Positions 1 to 64,000 of a DNA stretch of 64,000 nucleotides are shown here, piece after piece. This stretch comes from Saprospiraceae bacterium (lineage in GTDB: Bacteria; Bacteroidota; Bacteroidia; Chitinophagales; Saprospiraceae): assembly GCA_025055285.1 (NCBI GenBank), contig JANWXM010000001.1, positions 372,001 through 436,000 on the forward strand, written 5' to 3'. The notes beneath the pieces are model-generated. The model searched no databases. It saw only the letters and a program-made list of their open reading frames with translations, and was not told the origin of the DNA. The translations under genes were made by a program, and so were the position numbers. Numbering within the stretch: position 1 is the first letter of the stretch; each line of letters opens with the position of its first letter.

Positions 1-114
1 CATAACATAGACTACTTCTAGATTTGCGCCCAATAACCGCGCTAGATGGCAGGCGAATACGACCGCATTCTCTGATGCTGGGCTGAGGTCTGTGCCTATG
101 ACTATTCGCTTCAT
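1..114 (-). CDS. Universal stress protein UspA family (N-terminal part only)
   Basis: An open frame on the minus strand starts at an ATG (112-114) and runs off the left edge, giving 38 residues that begin MKRIVIGTDLSPASENAV. The pattern I-V-I-G-T-D-x-S-x-x-(S)-x-x-A is the first strand and nucleotide-binding loop of UspA proteins, followed by the usual helix and 'LLGANLEVVYV'. UspA proteins are soluble stress proteins, some binding ATP. It lies 39 bp downstream of the thioredoxin-like gene on the same strand, so it is probably the third gene of the CBS/thioredoxin-like/UspA operon. Whether it is a single or tandem UspA cannot be seen. Confidence 0.8.
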   Translation of the reverse strand, partial: MKRIVIGTDLSPASENAVVFACHLARLLGANLEVVYVM

Positions 115-153
115 CCGATAGAGTTTGCTGCGCAACAAACGGCGATTGCTCAA

Positions 154-378
154 CTATTTTTTTAACTCCTCTACAGAGGGAGCTGACCCCTCTGCCAAAA
201 TGTGGCCGTCTATCACTAGGGCAGGAGTGCGCCGCACACCGCTGGCAACAACTCGGTGGTATTCTGAGATCTCCTCGACCTCCGCTGAAAGCGCACATTC
301 CGCCAGCGCCCCCTTTACTTGGTCGCTTAAATAGTGCATCCGCTCATCTCCTCTTCCAATCACTTGTATTGTAGCCAT
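154..378 (-). CDS. Thioredoxin-fold protein lacking the CxxC motif
   Basis: The protein has 74 residues from an ATG at 378; a longer in-frame reading needs a TTG at 411 and adds an unconvincing tail. It resembles the small thioredoxin family (Thioredoxin_3, 'redox-active disulfide protein 2'): strand 'ATIQVIG', helix 'LSDQVKGALAE', the cis-proline strand 'RRTPALVIDG' and a final helix 'PSVEELKK'. In that family the first loop normally holds CxxC; here it reads 'GRGDERMHY' with no cysteine, and the only cysteine lies in the following helix region. A disulfide-exchange role is therefore unlikely; a binding or structural role is inferred. It sits between the CBS gene (69 bp upstream) and uspA, in an apparent operon. 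Confidence 0.72.
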   Translation of the reverse strand: MATIQVIGRGDERMHYLSDQVKGALAECALSAEVEEISEYHRVVASGVRRTPALVIDGHILAEGSAPSVEELKK

Positions 379-447
379 AAAGTGACTATTTATTGCCCTT
401 TTAAAAAACAAACCATTCTTTCTTCTTTAGCAGTAGCTGTCTTCGCC

Positions 448-891
448 TCACAAGTCTTCGTAAACCAGATGAGGCTCTTTTGGTTTTTCGTTTAGCAAAG
501 CTCGGATAATGTCGTGTGTGGTTACGATACCAACTAGTTCATCATTCCGCACGACAGGTAAAGCATGAAACCAGTTTTTGCTGAAGATCTCTAGCGCTAC
601 GTTAATGCGGTCATCTGGTTCTAATTTGCCCAGACCTGTGGTCATGATCTCTTCGACGCGAGTATTGTCTAGGACTTCATCTTCCATCATGCCCACTCGA
701 TGAAGCCCACCTACAAAGCGGTCGTAATCAGTGCGCGAGACAATGCCCACTATCTTGCGAAAGTTGACTACTGGCAAATGATGAAAAGAATGTGTCTCAA
801 AAATTCTTTTCACTTCTCTCAATGTAGCTTCTGGGTTTACAGTGACTAGGTCAGTGACCATAATGGTAGAAACAGGTGCAAATACGTTCAT
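448..891 (-). CDS. Tandem CBS-domain protein (147 aa)
   Basis: This 147-residue protein is little more than a CBS pair (Bateman module). CBS1 covers about residues 8-60 ('VSTIMVTDLVTVNP ... HHLPVV...IVGIVSRTDY') and CBS2 about 78-135 ('VEEIMTTG ... HALPVV...LVGIVTTHDI'). Such pairs bind adenosine nucleotides or related ligands and report energy or stress state; stand-alone ones have no catalytic activity of their own. It is the first gene of the minus-strand CBS/thioredoxin-like/UspA operon and is divergent from the REC-CRP regulator, sharing a 176-bp intergenic region with a dyad site. It has an equal-length paralog at 61670-62113, also next to a UspA gene. The ligand cannot be predicted. 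Confidence 0.88.
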   Translation of the reverse strand: MNVFAPVSTIMVTDLVTVNPEATLREVKRIFETHSFHHLPVVNFRKIVGIVSRTDYDRFVGGLHRVGMMEDEVLDNTRVEEIMTTGLGKLEPDDRINVALEIFSKNWFHALPVVRNDELVGIVTTHDIIRALLNEKPKEPHLVYEDL

Positions 892-980
892 ACTTAAGTC
901 TTAGTTAAAATGAATACCTCTTGTCACAAAGTTGCCTTCTAATGAATCCGACTCTAAATGACAAGGAACAAATGCGAAAG

Positions 981-992
981 TGATTTACGTCA
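981..992. promoter_or_regulatory. Candidate CRP/FNR-type operator, TGAT-N4-GTCA
   Basis: A dyad GTGATTTACGTCAA lies between the divergent CBS operon and the REC-CRP gene: half-sites TGAT and GTCA separated by four bases, i.e. TGA-N6-TCA. CRP/FNR-family proteins bind this architecture (FNR consensus TTGAT-N4-ATCAA). It is centred about 81 bp before the REC-CRP start and 95 bp before the CBS start. Similar dyads occur at 60107-60118 and 61088-61099. The sequence is seen; its use as an operator is inferred. A weak -7-like box TACTTTTA lies at 1036-1043 for the plus-strand gene. Confidence 0.5.
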
Positions 993-1067
993 ACCCTTTG
1001 ATGCTTTTGGATACACGCCATTAAATAGCTTGCTGTACTTTTATCGCCGAAAAACCGGGGCTGACTG

Positions 1068-2114
1068 ATGAAAAAGAAAATTTTAATAATAGAAGATCAC
1101 GATGAGGTTCGAGAAAATTTATGCGAAATCCTAAATTTAAGTGGTTATGAGACTATTAGTGCTGAAAACGGCAAAAAGGGAGTGGAAAAAGCAATAGCCG
1201 AGCGCCCTGACCTCATTCTATGCGACGTAATGATGCCAGAGCTAGATGGGTTTGGCGTGTTGCATATTTTAAGTCGAAATGCCGCTACAGCAGATATTCC
1301 ATTTATTTTCTTAACTGCCTTAGCTGAGAAGAGCGATTTTCGCAGGGGCATGTCGTTAGGTGCAGACGATTACATCGTGAAGCCATTTGACGACACTATG
1401 CTCCTGCAAACCATTGAAGCGCGTCTTCAAAAGCATGCTCGGCTGAAGGAGGCTGCTAATCGCCAAAGTGGAGGTGGATTGGAGCATTTTATCAATGAGG
1501 CGCGTGCTATGGAGGCTATTCAGCGCCTCTCGGAAAATCGGGAAGTGCGCCATTATCGCAAGAAGGATTTTCTCTTCCAAGAGGGCGAGTATCCGCGTTG
1601 GCTCTTCTACATCGAGAAAGGCCGCGTTAAACTCTTCAAGACCAATGAAGAAGGCCGAGAATTTATCTTGCGGATCGCTAAAGAAGGAGAATTTTTAGGT
1701 TACTTAGCCCTTTTACGGGAAACGAAATACCAGGAGAGTGCAGCTGCTCTCGAAGACACGACGGTGCGCATGATTCCTAAAGAAGACTTCTTCGCCCTTG
1801 TTTACGGGCATCGCGATGTCAATGCGCGTTTTCTCAAACTTTTGGCGGGTCATTTGACTGATCAAGAGCAACAACTCATTGACTTGGCTTACAATTCAGT
1901 GCGCAAACGCGTGGCAACGACTATTGTGCATTTATTTGACCAAGGCTATCGCGAGATCAATATGTTGCGAGAAGACCTGGCTGCTATGGCTGGAACGGCG
2001 AAAGAAACGCTCATTCGGACGCTTACAGACTTTAAGAGCGAGGGCCTTATTGAGATTCGCGAGGGTGTAATTGTGGTGCTGAAGCCCGACAAGCTGCGCC
2101 ACATGCCAAATTAA
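1068..2114 (+). CDS. REC-CRP hybrid transcription regulator
   Basis: The 348 residues hold three domains. A response-regulator receiver (about 1-122) has acid-pocket E9/D10, phospho-acceptor D53 in 'LILCDVMMPELDG', T83 and K105 ('VKPF'). A cyclic-nucleotide-binding-like barrel (about 150-255) follows, then a Crp-type winged helix (about 275-340). In the cyclic-nucleotide pocket the CRP 'RSA' reads 'ESA', so classical cAMP binding is unlikely. Only two cysteines exist, both in REC, so there is no FNR-type Fe-S cluster. The recognition helix 'AKETLIRTLTDF' keeps E313 and R317, which correspond to the CRP residues that contact TGA half-sites. The signal probably enters by phosphorylation from an unlinked kinase. 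It is first in a plus-strand operon with the SET-domain gene (20 bp later) and xseB, and divergent from the CBS/UspA operon. Confidence 0.9.
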   Translation: MKKKILIIEDHDEVRENLCEILNLSGYETISAENGKKGVEKAIAERPDLILCDVMMPELDGFGVLHILSRNAATADIPFIFLTALAEKSDFRRGMSLGADDYIVKPFDDTMLLQTIEARLQKHARLKEAANRQSGGGLEHFINEARAMEAIQRLSENREVRHYRKKDFLFQEGEYPRWLFYIEKGRVKLFKTNEEGREFILRIAKEGEFLGYLALLRETKYQESAAALEDTTVRMIPKEDFFALVYGHRDVNARFLKLLAGHLTDQEQQLIDLAYNSVRKRVATTIVHLFDQGYREINMLREDLAAMAGTAKETLIRTLTDFKSEGLIEIREGVIVVLKPDKLRHMPN

Positions 2115-2134
2115 TTCAAAAAGAGGAGTGAATT

Positions 2135-2521
2135 ATGTCTCTCCTGCAAGCACCTATTTTCGTTGCTCCCTCCGACGTGCACGGCTACGGCGTGTTTGCT
2201 GCTGCACCTTTGGCTGCAGGCTCAATTATCGAAATATGTCCCGTATTGCTCTTTCCTAAAAGCCAATTGGCAGCGGTGCGCCAAACTATTCTGGACGACT
2301 ATTATTTCGACTGGGGCGAGGATGGCGAGTGGTATGCCTTTGCCCTGGGTTATGGCTCTCTCTACAACCACTCTTACGAGCCGAATGCAGACTACGGAAT
2401 GGACTTTGAAAATCGAGTTATTGAGATTTACGCCCTGCGCGACATCGAACCAGGAGAGGAAATCTTTATTAATTATAATGGCTCGCCTAACAATCGCGAG
2501 CCCGTATGGTTCGAAAAATGA
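2135..2521 (+). CDS. SET-domain protein (putative lysine methyltransferase)
   Basis: This 128-residue protein is a minimal SET domain. 'HGYGVFAAAPLAAGSIIEICPV' is the start of the fold, 'YGSLYNHSYEPNADY' carries the NHSxxPN cofactor/substrate motif, and 'PGEEIFINYNG' is the GEE-x-x-x-Y closing motif. SET enzymes transfer methyl groups from S-adenosylmethionine to lysine; bacterial members of this compact kind have few known targets. Both signature motifs look intact. A GAGGAG stretch lies about 7 bp before the ATG. The gene follows the REC-CRP regulator by 20 bp and overlaps xseB by ATGA, so the three are probably co-transcribed. The substrate is unknown; the regulator or a DNA-associated protein is only a guess. 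Confidence 0.85.
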   Translation: MSLLQAPIFVAPSDVHGYGVFAAAPLAAGSIIEICPVLLFPKSQLAAVRQTILDDYYFDWGEDGEWYAFALGYGSLYNHSYEPNADYGMDFENRVIEIYALRDIEPGEEIFINYNGSPNNREPVWFEK

Positions 2522-2730
2522 AGCAAATTGATTCACTGCCGCGGACTTATGAGGAAGCCTATGAAGAATTGCAGCAAATTTTAACTGCTTTGCAACAGGA
2601 AGGCATACGCATAGACGACTTAGCTGTCTATGTTGAACGAGCAAAACAACTTATCCAATTCTGCCGAGCGCGGCTTAGGCAAGTAGAAGAGCGCTTGCAG
2701 CAACAAGAGGGAGAGAACATCAATCCGTAA
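2518..2730 (+). CDS. xseB: Exodeoxyribonuclease VII small subunit
   Basis: The 70-residue helical protein starts MKQIDSLPRTYEEAYEELQQ and matches XseB, which pairs with XseA to degrade single-stranded DNA to oligonucleotides. Typical features are the 'YEEAYEELQQIL' opening helix, the turn before 'IRIDDLAVYVERAKQLIQFCRARL', and a final 'LRQVEERLQ' helix. I chose the ATG at 2518 because its ATGA overlaps the stop of the SET gene (translational coupling); a frame-compatible GTG at 2506 is less likely. xseA is not in this window. Its 3' end overlaps the convergent response-regulator gene by 11 bp. Confidence 0.88.
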   Translation: MKQIDSLPRTYEEAYEELQQILTALQQEGIRIDDLAVYVERAKQLIQFCRARLRQVEERLQQQEGENINP

Positions 2731-3403
2731 AGCGATAGCCTACGCCGCGAACGGCATGGAAAAACTTTGGCCGCTTAGGGTTAGGCTCAAAGTACTTTCG
2801 AAAGTTTAAAATAAAGTTATCCACAGTGCGGGTGGAAGGGTACACATCGTACCCCCACACGCGTTGAAGAATCTGCTGCCGGCTAACTACCTCTCCTTTG
2901 CGTTCGAAGAAGAGCTTCAGAAGCATAGCTTCGGTCTTAGTCAACATAATTCGCTCGCCGCGCCAATTCATCGCCTCAAACGTAGTTAGGTTCACTGTAT
3001 TGCCTCCGAACACATATACGTCAGAGACTTCGCCGTGTATGCGCTGACTGCGTTTCAGTAACTTGCTAACGCGGAGTAAGAGCTCTTCCAGATGAAATGG
3101 TTTAGTCAAGTAGTCGTCGGCCCCGCGCTTGAGTCCAGTAATGCGGTCTTGTGCTAGGTCTTTGGCGGTAAGCATGAGTATGGGAACCTCTTCATCGCTC
3201 AAGCGTATCCGCTCAGCGATACTGAAGCCATCAATCTCCGGTAACATCACGTCTAACAAAATCAGGTCGAAATGCTGATGTGCAAACAGTTCTAGCGCCT
3301 GACGGCCATTTCCTGTACTCACCACTTCATAACCTTCCAGCTCTAAATTGAGTTGCAGCCCTTCGCGAAGCGATGTTTCATCTTCAACTAGCAAGATGCG
3401 CAT
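2720..3403 (-). CDS. OmpR-family response regulator
   Basis: The 227 residues contain an N-terminal receiver domain with E7/D8 in 'LVEDE', phospho-acceptor D51 ('LILLDVMLPEIDG'), the T of 'MLTAK' and K in 'LTKPF', and a C-terminal OmpR/PhoB winged helix (about 125-227) with 'LTKTEAMLLKLF' and 'VRGVGYRF'. It activates or represses transcription after phosphorylation by a histidine kinase. No kinase gene is adjacent. It starts 9 bp downstream of the carboxynorspermidine dehydrogenase-like gene and is probably co-transcribed with it. Its 3' end overlaps xseB by 11 bp on the opposite strand. Confidence 0.9.
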   Translation of the reverse strand: MRILLVEDETSLREGLQLNLELEGYEVVSTGNGRQALELFAHQHFDLILLDVMLPEIDGFSIAERIRLSDEEVPILMLTAKDLAQDRITGLKRGADDYLTKPFHLEELLLRVSKLLKRSQRIHGEVSDVYVFGGNTVNLTTFEAMNWRGERIMLTKTEAMLLKLFFERKGEVVSRQQILQRVWGYDVYPSTRTVDNFILNFRKYFEPNPKRPKFFHAVRGVGYRFTD

Positions 3404-3412
3404 GTCCGTCGT

Positions 3413-4621
3413 TCAGTCCATTTCCAGGTCTATGTCGAACTGCTCTTGCCAAGGCAGTCCGTCCAGATTTAGGCGCTCCATAAATGGGTCAGGATCAAAT
3501 TCTTCAACGTTAAACACACCTTTTCCGCTCCAGATGCCCTGCAGGATTAGGCGTGCTCCAATCATGGCTGGAACGCCCGTGGTATAACTAACTGCCTGCG
3601 TACCAGTCTCCTCATAAGCTGCCTGATGCGAGCAGTTGTTCCACACGTAGTAGGTGCGCTCGCGCCCATCCTTGATGCCGCGGATTCGGCACCCAATACT
3701 AGTGTAACCAGTATAGTTTGCGCCCAGGCTTTCGGGAGCAGGCAATACTGCTTTCAAGAATTGCAGCGGCACGATGTCTACGCCCTTATAGCGAACGGGC
3801 TTTATACTTGCCATACCAATGTTTTGAATAACGCGGAGGTGCGTCAAGTACTCCTCGCTAAACGTCATCCAGAACCGCGCGCGCTTAAGCGTTGGGAAAT
3901 TCTTTACTAGACTCTCGAGTTCTTCGTGGTAAATCAGATACGATCGGCGAGGACCAATGTCGGGGTAGTTGATGTCTTTCCAAATTGCATGAGGTTCTGT
4001 CTCTATCCACTGGCCGTTTTCCCAATACTTCCCGCGTTGAGTGACTTCGCGAATATTGATTTCCGGATTGAAATTGGTTGCAAAAGGCAAGCCATGGCTT
4101 CCTGCGTTGGCGTCTACAATATCTAGATAATGGATTTCATCGAAATAGTGTTTGGCAGCGTAGGCCGTGAAGACACCCGTTACGCCGGGATCAAAGCCAC
4201 AGCCAAGCAGAGCCATGATTCCTTTCTGTGCATAGCGATCGTGATAAGCCCATTGCCAGGAATATTCAAATTTAGCTACATCCTTAGGCTCGTAATTAGC
4301 TGTGTCTAAGTAATGTACGCCCGTTTCTAAGCAGGCGTCCATAATGGGTAAGTCTTGGTAGGGTAGGGCAACATTGATGACTAAGTCCGGTTTAAACTTT
4401 TGAATGAGCGCGATTGTCTGCTCGGGGTAATCAGCGTCTAATCGCGCTGTCTTAATCTTCCGGCCGCCATATTTGCGATAGATGGCTTCGGCAATGGCGT
4501 CACATTTCTTTTTCGTTCGGCTAGCCAACAGAATATCGCCAAAAACCTCCCGATGTTGAGCACATTTGTAGGCAACAACGCGGCCCACACCGCCAGCTCC
4601 AATAATCAGTACTTTAGACAT
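3413..4621 (-). CDS. Saccharopine dehydrogenase family, probable carboxynorspermidine/carboxyspermidine dehydrogenase
   Basis: The 402-residue protein opens with a Rossmann dinucleotide motif ('VLIIGAGGVGRVVAYKCAQH'). The segments 'GCGFDPGVTGVF', 'LDIVDANAGSHGLPFATNF', 'YTTGVPAMIGARLI' and 'WSGKGVFNVEEFDPDPF' resemble bacterial carboxynorspermidine dehydrogenases rather than lysine-pathway saccharopine dehydrogenases. That enzyme condenses a diamine (putrescine or 1,3-diaminopropane) with aspartate semialdehyde and reduces the product with NAD(P)H, giving the carboxy-polyamine later decarboxylated by NspC. The identification rests on remembered family sequence. nspC is not in the window. A TACTTTTG box lies 32 bp upstream. 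The downstream OmpR-type regulator probably shares the transcript. Confidence 0.82.
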   Translation of the reverse strand: MSKVLIIGAGGVGRVVAYKCAQHREVFGDILLASRTKKKCDAIAEAIYRKYGGRKIKTARLDADYPEQTIALIQKFKPDLVINVALPYQDLPIMDACLETGVHYLDTANYEPKDVAKFEYSWQWAYHDRYAQKGIMALLGCGFDPGVTGVFTAYAAKHYFDEIHYLDIVDANAGSHGLPFATNFNPEINIREVTQRGKYWENGQWIETEPHAIWKDINYPDIGPRRSYLIYHEELESLVKNFPTLKRARFWMTFSEEYLTHLRVIQNIGMASIKPVRYKGVDIVPLQFLKAVLPAPESLGANYTGYTSIGCRIRGIKDGRERTYYVWNNCSHQAAYEETGTQAVSYTTGVPAMIGARLILQGIWSGKGVFNVEEFDPDPFMERLNLDGLPWQEQFDIDLEMD

Positions 4622-4652
4622 GCGTATCGTTAAATGAGTGTGCTATCGGCGG

Positions 4653-4660
4653 CAAAAGTA
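4653..4660 (-). promoter_or_regulatory. Bacteroidota-type -7 box before the carboxynorspermidine dehydrogenase gene
   Basis: Read on the minus strand the sequence is TACTTTTG, a full match to the Bacteroidota -7 consensus TAnnTTTG, 31 bp before the ATG at 4621. A TTG at 4684-4686 (minus strand) is a possible -33 element with a 23-bp spacer, at the long end of the usual range. Confidence 0.5.
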
Positions 4661-5002
4661 GACACTTCTTAGTTGACCTTGCGCAAGTTATTTTCACCAT
4701 AGCGACACTCTCAAGGAGGTCTCTACGCTGAGGAGAGGGTTTCCCTGCAGTTGCGTTTCTGTAGGCAGAAAAACTTAAGCATTTAGCTGCTTTGAGAGGA
4801 GGAAAAAAGTAAGGCTCGCTTAGATGAAGACGAGGTAAACTTTCGACTTTAGAAGCATGCGGTTCCTTTTGTAGGAGGATGCTTGCTTGTGCTATTGCCG
4901 TGCAACCATTTACTCTGCACTTCAGCAATTGAGGCGCAAGCAGTATTTATTGTGAGATGCGCACCCTTACCGAAAAGATGCTCAAAAATTTTGAGCTTCG
5001 CC
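4661..5002. other. Gene-free divergent region
   Basis: This stretch separates the minus-strand dehydrogenase from plus-strand rplS. Open frames here on the minus strand (for example 4614-4928) have no recognisable composition or family pattern and overlap the promoter region, so I do not call them. I found no tRNA or strong hairpin. Confidence 0.4.
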
Positions 5003-5032
5003 TTGTTTGAGCCTGTAAAAGTGGTACCTTTG
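5003..5032 (+). promoter_or_regulatory. rplS promoter (TTG-N19-TACCTTTG)
   Basis: A TTG at 5003-5005 and TACCTTTG at 5025-5032 are separated by 19 bp, matching the Bacteroidota -33/-7 promoter (TTTG and TAnnTTTG about 20 bp apart). The -7 box ends 34 bp before the rplS ATG. Confidence 0.6.
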
Positions 5033-5066
5033 CGCCTCTATTTACGAACGGAATAGTTTTTGAGTC

Positions 5067-5465
5067 ATGACGGAAAGAGAAGCAGTACAAATAGTTCACA
5101 ACGCCTTGCTTACCAAGCCAAACTTTCCAGAATTTAAAGCGGGCGATACCATCATAGTTAAATATCGCATTCGCGAAGGCGACAAGACACGCGAGCAAGA
5201 TTTTCGAGGAGATGTTATTCAGATAAGAGGACAAGGCTTGACCCGAACTTTTACCGTGCGCAAAATTTCCCATGGGGTTGGTGTAGAGCGGATTTTCTCT
5301 TTTTCAAACCCCAATATTGCCGATATCAAAGTGGTAAAGCGCGGTCGGGTACGCCGAGCTCGCCTTTATTACTTGCGTCGTCTCGTGGGTAAGAAGGCTC
5401 GCATTAAGGAATTGAAAGCTTTTACCTCGACTTCGGAGGTTTCTGCTGAGCCAGCTGAAGGGTAG
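5067..5465 (+). CDS. rplS: 50S ribosomal protein bL19
   Basis: The 132-residue protein is bL19 of the large ribosomal subunit, at the 30S-50S interface. The segments 'FKAGDTIIVKYRIREGD', 'RGDVIQIRGQGLTRTFTVRK', 'GVGVERIFSFSNPNI' and 'RGRVRRARLYYLR' form the family core. The C-terminal tail after 'GKKARIKE' is a short acidic, serine-rich extension common in this phylum. The gene is alone with its own promoter; trmD and rpsP, often neighbours elsewhere, are not here. Confidence 0.97.
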   Translation: MTEREAVQIVHNALLTKPNFPEFKAGDTIIVKYRIREGDKTREQDFRGDVIQIRGQGLTRTFTVRKISHGVGVERIFSFSNPNIADIKVVKRGRVRRARLYYLRRLVGKKARIKELKAFTSTSEVSAEPAEG

Positions 5466-5552
5466 TTCTTGCTCATTCCCAATGGATTGGCTGGTAAAGC
5501 ATCTTTTCTAGCGCATGCTTCTAAAAGGTTAGTAGAAGGCAAAGCGGTCTGT

Positions 5553-7187
5553 TCAAGGCTCTAGCATGAAGGGGTAGCGATAGTCTGTTGGAGGTACAAA
5601 GTTTTCCTTTATAGCACGCGGTGAGAGCCATCGGTAGAGGTTAAGGACAGACCCAGCCTTGTCGTTGGTGCCGGAAGCGCGTGCGCCGCCGAAAGGTTGT
5701 TGACCTACAACCGCACCTGTAGGCTTGTCGTTTACGTAGTAATTGCCTGCCGCATGGCGAAGTTTTTCGTCTGCTAACAGCAGGGCTGCTCGGTCGCGTG
5801 CAAAGACTGCTCCTGTGAGCGCATAGGGAGAGGTTTTGTCTGCCAATTCAAGCACGTCGGCATATTGATCATCATTATAGAGATATATACTCAATACAGG
5901 GCCGAAGATTTCTTCGCACATTGTCTCGTGGTAAGGATCATCTGTCAGCAAGACGGTCGGTTCAATAAAATAGCCTTCTGATTTATTGTAGTTGCCGCCG
6001 TAGAGAACTTGAATGCTGTCGGACTTTTTAGCTCTGGCGATATAGCCCGTAATCTTATCAAAGGCCTTTTCATCAATAACGGCATTGAGGAAATTGGTAA
6101 AATCTTCGGGATTTCCCATTTTAATGCTTCTTAGGTCGTCTAGAAGATGCTCCTCGATTTTTGGCCACAGGGAGCGAGGGAGATAGGCGCGCGAAGCAGC
6201 AGAACACTTCTGGCCCTGATATTCAAAAGCGCCGCGGGTGAGGGCTACAGCCACAGCTTTTGGGTCTGCTGAACGATGAGCAACCACAAAATCTTTGCCT
6301 CCCGTTTCGCCCACGATACGCGGATAGGAGCGATAGAGGGTGATGTTTTCGCCAATTGTTCTCCAGAGTTTTTGAAAAACGCTCGTGCTACCAGTAAAAT
6401 GCAGACCAGCAAACTGAGGGTGCTTAAAAACTACTTCGCCGATAGTGGGGCCATCGACGTAGAGGAGGTTAATCACTCCCGCAGGCAATCCGGCAGCCTC
6501 TAAGATCTCCATGATAACTGATGCTGAATAAATCTGCGATTCTGCTGGTTTCCAGACAACTACATTGCCCAGCATAGCAGGTGCGGTAGGTAAGTTGCCA
6601 GCAATGGAGGTGAAGTTGAATGGCGTCAAGGCAAAGACGAAACCTTCTAGCGGTCGCCAGTCTATCCGATTCCAAGTGTTGCGCACGCTAAGCGGTTGTT
6701 GCCGATAAATTTCTTGCATGAACCACGCATTGAAACGCCAGAAATCGGCTAATTCGCAAACGGCGTCAATTTCAGCTTGGAATGGATTTTTGCTTTGGCA
6801 CAGCATAGTGGCGGCATTCATACGCGCCCGATAAGGGCCAGTCAATAAGTCGGCCGCCTTGAGAAAAATGGCAGCGCGTTCTTGCCAAGGCATAGCCTCC
6901 CATTCAGCCTTTGCCTTTAAGGCTGATTCAATGGCAAGGTGTACATGCTCGGCCGTGCCTACCGAGTGATAGCCCAGCGTGTGCTTTAACTCATGAGGTG
7001 GACAAATGCGGCGTTGTTCACTGGTATAAACATGCTGACCTCCAATATACATAGGAATATCGCGCTCTATGCCTTTCAACTCAGCAAGCGCTTGTTTTAA
7101 TGCAACTCGCTCTGGAGTTCCAGGTGCGTAAGTCAGCACAGGCTCATTGCTTGGATGAGGGATGCGAGAAATACCGTCGAATGCCAT
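5553..7187 (-). CDS. pruA: 1-pyrroline-5-carboxylate dehydrogenase
   Basis: The 544-residue protein is the stand-alone aldehyde-dehydrogenase-fold enzyme that oxidises glutamate semialdehyde/P5C to glutamate with NAD+, the second step of proline catabolism. Seen are the cofactor region 'LTPFNFTSIAGNLPTAPAMLG', the general-base loop 'IVGETGGKDF', the catalytic cysteine in 'QGQKCSAASR', and the family C-terminus 'DKPTGAVVGQQPFGGARASG'. Length and sequence match the Bacteroidota form, separate from PutA-type fusions. It begins 4 bp after the coaD stop on the same strand, so the two share a transcript. Proline dehydrogenase is not in the window. Confidence 0.96.
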   Translation of the reverse strand: MAFDGISRIPHPSNEPVLTYAPGTPERVALKQALAELKGIERDIPMYIGGQHVYTSEQRRICPPHELKHTLGYHSVGTAEHVHLAIESALKAKAEWEAMPWQERAAIFLKAADLLTGPYRARMNAATMLCQSKNPFQAEIDAVCELADFWRFNAWFMQEIYRQQPLSVRNTWNRIDWRPLEGFVFALTPFNFTSIAGNLPTAPAMLGNVVVWKPAESQIYSASVIMEILEAAGLPAGVINLLYVDGPTIGEVVFKHPQFAGLHFTGSTSVFQKLWRTIGENITLYRSYPRIVGETGGKDFVVAHRSADPKAVAVALTRGAFEYQGQKCSAASRAYLPRSLWPKIEEHLLDDLRSIKMGNPEDFTNFLNAVIDEKAFDKITGYIARAKKSDSIQVLYGGNYNKSEGYFIEPTVLLTDDPYHETMCEEIFGPVLSIYLYNDDQYADVLELADKTSPYALTGAVFARDRAALLLADEKLRHAAGNYYVNDKPTGAVVGQQPFGGARASGTNDKAGSVLNLYRWLSPRAIKENFVPPTDYRYPFMLEP

Positions 7188-7191
7188 ACGT

Positions 7192-7671
7192 TTACAAGGG
7201 TAGGTTGTGTGTGTTAATTTTTACCTCTTTAGGCAGAAAGGGCGAAGCATCGCCGCCGCCGATAATGATTTCTCTGACAATCGTACTGCTGATATGGGAC
7301 ATGCCCGGTTGGGCGATTAGAAAAACAGTCTCTAGATTCCCTCCACCTACAATACGATTGATCTGGGAAATTGTCTTTTCGTAGTCAAAATCTGAGCTGT
7401 TACGCAGCCCACGGAGCAAGTAGCGGGCTCCTATGCGACGGCAATAATGTGCTGTCAGTTTTTGAAAGTGATCTACTTCGATGGTAGGATAGGGAGCAAA
7501 TACCTGGCGAAGCCACTCCAATCGCTGCTCCAGCGGAAACAGATATTGCTTAGCGCTGTTTACTCCTACGGCTACTACAATGCGGTCGAACAGAGGCAAG
7601 GCGCGCAAAACAATATCTACGTGTCCAATAGTAATTGGGTCAAAGGAGCCGGGAAAGACCGCTATTTTCAT
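7192..7671 (-). CDS. coaD: Phosphopantetheine adenylyltransferase
   Basis: CoaD catalyses the fourth step of coenzyme A synthesis, joining 4'-phosphopantetheine and ATP to dephospho-CoA. The 159-residue protein has the nucleotidyltransferase motif in 'FPGSFDPITIGHVDIVLRA', the substrate region 'RGLRNSSDFDYE', and 'ISSTIVREI' (ISSTxVR motif). I start it at the ATG at 7671; a TTG two codons upstream is also in frame. It is immediately upstream of pruA (4-bp gap). A weak -7-like AAACTTTG lies further upstream on the minus strand. Confidence 0.96.
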   Translation of the reverse strand: MKIAVFPGSFDPITIGHVDIVLRALPLFDRIVVAVGVNSAKQYLFPLEQRLEWLRQVFAPYPTIEVDHFQKLTAHYCRRIGARYLLRGLRNSSDFDYEKTISQINRIVGGGNLETVFLIAQPGMSHISSTIVREIIIGGGDASPFLPKEVKINTHNLPL

Positions 7672-7930
7672 GTACAAGGTGAGTTGACGGGGCGAAATTC
7701 CAGCTCCTTGTTCGCTTTACCTAAGGTCGAGCAAAGTTTTTGGTAAGGAGGCGATGAATTCCTCTAATCAGCGTTCTCGTAGTAGGGTGACTCATGTTTC
7801 AACAACCAGCCATTCTTTTTGCGAACTTTGTTCCAAAAGTAAGGCGCTGGATTTTGCACTATAATAGGATTGAAAACTCGCAGAGTAGCTCTATCTTCTG
7901 TCGGTTTTTAGCGAAAACACAGAATTTTTT

Positions 7931-8983
7931 ATGGAAAGAAAGCTGCTATGGCGCATCATTGAAAAGCGCTGGGAAGCACCTGAGGTCGCAACCCTTAAGT
8001 TGTCGCTCGTGGGAGATGAGCCAATGGTTACCTATGAGCCGGGACAGTATCTTCCGTTGATTCGGGAGTTTCACTACGGGCAGGAGCGCCGAGCCTACTC
8101 CTTTAGCAGTTGCATGGAAACTGACCCGCAGCCTACTCTTACGATAAAGCGCATTCCGAATGGCTGGTTCTCTACTTGGCTAGTCCAACGCGTGCGAGAG
8201 GGCGATTTGTTGATGTCAGCGGAGCCAGCAGGTCGTTTCTTATTGCCTTCACACAAGCCCAAACGTTTGTTGTACGTAGCTGCAGGCAGCGGGATTGTAC
8301 CTATCATGAGCCATATGAAGGCTATTTTTCACAGGCAAGCGTGGAATGACGTGCGGGTGCGCTTGCTTTATGCTAATCGAGATAGCGAGCATACCATTTT
8401 CAAACACCAAATAGATGCTTGGATGGCTGCCCAGCCGGAGCGTTTCCGGGTGACTTACTTTTTTAGTCGAGAGCGCAGCAACGCAACGCATGTTGAACAT
8501 GCCCATTTAAGTAGAGATCTTTTTGAACAATATCTTCTTGCCTTCGCAGGGAGTGAAAAGACCGATATACTTACTTATCTGTGTGCTCCTGTCCCACTAA
8601 TGCGCATGGTGCGCATGACGATGCGTACTTTGGGCTTTGCCGATAAGCAAATCATTCAGGAAACATTCACACCCGATCCTCGCTTACAGCGGCGGCAGGC
8701 CGATCCTTCTAGAATACACCGAATTATAGTGACTCTTCGCAATGGCCATCGGGTTGCGTTTGATGCTTATGCGGGCGAGACTATTCTGCGAGCAGCCCTA
8801 CGGCAGAGTATTTCCTTGCCTTACACTTGTAAAAGTGGCATTTGTCTTTCGTGTTTAGCCCGTTGTGTGCGCGGTGAAGTAGAGGTGCAATTCGTTGAGC
8901 AAACGAAACGGGAAGGGTCAGGCGCATGGATAAATACGTGCATTAGCTACGCGGTCAGCGATGAAGTTGAGTTAGTTCTTTAG
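7931..8983 (+). CDS. FAD/2Fe-2S flavodoxin-type reductase (PaaE/HCR-like)
   Basis: The 350-residue protein is a ferredoxin-NADP+ reductase module fused to a C-terminal plant-type 2Fe-2S ferredoxin. The FAD-binding motif is 'RRAYSFSS' (about residue 57), the pyridine-nucleotide loop is 'AAGSGIVPIMSHMKA', and the ferredoxin part (about 265-350) has 'CKSGICLSCLARC' plus a distal cysteine in 'INTCIS', completing the four ligands (Cx4Cx2C...C). Such proteins move electrons from NAD(P)H to oxygenases or other partners, as in PaaE of the phenylacetyl-CoA epoxidase. No oxygenase gene is nearby, so the partner is unknown. Confidence 0.88.
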   Translation: MERKLLWRIIEKRWEAPEVATLKLSLVGDEPMVTYEPGQYLPLIREFHYGQERRAYSFSSCMETDPQPTLTIKRIPNGWFSTWLVQRVREGDLLMSAEPAGRFLLPSHKPKRLLYVAAGSGIVPIMSHMKAIFHRQAWNDVRVRLLYANRDSEHTIFKHQIDAWMAAQPERFRVTYFFSRERSNATHVEHAHLSRDLFEQYLLAFAGSEKTDILTYLCAPVPLMRMVRMTMRTLGFADKQIIQETFTPDPRLQRRQADPSRIHRIIVTLRNGHRVAFDAYAGETILRAALRQSISLPYTCKSGICLSCLARCVRGEVEVQFVEQTKREGSGAWINTCISYAVSDEVELVL

Positions 8984-8992
8984 CAAAAAGCT

Positions 8993-10156
8993 CTATGTCT
9001 TTTGTGGACGGCTAGTCACTTCTATTACATGACGTATCCGATGTGCCTTATTCACAACCTCTTCTATCGTAGGGGCGGTAATCGTAATGTGCCCCATCTT
9101 GCGGAATGGTGCTGTCCTTTGCTTTCCATAAAGGTGCAGGTATACTCCTGGCTCTGCGAGCAATTGTTCTATTCCCGTGTAATGGGGAGGGCCGTTGTGG
9201 TCGGGCGCTCCTAGGATGTTGAGCATGCCTGCGGGCGTTCGCAAGGAGGTGTCGCCTAGAGGAAGACCGCAAATAGCGCGTAAATGTTGTTGAAATTGAC
9301 TTGTAACTGCGGCCTCGATAGTATGATGACCGCTATTGTGAGGACGAGGAGCTACTTCATTGACGAGGATGCGCCTGTCTTGAGTCAAGAACATTTCTAC
9401 GGCCAGCAAGCCGCATAGATCGAAGGCTCGAATTACGCGCTCTGCGATCGCCTCGGCCTCAGCTGCTTCAATCGGTGAAATGCGCGCAGGGCAGAGCAAC
9501 ATTTCTACCAAGTTGGCCTCTGCGTGAAAGTCCATCTCTACGGGAGGAAAAACCACCACCTCATCAAAAGTATTTCGGGCGGCAATGACGGCTAACTCGG
9601 CACGTACGGATACAAACTCTTCCGCCAAACATGGGCCGCGCAAAAGTTTAGTATCTAGGTCCTCTGGCGTCCGCAAAATAGCTACACCTCGCCCATCATA
9701 GCCTGCTACTCGCGTCTTCTGGACCAAAGGCAAACGCCAACGCGCCGAGTGAACTGCCTCAAGCAAAGATTGTTCACTCTCAAACAACTCAAACGCAGGC
9801 GTTGGAATGCCATTTTCGGCGTAAAAAATTTTTTGTTTCCCTTTGTCCTGAATAATTTCCACTGCCTTAGCGCTGGGGTGAACGACCTTACCGCTCTGCT
9901 CTAGGGCATATAATGCTTGTACGTTCACCTGCTCAATTTCTATCGTAATCAAATCAACTTGTTGGCCAAAAGATAGCACCGTCTCGTAATCTCTGAAATC
10001 ACCTACCACAAATCGGTGACATAGATGTGAGGCCGGAGCTTCAGGCGTAGGATCTAACACCGCAATGTGCAGATGCCAATCTGCTGCGGCCTGGCAGAGC
10101 ATCTTGCCCAACTGGCCTCCACCCAGAATGCCTATTCTCTGATCTAGCTTGAACAT
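8993..10156 (-). CDS. purK: N5-carboxyaminoimidazole ribonucleotide synthase
   Basis: PurK is an ATP-grasp enzyme that converts AIR, ATP and bicarbonate to N5-CAIR in purine synthesis. The N-terminal 'RIGILGGGQLGKMLCQAA', the ATP-grasp segments 'VQKTRVAGYDGRGVAIL' and 'EVAPRPHNSGHHTIEA', and the C-terminal 'YGKQRTAPFRKMGHIT' are all family hallmarks. I start at the ATG at 10156 (388 aa), because the extra 23 residues from the upstream frame are basic and not family-like. The gene ends 9 bp from the convergent reductase gene. purE is not in the window; purC is at 45985. Confidence 0.95.
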   Translation of the reverse strand: MFKLDQRIGILGGGQLGKMLCQAAADWHLHIAVLDPTPEAPASHLCHRFVVGDFRDYETVLSFGQQVDLITIEIEQVNVQALYALEQSGKVVHPSAKAVEIIQDKGKQKIFYAENGIPTPAFELFESEQSLLEAVHSARWRLPLVQKTRVAGYDGRGVAILRTPEDLDTKLLRGPCLAEEFVSVRAELAVIAARNTFDEVVVFPPVEMDFHAEANLVEMLLCPARISPIEAAEAEAIAERVIRAFDLCGLLAVEMFLTQDRRILVNEVAPRPHNSGHHTIEAAVTSQFQQHLRAICGLPLGDTSLRTPAGMLNILGAPDHNGPPHYTGIEQLLAEPGVYLHLYGKQRTAPFRKMGHITITAPTIEEVVNKAHRIRHVIEVTSRPQKT

Positions 10157-10253
10157 TGAGCGCAGAAGTCTCGGTATTCGTTTGTAAATAACGCCGCGTC
10201 TAGTCCCTTTCTCTTCTTTCGTCATTTCTCCCGCCAGGCACGGGAAATGCTAG

Positions 10254-11948
10254 TTAGTTGTGCTGCTTTTTGGCTTCCTTAGCCCAAGTATCTTTGAGCG
10301 TAACGGTGCGATTAAAGACTGGTTTTTCGGGGGTACTGTCAGGGTCGGTGCAGAAATAGCCCAGACGCATAAACTGGAAGTGCTCGCCTGGTTTAGTATT
10401 CAACAAAGCTGGTTCGACAAGCGCTTGTGGAATGATCTCCAAAGAGTTAGGATTGATTGCCTTTTTAAAATCTTCTTCGCTTGCAGGGTCTTCTACTTGA
10501 AAAAGGCGGTCGTACAAGCGCACCTCTGCGATCCGCGCATGAGAGGCAGATAACCAGTGAATGGTTCCCTTGACCTTCAGACCGCTAGTATCAGAGCCCG
10601 AGCGGCTTTCTGGGATATAGCGACACAACACGGCCGTTATCTTACCTTGAGCATCTCTCTCCACACCGGTGCACACGACAATGTAGGCAGACTTCAGGCG
10701 TACCATGCCGCCTGGATATAGGCGAAAATACTTAGGCGGAGGGTTTTCCATAAAGTCTTCTTGTTCAATGTAAAGCTCGCGGCTAAAGGGCACCGTGCGG
10801 TAGCCAGCGCTCGGGTCTTCAGGATTGTTTTCGGTTTCTAGCCACTCTACTCGGTCTTCAGGATAATTGGTGAGAATGAGTTTGAGCGGACGCAGTACAG
10901 CAAAGCGTCGCAAGGCTCGCTTGTTGAGGTCTTCTCGGATGCAGAACTCAAGAAGACTGACGTCAATGATGTTTTCTCGCTTAGCGACACCTACGCGGTG
11001 AGCAAATTCGCGAATGCTTTCGGGCGTGTAGCCGCGTCGGCGCAAGCCGCTAAGAGTGGGCATGCGTGGGTCGTCCCAACCCTTTACATATCCTTCCTGC
11101 ACCAGCTGAAGCAACTTACGCTTGCTCATGACCGTGTAGGTAAGATTGAGGCGGGCGAATTCATATTGTTTTGATGGGAAGATGCCCAATTGCTCAATGA
11201 ACCAGTCGTATAAGGGGCGGTGTGATGCGAATTCGAGCGTGCAAATGGAATGGGTAATGCGTTCGATACTGTCACATTGCCCATGTGCCCAATCGTACAT
11301 AGGGTAAATACACCACTTGTTGCCCGTGCGGTGATGGTAGGCATGTTTTATGCGGTACATGTATGGGTCGCGCAAGTGCATATTGGGCGAAGCCAAGTCG
11401 ATTTTGGCGCGCAACACACAATGACCGTCGGGGAATTCACCGTTTTTCATCCGCTCGAAGAGCGCCAAATTTTCTTCTGGGGAAGTATCGCGATATTTGT
11501 TCGGGGTACCTGGAACTGTCGGGCTACCTTTCTGGGCAGCAATTTCTTCAGGGGTAGAAAAGTCAACGTAAGCTAATCCTTTCTTGATGAGCACTTTGGC
11601 CCATTCATAAAGCTGGTCGAAATAGTCCGAAGCATACAGGATTTCGTCGGGTTCAAAGCCCAGCCAGCGTATGTCGGCTAGAATGCTATCCACATACTCC
11701 TGCTCTTCACTCGTTGGGTTAGTATCGTCATAACGAAGGTTGCACTTGCCTCCGTATTTTCGGGCTAGGCCAAAATTGAGGCAAATGCTTTTTGCATGGC
11801 CGATGTGTAAATAGCCGTTGGGTTCAGGCGGAAAGCGTGTGCGAATGGTGGTGTGCCGTCCGCTTCGCAGGTCTTCTTCGATAATTTCCTCTATAAAGTT
11901 CAGCGGTTCTTTTTCTGCTTCTCGAATGGGCTCGGTATTCGCCGCCAT
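10254..11948 (-). CDS. glnS: Glutaminyl-tRNA synthetase
   Basis: GlnRS charges tRNA-Gln with glutamine in the cytoplasm. The class I signatures are '[20 protein letters not shown]' (HIGH) and 'TVMSKRKL' (KMSKS equivalent); the C-terminal anticodon-binding beta barrels end near '[20 protein letters not shown]'. From the ATG at 11948 the protein has 564 residues, close to the usual 550-560; the longer frame would need a TTG at 11999. Presence of GlnRS means that tRNA-Gln need not be made by the GatCAB route. It lies 97 bp upstream of purK on the same strand. Confidence 0.96.
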
Positions 11949-12254
11949 GGTGTCATCGGATTTAGCTAGCAAAGGTAAAGCTCCTTCGATTAAGGCCAAC
12001 GATATGACATACTAATGTCACGTACGACTTTTTCAGGAAGTGCCTTTGTCGCGCACTTATCGTTTGTCTTTCTCCTTGATAGCCTCCTTGCTCATTCAAC
12101 TTTAGCTCACGCACTAGAACGCTATTCTTTGTTCGCTCGGAATAAACGTATCGAGCATCTTGCGGCTGCTACGTGAAGGTTTGAGATAAAATAGCAGCTC
12201 CTTATCCCTGCGAAGCTCGGCTCCATATGGGATTGCTGTTCGTCTAAGCCTTTG
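11949..12254. other. Intergenic region upstream of glnS
   Basis: About 300 bp separate the glnS start from the 3' end of the secreted-protein gene, both minus strand. I see no convincing reading frame, tRNA or strong terminator stem; it probably holds the glnS promoter, but no full TAnnTTTG box with a -33 element stood out. Confidence 0.3.
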
Positions 12255-13298
12255 TCATTCTACCGTAATTCTAATGCTCTGCTGTTTTTTTCGCTCCGCT
12301 ACGAGGTCTATTACATATTCTTTCTCACCATCATTAATAACGACGCGAGCAGTGTTGGGTTCTGCTTTGCCAAAATCTTCCGCATGAACGGTAATTAGAT
12401 GCTCGCGACCAGCAGGCAGTTCTATCTCAAATTCTTGAGGTTTGGATGTTAGATAGAGATTGCTAATGACCTTCTTGTCGTTCACGTAAATAGAAATAAT
12501 ATCGCCATCTTCTATCTGTTTGTCCCAAATTTTTAGTTTTAAGGTGCGCATTTTGACGCGAAGGGTTTCCTTGACCTCTACTTCGCGGCCGCCGATAGAG
12601 TAAACGGGTTTAGCCGTATCGGGAGTTGGAGTTGTCGGAGGTTGAGAGGAGGGTTTTGGACGGACAGTGTCGCGGGTGGGCTTGGGAGTAGGAGGAGGTT
12701 CATCGTCGCAAGGAAGTTTGGCCGTCCCACCGAATTGAATGCTAAAGCCTGGGCCACGGGTAGTTACGTTGCTAATGAGAAGGACGTATTTTTCTCCTTC
12801 GACGACGCGCAGCGGAGCAAGCCAGTTGTTATCTCTCGGGTCAGTGCAGCCGGCATCTTCACTTGTGTCGGTCTCGCCCTCTCGCAGGCCCGTAGCACCC
12901 ATACAGGGGCTGTCGGTTGCTTGACTGTCTCCCGCTGCCATACAGCGGACAATTTGTTTACCACTGCAGTTTCCGTTTGCTGGCAGACGATAGACTACAA
13001 AGTCAATATCGTCTTCTTTTCGGTGAGGTACGATGGTAAAAGTAAGGGTGCCTGCTTTAGCAATTTCAAAAGCAATCCAGATGGAATTTTCTTCTGCCTG
13101 ACCCATGCTTTCTCCATTCAGAAAGCAGGGTACGAAAGCAGCTTCCGTCACGTCCTTTCCCTCTCCGCTAAGATAGTCAATATGGTATACCTGCTTTTTG
13201 CAGATCTGCATCGCTGAAGAGCAATCAGCGTGTTGTTGAGCTATGCTCACGAGCGGGTTTCCAACTACGAGGAAAATGAGGAAGAGCGATTTTTGCAT
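12255..13298 (-). CDS. Secreted protein with PPC-like N-terminal domain, function unknown
   Basis: The 347-residue protein has a signal peptide ('MQKSLFLIFLVVGNPLVSIAQ', cut near residue 21). A cysteine-rich domain of the type found at the N-termini of many Bacteroidota surface proteins covers about 24-200 ('ADCSSAMQICKK', 'NSIWIAFEIAKAGTLTFTI', 'DDIDFVVYRL'), resembling a PPC domain. A proline/threonine linker covers about 205-245. The C-terminal beta-rich domain (about 250-347) with 'KLKIWDKQIEDGDIISIYVND' resembles repeats in other secreted proteins but has no name I can assign. There is no T9SS sorting domain, so it may stay in the periplasm or be carried another way. Confidence 0.6.
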   Translation of the reverse strand: MQKSLFLIFLVVGNPLVSIAQQHADCSSAMQICKKQVYHIDYLSGEGKDVTEAAFVPCFLNGESMGQAEENSIWIAFEIAKAGTLTFTIVPHRKEDDIDFVVYRLPANGNCSGKQIVRCMAAGDSQATDSPCMGATGLREGETDTSEDAGCTDPRDNNWLAPLRVVEGEKYVLLISNVTTRGPGFSIQFGGTAKLPCDDEPPPTPKPTRDTVRPKPSSQPPTTPTPDTAKPVYSIGGREVEVKETLRVKMRTLKLKIWDKQIEDGDIISIYVNDKKVISNLYLTSKPQEFEIELPAGREHLITVHAEDFGKAEPNTARVVINDGEKEYVIDLVAERKKQQSIRITVE

Positions 13299-13389
13299 TC
13301 GCGAAAAGTTTTTGTTTTAGTCCATTAAACGCAGGAAACGGTGAGAAACGTTTAAGAAACGGTAAAAATGGAACCCTCTAGAGATGCGA

Positions 13390-13968
13390 TTACTCTCTAA
13401 GAAACTCCAACTCATTAGAGCGATTGACGCGGGCAATAGTAGAAGGCTGGCGCGGCTCCTTGCTTTCTTGGCGATATTTGACTACGTAGTCTACTCCGCT
13501 AAGGATGTCGCTGCTGATTGCACCGAAAGTAGGCGGATAAGGCTCTCCCGCCTTACAAGCTGCCGCACTAACGATCGGGCGCTGAACGAGGCGAATCAAT
13601 TCTCGGCAAAACTCATCCAATACAATCCGAATAGCAGCAGAGCCATCTGCTGCACGCACGGCCTGAGGCAACCCTATCGGGTCTGGATATACCATGGTTA
13701 AAGGTCGCTGATGATAAGCCAACAACGTTTCTACCCTAGGGTTCATTCGACGTACATATTGCTTAAGCATGTCAAGGCTATCTACTAGAACGATATATCC
13801 TTGCCCAGCAGGTTGGGCACGTAGTGCAGAAAGGCGAGCAATAGCTTCTACGTTAAGGGCATCGCAGCCGATACCCCAGATGGTATCGGTAGGATAGCAG
13901 ATGAGCCCTCCTTTAAGGATGATCTGGGCGATGTGTGAAATGTCATCTCTTGGCAAAAACATACCCAA
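13390..13968 (-). CDS. Divergent YrdC/Sua5-family protein (TsaC-like) with altered active-site motifs
   Basis: The 192-residue protein has the YrdC fold of threonylcarbamoyl-AMP synthase, which makes the t6A precursor for tRNA from threonine, bicarbonate and ATP. 'GGLICYPTDTIWGIGCDA' and 'GSAAIRIVLDEFCREL' match well. Aligned by eye to E. coli TsaC, the KxR motif that binds phosphates is R50-A-Q52 ('ALRAQP'), and the SxxAN motif is 'SAAAC' (134-138). Both are normally near-invariant. It may be a YciO-like relative, or an inactive or re-purposed copy with a canonical TsaC elsewhere in the genome. It is divergent from the 14058 gene across a short spacer. Confidence 0.8.
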   Translation of the reverse strand: MGMFLPRDDISHIAQIILKGGLICYPTDTIWGIGCDALNVEAIARLSALRAQPAGQGYIVLVDSLDMLKQYVRRMNPRVETLLAYHQRPLTMVYPDPIGLPQAVRAADGSAAIRIVLDEFCRELIRLVQRPIVSAAACKAGEPYPPTFGAISSDILSGVDYVVKYRQESKEPRQPSTIARVNRSNELEFLRE

Positions 13969-14057
13969 CTCTTTATGTTTCTTTGTCGTTAGTAAGGGAA
14001 ATAAACTGAGGCAAAAGTCTACCTTTTATGCGACATACTCACAGTTGCTCATTAAAC

Positions 14058-16316
14058 ATGCTCAAAAACACCCTAGTTTTCAAGGTTTTCTCAATTGCTA
14101 TCCTACTGACGTTGGGTAGCAGCATACAGGCGCGTCACATTATTGGTGGCGAGGTCACCTATGAATACATAGGCACCAATGCTGCAGGGCAAAATATTTA
14201 CCGCTTTACTATGAAAATCTATCGCGATTGTTTAGGGGGCGGAGCTGGATACGACAATCCAGCGCAAATTGCCATATACCGAGGCAACATTAATAAAAGC
14301 GTTCTTTACGAGGCTTTTAGTGTTGCTTCGCCCTCTATTCGCTCCCTGACGCCAGTTCCGCCACCTTGCGTAACTCAACTTCCAGTAGTTTGCGTTGAAG
14401 AAGGTATTTATACCTTCACTCGGGCGTTGCCCGTAATTAATGAAAGTTACTTTATCGTATATCAACGCTGCTGCCGAAACCAGACTATTCGAAACATTGT
14501 TAACCCTGGTGATATTGGAGCTACCTACTATGTAGAATTAACCCCCGCAGCTCAGCAACTGCGCAACAACAGCCCTAAATTCAAAAATTTCCCACCCATT
14601 ATTATTTGTGCGAACGTCCCACTTGTATTCGATCATTCAGCTGAAGACGCGGAGGGAGATTTTCTCACCTACAGTTTGTGCCCTGCGCTGCAGGGAGGGG
14701 GGCCGCTTTTAATAAGTCCGGGCCTTACAAGTTGTAATGGTGCTGTGCCCACTCCTCCTTGTGGGCCGCCCTTTGATCAAACCCCTTATGTCGTCCCGAC
14801 GTACACGGCTGCAAACCCCATGGGCGGCGCACCTCCTCTGGCCATTCACCCGCAAAGCGGCATTCTGACTGGAACACCTACTACATTGGGCCAGTTTGTC
14901 GTCACGATTTGTCTACAAGAGTATCGAGGAGCTACCCTCTTGTCGGAAGTCCGACGTGAGTTTCAATTCAATGTCGCAGAATGCAGACCCACAGTATTAG
15001 CTAACATTCGCAGCGACAGCCTTATTGGCGCAAAGCGCTTTGTTATCAATGCGTGTGGAAACAACACGGTGACCTTCCAGAATTTGAGCATTCAGCGCAA
15101 CCAAATCACGGAGTGGGAATGGCGATTTAATTTAAAAACCTCTACTTTCATAGATAAGCAAAATTGGGACGCAACGGTAACCTTTCCGGATACGGGAACC
15201 TATTCAGGCCTACTTATTTTAAATCCAGGAAAACCATGTTCTGATACGGGTTACATTTTTGTCAACATCTTTCCTAAAATCAAAGCCGATTTTGAATTTG
15301 ACTACGATACCTGCATAGCAGGTCCTGTGGCCTTTACCGACCTTTCGCGAGGCGATGGTGGTATCTCTCGCTGGAATTGGAACTTTGGCGTGCCGGGGGG
15401 CTCCTCTACTCAACGCAATCCAAGCTTTCTCTATCCCGTGCCCGGTAACCACCCCGTAACCTTGCGAGTGACCGATCGGAATAATTGTTCCGATGCTATT
15501 ACGAAGATCGTCAACTGGTTTCCCGTCCCTCCTCTCATCATCATTGCTCCTGACCGCTTCATAGGGTGTGCTCCAGCAGAAATTTTCTTTAATAACCTCT
15601 CGAAGCCTGTAGACTCTACTTATCAGATCTTCTGGGACTTTGGCGATGGCAAAACTGCCCGCAATGTCATTAACCCTACTCATCGCTATGAAGAGCCAGG
15701 TCTTTATACCATCATCATTTCGATTACCTCGCCTATTGGCTGCTTCACCTCCGATACCTTTGTCAATTTCATTCGAACGGAACCTTCACCTAAAGCGGAT
15801 TTCACCTTTACACCTCAAGAGCTCAATAGCTTTGAGCGCACGGTCTACTTCACGGACCAATCGAGAGATGCTAATCGCTGGAATTGGCGCTTCGACCGCT
15901 TCGGCACAAGTACAGAACAAAACCCAACATTTACTTTTCCAGATACGGGATTGATGGCAGTACGACTTATCGTGACCCATCCGCGAGGATGTAAAGATTC
16001 AATTACCAAGTACATAGACGTAGTCCCTATTGTCCGATGGCACATGCCTAATGCCTTTACGCCTAATGGCGACGGGGATAACGAGGGCTTTCTTGGAAAA
16101 GGATACCTCGAGGGAGTCACGGATTTTCAGATGACTATTTGGAACCGATGGGGTGAAATGGTTTTTCAAACCAACGACCCGAATGAAGCTTGGAATGGTC
16201 GTAAGATGAACGTTGGCGCCATGTCGCCCGAAGGTGTTTACGTGTATCTTGTCACCTTCACTGAGCCGCGAGGACAGCGGCGAGAATTTAAGGGCTTCGC
16301 TACGCTGTTGCGATGA
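14058..16316 (+). CDS. T9SS-secreted PKD protein with gliding-type C-terminal domain (752 aa)
   Basis: The signal peptide 'MLKNTLVFKVFSIAILLTLG' ends before 'ARHIIGGEVTYEYIG', so I start at the ATG at 14058 rather than ten codons earlier. Residues about 30-320 form a cysteine-rich head with 'YQRCCRNQTIRNI', 'IHPQSGILTGTPTTLGQFVV' and 'REFQFNVAEC'. Three or more PKD-like units follow ('ISRWNWNFG', 'YQIFWDFGDGKTARN', 'ANRWNWRF'). The last ~90 residues are the gliding-motility-associated C-terminal domain ('MPNAFTPNGDGDNEGF ... VYLVTF'), a type B T9SS sorting signal. Likely an adhesin or matrix protein anchored at or released from the surface. It is convergent with a paralog whose 3' end is 32 bp away. 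Confidence 0.88.
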   Translation: MLKNTLVFKVFSIAILLTLGSSIQARHIIGGEVTYEYIGTNAAGQNIYRFTMKIYRDCLGGGAGYDNPAQIAIYRGNINKSVLYEAFSVASPSIRSLTPVPPPCVTQLPVVCVEEGIYTFTRALPVINESYFIVYQRCCRNQTIRNIVNPGDIGATYYVELTPAAQQLRNNSPKFKNFPPIIICANVPLVFDHSAEDAEGDFLTYSLCPALQGGGPLLISPGLTSCNGAVPTPPCGPPFDQTPYVVPTYTAANPMGGAPPLAIHPQSGILTGTPTTLGQFVVTICLQEYRGATLLSEVRREFQFNVAECRPTVLANIRSDSLIGAKRFVINACGNNTVTFQNLSIQRNQITEWEWRFNLKTSTFIDKQNWDATVTFPDTGTYSGLLILNPGKPCSDTGYIFVNIFPKIKADFEFDYDTCIAGPVAFTDLSRGDGGISRWNWNFGVPGGSSTQRNPSFLYPVPGNHPVTLRVTDRNNCSDAITKIVNWFPVPPLIIIAPDRFIGCAPAEIFFNNLSKPVDSTYQIFWDFGDGKTARNVINPTHRYEEPGLYTIIISITSPIGCFTSDTFVNFIRTEPSPKADFTFTPQELNSFERTVYFTDQSRDANRWNWRFDRFGTSTEQNPTFTFPDTGLMAVRLIVTHPRGCKDSITKYIDVVPIVRWHMPNAFTPNGDGDNEGFLGKGYLEGVTDFQMTIWNRWGEMVFQTNDPNEAWNGRKMNVGAMSPEGVYVYLVTFTEPRGQRREFKGFATLLR

Positions 16317-16348
16317 AATGCTCTTCAGCAAAAAGAACGCTGCCTTTA

Positions 16349-18490
16349 CTACTTAAGCAACGTTACGTTTCCTTTTTTCTCCAACAGAGCACCGCCAAGA
16401 CAACGCACGCGCAGGTAATAACCGTAAGTTTCCACAGGTTGCGGCACTCCCTGGAAAGTACCATCCCAAAAACCATCTGGGTCGCGGGTTTCGAAGAGTT
16501 TTTGTCCCCAGCGGTTGTAAATAACCCAATATACCTCTTCTGCAAAGCGGCTATAGAGCCGAAGCACGTCATTTTCTCCATCTCCATTGGGTGAAAAAGC
16601 AGTAGGGAAGAAGATGAAGGGCTCCTCACAAAAAGGAAAGAGCACAGTCAGGGTAATTTCTCGAGTAAGCACGCAACCATTGTCTAGTTTCAAGCGTGCA
16701 ACATAGGTCGTTGTACTACTAGGGCTAGCTATAGGATTGGCAATGTTAGGGTTGTTTAAGCCCGTGGCAGGAGTCCAAGTAATAACACCGCTGCCCGTAT
16801 AGATGGCTTGCAGTTGCGATTGTTCTCCGTAGTAGATGGTTGGAGGGGTGGCGCTGACGGTAAAGTTCTGCACGTCGAAGACTTGAACAGTTACTTTCCC
16901 TTCATACGTACAAATACCGTTGGTAATGGTGACCAAGTAATCCGTCGTTTGAGAGGGAAAAGCCCATGGTGAAGCCGCCGTAGAGTCAGACAGGGCGTAG
17001 GCCGGCGTCCAGCGGTAAGTGTAGGTAGAGATACCTCCCTGATTGAGCCGAACAGAGTCGCCAGGACAGATTGTTAACTTATTTTTTAAACTGTCTACAA
17101 GCAGGATAGGTGCATCTAAGGCCAATTGGACACTATCGCGGCACCCTCCTTTGGAGTGAGCCACGAGGTGCAGCCGATAATTACCTGGGCGCTTAACGAC
17201 GAACGTTGGATTCTGTTCTGAGGACTGGAGTGAGAAGCCTCCTGCACCTGTAAGTTGCCAAAACCAACTGCGTATTCCGTATACGGTATCAATACTTTTG
17301 TCCCAAGCCTGGATAATTAGTCCATTGTTGTCGCATTGAATAAATTCCACCTGAGCCGTTGCTTCGACACTAAGGGATCCGATGCGAATGGTCTGAAAAG
17401 CCGTATCAGCACACGGCAGTCCTGGAGCTGCAATTAATGCAATCGTGTAAGTGCCCGTATCCGAAAATTGATAGGTTGGCGAATACACTGTCGTAGTTTT
17501 GTCCAGGTTATTGGGCCAGTCGAAGTACCACTGCACCCTGGGAAAGTTGCTCTGATTGACAAATCTAACTACTTCGTTTACGCATGCACCCTCTACCTGA
17601 GCAAAAGCAGCAGTGGGATTTCCACATTCTGCTACGTTATATTGAAAGTCGCGTCGCGTAGTAGAGATAAGCACGCCGTTTCGGTATTCATCTACGCATA
17701 CCCCAACGACGAAGTTGCCTAAAGTATTAGGGACGCCAGTCATTAGGCCTGTACCGGGATGAATGGTTAGGGGGTCACCTCCCAGTATATTGGCTAAACT
17801 ATACGGAGGCCGCCAAGTGACCTCCGGGTAAGGTCCTCTGAGAGGAGGAATAGGTCGAGGGTTGAGCGAGTCGGGTCCGTTGAGCGGTGTACACAACCGA
17901 TAGACTAGAGAGTCGCCGTCAGCATCTGTAGCAGAGTGGTCAAAAAGGATGGGTTCGTTTACACAAATAGCAACAGGAGGCCACTTCTTAAAAACGGCGC
18001 TATTGTTGCATTCCAACAAGGTAGTTTCAGAGATAGTTGCTACGATAGATATGCCTGTGTTAAGTGGGTTTGGTATGTTGCGGATGAGTTGGTTGCGACA
18101 ACAGCGCTGATAGACTAGGGTATATCCTCCTGACCTAAATGGCAGGGTGACAATGGTGCTGTAGGTACTCCTATGGACACATACATTAGGCGGAACGATC
18201 AAGCACGGATTGTCTAGTATCACAGGTAGAGTATCATGTCGCTGGGGATTCCACGAGACATATATGTTGTTAAAAAGATTCCACTGCGCATCGTAAATAC
18301 CAATGGCCGCCGGGTTATCGAACCAAGGCACTCCATTAAAGCAGTCTCGATAAACTGTTAAATTGATCTCGTATCGATTGTTGCCCAGGCAGCGATATGT
18401 GATTTCTCCGCCTACAATGTGCGTAGCTCGCAGCGGCCATTGGGAGGCTAAAAAAAAGAAAAATGAGAATAGGAGGGCATGCTGTTTCAT
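16349..18490 (-). CDS. T9SS-secreted Ig/PKD protein with gliding-type C-terminal domain (713 aa)
   Basis: This is the paralog of the 14058 gene, in the opposite orientation. After the signal peptide 'MKQHALLFSFFFFLASQWPL' comes the same head ('THIVGGEITYRCLG', 'YQRCCRNQLIRNIPNP', 'IHPGTGLMTGVPNTLGNFVV', 'RRDFQYNVAEC'). The middle differs: one PKD-like unit ('VQWYFDWPNN'), a second ('IRSWFWQLTG'), then two Ig-like units with 'YRWTPAYALSDS' and 'ITWTPATGLNNPNIANP'. It ends in the sorting domain 'FPTAFSPNGDGENDVLRLYS ... LEKKGNVTLLK'. Surface adhesin or binding role inferred. Confidence 0.88.
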   Translation of the reverse strand: MKQHALLFSFFFFLASQWPLRATHIVGGEITYRCLGNNRYEINLTVYRDCFNGVPWFDNPAAIGIYDAQWNLFNNIYVSWNPQRHDTLPVILDNPCLIVPPNVCVHRSTYSTIVTLPFRSGGYTLVYQRCCRNQLIRNIPNPLNTGISIVATISETTLLECNNSAVFKKWPPVAICVNEPILFDHSATDADGDSLVYRLCTPLNGPDSLNPRPIPPLRGPYPEVTWRPPYSLANILGGDPLTIHPGTGLMTGVPNTLGNFVVGVCVDEYRNGVLISTTRRDFQYNVAECGNPTAAFAQVEGACVNEVVRFVNQSNFPRVQWYFDWPNNLDKTTTVYSPTYQFSDTGTYTIALIAAPGLPCADTAFQTIRIGSLSVEATAQVEFIQCDNNGLIIQAWDKSIDTVYGIRSWFWQLTGAGGFSLQSSEQNPTFVVKRPGNYRLHLVAHSKGGCRDSVQLALDAPILLVDSLKNKLTICPGDSVRLNQGGISTYTYRWTPAYALSDSTAASPWAFPSQTTDYLVTITNGICTYEGKVTVQVFDVQNFTVSATPPTIYYGEQSQLQAIYTGSGVITWTPATGLNNPNIANPIASPSSTTTYVARLKLDNGCVLTREITLTVLFPFCEEPFIFFPTAFSPNGDGENDVLRLYSRFAEEVYWVIYNRWGQKLFETRDPDGFWDGTFQGVPQPVETYGYYLRVRCLGGALLEKKGNVTLLK

Positions 18491-18594
18491 AGCTTGAATG
18501 GACTTTAGCGCTTATCCCTGTGCAGACCTGTTATAGCGCAGATGCTGCATAGCCCTAAAAATAGAGAAACGAGTTTCATTGGGCACCCAAAAGT

Positions 18595-20364
18595 TTAGAT
18601 GGGCTTCGCTACGTGTTTTAGCCATGCCCGTTCTTCGCTTGTCAGATAGCGGCTAAGTTTTCGGTTTACCCACTGATTGTAGCGGCGCAGCCAAGCGCGT
18701 TCGCCAGGGGTGAGCAACGTTTTTTCTACTAGGTCAGTAAAGATAGGTGCGACGGTAAGGGTTTCAAAAGCGAGGAATTCGCCAAATTCCGTATGCTCAG
18801 CGCTAACACAACAGACGAGGTTTTCAAGCCGAATACCGTGTTTTCCTAGGCGATAAATGCCTGGTTCAACCGAGCTGATCATACCGGGTTGAAAAGCGAC
18901 GTCTACTGGTGCTGGGCTAATGCCCTGTGGGCCCTCATGCACGCATAAAAAATAGCCTACACCATGACCAGTGCCGTGTCCAAAGTTGATCCCGTGTTGC
19001 CATTGAGGTAGGCGAGCTAAGATATCTATCTGATAGCCGCGCGTACCAACGGGAAAGCGAAGGGTAGAAACAGCAATAAGGCCTTTGAGAACAAGGGTAT
19101 AGTCTCGTCGAACCTCATCGGAGCAAGGGCCTAGGGCGATAACTCGAGTCGTGTCGGTAGTACCGCTGAGGTACTGACCACCAGAGTCCAACAAGTAAAT
19201 GCCCTCTGGACGGAGTTCGGTGTCGTGCTCTGGAGTGGCCCTGTAGTGTGGCAAGGCTGCATTAGGGCCGTAGGCGGAAATAGGGTTAAAGCTTTCACCC
19301 TGACAATAAGGTTGCTCTAGGCGCAAGGATTTGAGTTTATCTTCCGCCGTCCGCTCAGTAAGGCGTTGACGACCAACCGTATGGGCAAGCCAATAGAAGA
19401 ATTTCGTTAGCGCTACGCCGTCGCGAATCATCGTCTGGCGGAGGTGTTGCAGCTCAGCTTCCGTTTTGATGGCTTTGAGCAGGGTAGTTAAATTGGTACC
19501 CTCGCGAATGTATACAGCATGCGGTAGGGCTTCCCATAGTTTTTGACTGACGCGGCGCGGGTCGAGAAGCACTGTACTATGAGCAGGCAATTGGTTGACA
19601 TGCTCAAGCCATGCGTCATAAGGAATGACGCGAACGCCGTCGCGGTGTAGACGGCGCTTCAAAGCGGGGTCTATCTTCGAGGGGTCTACGAACAGCATTA
19701 CTTCTTCTAGGCTCACGAGAGCATAGGCCATGAATAGGGGTGTATGTTCTATGTCGCTGCCCCGCAAATTGAGCAGCCAAGCAATGTCGTCCAAACTCGC
19801 GAGAATGGTGTGAGTCAACTCTTGTTCGTGCATACTTTGACGGAGGCGACTCAACTTTTCGATGCGTGAAACGCCCGCGAAGCGAAGTGGGTGTTCCCAT
19901 ATTGGGCTGTTGGGCAAAGGAGGGCGTCCATGCCACAACTCAGCTGCTAAATCAACTTGAGTGTTTATGCGGATGCCTCGCGGCTGTAGCTGGCGTTCCA
20001 TTTGCTGAAACCAAGCTCTCGAGAGCAGATGCCCATCGACTCCTACCACAGCCCCCGCAGGCAGATGTTGGGATAGCCATAAAACGAACTCGGGCGTATG
20101 CGGCATGCGCATGCGCATAAGCTCGATACCGCTGCCAGCAAGTTGTTGTTCAGCTTGCACAAAATAACGGCTATCGGTCCATAAACCGGCAAAATTCGAG
20201 GTAACCACAAGTGTGCCAGCCGAACCCGTAAAGCCCGACGCCCATTGCAGGACGCGCCAATGCTGAGGCACATACTCGCTTTGATGGGGATCCGTCGATG
20301 GTATAACATACGCATCCAGCCCTCTTCGATGCATATGCGTGCGCAAGAGCGCTAAAACGGACAT
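18595..20364 (-). CDS. pepP: Xaa-Pro aminopeptidase (aminopeptidase P, M24B)
   Basis: The 589-residue enzyme removes N-terminal residues that precede proline. Two N-terminal creatinase-like domains (about 1-290; 'DAYVIPSTDPHQSEYVP', 'FTGSAGTLVVT', 'LWTDSRYFVQA') are followed by the pita-bread M24 domain. Metal ligands can be seen in 'LLDSGGQYLSGTTDTTRV' (two Asp), 'GHGTGHGVGYFLCVHEGP' (His) and 'SVEPGIYRLGKHGIRLENL' (two Glu). The C-terminal 'ERAWLRRYNQWVNRKL' matches the M24_C extension of the long, APP1-like form. It has no signal peptide. It lies 54 bp downstream of the LytTR regulator, same strand. Confidence 0.94.
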   Translation of the reverse strand: MSVLALLRTHMHRRGLDAYVIPSTDPHQSEYVPQHWRVLQWASGFTGSAGTLVVTSNFAGLWTDSRYFVQAEQQLAGSGIELMRMRMPHTPEFVLWLSQHLPAGAVVGVDGHLLSRAWFQQMERQLQPRGIRINTQVDLAAELWHGRPPLPNSPIWEHPLRFAGVSRIEKLSRLRQSMHEQELTHTILASLDDIAWLLNLRGSDIEHTPLFMAYALVSLEEVMLFVDPSKIDPALKRRLHRDGVRVIPYDAWLEHVNQLPAHSTVLLDPRRVSQKLWEALPHAVYIREGTNLTTLLKAIKTEAELQHLRQTMIRDGVALTKFFYWLAHTVGRQRLTERTAEDKLKSLRLEQPYCQGESFNPISAYGPNAALPHYRATPEHDTELRPEGIYLLDSGGQYLSGTTDTTRVIALGPCSDEVRRDYTLVLKGLIAVSTLRFPVGTRGYQIDILARLPQWQHGINFGHGTGHGVGYFLCVHEGPQGISPAPVDVAFQPGMISSVEPGIYRLGKHGIRLENLVCCVSAEHTEFGEFLAFETLTVAPIFTDLVEKTLLTPGERAWLRRYNQWVNRKLSRYLTSEERAWLKHVAKPI

Positions 20365-20418
20365 AACAAAGAGAACTCGTAGAAGAATGAGAGAATAAGC
20401 GTTTTCGCAAGAATGCTA

Positions 20419-21192
20419 TTAGATTTCGCCATATATTTGGCGCATAGCATCGAGTAAAGGAGCCTTCTTTCGGCGCGATACTTCGATTGTTTCCCCGTTT
20501 TCTAGTTTCAAATAACCGCCTTCGCCTTTGATATAGGTCTTCATGAAGCGCATATTCACGATATGCTTCTTGTGCACGCGCACGAAATTGAGAGGCCTCA
20601 AGATATCCTCATATGCTTTGATGGTTTTGCTGGCGGTAATGCGTTGACCGCTGCTTAAAAGAAAATGCGTGTAATTGTCCTCAGCCTCCAGGCGAACGAT
20701 TTCATTGAGCCTAACGAAATGGACGCCATCTAAACCCGCAATGCCAATTTTATCCAGCGATTGAGGCGGACGAGTGGCATAGTTCTGCTGGAGGAGTTCA
20801 ACGCGTGCCTTGGTGTAAGTGTTCGAGCGATTGCTCCTCGAGCGGTTCACCGCTCGGCGCAGGTCATCTGCCTCTATGGGTTTGAGTACATAATCTATAG
20901 CAGCAAAATCAAAAGCCGTGAGGGCATACTGGTCGTAGGCCGTTACGAATACGATGTCGAAGGGAATTTCAGGCATTTTTTCTAGCCCTCTGAATACCAG
21001 GCCATCGGGAAGATTAATGTCTAAGAAGGCTACGTCGTAGTCTCGACAGCGTTCTCCTTCCGTGAGGCGGAGTAAGTCTGCGTTCGAGCCGCCTGTTGCT
21101 ACGATTTCTACCTCTGGGCAGTGTTTGTGCAGCAAGTTAGTTAAATTGGCCAAACCTTCAGGCTCATCCTCAATAAGTAATGCTCGTGTCAT
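20419..21192 (-). CDS. LytTR-family response regulator
   Basis: The 257-residue protein has a receiver domain (E8/D9 in 'LIEDEPEG', phospho-acceptor D58 in 'VAFLDINLPDG', K104 in 'VLKPIE') and a C-terminal LytTR DNA-binding domain (about 150-255; 'VRLNEIVRLEAEDNYTHFLL', 'FVRVHKKHIVNM'). Such regulators are usually paired with a LytS/YehU-type histidine kinase, which is absent here, so its kinase must lie elsewhere. A TACCTTTA stretch about 30 bp upstream on the minus strand is a plausible -7 box. pepP follows by 54 bp and may share the transcript. Confidence 0.92.
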   Translation of the reverse strand: MTRALLIEDEPEGLANLTNLLHKHCPEVEIVATGGSNADLLRLTEGERCRDYDVAFLDINLPDGLVFRGLEKMPEIPFDIVFVTAYDQYALTAFDFAAIDYVLKPIEADDLRRAVNRSRSNRSNTYTKARVELLQQNYATRPPQSLDKIGIAGLDGVHFVRLNEIVRLEAEDNYTHFLLSSGQRITASKTIKAYEDILRPLNFVRVHKKHIVNMRFMKTYIKGEGGYLKLENGETIEVSRRKKAPLLDAMRQIYGEI

Positions 21193-21387
21193 ATGGGAAT
21201 AAATTTTAAAGCGTAAAGGTATGAATCCGCACTTTTATCACGGCGGACTTTTTAAGATGTGCTCAATAAGATAGGCAACTAACGCCGAAAGAACACCTAA
21301 GTAAAGCTTTCAAACTCGGAGGTGCACCTCTTCCCGTTTGCTTGCCGCTTCGATGGCCGTTTAAAAGACCGACAAAAACGATTCCGT

Positions 21388-22866
21388 TTAAAGTTCTTTA
21401 ACCTTTAGCCGTGTCCCTGGGCAAAAATTTTCGCAATTGTTTAATCGGCGCAATGTTTCCAAGGAGGTATTGTACTGCCGAGCGATATCTTCTAGGCACT
21501 CGTCGCGCTGTATAATATGGTATAGATAGCGCACCGGTTTGTTCATTTCCTCGCGCCGGGCAGCTGCATTAGCAGAAGATGGAGAGTAGGAGCTTGTTGT
21601 CTCGCCGGCATGATTAGCGTTTTGAGGTGCTTCCATGCGCAAGGGCGTGTGTTTGAAAACATATACGGGTTTCCATACTACGATGCGTTGGCCTGCGGCA
21701 ATTACGTCATCGGTCAAATGGTTCCAAGCTTTCAGATGCTCAGGGTGGCATCCAAGCATAGTAGCTACGCGTTCAATGGGCTCTGCTTGAGGAAAAGTAA
21801 GCGTCAATTGCCAGTAACGTCCGTCGCCTATGTTCGGAGTAGCTATGGCCCGTAACGACTCCAGAGAATACTTTCTTCCGCCTAAACCATTGAGGTACCG
21901 CAGAAAGGCGGGCATGACACGGGCGGGTAAAAGTACATAGTGGCCTTCTTCGTCGTCTTGCGGAATATAGAAACGTTTAAAACCCGCGTTCAATTCAATT
22001 AACGTATTGTATTCAATACCAGTGGCTTCTAAAATATCTTGAAAGGTGATAGCCTCGTGAATTTTCAGGTAAGCGGTCAATTGTTCATCGGGATCAGGCT
22101 CAAGAGGTACTACACCGTGCGCATAGAAGAAATTACATAGGTAAGTAGCAGCAATAAAGGCTGGTACGTAGTTGCGCGTTTCTCGAGGCAGGTATCGCTG
22201 AATTACCCAGAAGTTGCGGCTGTGGGCGCGCTTAATCGCAGCATTCACTCGCCCTGGGCCGCTGTTGTATGCAGCCAAAGCCAAGGCCCAGTCGTTGTAT
22301 CGACGGAAAAGATCCTTTAAGTAACGCGCGGCCGCCTCCGTGCTCTTGATGGCATTGGCGCGCTCGTCCACTACGCCATTTTGCCGTAGACTGTACGTCT
22401 GACCCGTAGTGGGCATGAATTGCCAGAGCCCTACTGCCCCTGCGCGCGAAACCGCTCGCGGATTAAGCGCTGACTCTACTACCGCTAAATACTTCAAATC
22501 TGCAGGAAGGCCATGCTCTTTGAGTTTCTCTTCAAACAAGGGAAAATAGGTGAGTCGCCTTCCCAAAATTTGCCGGGTTTTCTCCGGACGCAGCTGAAGG
22601 TAAGTGCGCACATACGCATGCACAGCAGGGGTTACCCTCAAGTCTATACATCCTCGCAGCTTGCCTAAGCGCTGTCGCAGTTCGGCGTCTGTGGGCAAGG
22701 GATAGGCGTTTACACTTTGCTGAGGCGAAAGGATGGTTGTAGAGTCATCCACCTCCAGAAGGTCTGCATCGTCTTGATGTTGAGCCCAAGCAGGACCAGA
22801 AAGAACACATAAAACGCCGAGAAGTAGCCGCAGGGAAGAGAGGAAGATAACCTGTTGTACACGCAT
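21388..22866 (-). CDS. MltD-like lytic transglycosylase with LysM
   Basis: From the ATG at 22866 (492 aa) the N-terminus 'MRVQQVIFLSSLRLLLGVLC' is a good signal peptide; the frame extends eight codons further upstream. The SLT domain (about 115-260) has the catalytic glutamate in 'YLAVVESALNPRAVS', then 'GAVGLWQFMPTTGQTY' and 'ALALAAYNSGPGRVNAAI'. It cleaves the glycan strands of murein to 1,6-anhydro products. A degenerate LysM lies near residue 365 and a clear LysM at the C-terminus ('YHIIQRDECLEDIARQYN'), which bind peptidoglycan. No lipobox is seen. Divergent from atpD. Confidence 0.92.
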   Translation of the reverse strand: MRVQQVIFLSSLRLLLGVLCVLSGPAWAQHQDDADLLEVDDSTTILSPQQSVNAYPLPTDAELRQRLGKLRGCIDLRVTPAVHAYVRTYLQLRPEKTRQILGRRLTYFPLFEEKLKEHGLPADLKYLAVVESALNPRAVSRAGAVGLWQFMPTTGQTYSLRQNGVVDERANAIKSTEAAARYLKDLFRRYNDWALALAAYNSGPGRVNAAIKRAHSRNFWVIQRYLPRETRNYVPAFIAATYLCNFFYAHGVVPLEPDPDEQLTAYLKIHEAITFQDILEATGIEYNTLIELNAGFKRFYIPQDDEEGHYVLLPARVMPAFLRYLNGLGGRKYSLESLRAIATPNIGDGRYWQLTLTFPQAEPIERVATMLGCHPEHLKAWNHLTDDVIAAGQRIVVWKPVYVFKHTPLRMEAPQNANHAGETTSSYSPSSANAAARREEMNKPVRYLYHIIQRDECLEDIARQYNTSLETLRRLNNCENFCPGTRLKVKEL

Positions 22867-24735
<1,869 letters not shown>

Positions 24736-24794
24736 TCCTTCTTTTTGAGAGGCGAACGGGTTATTCCTGATCTACAATCCGTTTTGAATGAGCT

Positions 24795-25049
24795 ATGAAC
24801 ATCGTTATCCTCTCTCCTGAACAAGAAATTTTTGCCGGACCGGTAAAAGCTGTTCGGGTGCCGGGAAGTGCCGGTTCTTTTGAAATGCTAGAAAATCACG
24901 CTCCTCTTGTATCCTCTCTCCAGGCTGGAGAAGTGCGCTTGACCTTGCCTAATGGAGAAAAAAAATTTTTTTACATCGAGGGAGGCTTCGTAGAAATGCT
25001 TAATAACGAGGTTTCTCTTTTAGTATCCGGTATCCGAGAGGTGGAATGA
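24795..25049 (+). CDS. atpC: F1F0 ATP synthase subunit epsilon (short form)
   Basis: The 84-residue protein corresponds to the N-terminal beta sandwich of the epsilon subunit ('LSPEQEIFAGPVKAVRVPGSAG', 'FEMLENHAPLVSSL', 'FFYIEGGFVEMLNNEVSLL'), which links beta/alpha movement to the c-ring through gamma. It lacks the C-terminal helical hairpin that inhibits ATP hydrolysis in E. coli (about 138 aa); the short form is common in this phylum. It is 59 bp after atpD and co-transcribed. Confidence 0.95.
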   Translation: MNIVILSPEQEIFAGPVKAVRVPGSAGSFEMLENHAPLVSSLQAGEVRLTLPNGEKKFFYIEGGFVEMLNNEVSLLVSGIREVE

Positions 25050-25127
25050 ACAAGCGCGTCTCTCATACGATTACTTCCTGGAAATGCGCTACATTTGCCA
25101 AGCGAACGAGAGACACGAAAGCTATTT

Positions 25128-26141
25128 ATGATGCGAATTTTTTGTGCTTGCTGCATAGTAGGTGTGTTCTTTCAGGCGTGTTCTAACGAATTCGAGCTAA
25201 CCGCGCCGTGGAAAGAAGTGCCTATCGTTTATGCTATTTTATCGCCTACTGATACAGCCCATTACGTTCGCATTGAGAAGGCATTCCTGGATCCTGAAAC
25301 CAACGCTCTAGAAATCGCCCGCATTCCTGATTCCATTTATTTTCCCGAAAATGCGATTCAAGTATTTATTGAAGAAGTCACCACCGGGCGGCGTTTTCAA
25401 CTCACTCGGGTAGATGGGCGCCTTGAGGGTTATCCGCGCAAGGAGGGCGTTTTTGCCACTTCGCCAAATTGGCTGTACAAGACGAAAGAGAAACTGTCGG
25501 CTGGTCGTCGCTATCGCTTGCGCATTGTACGTACTGACGGCCGCCCCGATATTACTGCAGAAACAACTTTGCCTGCGAATTTCCTCTTTCAATCGCCTGA
25601 CCCTACGCTGATACCTGTGCGAATTACCTTCTTACGCGACCGCTCGTCGAACATCACTTGGTTCTCCGACTCAAGCGGCGTTTATTTCTCCATTCGCTTT
25701 CGCATCCGAATCCGAGAGCATAAACTCGACGGCACTCTCTTGAAACGCGATACGCTCTACTGGACACCTGTGCCGAATACGCGCCGTTCTAATGTGCTCA
25801 CAGCCAATGGCTACCTTTCTACGGAGCGCATTCTATCGGAATCTTTTTATCGTTTCTTAGTAGAAAATTTGCCTCCGGCAAACAATACCTTCCGTCGTTT
25901 TGAGGGTATTGACATCACCCTAGAAGGTGGAGGGCGTGAAATTGAGCGATATTTAGAAACTGCTGCCGCCAACGCTGGCATCACGGGTGCCGAACTCGTG
26001 TCGTTGTATACCAACCTTTCTGAGGGCTTCGGTATCTTCACGGGGAAAAATGTCGTTACTTTGTCCAACGTCAGCGTAACGCCTGAAACTGTCAATAGCA
26101 TGAACGAACGCTCTCCTGAACGCGACCTCAATTTTCAATAA
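25128..26141 (+). CDS. Surface lipoprotein, beta-rich, function unknown
   Basis: From the ATG at 25128 (337 aa) the N-terminus 'MMRIFCACCIVGVFFQACSN' is a lipoprotein signal with the acceptor cysteine in 'FFQAC'. The mature part opens 'ELTAPWKEVPIVYAILSPTD' and 'HYVRIEKAFLDPETN', a pattern that I associate with an uncharacterised Bacteroidota lipoprotein group resembling DUF4249; I could not confirm the family. No catalytic motif is visible. In this phylum such lipoproteins often work with a TonB-dependent receptor, and one lies at 27209-29800 on the other strand. It follows atpC by 78 bp and is closed by a strong terminator. Confidence 0.6.
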   Translation: MMRIFCACCIVGVFFQACSNEFELTAPWKEVPIVYAILSPTDTAHYVRIEKAFLDPETNALEIARIPDSIYFPENAIQVFIEEVTTGRRFQLTRVDGRLEGYPRKEGVFATSPNWLYKTKEKLSAGRRYRLRIVRTDGRPDITAETTLPANFLFQSPDPTLIPVRITFLRDRSSNITWFSDSSGVYFSIRFRIRIREHKLDGTLLKRDTLYWTPVPNTRRSNVLTANGYLSTERILSESFYRFLVENLPPANNTFRRFEGIDITLEGGGREIERYLETAAANAGITGAELVSLYTNLSEGFGIFTGKNVVTLSNVSVTPETVNSMNERSPERDLNFQ

Positions 26142-26292
26142 AATTTCAAATTAGTTGTTAATTCCCGATAGAACGCAACAATTTTTAGCGAAAGACCGTT
26201 TATTAGGCAGATTGCTGCGTAGCATAAGCCAGCACTACCGCGGCCTCAGGGTGTTGAACAATGTTCATGGGATTATAATTTGTTGTTTTAGG

Positions 26293-26319
26293 GCCACGCC
26301 AAAAGAGGCGTGGCTTTTT
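26293..26319 (+). terminator. Rho-independent terminator after the lipoprotein gene
   Basis: An 8-bp perfect stem GCCACGCC (26293-26300) / GGCGTGGC (26307-26314) with loop AAAAGA is followed by TTTTTGCTTTT. It lies about 150 bp after the lipoprotein stop and about 47 bp before the panB start, so it separates the atpDC-lipoprotein transcript from panB. Confidence 0.82.
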
Positions 26320-26365
26320 GCTTTTATGTGCTACTTTCGCCGCTGGAGTGATATACCTTTCCTCT

Positions 26366-27184
26366 ATGTCTCTGTCTAGTAGCGAAGTCAAGCGTGTGAC
26401 TACACATACCCTTCAGGCAATGAAGGAGCGCGGAGAAAAGATTGCCATGTTAACGGCATACGATTTCTCCATGGCACGCATCCTTGATGAAGCGGGTATC
26501 GACGTGCTCTTAGTGGGCGATTCGGCCTCAAATGTTATGGCAGGACACGAGACCACACTTCCCATTACTTTGGACCAAATGATTTACCATGCCCAATCGG
26601 TCATACGCGCTGTGCGCCGGGCAATGGTTGTTGTGGATATGCCCTTTGGCTCGTATCAGGCCAATTCTGAAATTGCCCTGAAGAGCGCCATTCGCATAAT
26701 GAAAGAATCAGGTGCTCATGCAGTTAAGCTCGAGGGCGGTGCCGAGGTGGAAGAGTCCATTCGCCGCATCTTGATGGCAGGAATTCCGGTCATGGGACAC
26801 CTGGGCTTAACGCCGCAGAGCATATACAAATTTGGCACCTACACCGTTCGTGCCCGCGAAGAGGCTGAAGCTCAAAAATTGCGCGAAGATGCTCGTTTAC
26901 TCGACGCGCTCGGATGTTTTGCTGTAGTATTAGAAAAAATACCAGCCCAATTAGCCAAAGAGGTATCAGAGAGCATCGGAATTCCCACTATAGGTATTGG
27001 CGCAGGGCGCTACACCGATGGCCAGGTTCTCGTTACCCATGATATGCTCGGCATTACTAAGGGCTTTCGCCCTCGATTCCTGCGCCGATACTTGGAATTG
27101 TTTGACCTCATACAGGAGGCTACGCGTCAGTACATTGAGGACGTCAAGCACCAGCGTTTTCCTAGCGAATCGGAGCAGTATTAG
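26366..27184 (+). CDS. panB: 3-methyl-2-oxobutanoate hydroxymethyltransferase
   Basis: PanB transfers a hydroxymethyl group from 5,10-methylene-THF to alpha-ketoisovalerate, the first committed step to pantothenate. The 272-residue protein from the ATG at 26366 has '[19 protein letters not shown]', the metal/substrate segments '[20 protein letters not shown]', '[10 protein letters not shown]', '[10 protein letters not shown]', '[13 protein letters not shown]' and '[20 protein letters not shown]'. The upstream 16 codons of the open frame are not family-like and overlap the spacer after the terminator. With coaD elsewhere in the window it belongs to CoA supply. Confidence 0.96.
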
Positions 27185-27208
27185 TGCGAGCAGGATGATT
27201 CGAGTCAA

Positions 27209-29800
27209 TTAAAAATCCATGCGAAAGCGGAGATTGACTCGTCGTCCTGTCAGGTAGTTAGGCACAGCGTATTGCACATTTGTGATGGCTTTTATCCAAA
27301 GATGAGAGGCTTCGTTTGCCACTTTCATAAGGTTAAATATCTCTACGCTGGCCCAAGTGTTTCGCGTAAAGCGGAAGAGGTTCTTGGGCTTGCGAAGACT
27401 CCATTCTTGCCTCCAGAGTTGAAAGCCGAAACCAATGTCCACGCGGTGATAGGGTTTGAAGCGGTAGGGATTCCGATAAACGATGTTGTTATCTGCGACG
27501 CCGAAGGGTAGTCCGGTACCAAATGTAAAGTTTAGATGCATGCGCAGGTTGGGATTTTTAGGCAGGTAATCTTGGAAGAAAGTAGAAAAGGTAAAGAAGC
27601 GGTCGGTAGGCCGAGGAACGTCGCGCACGGGCGTGCCTTGGCGCTGACCAATTTTGCGGACGAAATGCTGCACATTGTAGAGGGCCTCGCGTGTGCGCAA
27701 GAAAGACAAGTTGACCCAGCTTTCAGCCCCAGGCACAAATTCGCCGTTGATACGAACATCTAAACCGGCCGCATAACCGCGCGAGTCATTTTCGCCTGAG
27801 TAGCGAATGCGCACGTTGTCTATGTCAAAAGAGACCAGTTGCCACAGGTGCTTGTAGTAGGCTTCTGCAATGAGGCGCATTTTGACCGGCCTGCGGCGCC
27901 CCCAGAGAAAATCGTAGGTTAGGCCTCCCACGAAATGGACAGAGCGTTGGGCACGCAGGTTTGTGTTGAGGGTGCCATCCAGGCGACGCAATTCTCGATA
28001 AAAGGCAGGCTGAAAATACCAGCCGGCTGCCAGACGATAAGAGATGTCGCGTCGAATATTGAGCGGCTTGTAAAGGAATTGAATGCGCGGGGTGACAAAC
28101 CATTCGTGATTGAGGCTCCAATATTGACCTCGCAAGCCGGCGGTGAGTTGCCATTCGCGCACAGCAGGCTTTCGCCACGTCCATGTGTTTTGGACAAATC
28201 CAACAAAACGCTGGCTACTAAGGTCATTGCGGGTCTTTAGTACGCGCCGCACAAGAAGTTGGGCCGTATCATAAGGTAGAGAGTAGAGGGCAGAGTCGAG
28301 GCGTTCCCACTCGTTAATTTTATCGAGGATCTCCTCGTTTTGCCATTTAAGCCCCCATTGGAGGAAGTGGCTACGGGTCAAATTTTCCTCTGTGCGGTCG
28401 TACTGGAGTTCGATGCCACCGCGATATTCAGCGTTTCGAACGTCTAAAGTAAGGTAATTGCGAATCCACGTGTGCTGAGTGCCTGTGCCAAGCACGCTGA
28501 CAATTTCGCCGAATTCATCTGAGCCGAGATTGCTCTCAATTTGTCCGAGGAGATAGTAGCTGAGAATGTCGAAGCGCTCGTTTTCCTGGCTTCGCCAGGT
28601 AGAGAAGAGGAACTTATGGTAGAGAGGATGGCGTTCGCGGTCGGGCAAATAAGTAAGCGATATTCCGCCCATAGCTTGAGTGAAATCGTCTACTTCTTGG
28701 CCGTCAAAGACAGAGCGCAGCTGCAGAGCGAAATCAATAATCCCGAAGGCGCGAGCTAGGCTCTGAGGAACAAAGCGATAGACAGCGCGATTGTAGTTGG
28801 CCATAACACCTATTTGCCAGTACCGGTGCAGGTCATAAGTCAAATAAGTTTGTATATCGTAGAAATCGGGTACGTACTCGCCTCGAATATCGAGGCTACT
28901 CAAGAGGTTACGCGTAGTTTTATAGCGTACGCCTGCAAGGTAGCGGAAAGCGCGGTAAGTGTCGCGCCGATGTTTGAAACTGCCCTCAAGGTGAGCGTTA
29001 GCTCCCAGCAAACTGGCACTAATACTAGCGCGCAGGCTGTCGGGTCGTTTGTACTTGATGTCGAGTACAGAGGAGAGCTTATCGCCATAACGCGCTTGAA
29101 AACCGCCGGATGAAAACGATAAATCTCGAATGAGGTCGAGGTTGGGGAAAGAGAGCCCTTCTTGTTGTCCTGCACGCACCAATTGCGGTCGATAAATTTC
29201 GAAGTCGTTAACGTATACCAAGTTTTCGTCGTAATTCCCGCCACGCACTTGATATTGGGAAGTCAACTCACCGCCAGTGCCTGTGTTTAAACCTAAGGCA
29301 AGGTGAGGGAGTACGCTTTCCAGGTTACCTGTGGTAGTAGGCAACAAGCGCAGTTCCTCAATGCGCCGCTCGCGCACCATGCCAGCGTCGTCGAGTCTTC
29401 GGTCGCGAACAATAACCTCTAAATTAGAGCGCTCGGGCGCCAATGCCACGTCTAAAGTAAAACGCGCTCCCTCCTCGAGAGGAAGGATATCGGCTACACC
29501 CTCGCGGTAGGCTAGACGACGGAAGATGAGGGTTAGCCGCTGACCCGTGGGCACTCGAATGGCGTAAAACCCTTGTTCATCAGAGTATACGCCGCCGGAG
29601 ACTCCTTTTATTGTCACAGAGGCTAATTCCAGAGGCGATCCGTCTGCAGCATCAGTAATGCGACCGATGACTAGTGCTGTCTGAAGCTGACTAATGCTTT
29701 TTGCAGGTAACGCCCAGCTTATACCTGCCCATAGGATATACCGCAGAATCGCTGCTTTATAAAACAGCCTAATGCTATCCGTCTTGTTGTCTCTATTCAT
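27209..29800 (-). CDS. TonB-dependent outer-membrane receptor with CarboxypepD_reg domain
   Basis: From the ATG at 29800 (863 aa) an N-terminal hydrophobic segment precedes a CarboxypepD_reg-like domain (about 40-125; 'VIGRITDAADGSPLELASVT', 'GVYSDEQGFYAIRVPTGQRL'). A plug domain follows ('YQVRGGNYDENLVYVNDFEI', 'SFSSGGFQARYGDKLSSVLD'), then a long C-terminal beta barrel ending in 'VNLRFRMDF'. It imports a ligand using TonB energy. There is no SusD partner next to it, so polysaccharide uptake is not indicated; the ligand is unknown. It converges with panB, 24 bp apart. Confidence 0.9.
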   Translation of the reverse strand: MNRDNKTDSIRLFYKAAILRYILWAGISWALPAKSISQLQTALVIGRITDAADGSPLELASVTIKGVSGGVYSDEQGFYAIRVPTGQRLTLIFRRLAYREGVADILPLEEGARFTLDVALAPERSNLEVIVRDRRLDDAGMVRERRIEELRLLPTTTGNLESVLPHLALGLNTGTGGELTSQYQVRGGNYDENLVYVNDFEIYRPQLVRAGQQEGLSFPNLDLIRDLSFSSGGFQARYGDKLSSVLDIKYKRPDSLRASISASLLGANAHLEGSFKHRRDTYRAFRYLAGVRYKTTRNLLSSLDIRGEYVPDFYDIQTYLTYDLHRYWQIGVMANYNRAVYRFVPQSLARAFGIIDFALQLRSVFDGQEVDDFTQAMGGISLTYLPDRERHPLYHKFLFSTWRSQENERFDILSYYLLGQIESNLGSDEFGEIVSVLGTGTQHTWIRNYLTLDVRNAEYRGGIELQYDRTEENLTRSHFLQWGLKWQNEEILDKINEWERLDSALYSLPYDTAQLLVRRVLKTRNDLSSQRFVGFVQNTWTWRKPAVREWQLTAGLRGQYWSLNHEWFVTPRIQFLYKPLNIRRDISYRLAAGWYFQPAFYRELRRLDGTLNTNLRAQRSVHFVGGLTYDFLWGRRRPVKMRLIAEAYYKHLWQLVSFDIDNVRIRYSGENDSRGYAAGLDVRINGEFVPGAESWVNLSFLRTREALYNVQHFVRKIGQRQGTPVRDVPRPTDRFFTFSTFFQDYLPKNPNLRMHLNFTFGTGLPFGVADNNIVYRNPYRFKPYHRVDIGFGFQLWRQEWSLRKPKNLFRFTRNTWASVEIFNLMKVANEASHLWIKAITNVQYAVPNYLTGRRVNLRFRMDF

Positions 29801-30016
29801 TGTTTGATTCAGAAGAGCAGCCGACATGATGCATGTGCGCAGTAAAGAAAACTAAGGGTTTCGCTGCTGCATGGTGGTGCACATCGAACTGGTCGCAAAG
29901 AACGAAAAGAAAAACGCCATAATTCGGAGGAATGATACGCACGGCGGCCGGTGTGCCGATTTTCTCGATAGGGGCTAAGGGTTAACTAATTGTCCCTTGC
30001 CCGTTCTTTGCGGCAC

Positions 30017-30748
30017 CTAGAGCCGGTGATAGACGCTTATTCGTCCGACATTACGCAAGTAGAGCAGATTGGGTCGCCCTGCCTGTTGCCATTGCATGAG
30101 ATAGCCCGCCTCTAGACGCAATTTCCACGAAAATACATACGAAAGACCGACGTACGTTCGGTTCTGGTCAAAGACAGAGGAAATATTGCGCCCCCAGTTG
30201 ATAAACGCCTCGTTGGAAGCGTGAATAATCCAACGAGAGTTGGGCAGTGTCCAGTTGAATTGAAGGCGGTAACGTCCTCGCCATACGAACGGCGCAGCGC
30301 TGTTTTTCACATACCGCTGTTCAATACGATAGCGATGACTCAAAGAAAATGGAGTAGGTAAGGGGGTAGGGAAGTGGAACTCTTGAAACGTCCGCCATTC
30401 GACTTGATGCGGTGAGTTTCTCTGGCTTGGCGTTGCATCTCCATTTTCCATACGCGAAATCCCTAGTGCTAGCTCTATTTCTGAAGAAGTGCGATAATGA
30501 ACATGGGTATGTAGCGCCAATTGATGCCAGGCTCCTGTTTCCAAGAAGAAGCGGTAATCTATTTCTTGGTGAAATGTCCACTCGGGTTGGAAAGTCCACA
30601 TGAGGTAATAGCGATTCCAAGAGACGCTATGGCGGTCTATCGTCTGAACTTTCTGACCTAGTCCACTGGGTGGATTAATCATGCACCAACTCCAGAGGAG
30701 CATTACGGGAAGTGGCCAAGTCGGGCATGGCTTTTTAAAAAGTTTCAT
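30017..30748 (-). CDS. DUF2490 family outer-membrane barrel protein
   Basis: The protein (243 aa from the ATG at 30748) has a hydrophobic N-terminus 'LPVMLLWSWCMINPPSGL' that can serve as signal, then amphipathic strands rich in aromatic residues: 'YLMWTFQPEWTFHQEIDYRF', 'FSLSHRYRIEQRYV', 'WRGRYRLQFNW', 'YVGLSYVFSWKLRLEAGYL'. This is the DUF2490 pattern, predicted beta barrels of unknown function in Bacteroidota. It lies upstream of the TonB-dependent receptor on the same strand with about 216 bp between them. Confidence 0.75.
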   Translation of the reverse strand: MKLFKKPCPTWPLPVMLLWSWCMINPPSGLGQKVQTIDRHSVSWNRYYLMWTFQPEWTFHQEIDYRFFLETGAWHQLALHTHVHYRTSSEIELALGISRMENGDATPSQRNSPHQVEWRTFQEFHFPTPLPTPFSLSHRYRIEQRYVKNSAAPFVWRGRYRLQFNWTLPNSRWIIHASNEAFINWGRNISSVFDQNRTYVGLSYVFSWKLRLEAGYLMQWQQAGRPNLLYLRNVGRISVYHRL

Positions 30749-31001
30749 AGACCCGCACATCAGCTTTTATCTCGTAGGTAACGCGCAGCTTTCTCTCGGC
30801 TATTGGCGAAAGAAGATAACATGCTTCCCTGCAGGACTTTGCCCTGCTGTTCGACCTGCACTGGATTGCGCTGCGAAGTCCTTCAGAACTATTCTTCGAT
30901 TGCAAAGAAAAGTTGCTCCTTCCCATTCGAGCGCCTTGCTAAATGCATTCGGCTAAAGGAAGAAGTATTCCGCCATCTACCTTTCGTTTTAGCAAGCGCA
31001 G

Positions 31002-32183
31002 TCAAGGTTTTATCACGATGAGGCGTTTAGTACTGATGATTTCTCCCTTCCGATTGGAGAGGCTGTACAGGTAAGTGCCTTTGTTAAAGTCTTCCAGGTT
31101 TAAATGAATTGTGCGACGCCCGGATGCTTGAAAAGTTTCTCGCCAAACGACTTTACCTACTAAGTTGAAGATCTTCAACGTATACTCGTCGGCGGGTAGG
31201 TTATGGCATTCAAAACGCACTTTATCCACGGCAGGATTAGGCATGGCCTGAACGCTCGCCGTACCTGGGCTCTCACTAGGGTCTGGTATAACAGAGACAA
31301 CGGAGAGCAAGTTTTTAAAACGCACGGTGCGAATGGTGTCTTCTGCAAAATTCGCTGTTATGGTGAGCAACTCTTCTTTGTGGTTATTGCTCAGGAAGCG
31401 ATATACTATGAAGGAATCAGCAGTGGTAAATCCACCTAGCGGCGTGTTTCCGAGTAAAGCGGTGATATCAATCCATAGCGGTATAGGACTGCTAAGACGC
31501 GCTTCTACGACGCTGCGCGTCCTGGTCACTCGCTTTTGGCGTAAGACGGGAATGGACTCGTTGGCGTTAGGGATTCTTAATTCGCCCCAAGCATCTACAG
31601 TATCGGCATTTTGGACGCGTACTCGAACGCGTACGGAATCAATGAGCTGTCCTCCGGGTAGGCTTTTTATAAGGGAGTCAATGAAGGGAGGCAAGTCAGA
31701 TAAAGCAAATGGGATGACTAGGTTGGAGGTTTGACCATGTGTGTTTCGATAGGCTAAAGGCGCGCGTCGCTCGATGAGGGCCGGCGAATAACGCCCAACC
31801 GCTCTTGGAGCTAGAGGAAAAGCAACTGTGCCGCCAATAAAGCCCATCAGCTCAAATTGAGTATTGGTCGCATTGTAATACGATTCGCCGCCACCCGCAG
31901 TTTTCACCAATAAATCCGCTCCTGGAAACGTTGCTGCGTTATTGCCTGCAGAAGGTGGCAAGAAAACAATAGTCGTGTTCTGGTTTGCCTTTAACTGAGA
32001 GTAGTCCCATTGCTGGTTTTCACCAGGAGGTGTGATAAGGTTAACTAGGGTAGCGACGTTAGCCGACAGAGCGTAACGCAAGGTATCGCCTACCGCTGGA
32101 AAGTATGCAGACGTAATCGTAATTTGAGCGAAAACGAACTGCCATAGTGAGAAAAAAACAGCAACGAGTAGCATTCTTTTCAT
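31002..32183 (-). CDS. T9SS-exported protein with Por-type C-terminal sorting domain
   Basis: The 393-residue protein has a signal peptide ('MKRMLLVAVFFSLWQFVFAQ'), a beta-rich body of about 280 residues with no family that I recognise, and a final type A T9SS sorting domain ('MPNPAVDKVRFECHNLPADE ... TYLYSLSNRKGEIISTKRLI'). Proteins of this kind are exported across the outer membrane by the type IX system and have the tail removed. A TACCTTTG box lies 54-61 bp upstream on the minus strand. The exported function is unknown. Confidence 0.82.
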   Translation of the reverse strand: MKRMLLVAVFFSLWQFVFAQITITSAYFPAVGDTLRYALSANVATLVNLITPPGENQQWDYSQLKANQNTTIVFLPPSAGNNAATFPGADLLVKTAGGGESYYNATNTQFELMGFIGGTVAFPLAPRAVGRYSPALIERRAPLAYRNTHGQTSNLVIPFALSDLPPFIDSLIKSLPGGQLIDSVRVRVRVQNADTVDAWGELRIPNANESIPVLRQKRVTRTRSVVEARLSSPIPLWIDITALLGNTPLGGFTTADSFIVYRFLSNNHKEELLTITANFAEDTIRTVRFKNLLSVVSVIPDPSESPGTASVQAMPNPAVDKVRFECHNLPADEYTLKIFNLVGKVVWRETFQASGRRTIHLNLEDFNKGTYLYSLSNRKGEIISTKRLIVIKP

Positions 32184-32236
32184 AAAGATAGTGGGTAGTC
32201 AAAAATTCTTTTTGGAAAGCCCGACAATCCTGGCGT

Positions 32237-32244
32237 CAAAGGTA
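32237..32244 (-). promoter_or_regulatory. -7 box before the T9SS cargo gene
   Basis: On the minus strand this reads TACCTTTG, matching TAnnTTTG, 53 bp before the ATG at 32183. No TTG at the expected -33 distance is visible. Confidence 0.45.
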
Positions 32245-32329
32245 AGGTATTTAATATTGCTTCTAGGCCTCGCAAGATAAACAAAATTGCATTTTCATCT
32301 TCTAGATGACTTTGCGTTGGAAACGCTGC

Positions 32330-34144
32330 TTAGAGGGCTTGCAATTCGACTAATTTTCGATAAAGGCCATTTTGGCGCATCAGGCTTTCATGTGCTCCGC
32401 GCTCTACGATTCGGCCGCGTTCGAGAACAATGATTTCATCAGCATACTGTACGGTGCTTAGGCGATGGGCAATGACCAAGGCGGTGCGGTTTTGAAGCAA
32501 ACGGCTTAGGGCAGCCTGTACCATTTTTTCAGACTCACTGTCGAGCGCTGACGTTGCTTCGTCGAGAATGAGGATGGGCGGGTTGCGTAACAATGCACGG
32601 GCTATTGTCAGGCGCTGTCGTTGACCGCCACTGAGTTTGGTGCCTCGCTCGCCGATGAGGGTGTGATAACCTTCTGGCAGCGCGCAGATGAATTCGTGGG
32701 CATGAGCAGCACGCGCCGCTGCTTCTATCTCAGCATCTGATACATGCTCGAGACCAAAAGCTATGTTGTTGCGCACAGTGTCGTTGAAGAGAATAGCTTC
32801 TTGGCTTACAATGCCCATCAGGGCGCGCAAATCGCGCAGCCGAAGTTGACGAATATCTATCCCATCAAGCAAGATCTGTCCTTCTACGACATCATAGAAG
32901 CGAGGTAAAAGGTCGGCTAAGGTGCTTTTGCCAGCTCCTGAGGCACCTACTAGAGCAACGATTTTGCCTTTGGGAATAGTTAGGTTGATATGAGATAAGA
33001 CATCGTGCTCTGAACTAGGGTAGCGAAAAGAAACGTTGTGGAATTCTATAGCCCGGGAGAAAACTTGAACCGGCAGAGCATTTTCCTGATCGCGGATCTT
33101 CACGGGCTCCGCTAATACAGCCTCTATCCGTTCAAGCGCGCCCAAACCTTTGCGAATGCTATACGAGGCAGCACTTAAGTGTTTGGCCGGTTCAATGATG
33201 TTATAAAAGGCGTAAAGAAAAGTAATGAAAGTGGGTGCCATCATCTCACCTGCAAAAACTTGGCGTGCGCCAAACCACAGGATTATTGCTACTGCTGCAA
33301 TACCAAGAAACTCGGACAAAGGGGAGGCAAGATCGCGGCGTCGGCTTATCTGTGTCAGTAACGAAGCATAGAGGGCGTTCTCTCTCTCGTAGCGGGCTTG
33401 TTGCCATTGTTGGGCATTGAAGCCCTTAATAATGCGCAAACCACTTAGCGTCTCTTCCAGAATCGCGGATACTAGACCTAGCCGCTTTTGAGCTGCAGCC
33501 GACTGCCGACGGAGCACTAGCCCTATGCGGCCAATTACCAAACCTGCAAATAACATGAGCAAAAGCGCAAAGCCTAGCAGCGAAGGCGATACGTACAGCA
33601 TGAAAGTCAAACTGCCTAAGATGATGATAGGCTCACGAGCTACTGACTCAACTACGCCAATAATGCTGCTATCTACCTCTTGAACATCGGCTGATACGCG
33701 GCTCATTAAATCGCCCTTGCGCGCTTCGGAGAAGTACGACAGAGGCAACTCCAAAATCTTTGCCACGATGCGATTGCGCAAATCGCGCACAACACCGTTG
33801 CGCACAGGAGCCATGAAGTAAAGCGACAAATAGCGAAAGAGGTTCTTGCCTAAGAAAGTTAGTACCAACAGCCCACAAACCCAGAGAAGAGCACTCTCTC
33901 GCCCTTGGGTACGCACCAATTCAACGAAGTATTCATTTAACCTATGCTCTATGGCCTGAATTCCTGTAGCTTCTTGAAGTATTCCGGTGCTAGAGGTTTC
34001 CCTTGGAATATCGAATAGGAGTTGGAGAAAAGGTTGGAGCACAGGAATGCTTATCACTAAAAATACCGACATGAGGATGTTGCTGACGATCGCCAGCAGC
34101 AGTAAGCGTTTGTATGGACGGAAGTAGGGCAATAACCGATGCAT
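32330..34144 (-). CDS. ABC exporter, MsbA-like (fused membrane and ATPase domains)
   Basis: The 604-residue protein from the ATG at 34144 has six predicted membrane helices (about 12-320) and a C-terminal ABC ATPase (about 365-600). Walker A is 'VALVGASGAGKST', the signature 'GERGTKLSGGQRQRLTIARA', Walker B 'PILILDEATSALDSESE' and the H-loop 'TALVIAHRLSTV'. Such half-transporters act as dimers; MsbA flips lipid A-core across the inner membrane, but substrate cannot be told from sequence. It starts 11 bp after rdgB on the same strand. Confidence 0.9.
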   Translation of the reverse strand: MHRLLPYFRPYKRLLLLAIVSNILMSVFLVISIPVLQPFLQLLFDIPRETSSTGILQEATGIQAIEHRLNEYFVELVRTQGRESALLWVCGLLVLTFLGKNLFRYLSLYFMAPVRNGVVRDLRNRIVAKILELPLSYFSEARKGDLMSRVSADVQEVDSSIIGVVESVAREPIIILGSLTFMLYVSPSLLGFALLLMLFAGLVIGRIGLVLRRQSAAAQKRLGLVSAILEETLSGLRIIKGFNAQQWQQARYERENALYASLLTQISRRRDLASPLSEFLGIAAVAIILWFGARQVFAGEMMAPTFITFLYAFYNIIEPAKHLSAASYSIRKGLGALERIEAVLAEPVKIRDQENALPVQVFSRAIEFHNVSFRYPSSEHDVLSHINLTIPKGKIVALVGASGAGKSTLADLLPRFYDVVEGQILLDGIDIRQLRLRDLRALMGIVSQEAILFNDTVRNNIAFGLEHVSDAEIEAAARAAHAHEFICALPEGYHTLIGERGTKLSGGQRQRLTIARALLRNPPILILDEATSALDSESEKMVQAALSRLLQNRTALVIAHRLSTVQYADEIIVLERGRIVERGAHESLMRQNGLYRKLVELQAL

Positions 34145-34155
34145 GAAACAAGCAA

Positions 34156-34746
34156 TCAGGTGTTCTCTAACCAACGGCGAAACCTTTCTGTGGCTTGGGC
34201 GCGATGACTTATGCGGTTTTTAATCTCTTCTCCCAACTCTGCGAAAGTCTGACTATAGCCTTCTGGGATAAAAATAGGGTCGTAGCCAAAGCCACCCGTG
34301 CCGCGTTTCGCTGGAGCAATGATGCCATAACATACGCCCTCTAAAATAGCCTGGCGTTCTCCGAAAATGCAGGCAATCACCGTGCGAAAACGCGCACGGC
34401 GATTCTCTTTTCCCGCCATGTTCGTTAACAGAAGTGCCATGTTAGCCTCCGGATCTTTGGTATCACCTGCATAGCGAGCCGTTCGTACGCCTGGAGCACC
34501 GTTGAGGGCTTCAACTTCTAGACCTGTATCTTCTGCAAAGCAATCATAGCCATAGCGTTCTTTCACGTAACGCGCCTTAAGGAGTGCGTTGCCTTCCAAG
34601 GTTTCGGCAGTTTCTGGAATTTCTTCCCTACACCCAATATCACACAAGGTCAAAATGCGGTACTTTGGACCTAAAATTTGGGCAATCTCACGCGCCTTGT
34701 GAGCATTTTGCGTAGCAAAAACAAGGGTAGTGCTTTCGTGCCGCAT
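34156..34746 (-). CDS. rdgB: dITP/XTP pyrophosphatase (Ham1 family)
   Basis: The 196-residue enzyme hydrolyses non-canonical purine nucleoside triphosphates (ITP, dITP, XTP), keeping them out of DNA and RNA. Motifs are '[18 protein letters not shown]' (N-terminal nucleotide-binding), '[19 protein letters not shown]' (catalytic Asp), '[15 protein letters not shown]' and '[10 protein letters not shown]'. The length is normal. It heads a probable two-gene operon with the ABC exporter and has a TACCTTTG box 29 bp upstream. Confidence 0.95.
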
Positions 34747-34774
34747 GGTTTCTTTCTTCTGTGCTTCGCTAGGG

Positions 34775-34782
34775 CAAAGGTA
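34775..34782 (-). promoter_or_regulatory. rdgB -7 promoter box
   Basis: TACCTTTG on the minus strand, a full match to TAnnTTTG, 28 bp before the rdgB ATG. The matching -33 element is not clear. Confidence 0.5.
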
Positions 34783-34873
34783 CGCCTACCTACACTAGAA
34801 AGAGGTTCTGGGGCAAAGAGAACTGTCTCTGTAGGAAGATTTCTTACCTTGCAGCCGATATTTTACTGTCTGC

Positions 34874-35554
34874 ATGGAACACCATACGCTCGCCGTTAGC
34901 CGAACAGCGCATTATTACGTCTTAGGTACACCCGGACCACAGATCCGTCAGTTATGGTTAGCATGCCATGGTTATGGCCAATTGGCTTCGGAATTCCTCG
35001 AGCAACTGCGGCCGTTGGACGACGGCTACCGCCTTATAGTGGCTCCCGAAGGACTAAACTACTTCTACAAAAAGAGCTTCGACGGCCCTGTGGGGGCTAA
35101 TTGGATGACTCGTTATCAACGCGACGCTGCCATTGCCGATAACAACGCTTACTTGGAAGCACTTTTGCACCAGTACACATCGCTTCTGTTGCCGCATGTG
35201 CGATTAGTATTGTTTGGTTTCTCTCAGGGCGTAGCTACCTTGTGCCGCTGGATTACGTGCCATCACCCACCTTTTGATGATTTCATTTTGTGGGCAGGAT
35301 TGCCGCCTGAGGATTTAGATTATCGCAAACACGCGAACTATCTTGCCGTGCGGAATCTTTTCTTGTATTTAAGCCCAGATGACCCACTTATTACCGCTGA
35401 ACGACGCCTGCAAGTAACTCGCATCGAACAGCGCGACGGAATCTTCTTTCACAAAAGGACGTTTGTAGGTGCACATGACATCCCCGCCGATGCCCTTGTG
35501 GCTGCCGCAGCACTTCTGGAAAGAAAGGCAGACACTTCCTTATCAACGCAGTAA
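34874..35554 (+). CDS. Alpha/beta hydrolase, carboxylesterase/phospholipase family
   Basis: The 226-residue protein has the alpha/beta-hydrolase fold of the YpfH/acyl-protein thioesterase-like group. The nucleophile elbow is 'LVLFGFSQGVATLC' (Ser in GFSQG), the acid is likely in 'LYLSPDDPLIT', and the base is His in 'FVGAHDIP'. The N-terminal 'LWLACHGYGQLASEFL' forms the oxyanion loop. The acidic lid residues 'FYKKSFDGPVGANWMTR' are typical of Bacteroidota members. Cytoplasmic; the substrate is unknown. Divergent from rdgB. Confidence 0.85.
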   Translation: MEHHTLAVSRTAHYYVLGTPGPQIRQLWLACHGYGQLASEFLEQLRPLDDGYRLIVAPEGLNYFYKKSFDGPVGANWMTRYQRDAAIADNNAYLEALLHQYTSLLLPHVRLVLFGFSQGVATLCRWITCHHPPFDDFILWAGLPPEDLDYRKHANYLAVRNLFLYLSPDDPLITAERRLQVTRIEQRDGIFFHKRTFVGAHDIPADALVAAAALLERKADTSLSTQ

Positions 35555-35634
35555 AATATCCTTTCTTCCTGCTACCTTCGCCCCGCTTGCCAGGCCTCTT
35601 ATCAAAATGTTTCTTCCGGCTTGACTCAATTTTT

Positions 35635-38130
35635 ATGAAACAAGAACTTCGCGCTCATGCCTTAGCTGCTGCTTTGCTGGCAGCCTTATCCTTAATTTAT
35701 TTTTTACCTAACGCCTTTCAAGGTAAGGTGTTGCCTCAGCCCGACAACCAGAAGGCAAGAGGCATGCAAACAGAAATTAGGGCCTACCTAGAAGCAGAGG
35801 GTAAAGTACCGCTCTGGACAAACAGTGCTTTTGGCGGCATGCCCTCCTATCAAATTTACAGTGGTGCAAAGGGTAACCTAACTGGGCCGATATTCAACGC
35901 CTTGCTTTTCGGGACAGACATCATGACGAAGGTGTGGCCTCAAGTGTTGCTGGCTATGTTGACGATGTACTTCTTTCTAGTGGTATTGGGCGTTGACTGG
36001 CGCGTCGGCTTGCTTGGGGCCATCGGCTACGGCATTACTACGTACAACGCTGACATTATTGAAGCCGGACATACTACGAAGATGATTGCGCTGGCCCTTG
36101 CACCCGGAATTTTGTCTGGGCTGATGTTGACTTTCGGGCGTCATTGGCTTTTGGGGGCAGGCATAATGGCATTGTTTACAGCCATGCAGGTATACATCAA
36201 TCACGTCCAGATTACTTACTACACCTTAATGCTGATTGGCTTTTTTGTTTTAGCAAAGGGTGTAGAAGCGGTCGTGCAGAGGCACTGGGCGGTATGGGGA
36301 CGCGGAGTTGTTGCCTGTGGTATTGCTATAGCTTTGGGTTTTGCTGCAAATACGTCGCGCCTGTGGCCTACTTATGAATACAGCCAGGAAACCATTCGCG
36401 GTCGTTCAGAACTGAGCGCGAAAAAACACAAGGGCGATGGCCTAGACACAGCCTACCTCTTTGGCTGGAGTTACGGCATTGCAGAGAGCATGACGCTGCT
36501 CGTGCCGCATTTCGCCGGCGGAGGCGCAGGAGAGTCTTTTCGCCAGACACGCCTATACGCTGCCGTCGAACCGCAGTACCGCAGCCAAATTGGCGGACTT
36601 TTCTATACAGGAGAACAGCCCTTTGTAGGCACAGCCATATACTTTGGTGCAGTAATTGTCTTTCTCGCCATTTTGGGCGCATTCTTAGTACCAGGATCAA
36701 TCAAGTATTGGCTGTTGGCCAGCGGATTATTTATGATTTCCTTAGCATGGGGTAAGCATTTTTTTCTAAATTTTATTTGGTATGAATACCTACCCATGTT
36801 TAAAAAATTCCGCGCTGTTTCTATGGCGCTAGGGATAGGGCAATTATGCTTTGCCGCTTTGGCGGCTTTGGGCGTGCAACACTTCTTAAGCAGCGAAATT
36901 TCTAGAGACCGAAAAAGAATCGCCCTCCAAAGGGCGGGCGTTATCATAGTTGTTCTTCTGTTGGGCGCCTTTGTCCTTCATTCGGAGAGTGGACCCTACG
37001 ACAACAATTTGCCGCCCGAATTATTGCGCTTACTTAAGGAAGACCGAGCTGCTTTGCTGCGCTCTGATGTGCTGCGCTCATTCGCTTTTACACTGGTCGC
37101 TGCAGGGGTGCTCTGGCTCTATTTACGCGGTATGTTGAGGGCAGGGCTAGTAGCACTTGCCATCCCTGGACTTGCCTTATTGGACCATTGGCCAATTACC
37201 ACCCGTACGCTGTCGTGGGATAAATTTCAAAACAAAGGAGCCGAGGCGTTTGCTCCACAGCCAGAGCCGTTCGATTTAACAATAAAGAAAGATACCGATA
37301 TTCATTATCGCGTACTCGACCTATCGCGCGGAGACATTACAGCAAATGCTATTACTTCATTCTTCCATAAAAGCCTTAGTGGGTATCACGCCGCCAAATT
37401 GCAGCGCTTCCAGGAAGTGGTCGATACCTTCTTGGGGCCTAACCTCGCTCAAAGCCTACACATCGTAGGTATGTTAAACGGCAAGTATTTGGTTAACCCA
37501 GACAAACAAGTTATCCGCTTGAAAGAGGCATGTGGGAATGCCTGGTTTGTTCAACGCTATAGAGTAGTGCCTGATGCTGATGCTGAACTGCAGGCGCTGC
37601 GTACCCTTGACCCAAAGGTAGAGGCTGTCATTCAACAAAAGTATGCGCAAGAGTTAGCAGGATGGACGCCAATCTTTGACAGTACTGCTAACATTCGGCT
37701 AACGCGCTATCATCCTGACCGGATGGAATACGAATATTCGGCTGCCACCGACCAATTAGCTGTCTTCTCCGAGATTTATTATCCCCCTTCAAAGGGCTGG
37801 AAATGCTATCTAAATGGCAACCCTGTGCCCGGTTTCGTGCCGGCAAATTATTTGGTGCGTGCTATGCGCTTACCAGCAGGACAGAACATGCGCTTAGAGA
37901 TGCGGTTTGAGCCACGCTCATTCTATACAGGCGAAACCATCTCTTATGTGGCCTCGGTCATCTTACTAGCCTTGTTCTTATTTGCTTTGATTTGGTGGTG
38001 GCGCAGCAAGCCGACTCCGTCTACTGCGCCCTTGGCGGACGAAGCATCACCTGCGAAACCAGCTCCCTCCCATAGCCCTTCAGCGGGAGTGCGTTCGACG
38101 AAGCCTAAATCCAAGCCGCGAAAGAAATGA
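35635..38130 (+). CDS. YfhO-family multi-pass membrane protein
   Basis: From the ATG at 35635 (831 aa) the N-terminus 'MKQELRAHALAAALLAALSL' runs into the first helix, and 'YFLPNAFQGKVLPQPDNQKA' plus 'WTNSAFGGMPSYQI' form the conserved first periplasmic loop. About a dozen hydrophobic helices follow, then a C-terminal soluble domain ('VFSEIYYPPSKGWKCYLNGN', 'NYLVRAMRLPAGQN') before a last helix and a lysine-rich tail. YfhO proteins resemble GT-C glycosyltransferases and are thought to decorate cell-surface glycopolymers; activity is not established here. The 33-bp gap to the convergent giant gene contains a GAGC...GCTC stem. Confidence 0.85.
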   Translation: MKQELRAHALAAALLAALSLIYFLPNAFQGKVLPQPDNQKARGMQTEIRAYLEAEGKVPLWTNSAFGGMPSYQIYSGAKGNLTGPIFNALLFGTDIMTKVWPQVLLAMLTMYFFLVVLGVDWRVGLLGAIGYGITTYNADIIEAGHTTKMIALALAPGILSGLMLTFGRHWLLGAGIMALFTAMQVYINHVQITYYTLMLIGFFVLAKGVEAVVQRHWAVWGRGVVACGIAIALGFAANTSRLWPTYEYSQETIRGRSELSAKKHKGDGLDTAYLFGWSYGIAESMTLLVPHFAGGGAGESFRQTRLYAAVEPQYRSQIGGLFYTGEQPFVGTAIYFGAVIVFLAILGAFLVPGSIKYWLLASGLFMISLAWGKHFFLNFIWYEYLPMFKKFRAVSMALGIGQLCFAALAALGVQHFLSSEISRDRKRIALQRAGVIIVVLLLGAFVLHSESGPYDNNLPPELLRLLKEDRAALLRSDVLRSFAFTLVAAGVLWLYLRGMLRAGLVALAIPGLALLDHWPITTRTLSWDKFQNKGAEAFAPQPEPFDLTIKKDTDIHYRVLDLSRGDITANAITSFFHKSLSGYHAAKLQRFQEVVDTFLGPNLAQSLHIVGMLNGKYLVNPDKQVIRLKEACGNAWFVQRYRVVPDADAELQALRTLDPKVEAVIQQKYAQELAGWTPIFDSTANIRLTRYHPDRMEYEYSAATDQLAVFSEIYYPPSKGWKCYLNGNPVPGFVPANYLVRAMRLPAGQNMRLEMRFEPRSFYTGETISYVASVILLALFLFALIWWWRSKPTPSTAPLADEASPAKPAPSHSPSAGVRSTKPKSKPRKK

Positions 38131-38163
38131 AAGCAAAAGCCTTGCTTGAGCGAGCATTGTGCT

Positions 38164-41100
38164 CTAGCGCAAGAGCGTCACATCTCCAGTAAATGTCTGC
38201 TGCTGGCCATTAGCGAAACGGACGACGACGACATAGACGTACACATCACTGGGCGCGGGTTCTCCGTTGAGTCGGCCGTCCCAAGCTCGCTGGCTTGGAG
38301 AAGCCACAAAGACCTGTTGCCCCCAGCGATTAAAGATGCGTAGGTCAACCACTTCAACAGAACCCTCTCCGAAAGAGATAGGCCCGCTGAAAGTATCGTT
38401 GTCTCCATCGCCATTCGGTGTAAAGGCATTTGGAAATGCAAGACATCGGCGCACTAAAATGCGAAATTCGTTAGAAGTATCTCGGCAGCCCTCATCGTTT
38501 TCGGCAACTACGACGTACGATACCGCCACGGGCTCTACATCGCCCGCTGGTCTACGGATGAGAGAGTCGGCGCGAGCGTCCGAAATAAGCTGGCCGTTCT
38601 CAAACCAGGTCAACCGAGAGCCAGGCGGTGTCACGCCTGTACGCAACTTTATTGGAGTACCCTCGCAAAGGACAGGTTCAAAGAGTGAATCAGCACTTAA
38701 AGCACTCAGAATCACACCAGGCAATACAGTGATCGTCACAGTGTCGGTTGTTATGCAATTAGGAGGAAAGGTGTAAACAGCCGTATATGTCGTAGTGGCC
38801 GTTGGCGCAACGGTAAGAGACGGGCCGGTACCTGGGCCTGGCAACCAGACCACCGTGCCTATGACCCCAGGCGAGGTGGTTGTGGTCGCCGTTAAGGTCA
38901 CGGGTGTTCCAGGGCAAGTTGAGCGGTCTGGACCGACGTCTAGAGTGGCACTGTTGACAGTAAGGGTCACTTCGCCTTGACGCGTGCATTGGCCCGAAGC
39001 GGTTACGCGATAAGTGGTGGTGAAAGAAGGTCTGACCACAGGGCTAGGCGCGTTCGGATTAGCGAGGCTAGCGGCGTCACCCGGAGGCACTACTGTCCAG
39101 GTATAGCTATCAGCGGGATTTGTAGGAATTGCATTTAGGCGCACGGTATCGCCTCGACAGAGAGTGCGCGGCGTCAAGTCAAGAGCTGGCAGCGGCAGTA
39201 CCACTACCTCGACTGTCGATGAACGGGGGCAATTGGCACCGGGTGTTTTAACAGTGTAGGTCGTGCTGACTACAGGGGAGGCAATCGGATTGAGGCAGGT
39301 TCTACACGAAAGTGTACCAGAGGGGTCGTCCCATTCCACAGGTTGTGATGACGGACTAACAGTCAGTTGAATTTGTGCAGCTTGTCCTGGGCATATAGCC
39401 GGAGGATTGACCACAGCACTTAACACTGGCGGTGTATCCACGCGCACCAATACTTCAGCCTGAGCTAGGCAAGCGCCATTGAGGCTGCGCGTTAGCCGTC
39501 GAAAGGTATGCGTTTGAGTGGCTGTGATGACCATATTCCAGTTCTCTACGGGCGTCAATTGCCCGCCAAAAGGCTCCCAGCGGTGTCTTAAGCCAGGAAA
39601 ATCTGCTGGGTCATATGTCTTAGAGAGGAGATAAATGGTATCACCTGGGCAATAAATATCTTTAAGAGGCTCTAGGCGAATAGCTAAGCTGGGCAGCGAG
39701 TCTACGCGTATGTGAACAGAGTCTCTTGCTGTGCACCCATTAATGTAGTAAGAGGCGTAGAAAGTGATGGATTCTTTGGGTTTGACTACTACAATGCTGC
39801 CTGTATCAGGTTTGATCCAAGCCGCTGGTAACCAGTGTACAATAGCACCTGGCGGCGACGCCTGCACTTGTAATACTGCTGAATCGCCTAAGCACAGGTT
39901 GAGCGTGTCTGCATTCAGGATGCGAACGGCAGAGGGAATCACAGCTATTGTGACGGAATCTATGCGCGAGCAACCGCCATTTGCACTTGTAGCTTTTAAG
40001 AGATAAGTGGTCGTTTGAACAGGAGTAGCTACAGGATTTGGTTTAGTTGGGTCGTCTAGGCCTGTAGTAGGAGTCCACTGATAATTCGAAGTAGAGGGCT
40101 CTATTGGGGCAGCCAAGAGCACCGCTGTGCCCTCGCATATTGTCGTATCAGCTCGTAGGCTAGGGAAGGATAGGGTGTCTACAACAAGCGTTACAGCGGC
40201 AGCGACGGGAGAGCAACCAGCAATTTGGACGGCGGCTTGATAGGTGGTAGTTGTTAGGGGATAGGCTAGGGTAGTGGCCTCGTTAGGCGCGCTCAAGCGT
40301 GCTTTGGGCGTCCAACTTACGGGCAATCCAGGTGGCGAAGTTGTAGCAAGGAGAGAAACCGTATCGTATAGGCAAAGAGCTGTGTCCAGTGCAACGATCT
40401 GAACATTAGCTGATTCAATGCGCTTGAGAAAAACCTCTGCAGTGTCCGTACAGACGCCAAGGGTGCCTACCACCTTTAGTTTTAGGTTTTGCGTTGGTGT
40501 AGTTACAGGGTTATTGATGTTTGGATTATTAACTGCCGCTGGTGGAGTCCAGAAGTACGTTTCTGCTCCTACGGCCTGTAGTTGCACAGTAGCTCCTGGA
40601 CAGAAGAAAATTGTATCAAGGCCGTCGTTGATGCGCACCCGAATGCCGTCTAGGAGTTCTAGCGTCACCGTTTGAAACACCGTCGTGCCGCAGCCAAAGT
40701 CTGCAGAGAGCGAGATAGTAATGGTTTCTGTCCCTTCTTGGAGGCTGTCAGAAAGAGGAACAAGCGAGAACACAAACAGAGAGTCTCCAGGCTGAAAGGT
40801 AAGGGTGTTTGGCAGGTCAGTCTGATAATCAAGGTCTTTTACAGCAGAACCTCCTAGAGTTATGGTATAGGTGGTCGCCTTAGCTTTAGGTTTGCGCAGA
40901 CGCACTAATATGCGACTCTCCCCTATCGAGCAATCTTCTACCAAATAGTCTAAGTTATCAGATAACTGGACAGCTAGTTCTGGAGCTCCAGCGCGCACTT
41001 CCGAGATAAAAACCCCAGAGTCAAAGAGAGGGTCTTGTCGGTCAGCGATAGCCAATTTGAGGCGATAGGTATTGCAAGGTATGACATCTAAACGGGCTGT

Positions 41101-42636
41101 TAAACTTTTCTTTACGCCTAAAAAATCGCTAGTAAAACCGTCGTATTGAAGGATTTGTGAAACTTCTGTGTTTCGATAATATTGCCAATTAACGAGGTTG
41201 TTGACGCTGTTAATTTGCACAGGAGTATTTGTGCCCGGCAATACAGCAATATTTAGGGCTCCACCCAAGTTAGGGTCTCCTGCTATGCCTGGGCCAGAGG
41301 CAAAAAAAGCGAAAATGTCGTTGTAATCGGAGTTAGCGTACTCGGGGTATTCTTCCGAACCAAATACATATTCAAACGCTAACTCATCAGAGGTAACGAA
41401 AACGTCTAACTCAATGATACAAGCATCTTCGGAGGGAAGGCCATTACCTTGGCTAACAGATAGATAATCTAAATCCGCATCACCTGGCGCTTCGTGAGGA
41501 AAAGTTGCGCTTTCATTATCATTAGGGCCGGGCACTAGTTCTACTAGCCCTGTAGTCAAGAGCAATCCTTGCTTTAGACCTAGTGGGTTATTGTCAGCGT
41601 CGAAGGAAAAGGTTCCATAGGCACCATGAGGGCATCGGCTGAGGTCTTTGATCGTCACAACAGCACCCGGTGCCGCGATAGCATTGACAATATCTTGAGC
41701 GGTAACATCTTTCTGAACATTAATAGGAGTATATGGCTCGCAAGGTTTATCGCCGCATTTCCATGTTCCTTTGAAGCCTTCGTGTTCCTCTCCAAAATTC
41801 GATTGAAATTGAACTGTTAAACAGCCGCTCTCGGCCCGAACTTGAAAACATACTCCTCCTCCGCCATCTATTGCCGTGCCTTGTGTTAGACCATTGATTT
41901 GAGCCAAGATAGGACTGTTCGTGTTCGGACCGTCGTAAAATGTCAACACATCTAGACCCGGCGAAAACGCATCACCTGCGTCCAGGTTATAATACTCTAG
42001 TGTAAACTCAATACAAGCAGCCGGTGCGCTAGGACATATGACAAAGGTATGGTCTTCGTTTGAGCCGTAGTTGCCAGTAGGTCCGCCTGTGTCGTAAAGG
42101 GTGCCGGAGCAAAGTGTAGAACCGCCCTGGTCGATGGTGAGGATAGGAGGTATTTCGTTGACGCACAGCGTAAATATGCCAGCATTGGCAGAAGGGCCTG
42201 CCGAAGAAACCCGGATAAAGTAAATTGCCCCTGGAGTTAAACCTTGTACATCGAGTAGAAGTGTACCACTCCCTACGACACAGTCTAACTCTGCGAGGCC
42301 GTCAGGACTGCACTCTCCTCGATATATGGTCAACTGCGGGTTGATAATAGGGTCGGCTCCTGTGGGCGTTAGTGTTATGCGGAAATCGAGAGGATTCGAC
42401 GGACAAATGAAGGTAAACCACACGTCATTGCCACCGTCCATCGTAGAAAAACAAGAGGGTTGATTATTATCGCCAATATTCGAAGGAGTGGCATTTACGT
42501 TGGTGTATTCTGTAGATGAGCATACGGGAGCAATACCTAGGTGCAAAGGATTAGAACAATCATCGTTCGTCGGCACTTGGCCAACTGATGCTAGCGCCAC
42601 ATGCCAGAGCAAGAGAAGCACAAGAAGTTTTTTCAT
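38164..42636 (-). CDS. Giant T9SS surface protein with PPC-, CUB-, anchor-L- and Ig-like domains (1490 aa)
   Basis: After the signal peptide 'MKKLLVLLLLWHVALASVGQ' the order is: a PPC-like domain (about 25-160, 'DDCSNPLHLG', 'NDVWFTFICP'); a CUB-like domain (about 170-295, 'FYDGPNTNSPILAQING', 'LTVQFQSNFGEEHEGFKGTW'); a choice-of-anchor L domain (about 305-555, 'YVFGSEEYPEYANSDYNDIF'); a Calx-beta-like unit (about 585-665, 'DYQTDLPNTLTFQPGD'); then about eight Ig-like units marked by 'WTP' and 'TTTY' ('YFWTPPAAVNNPNINNPV'). The last ~95 residues are the gliding-type sorting domain 'FPNAFTPNGDGDNDTFSG'. It is a cell-surface adhesin or matrix protein by inference. Confidence 0.9.
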   Translation of the reverse strand: MKKLLVLLLLWHVALASVGQVPTNDDCSNPLHLGIAPVCSSTEYTNVNATPSNIGDNNQPSCFSTMDGGNDVWFTFICPSNPLDFRITLTPTGADPIINPQLTIYRGECSPDGLAELDCVVGSGTLLLDVQGLTPGAIYFIRVSSAGPSANAGIFTLCVNEIPPILTIDQGGSTLCSGTLYDTGGPTGNYGSNEDHTFVICPSAPAACIEFTLEYYNLDAGDAFSPGLDVLTFYDGPNTNSPILAQINGLTQGTAIDGGGGVCFQVRAESGCLTVQFQSNFGEEHEGFKGTWKCGDKPCEPYTPINVQKDVTAQDIVNAIAAPGAVVTIKDLSRCPHGAYGTFSFDADNNPLGLKQGLLLTTGLVELVPGPNDNESATFPHEAPGDADLDYLSVSQGNGLPSEDACIIELDVFVTSDELAFEYVFGSEEYPEYANSDYNDIFAFFASGPGIAGDPNLGGALNIAVLPGTNTPVQINSVNNLVNWQYYRNTEVSQILQYDGFTSDFLGVKKSLTARLDVIPCNTYRLKLAIADRQDPLFDSGVFISEVRAGAPELAVQLSDNLDYLVEDCSIGESRILVRLRKPKAKATTYTITLGGSAVKDLDYQTDLPNTLTFQPGDSLFVFSLVPLSDSLQEGTETITISLSADFGCGTTVFQTVTLELLDGIRVRINDGLDTIFFCPGATVQLQAVGAETYFWTPPAAVNNPNINNPVTTPTQNLKLKVVGTLGVCTDTAEVFLKRIESANVQIVALDTALCLYDTVSLLATTSPPGLPVSWTPKARLSAPNEATTLAYPLTTTTYQAAVQIAGCSPVAAAVTLVVDTLSFPSLRADTTICEGTAVLLAAPIEPSTSNYQWTPTTGLDDPTKPNPVATPVQTTTYLLKATSANGGCSRIDSVTIAVIPSAVRILNADTLNLCLGDSAVLQVQASPPGAIVHWLPAAWIKPDTGSIVVVKPKESITFYASYYINGCTARDSVHIRVDSLPSLAIRLEPLKDIYCPGDTIYLLSKTYDPADFPGLRHRWEPFGGQLTPVENWNMVITATQTHTFRRLTRSLNGACLAQAEVLVRVDTPPVLSAVVNPPAICPGQAAQIQLTVSPSSQPVEWDDPSGTLSCRTCLNPIASPVVSTTYTVKTPGANCPRSSTVEVVVLPLPALDLTPRTLCRGDTVRLNAIPTNPADSYTWTVVPPGDAASLANPNAPSPVVRPSFTTTYRVTASGQCTRQGEVTLTVNSATLDVGPDRSTCPGTPVTLTATTTTSPGVIGTVVWLPGPGTGPSLTVAPTATTTYTAVYTFPPNCITTDTVTITVLPGVILSALSADSLFEPVLCEGTPIKLRTGVTPPGSRLTWFENGQLISDARADSLIRRPAGDVEPVAVSYVVVAENDEGCRDTSNEFRILVRRCLAFPNAFTPNGDGDNDTFSGPISFGEGSVEVVDLRIFNRWGQQVFVASPSQRAWDGRLNGEPAPSDVYVYVVVVRFANGQQQTFTGDVTLLR

Positions 42637-42955
42637 AGAAAACAGCTGAGTGCTTTTTCACTGGTTCAAAAATACGCTGAAGATATTCTTTTTACCCTAT
42701 TTTCAAGCGTTTTTGCCTCTAAGACGAGAATTTAGTCTATAGAAGTTGGTCTTCTAAGGACACTTCACTGAATCGGATACAATCTTAGGTGAAAACGCTG
42801 TCACGTAGAGTTGTGTGCCGCAGAATTAAGGCAATATTTCTGCGCACAGGGCGGGATTGCTCGAGAATTCTCGAAGGAGATAATGGTATAAACCTTCTTA
42901 GAATCAACTAGTTACATCAAGTAGGCGTCTTTAGGATTTTTCCAGTGAGCGCAAA

Positions 42956-42968
42956 TGTTGATTCAACA
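42956..42968. promoter_or_regulatory. Inverted repeat TGTTGA-N-TCAACA upstream of uvrB promoter
   Basis: Six-base arms separated by one base end 6 bp before the -33 TTG of the uvrB promoter, a place where an activator or repressor could act. Its role as an operator (for example for a damage-response regulator) is inference. Confidence 0.4.
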
Positions 42969-42974
42969 TATACC

Positions 42975-43005
42975 TTGCGCAAAATCAACCGGCGCGCTAA
43001 TTTTG
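42975..43005 (+). promoter_or_regulatory. uvrB promoter (TTG-N20-TAATTTTG)
   Basis: TTG at 42975-42977 and TAATTTTG at 42998-43005 are 20 bp apart, a good fit to the Bacteroidota -33/-7 promoter. The -7 box ends 16 bp before the uvrB ATG, so the leader would be very short. Confidence 0.6.
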
Positions 43006-43021
43006 TTGTTTCAACGTAGCC

Positions 43022-45058
43022 ATGGCATTTAAGTTACACGCACCTTATCAACCTACGGGTGACCAGCCGCAGGCAATTCGACAACTAGTAGAGGGCATTC
43101 GGCGCGGTGAACGGGCTCAGGTGTTGCTTGGAGTGACGGGCTCGGGAAAAACGTTTACTATTGCCAACGTAATTGCTGAAGTCAACAAACCTACTTTGGT
43201 TTTAACTCACAATAAAACCCTGACAGCTCAATTATACAGCGAATTCCAAGCATTTTTTCCAGAAAATGCCGTTGAGTATTTCGTTTCGTATTATGATTAC
43301 TATCAGCCGGAGGCCTACTTGCCTGTGACTGATACTTACATAGAGAAAGAGCTGCAAATCAACGAAATGGTGGATAAACTCCGTCTGCGTGCAACAAGTA
43401 CGTTGCTCTCTGGGCGTCGCGATATCATTATTGTTGCCTCTGTTTCTTGTATTTACGGCATGGGTAACCCTGAAGATTACGCCACAGGCATCATTCGACT
43501 GTATCGCGGCATGAAGATGAGCAAAACGCAGTTTCTGTATGCGCTGACGGATAGTTTGTATTCGCGCACGGAAGGAGACTTTACCCGGGGAACCTTCCGC
43601 GTGCGCGGCGATACCGTCGACATTCATTTGCCGTATGCGGACTGGGGGTATCGAGTCCTTTTTTGGGGCGACGAATTAGAGGCCCTCGAAACCATAGACG
43701 TCCAGAACGGGAAGCGCATTGCTGAGGTTGATCAGGCCATCATTTTTCCCGCCAATCTATACGTGGCTCCTAAGGAGCGCCTGGCGGAAATTATTCGCGC
43801 TATAGAAGATGAGATGATTGCTCAAGAAAAATACTTTCTCTCTGAAGGGCGTCTAGTGGAGGCAAAGCGCATTCGCGAGCGCACGATGCTCGATTTAGAG
43901 ATGATTCGCGAACTGGGCTATTGCAGCGGTATTGAGAACTATTCGCGCTTTTTCGACCGCCGACCGCCAGGCTCGCGTCCCTTCTGTTTGCTTGATTATT
44001 TCCCTGAAGATTATTTAATGATCGTTGACGAAAGTCACGTAACCATTCCTCAAGTGCGCGGGATGTGGGGCGGTGACCGGGCGCGAAAACAGACTCTAGT
44101 TAATTACGGGTTCCGCTTGCCCTCAGCTATGGACAACCGCCCGCTTAGTTTTGAGGAATTTGAAAGTTTGATCAATCAAGTGATTTTTGTTAGCGCCACT
44201 CCTGGCGACTATGAGTTGCAGCAGACAGAGGGAGTAGTCGTCGAGCAATTGGTGCGACCTACAGGGTTGCTCGATCCGCCCATTGAGGTGCGCCCGTCGC
44301 TCAATCAAATTGACGACCTCTTGGAGGAAATTCAACGCCGCGTCGAACGCGGAGAGCGCACCCTTGTGACTACGCTTACTAAGCGAATGGCCGAAGAACT
44401 ATCGGCCTATTTGACAAAACTCAACATTCGTTGTCGGTACATCCATAGCGAAATAGAAACTCTCGACCGCGTGGAAATCCTTCGAGACTTGCGCTTAGGA
44501 GAATTTGACGTCTTAGTGGGCGTTAATCTCTTGCGCGAAGGACTTGACCTACCTGAGGTGTCGTTGGTGGCCATCTTAGACGCAGATAAAGAGGGCTTTT
44601 TACGCAACGTCCGTTCATTAACCCAAACAGCTGGACGCGCCGCTCGCAACGCCAATGGACTGGTCATCTTTTATGCTGACCAGATCACAGACTCTATGCG
44701 TCAAACCATTGATGAGACTAACCGTCGCCGCAGTATTCAAATAGCTTACAATGAAGCTCACGGCATCACGCCGCGAACTGTCACGCGTAGCCGAGAAGAA
44801 ATTTTGGCTCAGCGCAGTATCTTAGACATTCGAGGTGCCGAATCTCCTCGCTATTACGTCGAGCCAGAAACCCCCACACTTGCTGCCGAACCCATCGTAG
44901 CCTATGCTACGCGCCCTCAATTAGAAAAAATGATTGCTGAAACGGAGGCTCGCATGAAAAAGGCTGCAAAAGAGCTCGACTTTCTGACTGCCGCTCAACT
45001 GCGCGATGAAATGTTTGCCCTCAAAAAGCAACTGCGCGAGCGCTTCGGCGTCGAATAA
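43022..45058 (+). CDS. uvrB: Excinuclease ABC subunit B
   Basis: UvrB is the damage-verifying helicase-like subunit of nucleotide excision repair. The 678-residue protein has Walker A 'GVTGSGKT' (37-44), the beta-hairpin region 'SYYDYYQPEAYLPVTDTYIE', the DE box in 'LMIVDESHVT', helicase motifs 'VNLLREGLDLPEVSLVAILD' and 'QTAGRAARN', and a C-terminal UVR domain ('EKMIAETEARMKKAAKELDF') that contacts UvrC. Full length. It is followed 23 bp later by the TerB/DnaJ gene, probably co-transcribed. Confidence 0.98.
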   Translation: MAFKLHAPYQPTGDQPQAIRQLVEGIRRGERAQVLLGVTGSGKTFTIANVIAEVNKPTLVLTHNKTLTAQLYSEFQAFFPENAVEYFVSYYDYYQPEAYLPVTDTYIEKELQINEMVDKLRLRATSTLLSGRRDIIIVASVSCIYGMGNPEDYATGIIRLYRGMKMSKTQFLYALTDSLYSRTEGDFTRGTFRVRGDTVDIHLPYADWGYRVLFWGDELEALETIDVQNGKRIAEVDQAIIFPANLYVAPKERLAEIIRAIEDEMIAQEKYFLSEGRLVEAKRIRERTMLDLEMIRELGYCSGIENYSRFFDRRPPGSRPFCLLDYFPEDYLMIVDESHVTIPQVRGMWGGDRARKQTLVNYGFRLPSAMDNRPLSFEEFESLINQVIFVSATPGDYELQQTEGVVVEQLVRPTGLLDPPIEVRPSLNQIDDLLEEIQRRVERGERTLVTTLTKRMAEELSAYLTKLNIRCRYIHSEIETLDRVEILRDLRLGEFDVLVGVNLLREGLDLPEVSLVAILDADKEGFLRNVRSLTQTAGRAARNANGLVIFYADQITDSMRQTIDETNRRRSIQIAYNEAHGITPRTVTRSREEILAQRSILDIRGAESPRYYVEPETPTLAAEPIVAYATRPQLEKMIAETEARMKKAAKELDFLTAAQLRDEMFALKKQLRERFGVE

Positions 45059-45081
45059 AGAGAGATTTATCCAGTGAAGGC

Positions 45082-45897
45082 ATGGCAATAGGCGGCAAAA
45101 TTATCGGCGGTATCATAGGTATGATTTTGCTCGACTGGTCGGGCCTCCCTGCCGGCGCCTTATTGGGCTTTCTACTCGGTGGCGTTCTCGGACATATTTT
45201 CGTAGACCGAGCTGACACGAGCGGGGACACCAGCGCAAGTCAAAACACCACTGCCCATCTTCAATACGGAGCATTCATTTATTACCTCATGTGCTTAAGC
45301 GTCCGCTTGGCTAAGGCCGATGGCCCTGTCAATCGCCTTGAAATCCAATTTATGGAAAATTTGATGCGCAATCACTTACACCTAGGAGAGCAGAGCCGTC
45401 GCGATGCCATTCGCATTTGGAATAACGCCAAAAAATCGTCCATCTCCTTCAGTGCATATGCGCAAGATTTTCAGCGCCAGTTCGTTCATCAACGCCATCG
45501 CCTCTGGGAAATGTTTTATCTCTTATTTGCCTTAGCTGCCGCCGACAGCACAAGGTTGCATCCAGCCGAGGAAGAACTTCTCCTACGAGCAGCAGGCTTG
45601 TTTCACATCAATCGCATCCATTTCGACCGCCTAAAAGCGCGATATTTTAGAGAGCCCGTTCATAACTTCTCTCCACCATCCACCTTAGAACCTTTCTATG
45701 CTGAACTAGGCGTTACACCTACTGATTCCGTAGATACAATAAAGAAGAAATACCGCCAATTGGCGCTCCTGTGGCATCCAGACCGTGTTCAGGCTCGTGG
45801 AGGCCACCCAGAAGCGGTGCGCCAAGCACAAGAAAAATTTCGAAAAATAAAAGAGGCCTATGAAAAGATTCTCGAGGCCCGCGGTTACAAGCGATAA
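45082..45897 (+). CDS. TerB/DnaJ co-chaperone (DjlA-like)
   Basis: The 271-residue protein begins with a glycine-rich hydrophobic segment ('GGKIIGGIIGMILLDWSGLP', 'GALLGFLLGGVLGHIF') that can insert in the inner membrane. A helical TerB domain follows (about 75-190, 'LMCLSVRLAKADGPVNRLEI', 'FYLLFALAAADSTRLHPAEE'), then a J domain (about 213-268) with the Hsp70-stimulating HPD motif in 'ALLWHPDRV'. This order matches DjlA, a membrane-bound DnaK co-chaperone. It lies 23 bp after uvrB and 87 bp before purC. Confidence 0.9.
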   Translation: MAIGGKIIGGIIGMILLDWSGLPAGALLGFLLGGVLGHIFVDRADTSGDTSASQNTTAHLQYGAFIYYLMCLSVRLAKADGPVNRLEIQFMENLMRNHLHLGEQSRRDAIRIWNNAKKSSISFSAYAQDFQRQFVHQRHRLWEMFYLLFALAAADSTRLHPAEEELLLRAAGLFHINRIHFDRLKARYFREPVHNFSPPSTLEPFYAELGVTPTDSVDTIKKKYRQLALLWHPDRVQARGGHPEAVRQAQEKFRKIKEAYEKILEARGYKR

Positions 45898-45984
45898 CGC
45901 ATGGCTAAGCACGTAAAAATTAATTGGTTTTTCGAAGAAACTGAACAAAACCATTCTGGGTGAAGGACGTACATTTTTTTATTT

Positions 45985-46947
45985 ATGAATGCTATCTTAA
46001 AGACTCAATTTCATTTTCTTGGCCAGACTGCTTTCTACCGCGGTAAAGTGCGCGACGTATACACTATAGGCGACTACCTCGTCATAGTCGCTACTGACCG
46101 CATTTCGGCGTTTGACTGCATTTTACCTAAACCTATTCCCTATAAGGGCGCCGTGCTCAATCAACTGGCCGCGTACTTCCTTGAGGCTACGCGTGACATT
46201 TGCCCAAACTGGCTAATCACCACGCCACACCCGAACGTATCCATCGGTTATCGGTGTGAGCCTATTCGCATTGAGATGGTCATTCGCGGTTACCTGGCTG
46301 GGCATGCTGCGCGCCAGTATGCAGCAGGCCATCGCGTCCTATGTGGTGTGCCGTTACCAGAGGGTTTGCGCGAGGGAGACCCTCTCCCACAACCCATCAT
46401 TACACCCACTACAAAGGCGGCCGCTGGTCATGACGAAGACATATCGCGCGAGGAAATTCTCGACCGAGGTCTGGTCTCGCCGGAAGTATACGCTCAGATG
46501 GAGGCATATACGCGGGCGCTCTTCCAGCGCGGCAGTGAAATGGCTGCTCAACGCGGGCTTATTTTGGTAGATACGAAATATGAATTTGGCAAGCGAGGTG
46601 ACCAGGTTATGCTCATCGATGAGGTGCACACGCCCGACAGCTCGCGGTATTTCTACGCAGAAGGCTACGCTGAACGTCAGGCGCGAGGTGAGCGCCAGCA
46701 GCAATTGAGCAAAGAGTTTGTTCGCGAATGGCTTATGGCCCAGGGCTTCCAAGGAAAAGCGGGTCAACAAATGCCCGAAATGCCCGATAGTTTTGTAAGG
46801 GAGGTATCGGAGCGGTATATTCAGCTGTACGAGCGCATGACAGGCTGCGTCTTTGTCCGGCATCCTATAGAGGGCTTATTAGAGGACATAGAGCGAAGTA
46901 TTGTAGAGGCTCTTCGCTTAAAAAATAGCGGTGCTTTCACATGCTAA
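45985..46947 (+). CDS. purC: Phosphoribosylaminoimidazole-succinocarboxamide synthase
   Basis: PurC (SAICAR synthetase) joins CAIR and aspartate in purine synthesis. The 320-residue protein has '[20 protein letters not shown]', '[19 protein letters not shown]', '[10 protein letters not shown]', '[20 protein letters not shown]' and '[20 protein letters not shown]', the SAICAR_synt signatures. The long form (about 300-320 aa) fits the phylum. purK, the preceding step partner, is 36 kb away, so the pathway is not clustered. The gene converges with the subtilase gene, 22 bp apart. Confidence 0.97.
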
Positions 46948-46969
46948 AAACATTCTAGCCAGCGGTATC

Positions 46970-48997
46970 TCACACAATTTGTATGTAAGATCCTAATACC
47001 CATTGATTAGGGCCAATGCGGTGCCAGCCATCGCGGCTAGTTTCAAAGATTTCTACTACATCGTCTTGCTTGAGGCGACCAACAATGCTGTAGGAGGTAG
47101 ATGGGCCCGACCGCACGTTGAGGAATGCGTAGTTAACGCGTCCTTTTCGAGTGGCCACAGGTGCGGTAGGTATGGTTGATAAAACGCGGACATAGTCCGC
47201 ACTGACGAACTCTTGCTCGCCAATGCGCCAGAAACCTTCTACGCGCTCTAACAGCGGTACGACGTCACCCTGGCTGAGGCGACGTACGATGGGAAAAGAG
47301 GTTCCCGGACCCGAGCGTACATTGAGAAAAGGCGACTCCACTCGGCCGCGCAGAGAGAGCGAGCTGGAAGTGTCTAAGGGAGAGGATACTGGCGTGGAGG
47401 GCCGTGTAGCAGCGGCCATTTGCACAGCGCGTAAGGCATTAATGCGCCCATAGCCGTAGTAAATGGAATGTCCGCTAGCATCGTAGGCATTCGCTGGCCC
47501 GATTTTATCGGCACTGCGGCGCAGGATGTCCTTTATTTGAGGAACCGTGAGGTCTGGATTGGCAGTTAGCATAAGTGCACATACACCTGCGGCAAGAGGA
47601 GCAGCGCTAGAAGTGCCTCCGAAGCCACTCGTGTAGCCTAATACGATAGAGCGCCCATCTCGGCTGAGGTCGCAGGTGGCTGTAGTAATACCCACACCGC
47701 CATCGCCACTAGAAGGAGCGCAAATAAAGGCTTGCTTTCCAAAGAAAGAATAGCTAGAGCGTTGGTCGAGGCTGTTAGACGCTGTAACGCAAATACCGTC
47801 GCGATGAGCAGCAAAGTCACTTACCTGACGAGGCTGATTGTTTGAAGCTGGATTCGCATTGCCCGCAGCAAAGAACATTGGAATGCCGCGCCCGCCGCGT
47901 CCTTCGCGAGCTACTCGGGCCAAGAAATTGGATACATAAGTGGATAGCGGTATAGGCGTAGGGTAGCCCAAGCTGCAGGAAATGACGTCGGCTCCGTTAA
48001 CCATGGCGTGCTCAAAGGCGTTTTTAATGGCCTCATCGGTCAGGACGTCTAGTTTGATTAGCATGAGCCGCGCCGTAGGCGCTGCACCCAGAACGCCCTG
48101 TGCGTCAAGCGCACCAGCAGCTACGGCGGCACACGAGGTGCCATGACTCATAACGCCAAAAGAGCCATTGCTCATTCGGACGTAAGGAGACACATCGGTG
48201 TTGCGACTAGCTGCATGGAGGGGGGTGCGCAATTTCCGGCCGTCGCCGCGCAATTGAGGATGCTCAGTAGCAAAGCCCGTATCGATAATTGCTATACAAA
48301 GATTAGGGTCGCCCAAACTGCCTAAAAATTTCCACGCCTCCACCACTTTTGCATCGGCTCCGCGTTTGAAATAGGAAGCATCATATAGCGCATTAGGTAC
48401 ATCTATTACAGGGATGGGTCTGCCTGTATTCTCCAAGTGCCATTGAGAGGCGATGAACCTGCCAGTAGGCACGGCAAAGTCCCATGTCATGGGAGTTGTA
48501 GCAAATTCGGGTTCTGCCACAGCAATTTCGGCCTTACTCTGAAGGATTACGGCGCACTTAACGGGATTAGGCGAAGGCGGGGTTACACAAAGGCGAAAGG
48601 CTCCTGGGCCAACGACTTCTCGAATGCTGAGCGCTAACTCGTTTAGGATGGCTAGTTGGGTTTGTGCGTTTGTGCCAGGTTTAAACTCTACATACAAGTT
48701 ACCCGTGGGTACTAACGGAGGGCTTTGATGGTCACCAACCTGCCAGACGTGCGTGCCTATTGCTACGTTGGGCTGCCGGCGCAAGTCGTCCAGCACAGGG
48801 CCTACGTTTTCTGCTACGTGCACAATGTCAAAGCCTGGTATGGCTAAGGGCGCTCTCGCTGCACCTCGATAACCAACCCCTGCTGCCCTATGTGCTGCCG
48901 TGTGTTGCACGGCAGCTTCCGTGTCGCTTTTGCTCAAGGTAATTTGCTGACCACCATAGAATAGAGTTACTTCGTCGAAGAAGCCTTTTTTCGCCAT
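46970..48997 (-). CDS. Subtilisin-family (S8) protease with two C-terminal SH3b domains, no signal peptide
   Basis: The 675-residue protein has the catalytic triad D239 ('CIAIIDTGFA'), H285 ('SHGTSCAAVAAG') and S463 ('FGGTSSAAPLAAG'), with N380 in 'FFAAGN' as the likely oxyanion residue. Residues about 1-170 resemble the N-terminal region of other non-classical subtilases ('LFYGGQQITLSKS'). Two bacterial SH3 domains follow (about 548-606 and 615-675; 'PFLNVRSGPGTSFPIVRRL', 'AFLNVRSGPSTSYSIVGRL'), which often bind peptidoglycan. The N-terminus 'MAKKGFFDEVTLFYGG' has no signal peptide and no T9SS tail is present, so its location is unclear. It begins 12 bp after the Nudix-type regulator. Confidence 0.88.
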   Translation of the reverse strand: MAKKGFFDEVTLFYGGQQITLSKSDTEAAVQHTAAHRAAGVGYRGAARAPLAIPGFDIVHVAENVGPVLDDLRRQPNVAIGTHVWQVGDHQSPPLVPTGNLYVEFKPGTNAQTQLAILNELALSIREVVGPGAFRLCVTPPSPNPVKCAVILQSKAEIAVAEPEFATTPMTWDFAVPTGRFIASQWHLENTGRPIPVIDVPNALYDASYFKRGADAKVVEAWKFLGSLGDPNLCIAIIDTGFATEHPQLRGDGRKLRTPLHAASRNTDVSPYVRMSNGSFGVMSHGTSCAAVAAGALDAQGVLGAAPTARLMLIKLDVLTDEAIKNAFEHAMVNGADVISCSLGYPTPIPLSTYVSNFLARVAREGRGGRGIPMFFAAGNANPASNNQPRQVSDFAAHRDGICVTASNSLDQRSSYSFFGKQAFICAPSSGDGGVGITTATCDLSRDGRSIVLGYTSGFGGTSSAAPLAAGVCALMLTANPDLTVPQIKDILRRSADKIGPANAYDASGHSIYYGYGRINALRAVQMAAATRPSTPVSSPLDTSSSLSLRGRVESPFLNVRSGPGTSFPIVRRLSQGDVVPLLERVEGFWRIGEQEFVSADYVRVLSTIPTAPVATRKGRVNYAFLNVRSGPSTSYSIVGRLKQDDVVEIFETSRDGWHRIGPNQWVLGSYIQIV

Positions 48998-49009
48998 GAA
49001 TAAAAATTT

Positions 49010-49699
49010 TTAAAGGTAGAAACTAAAACCCTCTGCTACAAATTGTTGATAGGTATTCCGGTCGAAGCGATACAGACGGGCTGGCCGGTGGGCAACGCCT
49101 TCTTGTGTCTCGTTGAGGTCATGTAACAAGTTCATTGACAAGATTTTCTTGCGGAAATTGCGCTTATCTAGCTTCTCTCCCAGGATAGACTCATATAAAT
49201 GTTGTAATTCCGTAAGGGTAAATTTGGGCGGTAACAGTTCAAATCCGATAGGAGCCATACGCACTTTCAAGCGTAGCCGGTGCAAGCATGTGTTCAGGAT
49301 CTCATTGTGGTCAAAAGCTAATTCACCAACTTGTGATACAGCGTGCCAACGGGCCGACTGGGCGAAAGAAGCGGGCGTAACAGTATAATTACTAATCTTC
49401 ACCAACGAATAATAAGCTACCGTGATGACCCGCCCTAACGGATGGCGATTAACCGCTCCAAACGTTTTAACCTGCTCTAGGTAAACGTCTCTTAGACCGG
49501 TAAGCTGCTCTAAGACGCGTACGGCAGCAGCATCTAAGTCCTCATTGGGGTAGACAAGATCTCCGGGCAATGCCCACATACCTCGATAAGGTGCAGCACC
49601 TCGCTGAATGAGCAATACCTTAAGTTCGCCACCGTCGAAGCCAAAAATGACATTGTCAACGGAAAACGCGGATTTAAAAAATCTTTCGAACTCGCTCAT
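49010..49699 (-). CDS. NrtR/AraR-like Nudix-fold transcription regulator
   Basis: The 229-residue protein joins a Nudix-like domain (about 10-145) to a winged helix (about 150-229; 'FTLTELQHLYESILGEKLDK', 'NFRKKILSMNLL'). In the Nudix box 'GDLVYPNEDLDAAAVRVLEQ' the catalytic REUxEE core is degraded (RV, EQ), typical of sensor members that bind rather than hydrolyse a nucleotide or sugar ligand. In Bacteroides a related protein regulates arabinose genes, and in other bacteria NrtR regulates NAD synthesis. It is directly upstream of the subtilase gene (12-bp gap), so it may regulate that operon. The ligand is unknown. Confidence 0.85.
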   Translation of the reverse strand: MSEFERFFKSAFSVDNVIFGFDGGELKVLLIQRGAAPYRGMWALPGDLVYPNEDLDAAAVRVLEQLTGLRDVYLEQVKTFGAVNRHPLGRVITVAYYSLVKISNYTVTPASFAQSARWHAVSQVGELAFDHNEILNTCLHRLRLKVRMAPIGFELLPPKFTLTELQHLYESILGEKLDKRNFRKKILSMNLLHDLNETQEGVAHRPARLYRFDRNTYQQFVAEGFSFYL

Positions 49700-49823
49700 G
49701 TTTACACGGTTATTGGTTATTTTAGGGCCAAAACTACGGCTATATCGCCCTTATTTTTAGAAGATTTATTGCGGCCGAGGTTGACCTCTTGCGTTGCCTT
49801 TATGGCAAGTGCTTAATTTGTAT

Positions 49824-49831
49824 TACTTTTG
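49824..49831 (+). promoter_or_regulatory. -7 box before the HU/SPOR gene
   Basis: TACTTTTG, a full match to TAnnTTTG, followed by CCC, 57 bp before the ATG at 49889. No well-spaced -33 TTG was found. Confidence 0.4.
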
Positions 49832-49888
49832 CCCTTCGGACAAAACTTTCAGGAACATTTTTCAAAGGCGCTGCTGCGCGTGAAGGTT

Positions 49889-51043
49889 ATGAAAATCGAT
49901 CTTGCAAGTCACATAGAGCGCCTCCTCTTTTTGCACGACACGTTGGTGGTTCCTGGCTTGGGTTGTTTCACCACCTCGCGTTCGTCAGCTACTGTTGATT
50001 ACGCTACAAACACTATTTATCCGCCGACGAAGACCCTGACCTTCAGCGAAAACATCACGAGTGATGACGGCATCTTAGTTGAGGATGTCGCTCAAACATA
50101 TGGCCTGTCGCTGGACGAAGCGCGTCGGATAGTAGAGGAATTTGTTCAACAGACCCATGCTAGGCTTGACCAGCGCGATATCGTCAATCTGCCAGGCGTA
50201 GGACGACTGTATAAAAATTACCTCCAAAAAATTCAATTTTTGCCTGATGCAACGAACTTCAATGCCAGTGCATATGGCTTACCTCCTCTGCAGTTTTCGC
50301 CTATTGCCCGTTCGCGCGAGAGTGTTGCAAATGCGGAAACCTCTGCCAATGCCTCAAGCGCTTCTTCTACTTCAGAAGCTTCTGCACCACTAGTGCCGCC
50401 GATGCCACCGCTACCTAACCCACCCTCAATTAGTAATGAGGTGCCCCGTCAGCGCACCTCTGCGAGGCGATTTGGCCTAGGCATAGGTATTGGTCTTGTT
50501 CTATGTACAGTGGCTTTTGGCCTGTGGTGGTGGCAATACAGCAAAGAACAACCGCCGCTCTCGCTTCAACAGCAATTACAAGAAATGGAACAGGCAAAAC
50601 CCGTGTCTCCTTTGCCAGACATCGCTGGACTGGGCCGAGGGCCTGTGGCTGAGCCAAAACAGCAAACTAACGCGGTTCCAAGCTTGCCGGAAATTGAAGA
50701 GGAAGATGTAAGTGACGAGGTAGCTATTGAAGCCGAGGAACGTCGTCAGGTACTCGAACGCCTCCGGCAGGAAGAACAACGTCAATCCACCGCTCAAACC
50801 GGCGCGGGCCAGCAAGGCCGCCAGTGCGTGCTTGTTGTGGCCACGCTGTCTAATCCCAAAAATGCCGATCGCCTTGCTGCTCAACTCCGAGGAGCGGGAT
50901 ATACTGTTTATGAACATCAACACGCACGCGGCCGACAAGTCGGCATCTCTTTCTACTACACCAATCCGCGCGAGATTGAGCAAAAAAGGGCTGAATTGGT
51001 ACAACTTACGGGAGAGCGAGGAGTCTACGTGAAGGTAAAATAG
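49889..51043 (+). CDS. HU-CCDC81 and SPOR domain membrane protein
   Basis: From the ATG at 49889 (384 aa) the N-terminal part 'MKIDLASHIERLLFLHDTLV' plus 'VNLPGVGRLYKNYLQKIQF' (about 1-125) is the CCDC81-type HU-like domain. A serine/proline-rich linker, one membrane helix ('FGLGIGIGLVLCTVAFGLWW', about 197-216), an acidic/glutamine-rich periplasmic coil and a C-terminal SPOR domain ('CVLVVATLSNPKNADRLAAQ', 'KRAELVQLTGERGVYVKVK') follow. SPOR binds denuded glycan strands at division septa. The architecture is a known Bacteroidota one; a link between a cytoplasmic binding domain and septal wall is inferred. mce follows 60 bp later. Confidence 0.85.
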   Translation: MKIDLASHIERLLFLHDTLVVPGLGCFTTSRSSATVDYATNTIYPPTKTLTFSENITSDDGILVEDVAQTYGLSLDEARRIVEEFVQQTHARLDQRDIVNLPGVGRLYKNYLQKIQFLPDATNFNASAYGLPPLQFSPIARSRESVANAETSANASSASSTSEASAPLVPPMPPLPNPPSISNEVPRQRTSARRFGLGIGIGLVLCTVAFGLWWWQYSKEQPPLSLQQQLQEMEQAKPVSPLPDIAGLGRGPVAEPKQQTNAVPSLPEIEEEDVSDEVAIEAEERRQVLERLRQEEQRQSTAQTGAGQQGRQCVLVVATLSNPKNADRLAAQLRGAGYTVYEHQHARGRQVGISFYYTNPREIEQKRAELVQLTGERGVYVKVK

Positions 51044-51103
51044 CTGAATTCGCTCAAGCAGTTTGGCTGGCCTCGGGGCAAAGAGATAGATAAATTTTGT
51101 TAT

Positions 51104-51508
51104 ATGCTTTTAAGAATAGATCACATCGGAATTGCCGTGCGCAATATGGCAGAAAGCAATGAAACCTTTCGTCGCTTGCTGGGTGAAGCCAACTATAAAG
51201 TCGAAACTGTTGAAAGTGAGAAAGTCGCCACTTCTTTCTTTCGAATTGGAGAAAGCAAAATTGAATTGTTAGAGGCTACTGACCCAGAAAGTCCTATCGC
51301 CAAATATATCGAAAAGCGCGGCGAGGGCATTCATCACATTGCTTTTGAAGTAGATGACATTCGCGCTGCCATCGACTACCTAGAGCAGGTTGGTTTTATC
51401 CCTTTAAATCGCGAGCCCAAACGCGGAGCAGATAATAAATGGGTTGCCTTCTTTCATCCAAAAACGTGTCATGGCGTACTCGTCGAGGTATGCCAGACTA
51501 TTGCGTGA
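51104..51508 (+). CDS. mce: Methylmalonyl-CoA epimerase
   Basis: The 134-residue VOC-fold protein interconverts (R)- and (S)-methylmalonyl-CoA in propionate metabolism. Metal ligands are expected at His in 'IDHIGIAVRN', His in 'GIHHIAFEVDDI' and Glu in 'LVEVCQ'; 'IELLEATDPESPIAKYIEKR' is a strong family marker. The length is normal. The mutase genes are not in the window. Confidence 0.95.
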   Translation: MLLRIDHIGIAVRNMAESNETFRRLLGEANYKVETVESEKVATSFFRIGESKIELLEATDPESPIAKYIEKRGEGIHHIAFEVDDIRAAIDYLEQVGFIPLNREPKRGADNKWVAFFHPKTCHGVLVEVCQTIA

Positions 51509-52136
51509 ACCCCGAATACCGTTGGTCTCACAGCTAGGAGAACAACATCTTTCTTATCCAAGAGAAAAAATCTCGGAGAGAAGAACTTCTGCCCTCATGA
51601 GAAATGCCACATCTACGATACCTCTCTCACATTTGAGATGTGATGCTTTTCAGGATGATAGATGGAATAAGGAAGATACATACCATATACTTCATTAAAT
51701 CAGAGAGTTATAGGAAGGTAAATGAACATCTCCCAGAGTTCTAGGTCAATGTACTCTTTCGAAAAGAGGGCCGTCTTCCAGAGCTGGCAAGGATTAAGAT
51801 GACATTTTCTCTTTAGAGGAATTGCTCCAGAGCAAGTGCGCTATGCTGCTCTGCGTCTTCTTCCACCATCGAGAGTGCTGAGGGCTGCAAAGAGACGACA
51901 ATTGCCGCTGCCGAAAGTACCTTCCTGGAGCACAACGAACATTCCGAAACTGTTCGATTGCGCAGGTAAATAGGGCGAAACACTCCCTCGCCTCATTTTC
52001 CTGACAAACGATACGTCCTAGAGGAATGCTTAGTGCTCCATAACAGGTTCTCAACAGTATACGGATGTTGGCAACAAATGCTCTTAACGTACAGCCCAAA
52101 CGCTGGCGAGGTGCTACACCCTGCTCGTGTCTGACA
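51509..52136. other. 628-bp region without a recognisable gene
   Basis: Open frames here (51444-51698 plus, 51794-52099 minus) have no family features, no clear starts and biased composition. A small stem TCACAT-TTGAG-ATGTGA at 51627-51643 followed by TGCTTTT may end the mce transcript. No tRNA-like cloverleaf was found. A decayed gene or an unrecognised RNA cannot be excluded. Confidence 0.35.
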
Positions 52137-52928
52137 CTAGGAAATAAACGCAGGGCTCATGCCCATGCTCGAGAAGCCACCATCGTGGTAAAGGTTTTGC
52201 ATAGTTACATAGCGCGTTAAATCGCTAAATAGCGCAACACAGAAATCGGCGCAGGCCTCCGCTGGAGCATTCCCTAAAGGAGACATCTTGTTGGCATACT
52301 CAAAAAATTCGTGGAAACCCTTGATTCCTTGGCCCGCTGTAGTCATTGTTGGCGACTGAGAAACTGTGTTTACGCGAACTTTTTTGGCTACGCCAAAATG
52401 GTAACCGAAACTGCGAGCAAAAGATTCGAGCAGGGCCTTCGCCTCAGCCATCTCTGAGTAGTCGGGAAAAACGCGTTGGGCGGCGATATAGCTAAGCGCC
52501 ACAATACTGCCCCATTCATTAATGGCATCTAGCTTCCAAATGGTCTGCATCATCTTGTGAAAAGAAATAGCGCTCACGTCTAAGGTTTTTAGCATCCATT
52601 CATAGTTTAAGTCGGTATATGGTCGATTTTTTCGCACATTGACTGACATACCAATGGAGTGAAGGACGAAGTCTATCTTGCTGCCAAAATACTCTAGGCT
52701 TTGACGAAAGAGGTTCTCCAAGTCTTCTACAGAGGTGGCATCTGCTGCGATGAGAGGTGCTTTACACTGTTCAGCCAACTCCTTGACTGTGCCCATGCGA
52801 AGGGCCACGGGCGCATTGGTAAGAACGATTTGAGCGCCGTGTTGCACGCAGCGTTCGGCTACTTTCCAAGCAATGCTTTGATGGTCAAGCGCACCGAAAA
52901 TAATTCCTTTCTTTCCTTGTAAAATCAT
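52137..52928 (-). CDS. fabI: Enoyl-ACP reductase (NADH)
   Basis: FabI reduces the trans-2-enoyl-ACP in each fatty-acid elongation round. From the ATG at 52928 (263 aa) the protein has 'GIIFGALDHQSIAWKVAERC' (the FabI cofactor loop, longer than in other SDRs), 'FVLHSIGMSVNV', and the active-site pattern Y-x6-K in 'PDYSEMAEAKALLE'. In-frame starts up to 52973 exist but add unlikely residues and overlap the terminator. A -7-like CATCTTTG (minus strand) lies just upstream, next to the terminator of the giant gene. Confidence 0.95.
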   Translation of the reverse strand: MILQGKKGIIFGALDHQSIAWKVAERCVQHGAQIVLTNAPVALRMGTVKELAEQCKAPLIAADATSVEDLENLFRQSLEYFGSKIDFVLHSIGMSVNVRKNRPYTDLNYEWMLKTLDVSAISFHKMMQTIWKLDAINEWGSIVALSYIAAQRVFPDYSEMAEAKALLESFARSFGYHFGVAKKVRVNTVSQSPTMTTAGQGIKGFHEFFEYANKMSPLGNAPAEACADFCVALFSDLTRYVTMQNLYHDGGFSSMGMSPAFIS

Positions 52929-52981
52929 GGTCATTTCGCTGTTTAGGATAAAAGAAGCATTTTCAGGAGGCAAAGATGAAA

Positions 52982-53010
52982 CAGGCGCATACAGGATGAG
53001 TATGCGCCTG
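52982..53010 (-). terminator. Terminator hairpin between the 1449-aa gene and fabI
   Basis: Perfect 11-bp arms CAGGCGCATAC (52982-52992) and GTATGCGCCTG (53000-53010) with a 7-base loop lie 39 bp after the giant gene's stop. On the minus strand the stem is followed by TTTCATCTTTG; on the plus strand by CCGTTTTTTCTTT, so it could act in both directions. Confidence 0.75.
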
Positions 53011-53048
53011 CCGTTTTTTCTTTGTAAATGACAAAGAGATATGTCTCT

Positions 53049-56000
53049 TTAGCGCAACAAGGTAAGGTCGCCCTTTAGAATTACCTTTTTACCCGTCAAG
53101 AATTCTATTTCAGCAACCCACGCATATACATCCGAAGGCGCTGGTTGGCCCTTATAAGTACCGTTCCAACCCGTAGTATTGAGTGGTCCTCGACCTTCGT
53201 ACACTAGTTCGCCCCAACGGCTATACACCCGCAAGAAAAGCGCTTTGACCAATGAGGCGTCACCATCAGCCAGTAAGCGAAAAACATCGTTGTCGCCATC
53301 GCCGTTGGGCGTGAAAGCATTCGGTGCGTACACTCGTTCGGGTACAACTTGTATGCGGAATGTAAACTTGCGCTCTGTGCACCTCAACGCATCGCGCACT
53401 GTTAAAGTGTAGGTAATCGTCGAGTCAGGGCGAACAAGGGGTGGATTGCCTGGATTGGAGGGCTCCCAAGAGAAAGTATAACCGGGTAGGAAGGTGACCG
53501 GCAAGAGCACAGCGTCTCCTTTGCTGATGATGGTATCTAAATTGCGCGCGCCGGTATAGGCCGAAGGTATGAATACATTGACACTAGCCGTATCGCGGCA
53601 TCCCGAGGCATCGACGATGATTACTGTGAATGCAGTCGACTGTGTAGGCCGCACGCGCACTATAGATGCATTCTGAGGGGGTAGGACGAGGTTAGCCGGC
53701 GACCAAGTGAAGGTTGCATTCGGTAGAGACGGCGCTGCAATACCGATAACTGCCGTATCGCCCGAACAGATGGTATCGCCAAATACTTGCAAGCCAGGAA
53801 TCCCGGCAATTGTGATGACTTGTTTGAATGTGTCTCGACAACCTAATGGGAGGTCTGTAACGATTAAAGTTACGGTATAAGAGCCCTCTTTGTCGAAGAT
53901 GTGTGTAGGATTCGCGAGATTCGAACTTCTGCCATCGCCAAAATTCCAGCTCGATAAGTCTCCCTCTATTGAGGTATTGATGAATGAAACAGGAGCACCC
54001 GCACAAAGCAGAGGGCCTGTTGTAAAATTGGCCCGAATGGGAGAGAAGTTTATCGTTTTCTCAACAGTAATGGAGCATGCATCGTCTTCGCCCTTCAATA
54101 CAAGACGCGCTACTGTACTGTTGGTCGGCGGCCGGAAGGTGTAGCGGTGAGAAACGGGATCGACTTTGCCTGCTATTGTTCCATCGCCAAAGCTCCACTC
54201 CCAGGAACTGATACTCACAGTGTCTTTTAGACGAAATACAACAGAATCGCCCGTGCAAATAAGGGTCTTATCTAGCTCAAACGTGCCCTCTGGCCCAACA
54301 ACTTTGAAGGTGCGCTCTACAGTGTCGCGACAGCCGAAAGGTGTTGTAGCGACCATGCGCACGGTAAAAACTCCTTTAGGAAATACAGCAGTTGCTTGGT
54401 TTCCAGCAACTTGAACGCCATTACCCAAATCCCATGTAATAGACAGAGGGACATCCGAGGTTGTCGTGTTAGTAAACACCATATTTTGCGGATAACAGAT
54501 GATCTTCTGGTTGTCTACGTTTGAAACAAAACTAGCATTTGGCGGTGCTTGGACTTGCACAACAGCTAAAGCAGAGTCCTTACAACCTGTAGCTACTTCG
54601 GTGTATACCATTTTGACTGTAAATTTCCCAGGGCTCAGGTAAGTAGTGCCTACTCGTTGTCCACTAGCCGTCTTACCGTTGTCAAAAGTCCACTGCCAAC
54701 TTAGGTTGGAGCCCTCCGTTGTAAAGTCTGTAGCTTCTAGCCGCAGGGAGTCGCCCACGCAAAGTCGTGCTGGAGAAGGTATTGTACTGATCAAGCTAAT
54801 AGGTTTGTATATTTCAATAGGGACTTGAGCATAGCTCACGCACCCGTAAGCATCCTCTACGCGCAGCTGAATGAGGTAATTTCCTCCACTGCCTTGCGGC
54901 AGAGTCGAAAAGGTGTGAGTAGGGTTAGGTTCTTTGCTTACGGCGCCATCGCCAAAATTCCACTCCCACTTGACGATGGTTGTATCTGCTGTGCTTAAGT
55001 CCTTGAACGATACTGTTGTAGGCAAACAAATTCGCGTTTTATTTGCTGCTGCATTCGCGCTAATGTTGTAGATGAAAATTTCGCGCTCAAGCGTGTCGCG
55101 ACAGCCGTTAATACTTTCTACCACTAGGCTAATTTTTTGCTTTCCAGAGGGGCCTAAAGGGATGTCGAAGGTGGGCTGATCAGTTCGCTCGGGTCGCCGA
55201 AATGAAAAATACCACGTATATCCTTTGTAGCAAGTGGCATTCACGCCCGTAGATTTACTCGCATCTAGGGTTTGAGTTTGGCCACCGCAAATAGTGTCAG
55301 GTAACTCGAAAACTGCCTTAAGGGTGCGAGGATGCACGGTGACTGTATCGTAGGAAACCGGACAGCCTGTAGAGGGATTTTCTGCTCTCAGGATAACTGT
55401 GTAATCCTCTGGTGCAGTGTACTGATGCGTAAATGTCGTATCGACCGTAGTGCTATCGCCATCGCCGAGATACCAGGTTATTGAAGTTGCTTCTTCACTT
55501 CGATTGGTGAAAGTAAAGGCCATCTCATTCTCGCAGCTTGTCTGGTAGTGAATTTTAGCGATTGGGCCTTTTAATCGAATGAGGTTATCTTTCGTAACGG
55601 TCGAAAAGCATCCATTGTACTCGGTAGTGAGCGATACACTAAGGTTTCCTGTTTCGCTTTTATATACCCAAAAAGGATTTTTATTTTGGAAGCAGTGCCA
55701 AAGCCGGTCATTTTCAGAAGAGAAATGCCAGGCATCTACTCGCGGGTCGTTTGTCAGGTTAGTGAAGAACACCGTATCGCCAGGGCAGAGTTCTGTTTTA
55801 TCTACAGTAAAGTCGCCGGGTATGGGTTGGCCTACCTCAATGAGCACTGCATAGGAAGTGTCCACACAGCCGGCGCTGTTTTGAATGACCAGGCGCACTT
55901 TGTATTCTCCTGGCGCAGTAAAGGTGTAAGTGACAGGGTTTTTGCTCGTTTGAACAAGCGGCAAGCTACCGTCGTCAAACAGCCACGTCCAGCGCACAAT

Positions 56001-57398
56001 AGGCTCGCGAGAGGTGCTGCTGTCGGAGAATGTGACACTCAATGGAGCACACCCGTGCTGTTTGTTGGGCATAAAGCGCGCATTTGGTCGCCAAATAGAA
56101 TCTACGCGGAACGAGTCGGCAACACAGCCTGCCCGCGTAACGATACGCAGTCGTACCGTATCTAACCACAAGCCCAAGCTAGAATAACCTGTCTTATCAG
56201 GTGTTGTCCACAGGTAAGTAGCGGACGGCCCAGAAGCGGTAGACCCGTCGCTGAATTTCCACTCCCATTTTACAGCGCTCGCCGATGGTGAGGTAAACGT
56301 AAATAGAGTAGGGTCACTGCACGAATAGGTTGGCACAGCATTGATAAGGGCGCGAGCGTCTTCTACATAGACCGGTTTTGTGACTGTAGCTGTACAATTG
56401 CCTAGCCCTGTCACTTTCAGCGTAACATTCTGCAATCCCGGAGAGTTAAATATCACAACAGGGTTAACTTCCTGTGAAACAGCGGGTTTAGCATTAGGGC
56501 CAAACGACCAGTCGTAGACGCCGATCTCAGAGGTATTTTTGAATACCACAGGTGTGCCTAGACAGACGGTATCTTTTACGACAAAGTCTGCTAAGGGCGG
56601 GCCTACGCGTATGGTGCGGCTAACAGAAGCAGAGCAGCCGACAGCATCAGTAGCAACTAATGTCACCGTATAATTGCCGATTTGGTTGTAGGTCTGCGCA
56701 GGTGGGTTCACCAGATTAGAAGTATTGCCGTTGCCAAAGTCCCATTGATAAGTCAGCGTGCCCGAACCCCCAGACGTCGCATTCGTAAAAGTAACCGTTA
56801 GCGGTGGTTGACACGCTACGGGCGGCAAAGGTGTTGTAGTGAAGTTCACATCGGGTTTGATTCCTACGCGCACCAAGTCAGGGAAGACTTTAGTAACGTT
56901 GCACGAAGGATAATTGGTCGAAAGTTCCAGCGACACGGTAAAAATCCCATCCTTAGTATAAACGTGCGTAGGTGAGGCACCTGCTCCACCAGCTCCATCG
57001 CCGAAAACCCAGGAGCGCCCTAACAATTGGATGTCGATGCTGGCGACGACTGAGTCCCGGAATCTCACTGAAAGAGGCGCGCAACCACTATTCGGCTGAG
57101 CAACAACGAAGATTTCTGGTCTTGAGAACACAGTGATGGTTATTGTCCCTACAAGAGGACCGTTGGGTGTTTGGCGAAACTCAACAGCGTATGTACCCGG
57201 TTGAGTAAAAATGTGAATGGGTGAAGAAATGTTAGATGAGGCGCCGTCCTTAAAGTCCCAGAAGAAGGAAGTGGCTCCTGGCGGAGCGGAGAAACGGACG
57301 ACTAAAGGCGCGCAGCCTTTGGTTACGTCAGCTGTCTGTGCTAATGAAGCAGTACCCAATAGAAGTAGTGAGAAAACGAGTTGTGTGCGCATAAGCAA
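53049..57398 (-). CDS. Giant T9SS surface protein made of PKD repeats (1449 aa)
   Basis: After a short signal peptide ('MLMRTQLVFSLLLLGTASLA') the protein is almost entirely PKD-like domains. I count about fourteen by their 'W-x-F-x-D/N-G' cores, for example 'SFFWDFKDGASSN', 'YQWDFGNGNTSNLVNPP', 'VKWEWNFGDGAVSKEPNPTH', 'SSWNFGDGRSSNLANPTH'. One Ig-like unit ('FTWSPANLVLPPQN') and a linker precede the C-terminal gliding-type sorting domain 'APNAFTPNGDGDNDVFRLLA ... VILKGDLTLLR'. PKD arrays form extended rods; a SprB-like adhesin or matrix role is inferred. It is followed by a strong hairpin. Confidence 0.92.
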   Translation of the reverse strand: MLMRTQLVFSLLLLGTASLAQTADVTKGCAPLVVRFSAPPGATSFFWDFKDGASSNISSPIHIFTQPGTYAVEFRQTPNGPLVGTITITVFSRPEIFVVAQPNSGCAPLSVRFRDSVVASIDIQLLGRSWVFGDGAGGAGASPTHVYTKDGIFTVSLELSTNYPSCNVTKVFPDLVRVGIKPDVNFTTTPLPPVACQPPLTVTFTNATSGGSGTLTYQWDFGNGNTSNLVNPPAQTYNQIGNYTVTLVATDAVGCSASVSRTIRVGPPLADFVVKDTVCLGTPVVFKNTSEIGVYDWSFGPNAKPAVSQEVNPVVIFNSPGLQNVTLKVTGLGNCTATVTKPVYVEDARALINAVPTYSCSDPTLFTFTSPSASAVKWEWKFSDGSTASGPSATYLWTTPDKTGYSSLGLWLDTVRLRIVTRAGCVADSFRVDSIWRPNARFMPNKQHGCAPLSVTFSDSSTSREPIVRWTWLFDDGSLPLVQTSKNPVTYTFTAPGEYKVRLVIQNSAGCVDTSYAVLIEVGQPIPGDFTVDKTELCPGDTVFFTNLTNDPRVDAWHFSSENDRLWHCFQNKNPFWVYKSETGNLSVSLTTEYNGCFSTVTKDNLIRLKGPIAKIHYQTSCENEMAFTFTNRSEEATSITWYLGDGDSTTVDTTFTHQYTAPEDYTVILRAENPSTGCPVSYDTVTVHPRTLKAVFELPDTICGGQTQTLDASKSTGVNATCYKGYTWYFSFRRPERTDQPTFDIPLGPSGKQKISLVVESINGCRDTLEREIFIYNISANAAANKTRICLPTTVSFKDLSTADTTIVKWEWNFGDGAVSKEPNPTHTFSTLPQGSGGNYLIQLRVEDAYGCVSYAQVPIEIYKPISLISTIPSPARLCVGDSLRLEATDFTTEGSNLSWQWTFDNGKTASGQRVGTTYLSPGKFTVKMVYTEVATGCKDSALAVVQVQAPPNASFVSNVDNQKIICYPQNMVFTNTTTSDVPLSITWDLGNGVQVAGNQATAVFPKGVFTVRMVATTPFGCRDTVERTFKVVGPEGTFELDKTLICTGDSVVFRLKDTVSISSWEWSFGDGTIAGKVDPVSHRYTFRPPTNSTVARLVLKGEDDACSITVEKTINFSPIRANFTTGPLLCAGAPVSFINTSIEGDLSSWNFGDGRSSNLANPTHIFDKEGSYTVTLIVTDLPLGCRDTFKQVITIAGIPGLQVFGDTICSGDTAVIGIAAPSLPNATFTWSPANLVLPPQNASIVRVRPTQSTAFTVIIVDASGCRDTASVNVFIPSAYTGARNLDTIISKGDAVLLPVTFLPGYTFSWEPSNPGNPPLVRPDSTITYTLTVRDALRCTERKFTFRIQVVPERVYAPNAFTPNGDGDNDVFRLLADGDASLVKALFLRVYSRWGELVYEGRGPLNTTGWNGTYKGQPAPSDVYAWVAEIEFLTGKKVILKGDLTLLR

Positions 57399-57545
57399 GC
57401 GTTAAGATGTTGCCTCCCAATACATCGGCGGGCAGCAGGATTGGTTCGCTTTAAAGAACGCTCTAAAGTCCGACGTTTTTCTCTTTTGTGTCGAAAAAAA
57501 CGCCGAAGGGTTGCATTTGGTTAAAGAATGCACATTCCTCTTCGC

Positions 57546-58067
57546 TCAATTGTATGTAGCGCGCAAGGTGAGCGTTATGCGCGCAGGAATTTCGTCTGGC
57601 GTATTGCGCCGTAATCGAAGAGCCAAATCTAGGCTAAATCGTTCGTTGCGCACTATGCGTTTTAGATCAGCTAAGGAAGGAATCAACTCGAGCGTATTGC
57701 TGCGCTCAATAGGCGTAGGAAATCGATAGGCTGCTTCGATCGCTCCCTTAGGGTCGCTTTCCAGGTACACACGTAAAGATGCCTCCTCTACAACTGAAAA
57801 ATCGGCGTCGCCAAAAATGCCTCCCAATGAAGCTTGGCGCGTAAGGACGGCCTGAATATCTGCTTCTGTTTTGCCATTTTCGCGAAGCAAGGTTTGGAAG
57901 CGCGTCGGAATATCGCGAAAATAAAAATGGTGCGTCACAAAAGGGCCTAGGCCCGCCGCAATTACAAATTCCCGCTCATAGAGCAAGTCAAAGCCAGGTC
58001 CGATGCGGTCTTTTCTGCAGCTAACCGATAAGATGAGAAAAATGGCTACGGCAATACGCTCTCGCAT
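57546..58067 (-). CDS. Small lipoprotein, function unknown
   Basis: The 173-residue protein begins 'MRERIAVAIFLILSVSCRKD', a lipoprotein signal with the lipidated cysteine in 'LSVSC'. The rest ('FVTHHFYFRDIPTRFQTLLR', 'ADFSVVEEASLRVYLE', 'RFSLDLALRLRRN', 'IPARITLTLRATYN') is beta-rich with an ordinary composition; I do not recognise a family. It lies 147 bp upstream of the giant PKD gene and downstream of the 58149 gene, all on the minus strand. Confidence 0.6.
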   Translation of the reverse strand: MRERIAVAIFLILSVSCRKDRIGPGFDLLYEREFVIAAGLGPFVTHHFYFRDIPTRFQTLLRENGKTEADIQAVLTRQASLGGIFGDADFSVVEEASLRVYLESDPKGAIEAAYRFPTPIERSNTLELIPSLADLKRIVRNERFSLDLALRLRRNTPDEIPARITLTLRATYN

Positions 58068-58148
58068 ATGGTATGCTTCGTAATTGTTCGAAAAACAACT
58101 ACTCCATAGATGGCGCTTTGAGCGTCGGCGTTGCCTACGCCTCAGACA

Positions 58149-58571
58149 TTAGAATGTAATTCGATAGCCGCTAGCTTCTGCTCGGATAGGATATAGGCCA
58201 GCGCTTAAGATGATTTGTTTTAGCTCTGGCAGTAGTTGTTGAATGTGCTCAGGGAGGAAAAATGGTACAGGTAAGGGAAATACCCTCTTTTGGAAGAAAG
58301 TCTTTTCTGTGCACGGTGGCATACAGAGCTTCGGAAAAAATATTTCCAGACGTCCGTCATCGGAAACCTCTAAAAGAGCAGAGGCCCGTGCACATCTTCT
58401 GCTGGGCAAAGATGGCTTTCTCGTATGGTGCGTCGTGATGATGCGGCAAATGCCAACTCCAAGACAGTCACCTTGCGCTTGAATGACGCCAAACTCCACT
58501 TCAGCAGCCACTTGCCTGCTAGTGCCCTTGCGAAAAACCTCAGATGCGGGAAGAACGCTGTAATCGGTCAT
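58149..58571 (-). CDS. Conserved-looking hypothetical protein
   Basis: From the ATG at 58571 (140 aa; an ATG two codons earlier and a TTG at 58631 are alternatives) the protein reads 'MTDYSVLPASEVFRKGTSRQ' and continues 'EFGVIQAQGDCLGVGICRII'. It has no signal peptide or membrane helix. A proline-rich segment 'FPLPVPFFLPEHIQQLLPEL' lies near the C-terminus. Cysteines in 'GDCLGVGIC', 'RRC' and 'LCMPPC' could bind metal or form disulfides, but no known pattern fits. I do not recognise it. It follows the DUF5691-like gene by 88 bp, and the two may be co-transcribed. Confidence 0.5.
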   Translation of the reverse strand: MTDYSVLPASEVFRKGTSRQVAAEVEFGVIQAQGDCLGVGICRIITTHHTRKPSLPSRRCARASALLEVSDDGRLEIFFPKLCMPPCTEKTFFQKRVFPLPVPFFLPEHIQQLLPELKQIILSAGLYPIRAEASGYRITF

Positions 58572-58659
58572 ATGCATAAAACACTTATTGAATAAAAGGA
58601 TTATTCGATAGATAGTTTTCAGCCTTGCCAAAAATTGTGCCGACCTCTTCGGAAGGGCT

Positions 58660-59526
58660 TTAGCAACTTTGAAAAACTTCGTGCATTCGGCGACGTAGCG
58701 TTGCTATGTCGTGCGCGGAAATAATTACTTTGTTCCAGGCAGGAGGCTTGTCAAGGTGTGCAGAGAGAACGTCGAGTACTACCATTGGTGTAGTGCGCAG
58801 GGCTGCTGCGTGTAAGAGAGCCTCCCACAAAGGCGGAGGGTGAGGCGTGTATTGCCTTAAAGTTCTTTCTAATTGAGCAGCCCAAATAGGGATAATTTCC
58901 TTGGGCCAGGGATGAGTGCTATTTATCAGCACGTCAAGAAGAACACTGTTTTCTGTGTGCCAAGCCTGTTCGTTTTGCGCCAGGGCGAGTACATAGCACT
59001 TCCAGGTTTGATAAGGAAGAGCTGCCCAACGGACACGAACAGGAAGAGTAGGCGGAGAAAATTGGCGAGGGTATTTTTTCCACCGCAGCTGAGCAAAATA
59101 CCAGATCGCCCAGTCGGGGTTTTGTGTAGCAAGCCAGGCAGCCGTCGGTCCCAAGCTCTTCCAGAGAAGAGGCGTGCGCAAGGCTTCTCTCTTCGTAGCA
59201 ATTTCCATAACGCAGGGAAGCCATTCAGGCGGCAAATACCAATGGCGTTGCTGAAGCATCTCTAACAATTCAGGTATGACCCTATGAAAAATAGGATTTT
59301 GTAAAATTGTCGCTATAATAGGAATAATTTGCTCAGGACAGAGCGACCCTCTTATGGCGGGAGGCAGCAATACGAGTTTTGCCCGTACTCTAGGGAATTT
59401 AGCTGCTGCGCGATGCATTAAGTATGCAGAAGCAAGCATGTCTGGGGTTAGGCCTTTCTTCAGAACAGTTGAGGTTTGCTTGCCGCACATCGCAGCGTTG
59501 ACCACGTCTGGCCAAGGATCTTTCAT
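58660..59526 (-). CDS. DUF5691-like helical protein (short)
   Basis: The 288-residue protein is helical and rich in Trp, Leu and Ala. The segment 'WLPCVMEIATKREALRTPLL' followed by 'GPTAAWLATQNPDWAIW' matches the pattern I associate with DUF5691 (a 'WLAxQNPDW' box after a repeat-like helix). DUF5691 proteins are usually about 450-500 aa and lie with SWIM-finger, DUF5682, MoxR-AAA and VWA genes; here the protein is short and none of those partners is near. It may be a reduced stand-alone form. No signal peptide; cytoplasmic. Function unknown. The family call is from memory and not verified. Confidence 0.55.
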   Translation of the reverse strand: MKDPWPDVVNAAMCGKQTSTVLKKGLTPDMLASAYLMHRAAAKFPRVRAKLVLLPPAIRGSLCPEQIIPIIATILQNPIFHRVIPELLEMLQQRHWYLPPEWLPCVMEIATKREALRTPLLWKSLGPTAAWLATQNPDWAIWYFAQLRWKKYPRQFSPPTLPVRVRWAALPYQTWKCYVLALAQNEQAWHTENSVLLDVLINSTHPWPKEIIPIWAAQLERTLRQYTPHPPPLWEALLHAAALRTTPMVVLDVLSAHLDKPPAWNKVIISAHDIATLRRRMHEVFQSC

Positions 59527-60224
59527 AGGAGATGCGCTCTAGCAAACACAATAGGATTGCGCGAGGTGCAACCGACTTTCAGTCTCGATCTCTTGTTCAT
59601 CTGAGGAACAGGGCATCACACTCGCGTCACAAAGATAGGTTTTCAAAAGGAGAGAAGGTTAGCTAACCTAAGTAAGTCAGCTTAACCTATATTTCCTGCT
59701 CTTCGCCCAGCTAGTTGAATTTTATTTTTCATAGCACGTAGCCTCAACAGCATCTTAAGCGTTAAAACGCATTCTATGCGCTTTGTGGGATAAGCAAAAC
59801 AAATATATTCCTAATTTTCATGATCTTGTATGAAAACCAGGTAGTGAGGAATGCGAAGTACTAAAGTCTTCTTTCACTTCACAACTATAGTCGTGAGAGA
59901 CGCATTTCGACTTTCCTTGCACAACAATTTTTGATCATTTCGCTCTTTCACAGGTGTTAGTATTAAAATTTTGATAATCAATGTACTATGTAAGGTCTCT
60001 TAACTGAAGTTATGCGCCAATGCTTCGACGAACCCCTATCGACTTCTCGGCTAAAACAGCCTTGTGTTTTTCAGCGGCTTACTTTCAGGGAAGCTTTGGC
60101 TAATTTTGACATTAATCATTTTTTAAAGCGATGTTCCTCGGTGCGTAGGTAGCTCTGACTGCTTTATATTTACGGCAAAAACACCATAAATGTATAGGTA
60201 TCCTTACCTACGCGCCGGACACAT
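59527..60224. other. 698-bp A/T-rich region upstream of uspA
   Basis: No gene is visible. It contains a perfect 14-bp palindrome AGGTTAGCTAACCT (59656-59669), with a related half AGCTTAACCT nearby at about 59679, a TTGATAATCAA palindrome at 59971-59981, and a TGAC-N4-ATCA dyad at 60107-60118. The length of this spacer and its palindromes suggest complex regulation of uspA or an unrecognised RNA; that is inference. Confidence 0.45.
60107..60118. promoter_or_regulatory. Candidate CRP/FNR-type operator, TGAC-N4-ATCA
   Basis: TTTTGACATTAATCATTT contains TGA-N6-TCA with the extended half-sites TGAC and ATCA, the same architecture as at 981-992 and 61088-61099. It is centred about 112 bp before the uspA start. 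Operator function is inferred. Confidence 0.45.
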
Positions 60225-61049
60225 ATGAGGACAATTTTAGTTCCGACCGACTTTTCCAAGTGCGCTGAGAATGCGCTGCAAAGCGCCTTTGTATTGGCGG
60301 AGCGGACTAAGAGCAATCTAGCCGTCTTACACGTGGTATTTCCCAATGAAGCTTTGGATAACAACATTTACAACGCCTTTTGGACGGAGGAATATCTACA
60401 GGAGCGCAATCAGGCTCTGCATCAGTGGATAGAGCGTGTTCGTCAACCTGTTCGTTTCCGGCAGGTGAAGACAGAGACCATGTGTCGCGTTGGCTTTCCC
60501 GTGCCTGCTATTTGTGATGTGGCAGAAGAAATCAAAGCCGACCTTGTAGTCATGGGTACCACGGGTGCTACGGGCTTGCGAGGAGCAGTTCTGGGGAGTG
60601 TTGCTGCCGGTGTTATTACTCAAACGTCCCTCCCCGTTTTGTCCATCCCAAAACACCGCATCTTCGACCTTACCGTAAATGCTGTATTAGCTACTGATTT
60701 CCGCTTCGATGTAAGTGAAGCTACCATTCACGTCTTGCAGCAGGTTATTGCCGATATCAAGGGAAAGCTGCACGTACTCCACGTCATGACTCAACCAGAC
60801 GCTCCTCGGCAACCTGAAAAGGAGCGGCAATTAAGTGCTATCCTCAAGCCCATTCCTCACGAGTTCCACTATCTCCACGATCGGGACATCGTTCAAGCCA
60901 CCATCAATTTCATCGAATCCTTAGATGCGGGCTTACTCATCGCCGTAGCCCATAAGCATAGCATTTTCCATCGCCTATTTTTTGATAGAACGACGCGCCG
61001 ATTAGCGCATCGCGTTCACGTGCCGCTGTTAACGCTACATGATGTTTAA
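60225..61049 (+). CDS. Tandem universal stress protein (UspA family)
   Basis: The 274-residue protein holds two Usp domains. Domain 1 (about 1-145) begins 'MRTILVPTDFSKCAENALQS' and has the nucleotide-binding signature 'MGTTGATGLRGAVLGSVAAG' (G-x2-G-x9-G-S/T type). Domain 2 (about 150-274) begins 'NAVLATDFRFDVSEATIHV' and ends 'AHRVHVPLLTLHD', with its phosphate loop degraded ('AHKHSIFHRLFFDRTT'). Such proteins respond to energy, redox or hypoxia stress. It is the first gene of the plus-strand group with hsp20 and the CBS-pair gene; a dyad site lies upstream. Confidence 0.92.
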   Translation: MRTILVPTDFSKCAENALQSAFVLAERTKSNLAVLHVVFPNEALDNNIYNAFWTEEYLQERNQALHQWIERVRQPVRFRQVKTETMCRVGFPVPAICDVAEEIKADLVVMGTTGATGLRGAVLGSVAAGVITQTSLPVLSIPKHRIFDLTVNAVLATDFRFDVSEATIHVLQQVIADIKGKLHVLHVMTQPDAPRQPEKERQLSAILKPIPHEFHYLHDRDIVQATINFIESLDAGLLIAVAHKHSIFHRLFFDRTTRRLAHRVHVPLLTLHDV

Positions 61050-61087
61050 GTCTATGCCTGTTAACTGTTGAAGATTACTCTACAAAA

Positions 61088-61099
61088 TGATGTTCATCA
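61088..61099. promoter_or_regulatory. Candidate CRP/FNR-type operator, TGAT-N4-ATCA
   Basis: The dyad ATGATGTTCATCAT contains TGAT-N4-ATCA, close to the FNR consensus TTGAT-N4-ATCAA. It is centred about 66 bp before the hsp20 start in the 110-bp spacer between uspA and hsp20, suggesting that hsp20 has its own regulated promoter. Function inferred. Confidence 0.5.
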
Positions 61100-61143
61100 T
61101 CAGATTCTTTTGCTCCAGCTGTGCAACTTTGAAATAAAATTAT

Positions 61144-61156
61144 AGAAAGGAGGTGA
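61144..61156 (+). promoter_or_regulatory. Perfect Shine-Dalgarno sequence of hsp20
   Basis: AGAAAGGAGGTGA is complementary over 13 bases to the usual 3' end of 16S rRNA (…TCACCTCCTTTCT) and ends 3 bp before the ATG. Bacteroidota genes mostly lack such sites; other genes in this window show at most short GGAG-type stretches. Confidence 0.8.
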
Positions 61157-61159
61157 AAA

Positions 61160-61603
61160 ATGGCACTTATTCGTTGGAATCCAGAACAGACGTTTTTTCC
61201 TTCACTAAGAGGGTGGTTAACGGATTTTTTTGATGACGATAGTCCAATGAGTTTTCCGGTGGTAGGAATATCCATGCCTGCTGTTAACGTATCTGAAAAT
61301 GATGAAGCCTACACTGTGGAGGTTGCTGCGCCAGGATTTTCGAAGGATCACTTCCGTGTAGAGGTACAGAACGGTTGTCTGACGATTTCGGCGGAGGTAA
61401 AAGAGGAGAAAAAGGAGGAAAAAGAGGGTAAATACACGCGGAGAGAGTTCCGGTACGGTACGTTTTCGCGCTCCTTCACGTTGCCAGAAAATGTGGATGA
61501 AAGTCGCATTGCAGCGAAATATACGGATGGTATCTTGCGTATTCAGTTGCCTAAGAAACACGTAGACACTTCGAAGTCAACCAAAAGTATTGCCATCGAA
61601 TAA
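61160..61603 (+). CDS. Small heat-shock protein (Hsp20/alpha-crystallin)
   Basis: The 147-residue protein is an ATP-independent chaperone that holds unfolding proteins. The N-terminal arm 'MALIRWNPEQTFFPSLRGWL' precedes the alpha-crystallin domain (about 38-140), with 'AVNVSENDEAYTVEVAAPGF', 'EFRYGTFSRSFTLPENVDES' and the closing 'DGILRIQLPKK' (GxLxxxxPK). A lysine/glutamate-rich loop 'VKEEKKEEKEGKYTRRE' is the dimerisation loop. It is the middle gene of the uspA/hsp20/CBS group and has an unusually strong Shine-Dalgarno site. Confidence 0.95.
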   Translation: MALIRWNPEQTFFPSLRGWLTDFFDDDSPMSFPVVGISMPAVNVSENDEAYTVEVAAPGFSKDHFRVEVQNGCLTISAEVKEEKKEEKEGKYTRREFRYGTFSRSFTLPENVDESRIAAKYTDGILRIQLPKKHVDTSKSTKSIAIE

Positions 61604-61615
61604 GAAAACACTCAT

Positions 61616-61651
61616 GCAAGCGCTGGAGGGAAAGTTCTCTCCAGCGCTTGC
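61616..61651 (+). terminator. Strong intercistronic hairpin between hsp20 and the CBS gene
   Basis: Perfect 13-bp arms GCAAGCGCTGGAG (61616-61628) and CTCCAGCGCTTGC (61639-61651) with a 10-base loop lie 12 bp after the hsp20 stop and 18 bp before the CBS start. There is no T-run afterwards, so it may be a partial terminator, an mRNA-stability element, or a translation-control element for the CBS gene. Confidence 0.65.
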
Positions 61652-61669
61652 TTCATAAATTCGTGTTGT

Positions 61670-62113
61670 ATGCTGACAGCTGAATTGCCCGTTTCTAGAA
61701 TTATGACTTCGAAGCCCATAACGGTAGCGCCCAACGATACAATGGACAAGGTGCGTGAATTGCTAGAAAAGGAGGGCTTCCATCATTTGCCTGTAGTAGA
61801 GCATGGCAAGTTGGTTGGACTTGTTAGTTACACCGATTATTTGCGTCTTATTCGAGACGTCTTTAATAACAGTCAAGAAGCGCGCGTAAACGAGCGATTA
61901 TTGAATGCCACCTTAGTAAAAGAGGTAATGACAGAGCATCTGCTCTGTCTGTCGCCTGACGATACGGTGGAGACTGCCTTGCGCATCTTCAAGGCCAATC
62001 GGTTTCACTCGTTACCTGTGGTAGACGAGCATAAGCACTTGTTGGGCATCGTTACTACCCTTGACCTTATGCGAGTGCTCGAGACTATATTTTTGGAAGA
62101 ACTGCGGCGGTAG
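61670..62113 (+). CDS. Tandem CBS-domain protein (147 aa), paralog of the 448-891 gene
   Basis: This is a stand-alone CBS pair: CBS1 about residues 7-62 ('VSRIMTSKPITVAP ... HHLPVVEHGKLVGLVSYTDY') and CBS2 about 83-140 ('VKEVMTEHLLCLSP ... HSLPVVDEHKHLLGIVTTLD'). It has the same length as the left-hand paralog and the same spacing between the domains. CBS pairs of this sort bind adenine nucleotides and are thought to regulate partner proteins. It is 66 bp after hsp20, with a strong hairpin between. Its partner is unknown. Confidence 0.9.
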   Translation: MLTAELPVSRIMTSKPITVAPNDTMDKVRELLEKEGFHHLPVVEHGKLVGLVSYTDYLRLIRDVFNNSQEARVNERLLNATLVKEVMTEHLLCLSPDDTVETALRIFKANRFHSLPVVDEHKHLLGIVTTLDLMRVLETIFLEELRR

Positions 62114-62467
62114 CCCAGAGATGAGGCACTTGTCATGCGCTTTGCTGATTATCCCTCGACCGAAAGCACCTAATCTAATCATAGAGGGTAAATAAGCACT
62201 TCTTTTTTCTGCGTGCAGGTAAAGGAGAGGAAATAGTGCTTGTTCAATCGATTGGCTGGTGAGGAAATGGCGAATTCTTGGGAGTCTTTCCTACTAAAGG
62301 AAGGGAGGACTATAGTACGAAAGTGGTGAGGTATTTTCTATGGCCGATCTTTTTCGAGCTTCGAGGAAGTAGAATACCTGTTGGCGCGATGAACTTCTCT
62401 ATTTTTGCCGGCCTCTAGGCGTTCAAACGGGAGCGAGTGGGTTCTCGAAAAGGAACAGGTACTTACC
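62114..62467. other. Spacer between the CBS gene and smc
   Basis: This 354-bp stretch has no convincing open frame. Near smc lies TATTTTTG (62400-62407), a match to the -7 consensus TAnnTTTG, with a TTG at 62381-62383 at a slightly short 16-bp spacing. A weak CCCTC/GAGGG stem lies near 62153-62189. It probably holds the smc promoter. Confidence 0.45.
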
Positions 62468-64000
62468 ATGCGACTGAAAACCCTTGAGCTAAAAGGATTT
62501 AAAAGTTTTGCCAATGAAACGGTTATCCATTTCCATGCCGATGTAACAGGGGTAGTCGGTCCTAATGGTTCAGGCAAAAGCAATGTGGTGGATGCAGTTC
62601 GCTGGGTATTAGGCGAGCAAAAGAGCAAAGAACTTAGGCTAGACAAAATGGCCGGAGTGATCTTCAACGGTACTAAGCATCGAAAAGAAGGTCAATTCGC
62701 CCAGGTTTCCCTGACGTTTGAGAATACTAAAAACCTCTTGCCAACGGAGTTTCAGACCGTTACCATCAGTCGACTGCTGTACCGCAGCGGAGAAAGTGAA
62801 TATCGACTCAATGGCATCCCTTGCCGGCTTAAAGATATTACTTCCCTTCTGATGGATACGGGCATTGGGCCTGATTCGTATGCCATCATTGCTCTTAACA
62901 TGGTGGAAGACCTCTTGAGCGACCGCGACCAGGCGCGTCTTCGCATGTTCGAGCAAGCTGCTGGCATTAGTAAGTACAAGGCTCGAAAACACGAAACACA
63001 ACTCAAGTTGGAGGCTACTTCCGCTGACCTGGACCGCGTGGAAGACCTTTTGTATGAAATTGAAGACCAGTTGAAAAAACTCGAAAAACAGGCACAGCGC
63101 GCTCAAAAATACACTGAGCTTAAAAACGCTTACAAAAATGCTGCGATCGAACTAGCGCTGCATCAACTAACTCAACACCGCCAGCGCAACAGCGAAATAG
63201 AGGCGCAAATCCGACAACAAGAGGATCAATACTGGACCAACGAAGCGCAAATCCGGAAGTTAGAAGCTAATATTGAGCAATTGCGAAAATCGCACATCGA
63301 TGAAGAGACTATGCTTAGTGCTCAGCAGCGGCGGGTCAATGATCTAATGGGGCGGATTCGCTCTAAGGAAAATGAGAAAGCGCTGTTGGCCCAAAAAGGT
63401 GCATTCATTCATCAGGAAATTGCCCGTATAGAAGACCAGCTTAGTCGCGCCGCTGAGGTTGTGCGCCGCTTAGAGGCTGAAATTGCAGGGTATGAAACCG
63501 ACCTTAATGCCGAAAAACACTTAGAGGCCAGTCTTGAACGCGAACTAGAGCAAGCGCATCTTCTCTTAAAAAAAACGCAATCAGACCATGACCTTCTAAA
63601 AGGGAATTTGGAAGAGGTCGTTCGGCAGCAACAGTTGCTCGAGCATGAAATTGTCGAACTAGAGCGCCAAAAAGCCATTCAACAGAGTCAAGTAGAGAAT
63701 CTTCGCCGCGACGTAGAGCGCACCCTCAACGAGATGACCTTGCGTCAGGTTGAGGTACAAGCCTTACAGCAGAGCGTGAACAATCTTGCTGAGCGTATCC
63801 GGCAACAAGAACTGGAGATCGCTCAGCTAGAAGAAGCCGAGCACACGCGCCTTCGTGATGTCGCTCGTATAGAGCGCGAACTAGATGAGCTGTCGCAGCG
63901 ATTGGTGCAGCACCACCGCCAGCTAGATGCTCGCCGCAACGAGTACAAGCTCACCAAAAGCATGGTAGAAAACCTAGAGGGTTTCCCTGAGAGCATCAAG
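62468..64000 (+). CDS. smc: Chromosome segregation protein SMC (N-terminal part)
   Basis: An open frame of 511 codons runs off the right edge. The N-terminus 'MRLKTLELKGFKSFANETVI' and Walker A 'VVGPNGSGKSNVVDAVRWVL' are those of bacterial SMC, followed by 'VLGEQKSKELRLDKMAGVIF' and 'MDTGIGPDSYAIIALNMVED'. After 'FEQAAGISKYKARK' a long coiled coil begins (about residue 165 on), with heptad-rich segments such as 'EIEAQIRQQEDQYW', up to the window edge. SMC condenses and segregates chromosomes as a dimer with ScpAB, not seen here. The hinge and C-terminal ATPase half lie beyond the window. Confidence 0.95.
   Translation, partial: MRLKTLELKGFKSFANETVIHFHADVTGVVGPNGSGKSNVVDAVRWVLGEQKSKELRLDKMAGVIFNGTKHRKEGQFAQVSLTFENTKNLLPTEFQTVTISRLLYRSGESEYRLNGIPCRLKDITSLLMDTGIGPDSYAIIALNMVEDLLSDRDQARLRMFEQAAGISKYKARKHETQLKLEATSADLDRVEDLLYEIEDQLKKLEKQAQRAQKYTELKNAYKNAAIELALHQLTQHRQRNSEIEAQIRQQEDQYWTNEAQIRKLEANIEQLRKSHIDEETMLSAQQRRVNDLMGRIRSKENEKALLAQKGAFIHQEIARIEDQLSRAAEVVRRLEAEIAGYETDLNAEKHLEASLERELEQAHLLLKKTQSDHDLLKGNLEEVVRQQQLLEHEIVELERQKAIQQSQVENLRRDVERTLNEMTLRQVEVQALQQSVNNLAERIRQQELEIAQLEEAEHTRLRDVARIERELDELSQRLVQHHRQLDARRNEYKLTKSMVENLEGFPESIK

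Follow-up and report, generated by a model that had tools for sequence, protein, structure and literature searches.

The window, a 64,000-nucleotide stretch of a Saprospiraceae genome, carries the dyad TGAY-N4-RTCA ahead of genes for a receiver-CRP fusion regulator (REC-CRP), a CBS-domain protein, a universal stress protein, and a small heat shock protein (Table 1), which raises the question of whether these sites are operators and which protein reads them. The sequence-only reading had proposed that REC-CRP controls the stress genes directly and also regulates its own gene. Based on sequence comparison, the dyads probably serve as operators for an activator of the CRP/FNR type, with the window's own REC-CRP as the most likely candidate, in a predicted low-oxygen circuit headed by a PAS kinase.

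The three dyads on which that proposal was built are all present. A scan of the window identified three further strict matches, one at 27196, between two convergent genes, and two inside genes, at 43294 and 44026. The excess of dyads over chance expectation is not significant for the window as a whole, where six strict dyads stand against 3.04 expected and six or more were obtained in 6 of 100 dinucleotide shuffles, but an excess is seen in DNA outside genes, as delimited by a gene list picked from the open reading frame table rather than by annotation. These 8163 bases contain four dyads versus 0.29 expected, and none of 400 Markov simulations reached four. A genome-wide scan yielded 173 places (each on both strands), compared with 116 for the reversed pattern. 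Counts alone would not settle the matter, because the spacers were picked after the fact.

Table 1. Candidate operators, promoter elements, and genes at the two ends of the window
Feature	Coordinates	Strand	Remarks
Dyad TGATTTACGTCA	981..992	.	Common to the divergent REC-CRP and CBS promoters; window scan
Degenerate second dyad	959..970	.	TGAC half-site retained; read by eye
TACTTTTA, near match to the Bacteroidota -7 box TAnnTTTG	1036..1043	+	REC-CRP promoter; 43 nt from dyad
CAACTTTG, near match to -7 box	927..934	-	CBS promoter; 46 nt from dyad
REC-CRP regulator, 348 aa	1068..2114	+	Receiver, cNMP-binding fold, Crp-type HTH; D53, E313, R317
Two-CBS-domain protein	448..891	-	Divergent from REC-CRP; UspA gene next, running off the left edge of the window (L310)
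Dyad TGACATTAATCA	60107..60118	.	Upstream of uspA; not retained in L247-L249
TATATTTA, near match to -7 box	60165..60172	+	uspA promoter; 46 nt from dyad
Universal stress protein, two Usp domains (uspA)	60225..61049	+	
Dyad TGATGTTCATCA	61088..61099	.	Upstream of hsp20; strict dyad in 11/15 orthologue promoters
CAACTTTG, near match to -7 box	61124..61131	+	hsp20 promoter; 24 nt from dyad
Hsp20 small heat shock protein	61160..61603	+	
Second two-CBS-domain protein	61670..62113	+	66 nt downstream of hsp20

The dyads have a defined position relative to the core promoter. In 42 genomes, the dyad followed after 22-25 nt by TAnnTTTG was found 281 times, versus 18 times for the reversed control. When any spacer of 18-48 nt was allowed, 59 sites were obtained, 38 of them at 23-26 nt, five at 34-36 nt, ten at 43-47 nt, and six elsewhere; the distances cluster near 24, 35, and 46 nt and are helically phased. 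Such spacing resembles that of CRP/FNR activators, which are divided into class I and class II by their distance from the core promoter. Among the 47 dyads of orphan REC-CRP loci, a box is found on the REC-CRP side at 23 nt for 14 and on the CBS side at 45-46 nt for 28. The REC-CRP box of the window itself lies at 43 nt, not at the commoner 23. The degenerate element next to this site is located 22 bp upstream, centre to centre, and only one of its halves matches here; strict tandem dyads 21-23 bp apart occur in 5 of 44 promoters classed as orphan REC-CRP by an earlier, narrower kinase detection. Ahead of hsp20, L032-L034, L039, and L042 have TAnnTTTG as the box, at a distance of 23 or 24 nt. 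The hsp20 and second CBS genes, whose order is retained in L032-L034 and L040, are possibly on one transcript.

Conservation in related genomes, whose absence would have counted against the sequence-only reading, was observed at the promoters of REC-CRP, kinase operons, usp operons, and hsp20 orthologues. Of 43 distinct orphan REC-CRP loci, 41 have a strict dyad ahead of the gene, and of 61 HK-REC-CRP operons, 44 have one ahead of the kinase gene. As an internal control, the dyad lies directly ahead of the REC-CRP gene behind a kinase in only 1 of 61; these counts set aside four loci whose kinase ran off the locus, and kinase starts were taken as the first ATG of the frame, which may be wrong. 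The dyad is usually found ahead of whichever gene, kinase or REC-CRP, is now first, and autoregulation of REC-CRP is strongly supported. The 17 kinase operons without a dyad include all five Flammeovirga loci. Direct control of hsp20 likewise has good support, with strict dyads in 11 of 15 orthologous promoters versus 1 of 10 paralogous ones. The ccoI gene has the dyad in 27 of 30 promoters, and shuffled promoter controls have it in 2-4%. It is the half-sites that are retained, while the central N4 takes 24 different forms among the 47 orphan REC-CRP sites. The claimed control of uspA finds support at the level of the wider genus, where 24 of the 33 usp-carrying operons have dyads in their promoters, but not at the window's own site: as a conserved element, this dyad was rejected for the three nearest relatives (L247-L249), which lack it and retain TAnnTTTA ahead of uspA.

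The conservation counts above leave out loci whose upstream stretch was short, contained runs of N, or shared its last 150 nt with another, as well as short hits and those below identity floors of 45% (REC-CRP) and 50% (ccoI). The fractions overstate independence because sequences within one genus are related, and an independent-pairs test on the tree, with four pairs only, was underpowered. A kinase gene is located upstream of REC-CRP in the loci of 60 of 103 distinct proteins. The best tree of these proteins, built by a quick method and having several long end branches and 37 of 100 inner branches starred, implies seven changes of kinase linkage, at least three of which are forced by well-supported branches. 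The Flammeovirga loci are the only ones from cultured isolates recognised among the loci listed, the named loci being nearly all from MAGs.

Further candidate targets were found among 43 promoter matches, which represent a subset of those listed, drawn from six genomes and a single kinase locus. No gene was called for two of them, and 20 of the 41 called genes, chosen by eye, were scanned against Pfam. Among these regions, the site also precedes a cytochrome c gene and genes for oxygen-using enzymes (the enzymes being named by eye).

The cNMP-binding fold (PF00027, 1.2e-21) and the Crp-type HTH (PF13545, 5.7e-15) place REC-CRP in the CRP/FNR superfamily, and its receiver (PF00072, 1e-26), with the phospho-acceptor D53, is that of a two-component response regulator. 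Residues E313 and R317, correctly pointed out in the sequence-only reading, align with the RETVGR helix of Escherichia coli CRP; of 108 REC-CRP proteins, 106 have the recognition-helix E and R and 107 the phospho-acceptor motif. An FNR-type 4Fe-4S cysteine cluster was not found in REC-CRP, whose only cysteines, C19 and C52, are both in the receiver domain. The cAMP-contact residues of CRP (E72, R82, and S83) are not matched either, REC-CRP having GYLAL and YQESA against GELGL and QERSA in an alignment read by eye. Nor is REC-CRP a FixK, a stand-alone CRP-type protein whose production is controlled by FixJ, because the receiver is part of the same chain; FixK2 is a distant match (4.4e-08).

A related kinase is encoded in 39 of the 42 genus genomes (at 1e-40) and adjoins REC-CRP, or ccoI and usp, in several of them; for instance, the kinase, ccoI, and REC-CRP genes are adjacent in G003 (L316). 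In the one operon kinase compared (L106/G042), the PAS domain has FixL crystal structures as its best matches (E 6e-31), and alignment to 1dp6 reveals a retained haem-histidine region and IIGIGR motif, with the haem His and the arginine of FixL. By eye, many Saprospiraceae operon kinases likewise have a FixL-like PAS. In the window genome, a relative is encoded separately (G000:C77:2654-4228) and is likely the kinase of REC-CRP. It matches FixL only at about 1e-12 and has a hydrophobic N-terminal part; as read by eye, the His is kept, RPMGTGID replaces IIGIGRIV, and the arginine is missing. No dyad was found in the 8-kb stretch around this gene.

We propose that the PAS histidine kinase would phosphorylate D53 of the receiver as oxygen falls, and that the phosphorylated REC-CRP dimer would bind TGAY-N4-RTCA via E313 and R317 and recruit RNA polymerase. 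Binding would be centred near -41 at hsp20 (class II) and near -62 at uspA, REC-CRP, and CBS (class I). The 981 site would serve two divergent promoters at once and would therefore provide for both autoregulation and CBS/UspA expression. A broader version, in which Bacteroidota share a FixL-like kinase signalling to a receiver-CRP fusion that controls its own operon, ccoI (an assembly gene of the high-affinity oxidase), and a Usp/Hsp20/CBS set resembling that of the hypoxia regulon of mycobacteria, with repeated changes of kinase linkage, has in our estimation close to an even chance of being right.

The claim that the fusion directly controls the stress genes agrees with the conserved sites at hsp20, but the reader is only presumed to be REC-CRP, as there is a second TGA-type CRP in the genome. 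Four other CRP-family proteins are over the Pfam cut-off; three have SRQ helices without E and R, and the fourth (C12:46956), encoded near sulphur genes, has an SREVISR helix with both. It seems rather improbable that the dyads, being real CRP/FNR operators, are read mainly by this C12-type protein or by several overlapping family members. The sites of the SulP and MBL-rhodanese genes have the form GTGAY-N4-RTCAC in seven of seven cases in the four closest genomes, so that a second TGA-type reader is likely, and some usp and ccoI sites are similarly G/C-flanked; however, of the 115 sites that precede REC-CRP genes, kinase operons, or hsp20 orthologues, just 7 have both flanks. Further, a search at 1e-20 for C12-type orthologues gave none in six genomes in which at least one of these promoters keeps its dyad, namely G012 and G017 (REC-CRP, ccoI), G045 (REC-CRP, ccoI, usp), G041 (usp), G008 (ccoI), and G023 (kinase operon), of which G041, G045, and G017 have a completeness of just 79-87%. 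Nor is the motif exclusive to REC-CRP, since eight same-order genomes without the full-length protein also show the promoter signal (27 versus 3 in the control). The signal was 37 versus 9 in seven same-order genomes with it, and the presence or absence of REC-CRP was rejected as an explanation of the signal across the order, no difference being found.

Somewhat less improbable, though still unlikely, is that REC-CRP is the right regulator but acts as a repressor or answers to a different signal, such as redox, nitric oxide, heat, or starvation, instead of oxygen. Usp, Hsp20, and CBS proteins respond to many stresses, the kinase of the window genome has a hydrophobic N-terminal part and a PAS without the FixL arginine, and in a few cases 7-12 nt separate site and box, a placement in which a bound regulator could obstruct polymerase. 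On the other hand, the class II/I phasing suits activation, and ccoI, the cytochrome c gene, and the genes for oxygen-using enzymes named by eye, as well as the FixL-like PAS of the operon kinase compared and, by eye, of many Saprospiraceae ones, point to oxygen. Chance occurrence of short palindromes in AT-rich spacers chosen post hoc would fit the whole-window count and the location of two of the six dyads in genes and a third between convergent genes, but conservation and geometry count against it at the REC-CRP and hsp20 sites, and as a general explanation it is highly implausible; the uspA site alone may be due to chance. We retain a REC-CRP activator as the preferred reading.

Oxygen sensing in Bacteroidota and the regulator of their cbb3 oxidase are little studied in the open-access literature searched, and none of the titles and abstract openings listed concerns a receiver-CRP fusion from this phylum. 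In Flavobacterium psychrophilum, the cbb3 oxidase is strongly induced in oxygen limitation, the relevant passages naming no regulator (PMC9723704), and carbon sensing was suggested for a CRP/FNR homologue of Saprospiraceae in a metatranscriptome paper (PMC8510549). The present analysis brings together a regulator, a putative operator placed precisely relative to the promoter, a kinase candidate, and a list of targets.

The proposed circuit resembles the FixL-FixJ-FixK cascade of rhizobia in the FixL-like PAS kinase of relatives, in having ccoI/fixI among its targets, and in the TGA-N6-TCA operator (FixK/FnrN consensus TTGANCNNGATCAANG, as given in passages of PMC4999443). It differs in uniting receiver and CRP-type output in one protein, whose gene carries the operator, in belonging to Bacteroidota with TAnnTTTG promoters, and in the window's kinase being without the FixL arginine. 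With, in effect, a FixJ-type receiver fused to a FixK-type output domain, one protein would do the work of the FixJ-to-FixK relay. FnrN, unlike REC-CRP, is not known to have a receiver domain. In Rhizobium leguminosarum, TTGA-N6-TCAA anaeroboxes are shared by an sHSP gene, fixN, and the fnrN genes, and the sHSP reporter is up about 50-fold at 1% oxygen in an FnrN-dependent manner, FnrN being described in the passages concerned as acting via its own redox-responsive cofactor (PMC11784457). Class I and class II promoters of E. coli CRP and FNR are distinguished from those considered here by the Bacteroidota sigma factor and -7 box (excerpts of PMC7366714). They are alike in the dyad half-sites, the E and R recognition residues, and the helical-step spacing, whereas REC-CRP differs at the cAMP-contact positions and is without the FNR cysteine cluster. 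DosR of Mycobacterium is a NarL-type regulator with a different operator, and its regulon also contains a CBS protein and a ribosome-hibernation-like protein. It exerts low-oxygen two-component control over six Usp proteins and hspX, according to passages of PMC2914252. Its likeness to the circuit proposed here is one of gene content only. If oxygen is the signal, the Usp/Hsp20/CBS gene set would be under low-oxygen two-component control in distant phyla.

The three dyads of the sequence-only reading were located exactly. The window, however, contains six strict TGAY-N4-RTCA dyads, not three; with an expectation of 3.04, and with counts of six or more in 6 of 100 shuffles, the raw count proves little. 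In intergenic DNA, four dyads occur in 8163 bases against 0.29 expected, a count reached in none of 400 simulations. Genome-wide, 173 dyad places were found, compared with 116 for the pattern read backwards (reversed control). The dyad between two convergent genes (see the table) is probably a chance occurrence.

Features with coordinates (G000, genome of the window; other G numbers, related genomes; C, contig; L, locus)
Feature	Sequence	Position	Remark
Strict dyad	window	981-992	
Strict dyad	window	60107-60118	
Strict dyad	window	61088-61099	
Strict dyad	window	27196-27207	between two convergent genes, without suitably placed promoter box
REC-CRP gene	window	1068-2114	receiver, cNMP-binding fold, Crp HTH
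SET-domain protein gene	window	2135-2521	20 nt 3' of REC-CRP
C12-type CRP region	G000:C12	43074-47135	L065, L238, L392; G..C-flanked sites at nearby genes
Phased dyad, aromatic amino acid breakdown	G000:C2	95343	counterparts in G018, G002, G054
Phased dyads, aromatic amino acid breakdown	G000:C66	86116-86214	counterparts in G018, G002, G054
YREQ(D/E) gene (example)	L304	8124-8531	
S30AE ribosome-hibernation gene	L383 (G040)	187-504	3' of phased dyad

The dyads are kept in related genomes at the REC-CRP, kinase-operon, hsp20, usp, and ccoI promoters. In 330-nt upstream stretches of distinct loci, many of them from one genus and hence not independent, a strict dyad precedes orphan REC-CRP genes (those with no kinase gene before them) in 41/43 loci, the kinase gene of the HK-REC-CRP operon in 44/61, hsp20 orthologues in 11/15 (paralogues, 1/10), ccoI in 27/30, and the usp operon in 24/33, the other 9/33 lacking it; dinucleotide shuffles of these sets contain a dyad in 1.5-3.7% of cases. 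REC-CRP genes behind a kinase have a dyad directly upstream in 1/61. The four larger sets show 24 to 35 different N4 middles, therefore only the half-sites are held. Unlike most others, the Flammeovirga HK-REC-CRP operons have no strict dyad upstream in 5/5 loci (L160, L169, L172-L174); by eye, their kinases carry an extra N-terminal receiver domain.

The -7 element of Bacteroidota promoters is TAnnTTTG (PMC7366714). Across 42 genomes, a search for this box preceded at 22-25 nt by a dyad yielded 281 matches versus 18 for the reversed control. When the spacer was allowed to vary from 18 to 48 nt, the four closest genomes yielded 59 sites, including at least one identical-sequence pair (G002:C48, G054:C1), distributed as 38 at 23-26, 5 at 34-36, 10 at 43-47, and 6 elsewhere. 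The distances are one-helical-turn steps, as in class II and class I activation of the CRP type. In the window they are 24 for hsp20, 46 for uspA, 43 for REC-CRP, and 46 for CBS, all four boxes being near matches only. With a slightly relaxed box, 14/47 orphan-locus dyads have a box at 23 nt in the direction of REC-CRP and 28/47 have one at 45-46 nt in the divergent direction, so that two promoters can share a single operator.

The window uspA dyad lies 118 nt before the start, with no same-direction gene close before uspA, and is absent in the three nearest relatives. Across much of the genus, usp occupies second place in an operon preceded by one to three dyads; the first gene, missing at the window uspA, encodes a product of about 136-140 aa that ends in YREQ(D/E) and has no match in Pfam or NCBIfam. 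The usp promoters L254-L257, L265-L268, and L270 contain a pair of strict dyads whose centres are exactly 22 bp apart, and those of L265-L268 and L270 have a third dyad closer to the gene. The distal dyad of the pair has G..C flanks in L255-L257, as though a different CRP protein might occupy each of the neighbouring sites.

We regard the dyads as predicted conserved operators. The earlier inference of direct stress-gene control with autoregulation is mostly right: the promoter counts make autoregulation of REC-CRP and control of hsp20 well-supported predictions, and control of uspA a less well supported one.

REC-CRP has the phospho-acceptor D53, and its E313 and R317, noted previously, indeed align to the RETVGR helix of CRP; K312 occupies the position of CRP R180. 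Of 108 REC-CRP proteins, 106 keep the helix pattern and 107 the phospho-acceptor motif. The FNR cysteine cluster is absent, since the only two cysteines of the window protein are both within the receiver, and the CRP cAMP-contact positions hold different residues. The adjoining SET-domain gene is possibly co-transcribed. A REC-CRP 79% identical to that of the window (L105) lies on a contig assigned to a Thermoanaerobaculia MAG, possibly a binning error.

Five CRP-family proteins of G000 lie above the Pfam cut-off. Three of them carry SRQ helices in which E and R are missing; both residues occur in REC-CRP and in a second TGA-type CRP, on contig C12 (SREVISR). The SulP and MBL-rhodanese sites of the four closest genomes read GTGAY-N4-RTCAC in 7/7 cases, whereas only 7/115 sites at REC-CRP, kinase operons, and hsp20 combine G and C flanks; at usp and ccoI the flanks vary from site to site. 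We therefore read the flanks as suggesting two specificities, G..C for the C12 type and others for REC-CRP, in agreement with the role of CRP R180. The C12-type sites, nearby and at SulP/MBL-rhodanese elsewhere, look as if they form a regulon of their own, for sulphur or redox functions. At least one examined promoter retains a dyad in each of six genomes without a C12-type match at 1e-20, three of which are under 90% complete. The promoter signal is also present in eight genomes of the same order that have no full-length REC-CRP (27 versus 3 in the control; 37 versus 9 in seven genomes with it), which counts against REC-CRP as the exclusive reader. We infer that REC-CRP is the reader and oxygen the signal.

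In 60/103 loci with distinct REC-CRP proteins, the gene immediately 5' of REC-CRP encodes a histidine kinase. A quick tree of the 103 proteins requires seven switches between the orphan and the kinase-linked state, of which well-supported branches force at least three. The PAS domain of one operon kinase, compared to solved structures, has its best matches in FixL (6e-31) and retains both the haem-histidine region and IIGIGR; by eye, FixL-like PAS features recur in many Saprospiraceae operon kinases, and others have generic PAS domains. A related kinase (1e-40) was found in 39/42 genus genomes, near REC-CRP in G046, G043, G015, G011, and G003 (the last with the kinase, ccoI, and REC-CRP genes side by side) and adjoining ccoI and usp in G020, G045, and G049. 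The G000 copy (524 aa, contig C77) has a hydrophobic N-terminal part; since its PAS lacks the FixL arginine and the surrounding 8-kb stretch contains no dyad, it is at most a putative oxygen sensor.

Other likely targets, of REC-CRP or another regulator, on the evidence of phased dyads, include genes for a cytochrome c, an Rrf2 regulator, thioredoxins, peroxiredoxin, PaaA, fatty-acid hydroxylase, acetyl-CoA hydrolase, a ferritin-like protein (Dps by eye), and, named by eye in the closest genomes, 4-hydroxyphenylpyruvate (HPPD), tryptophan, and homogentisate dioxygenases. G..C flanks predominate at the thioredoxin, peroxiredoxin, and ferritin sites. A pterin carbinolamine dehydratase (by eye) is among the aromatic amino acid breakdown genes with phased dyads. 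Several candidates, some enzymes of this pathway among them, use oxygen as a substrate. The S30AE gene is a further likeness to dormancy regulons.

The nearest known systems are the rhizobial FixL/FixJ/FixK cascade (PMC4999443) and the control of small heat shock proteins by FnrN via anaeroboxes (PMC11784457), and the DosR regulon (PMC2914252) is near in gene content. The REC-CRP system may work like the FixL/FixJ/FixK cascade; by the defining features of FixK and FNR, REC-CRP is neither, and unlike in these systems receiver and CRP output are fused in one apparently autoregulated protein.
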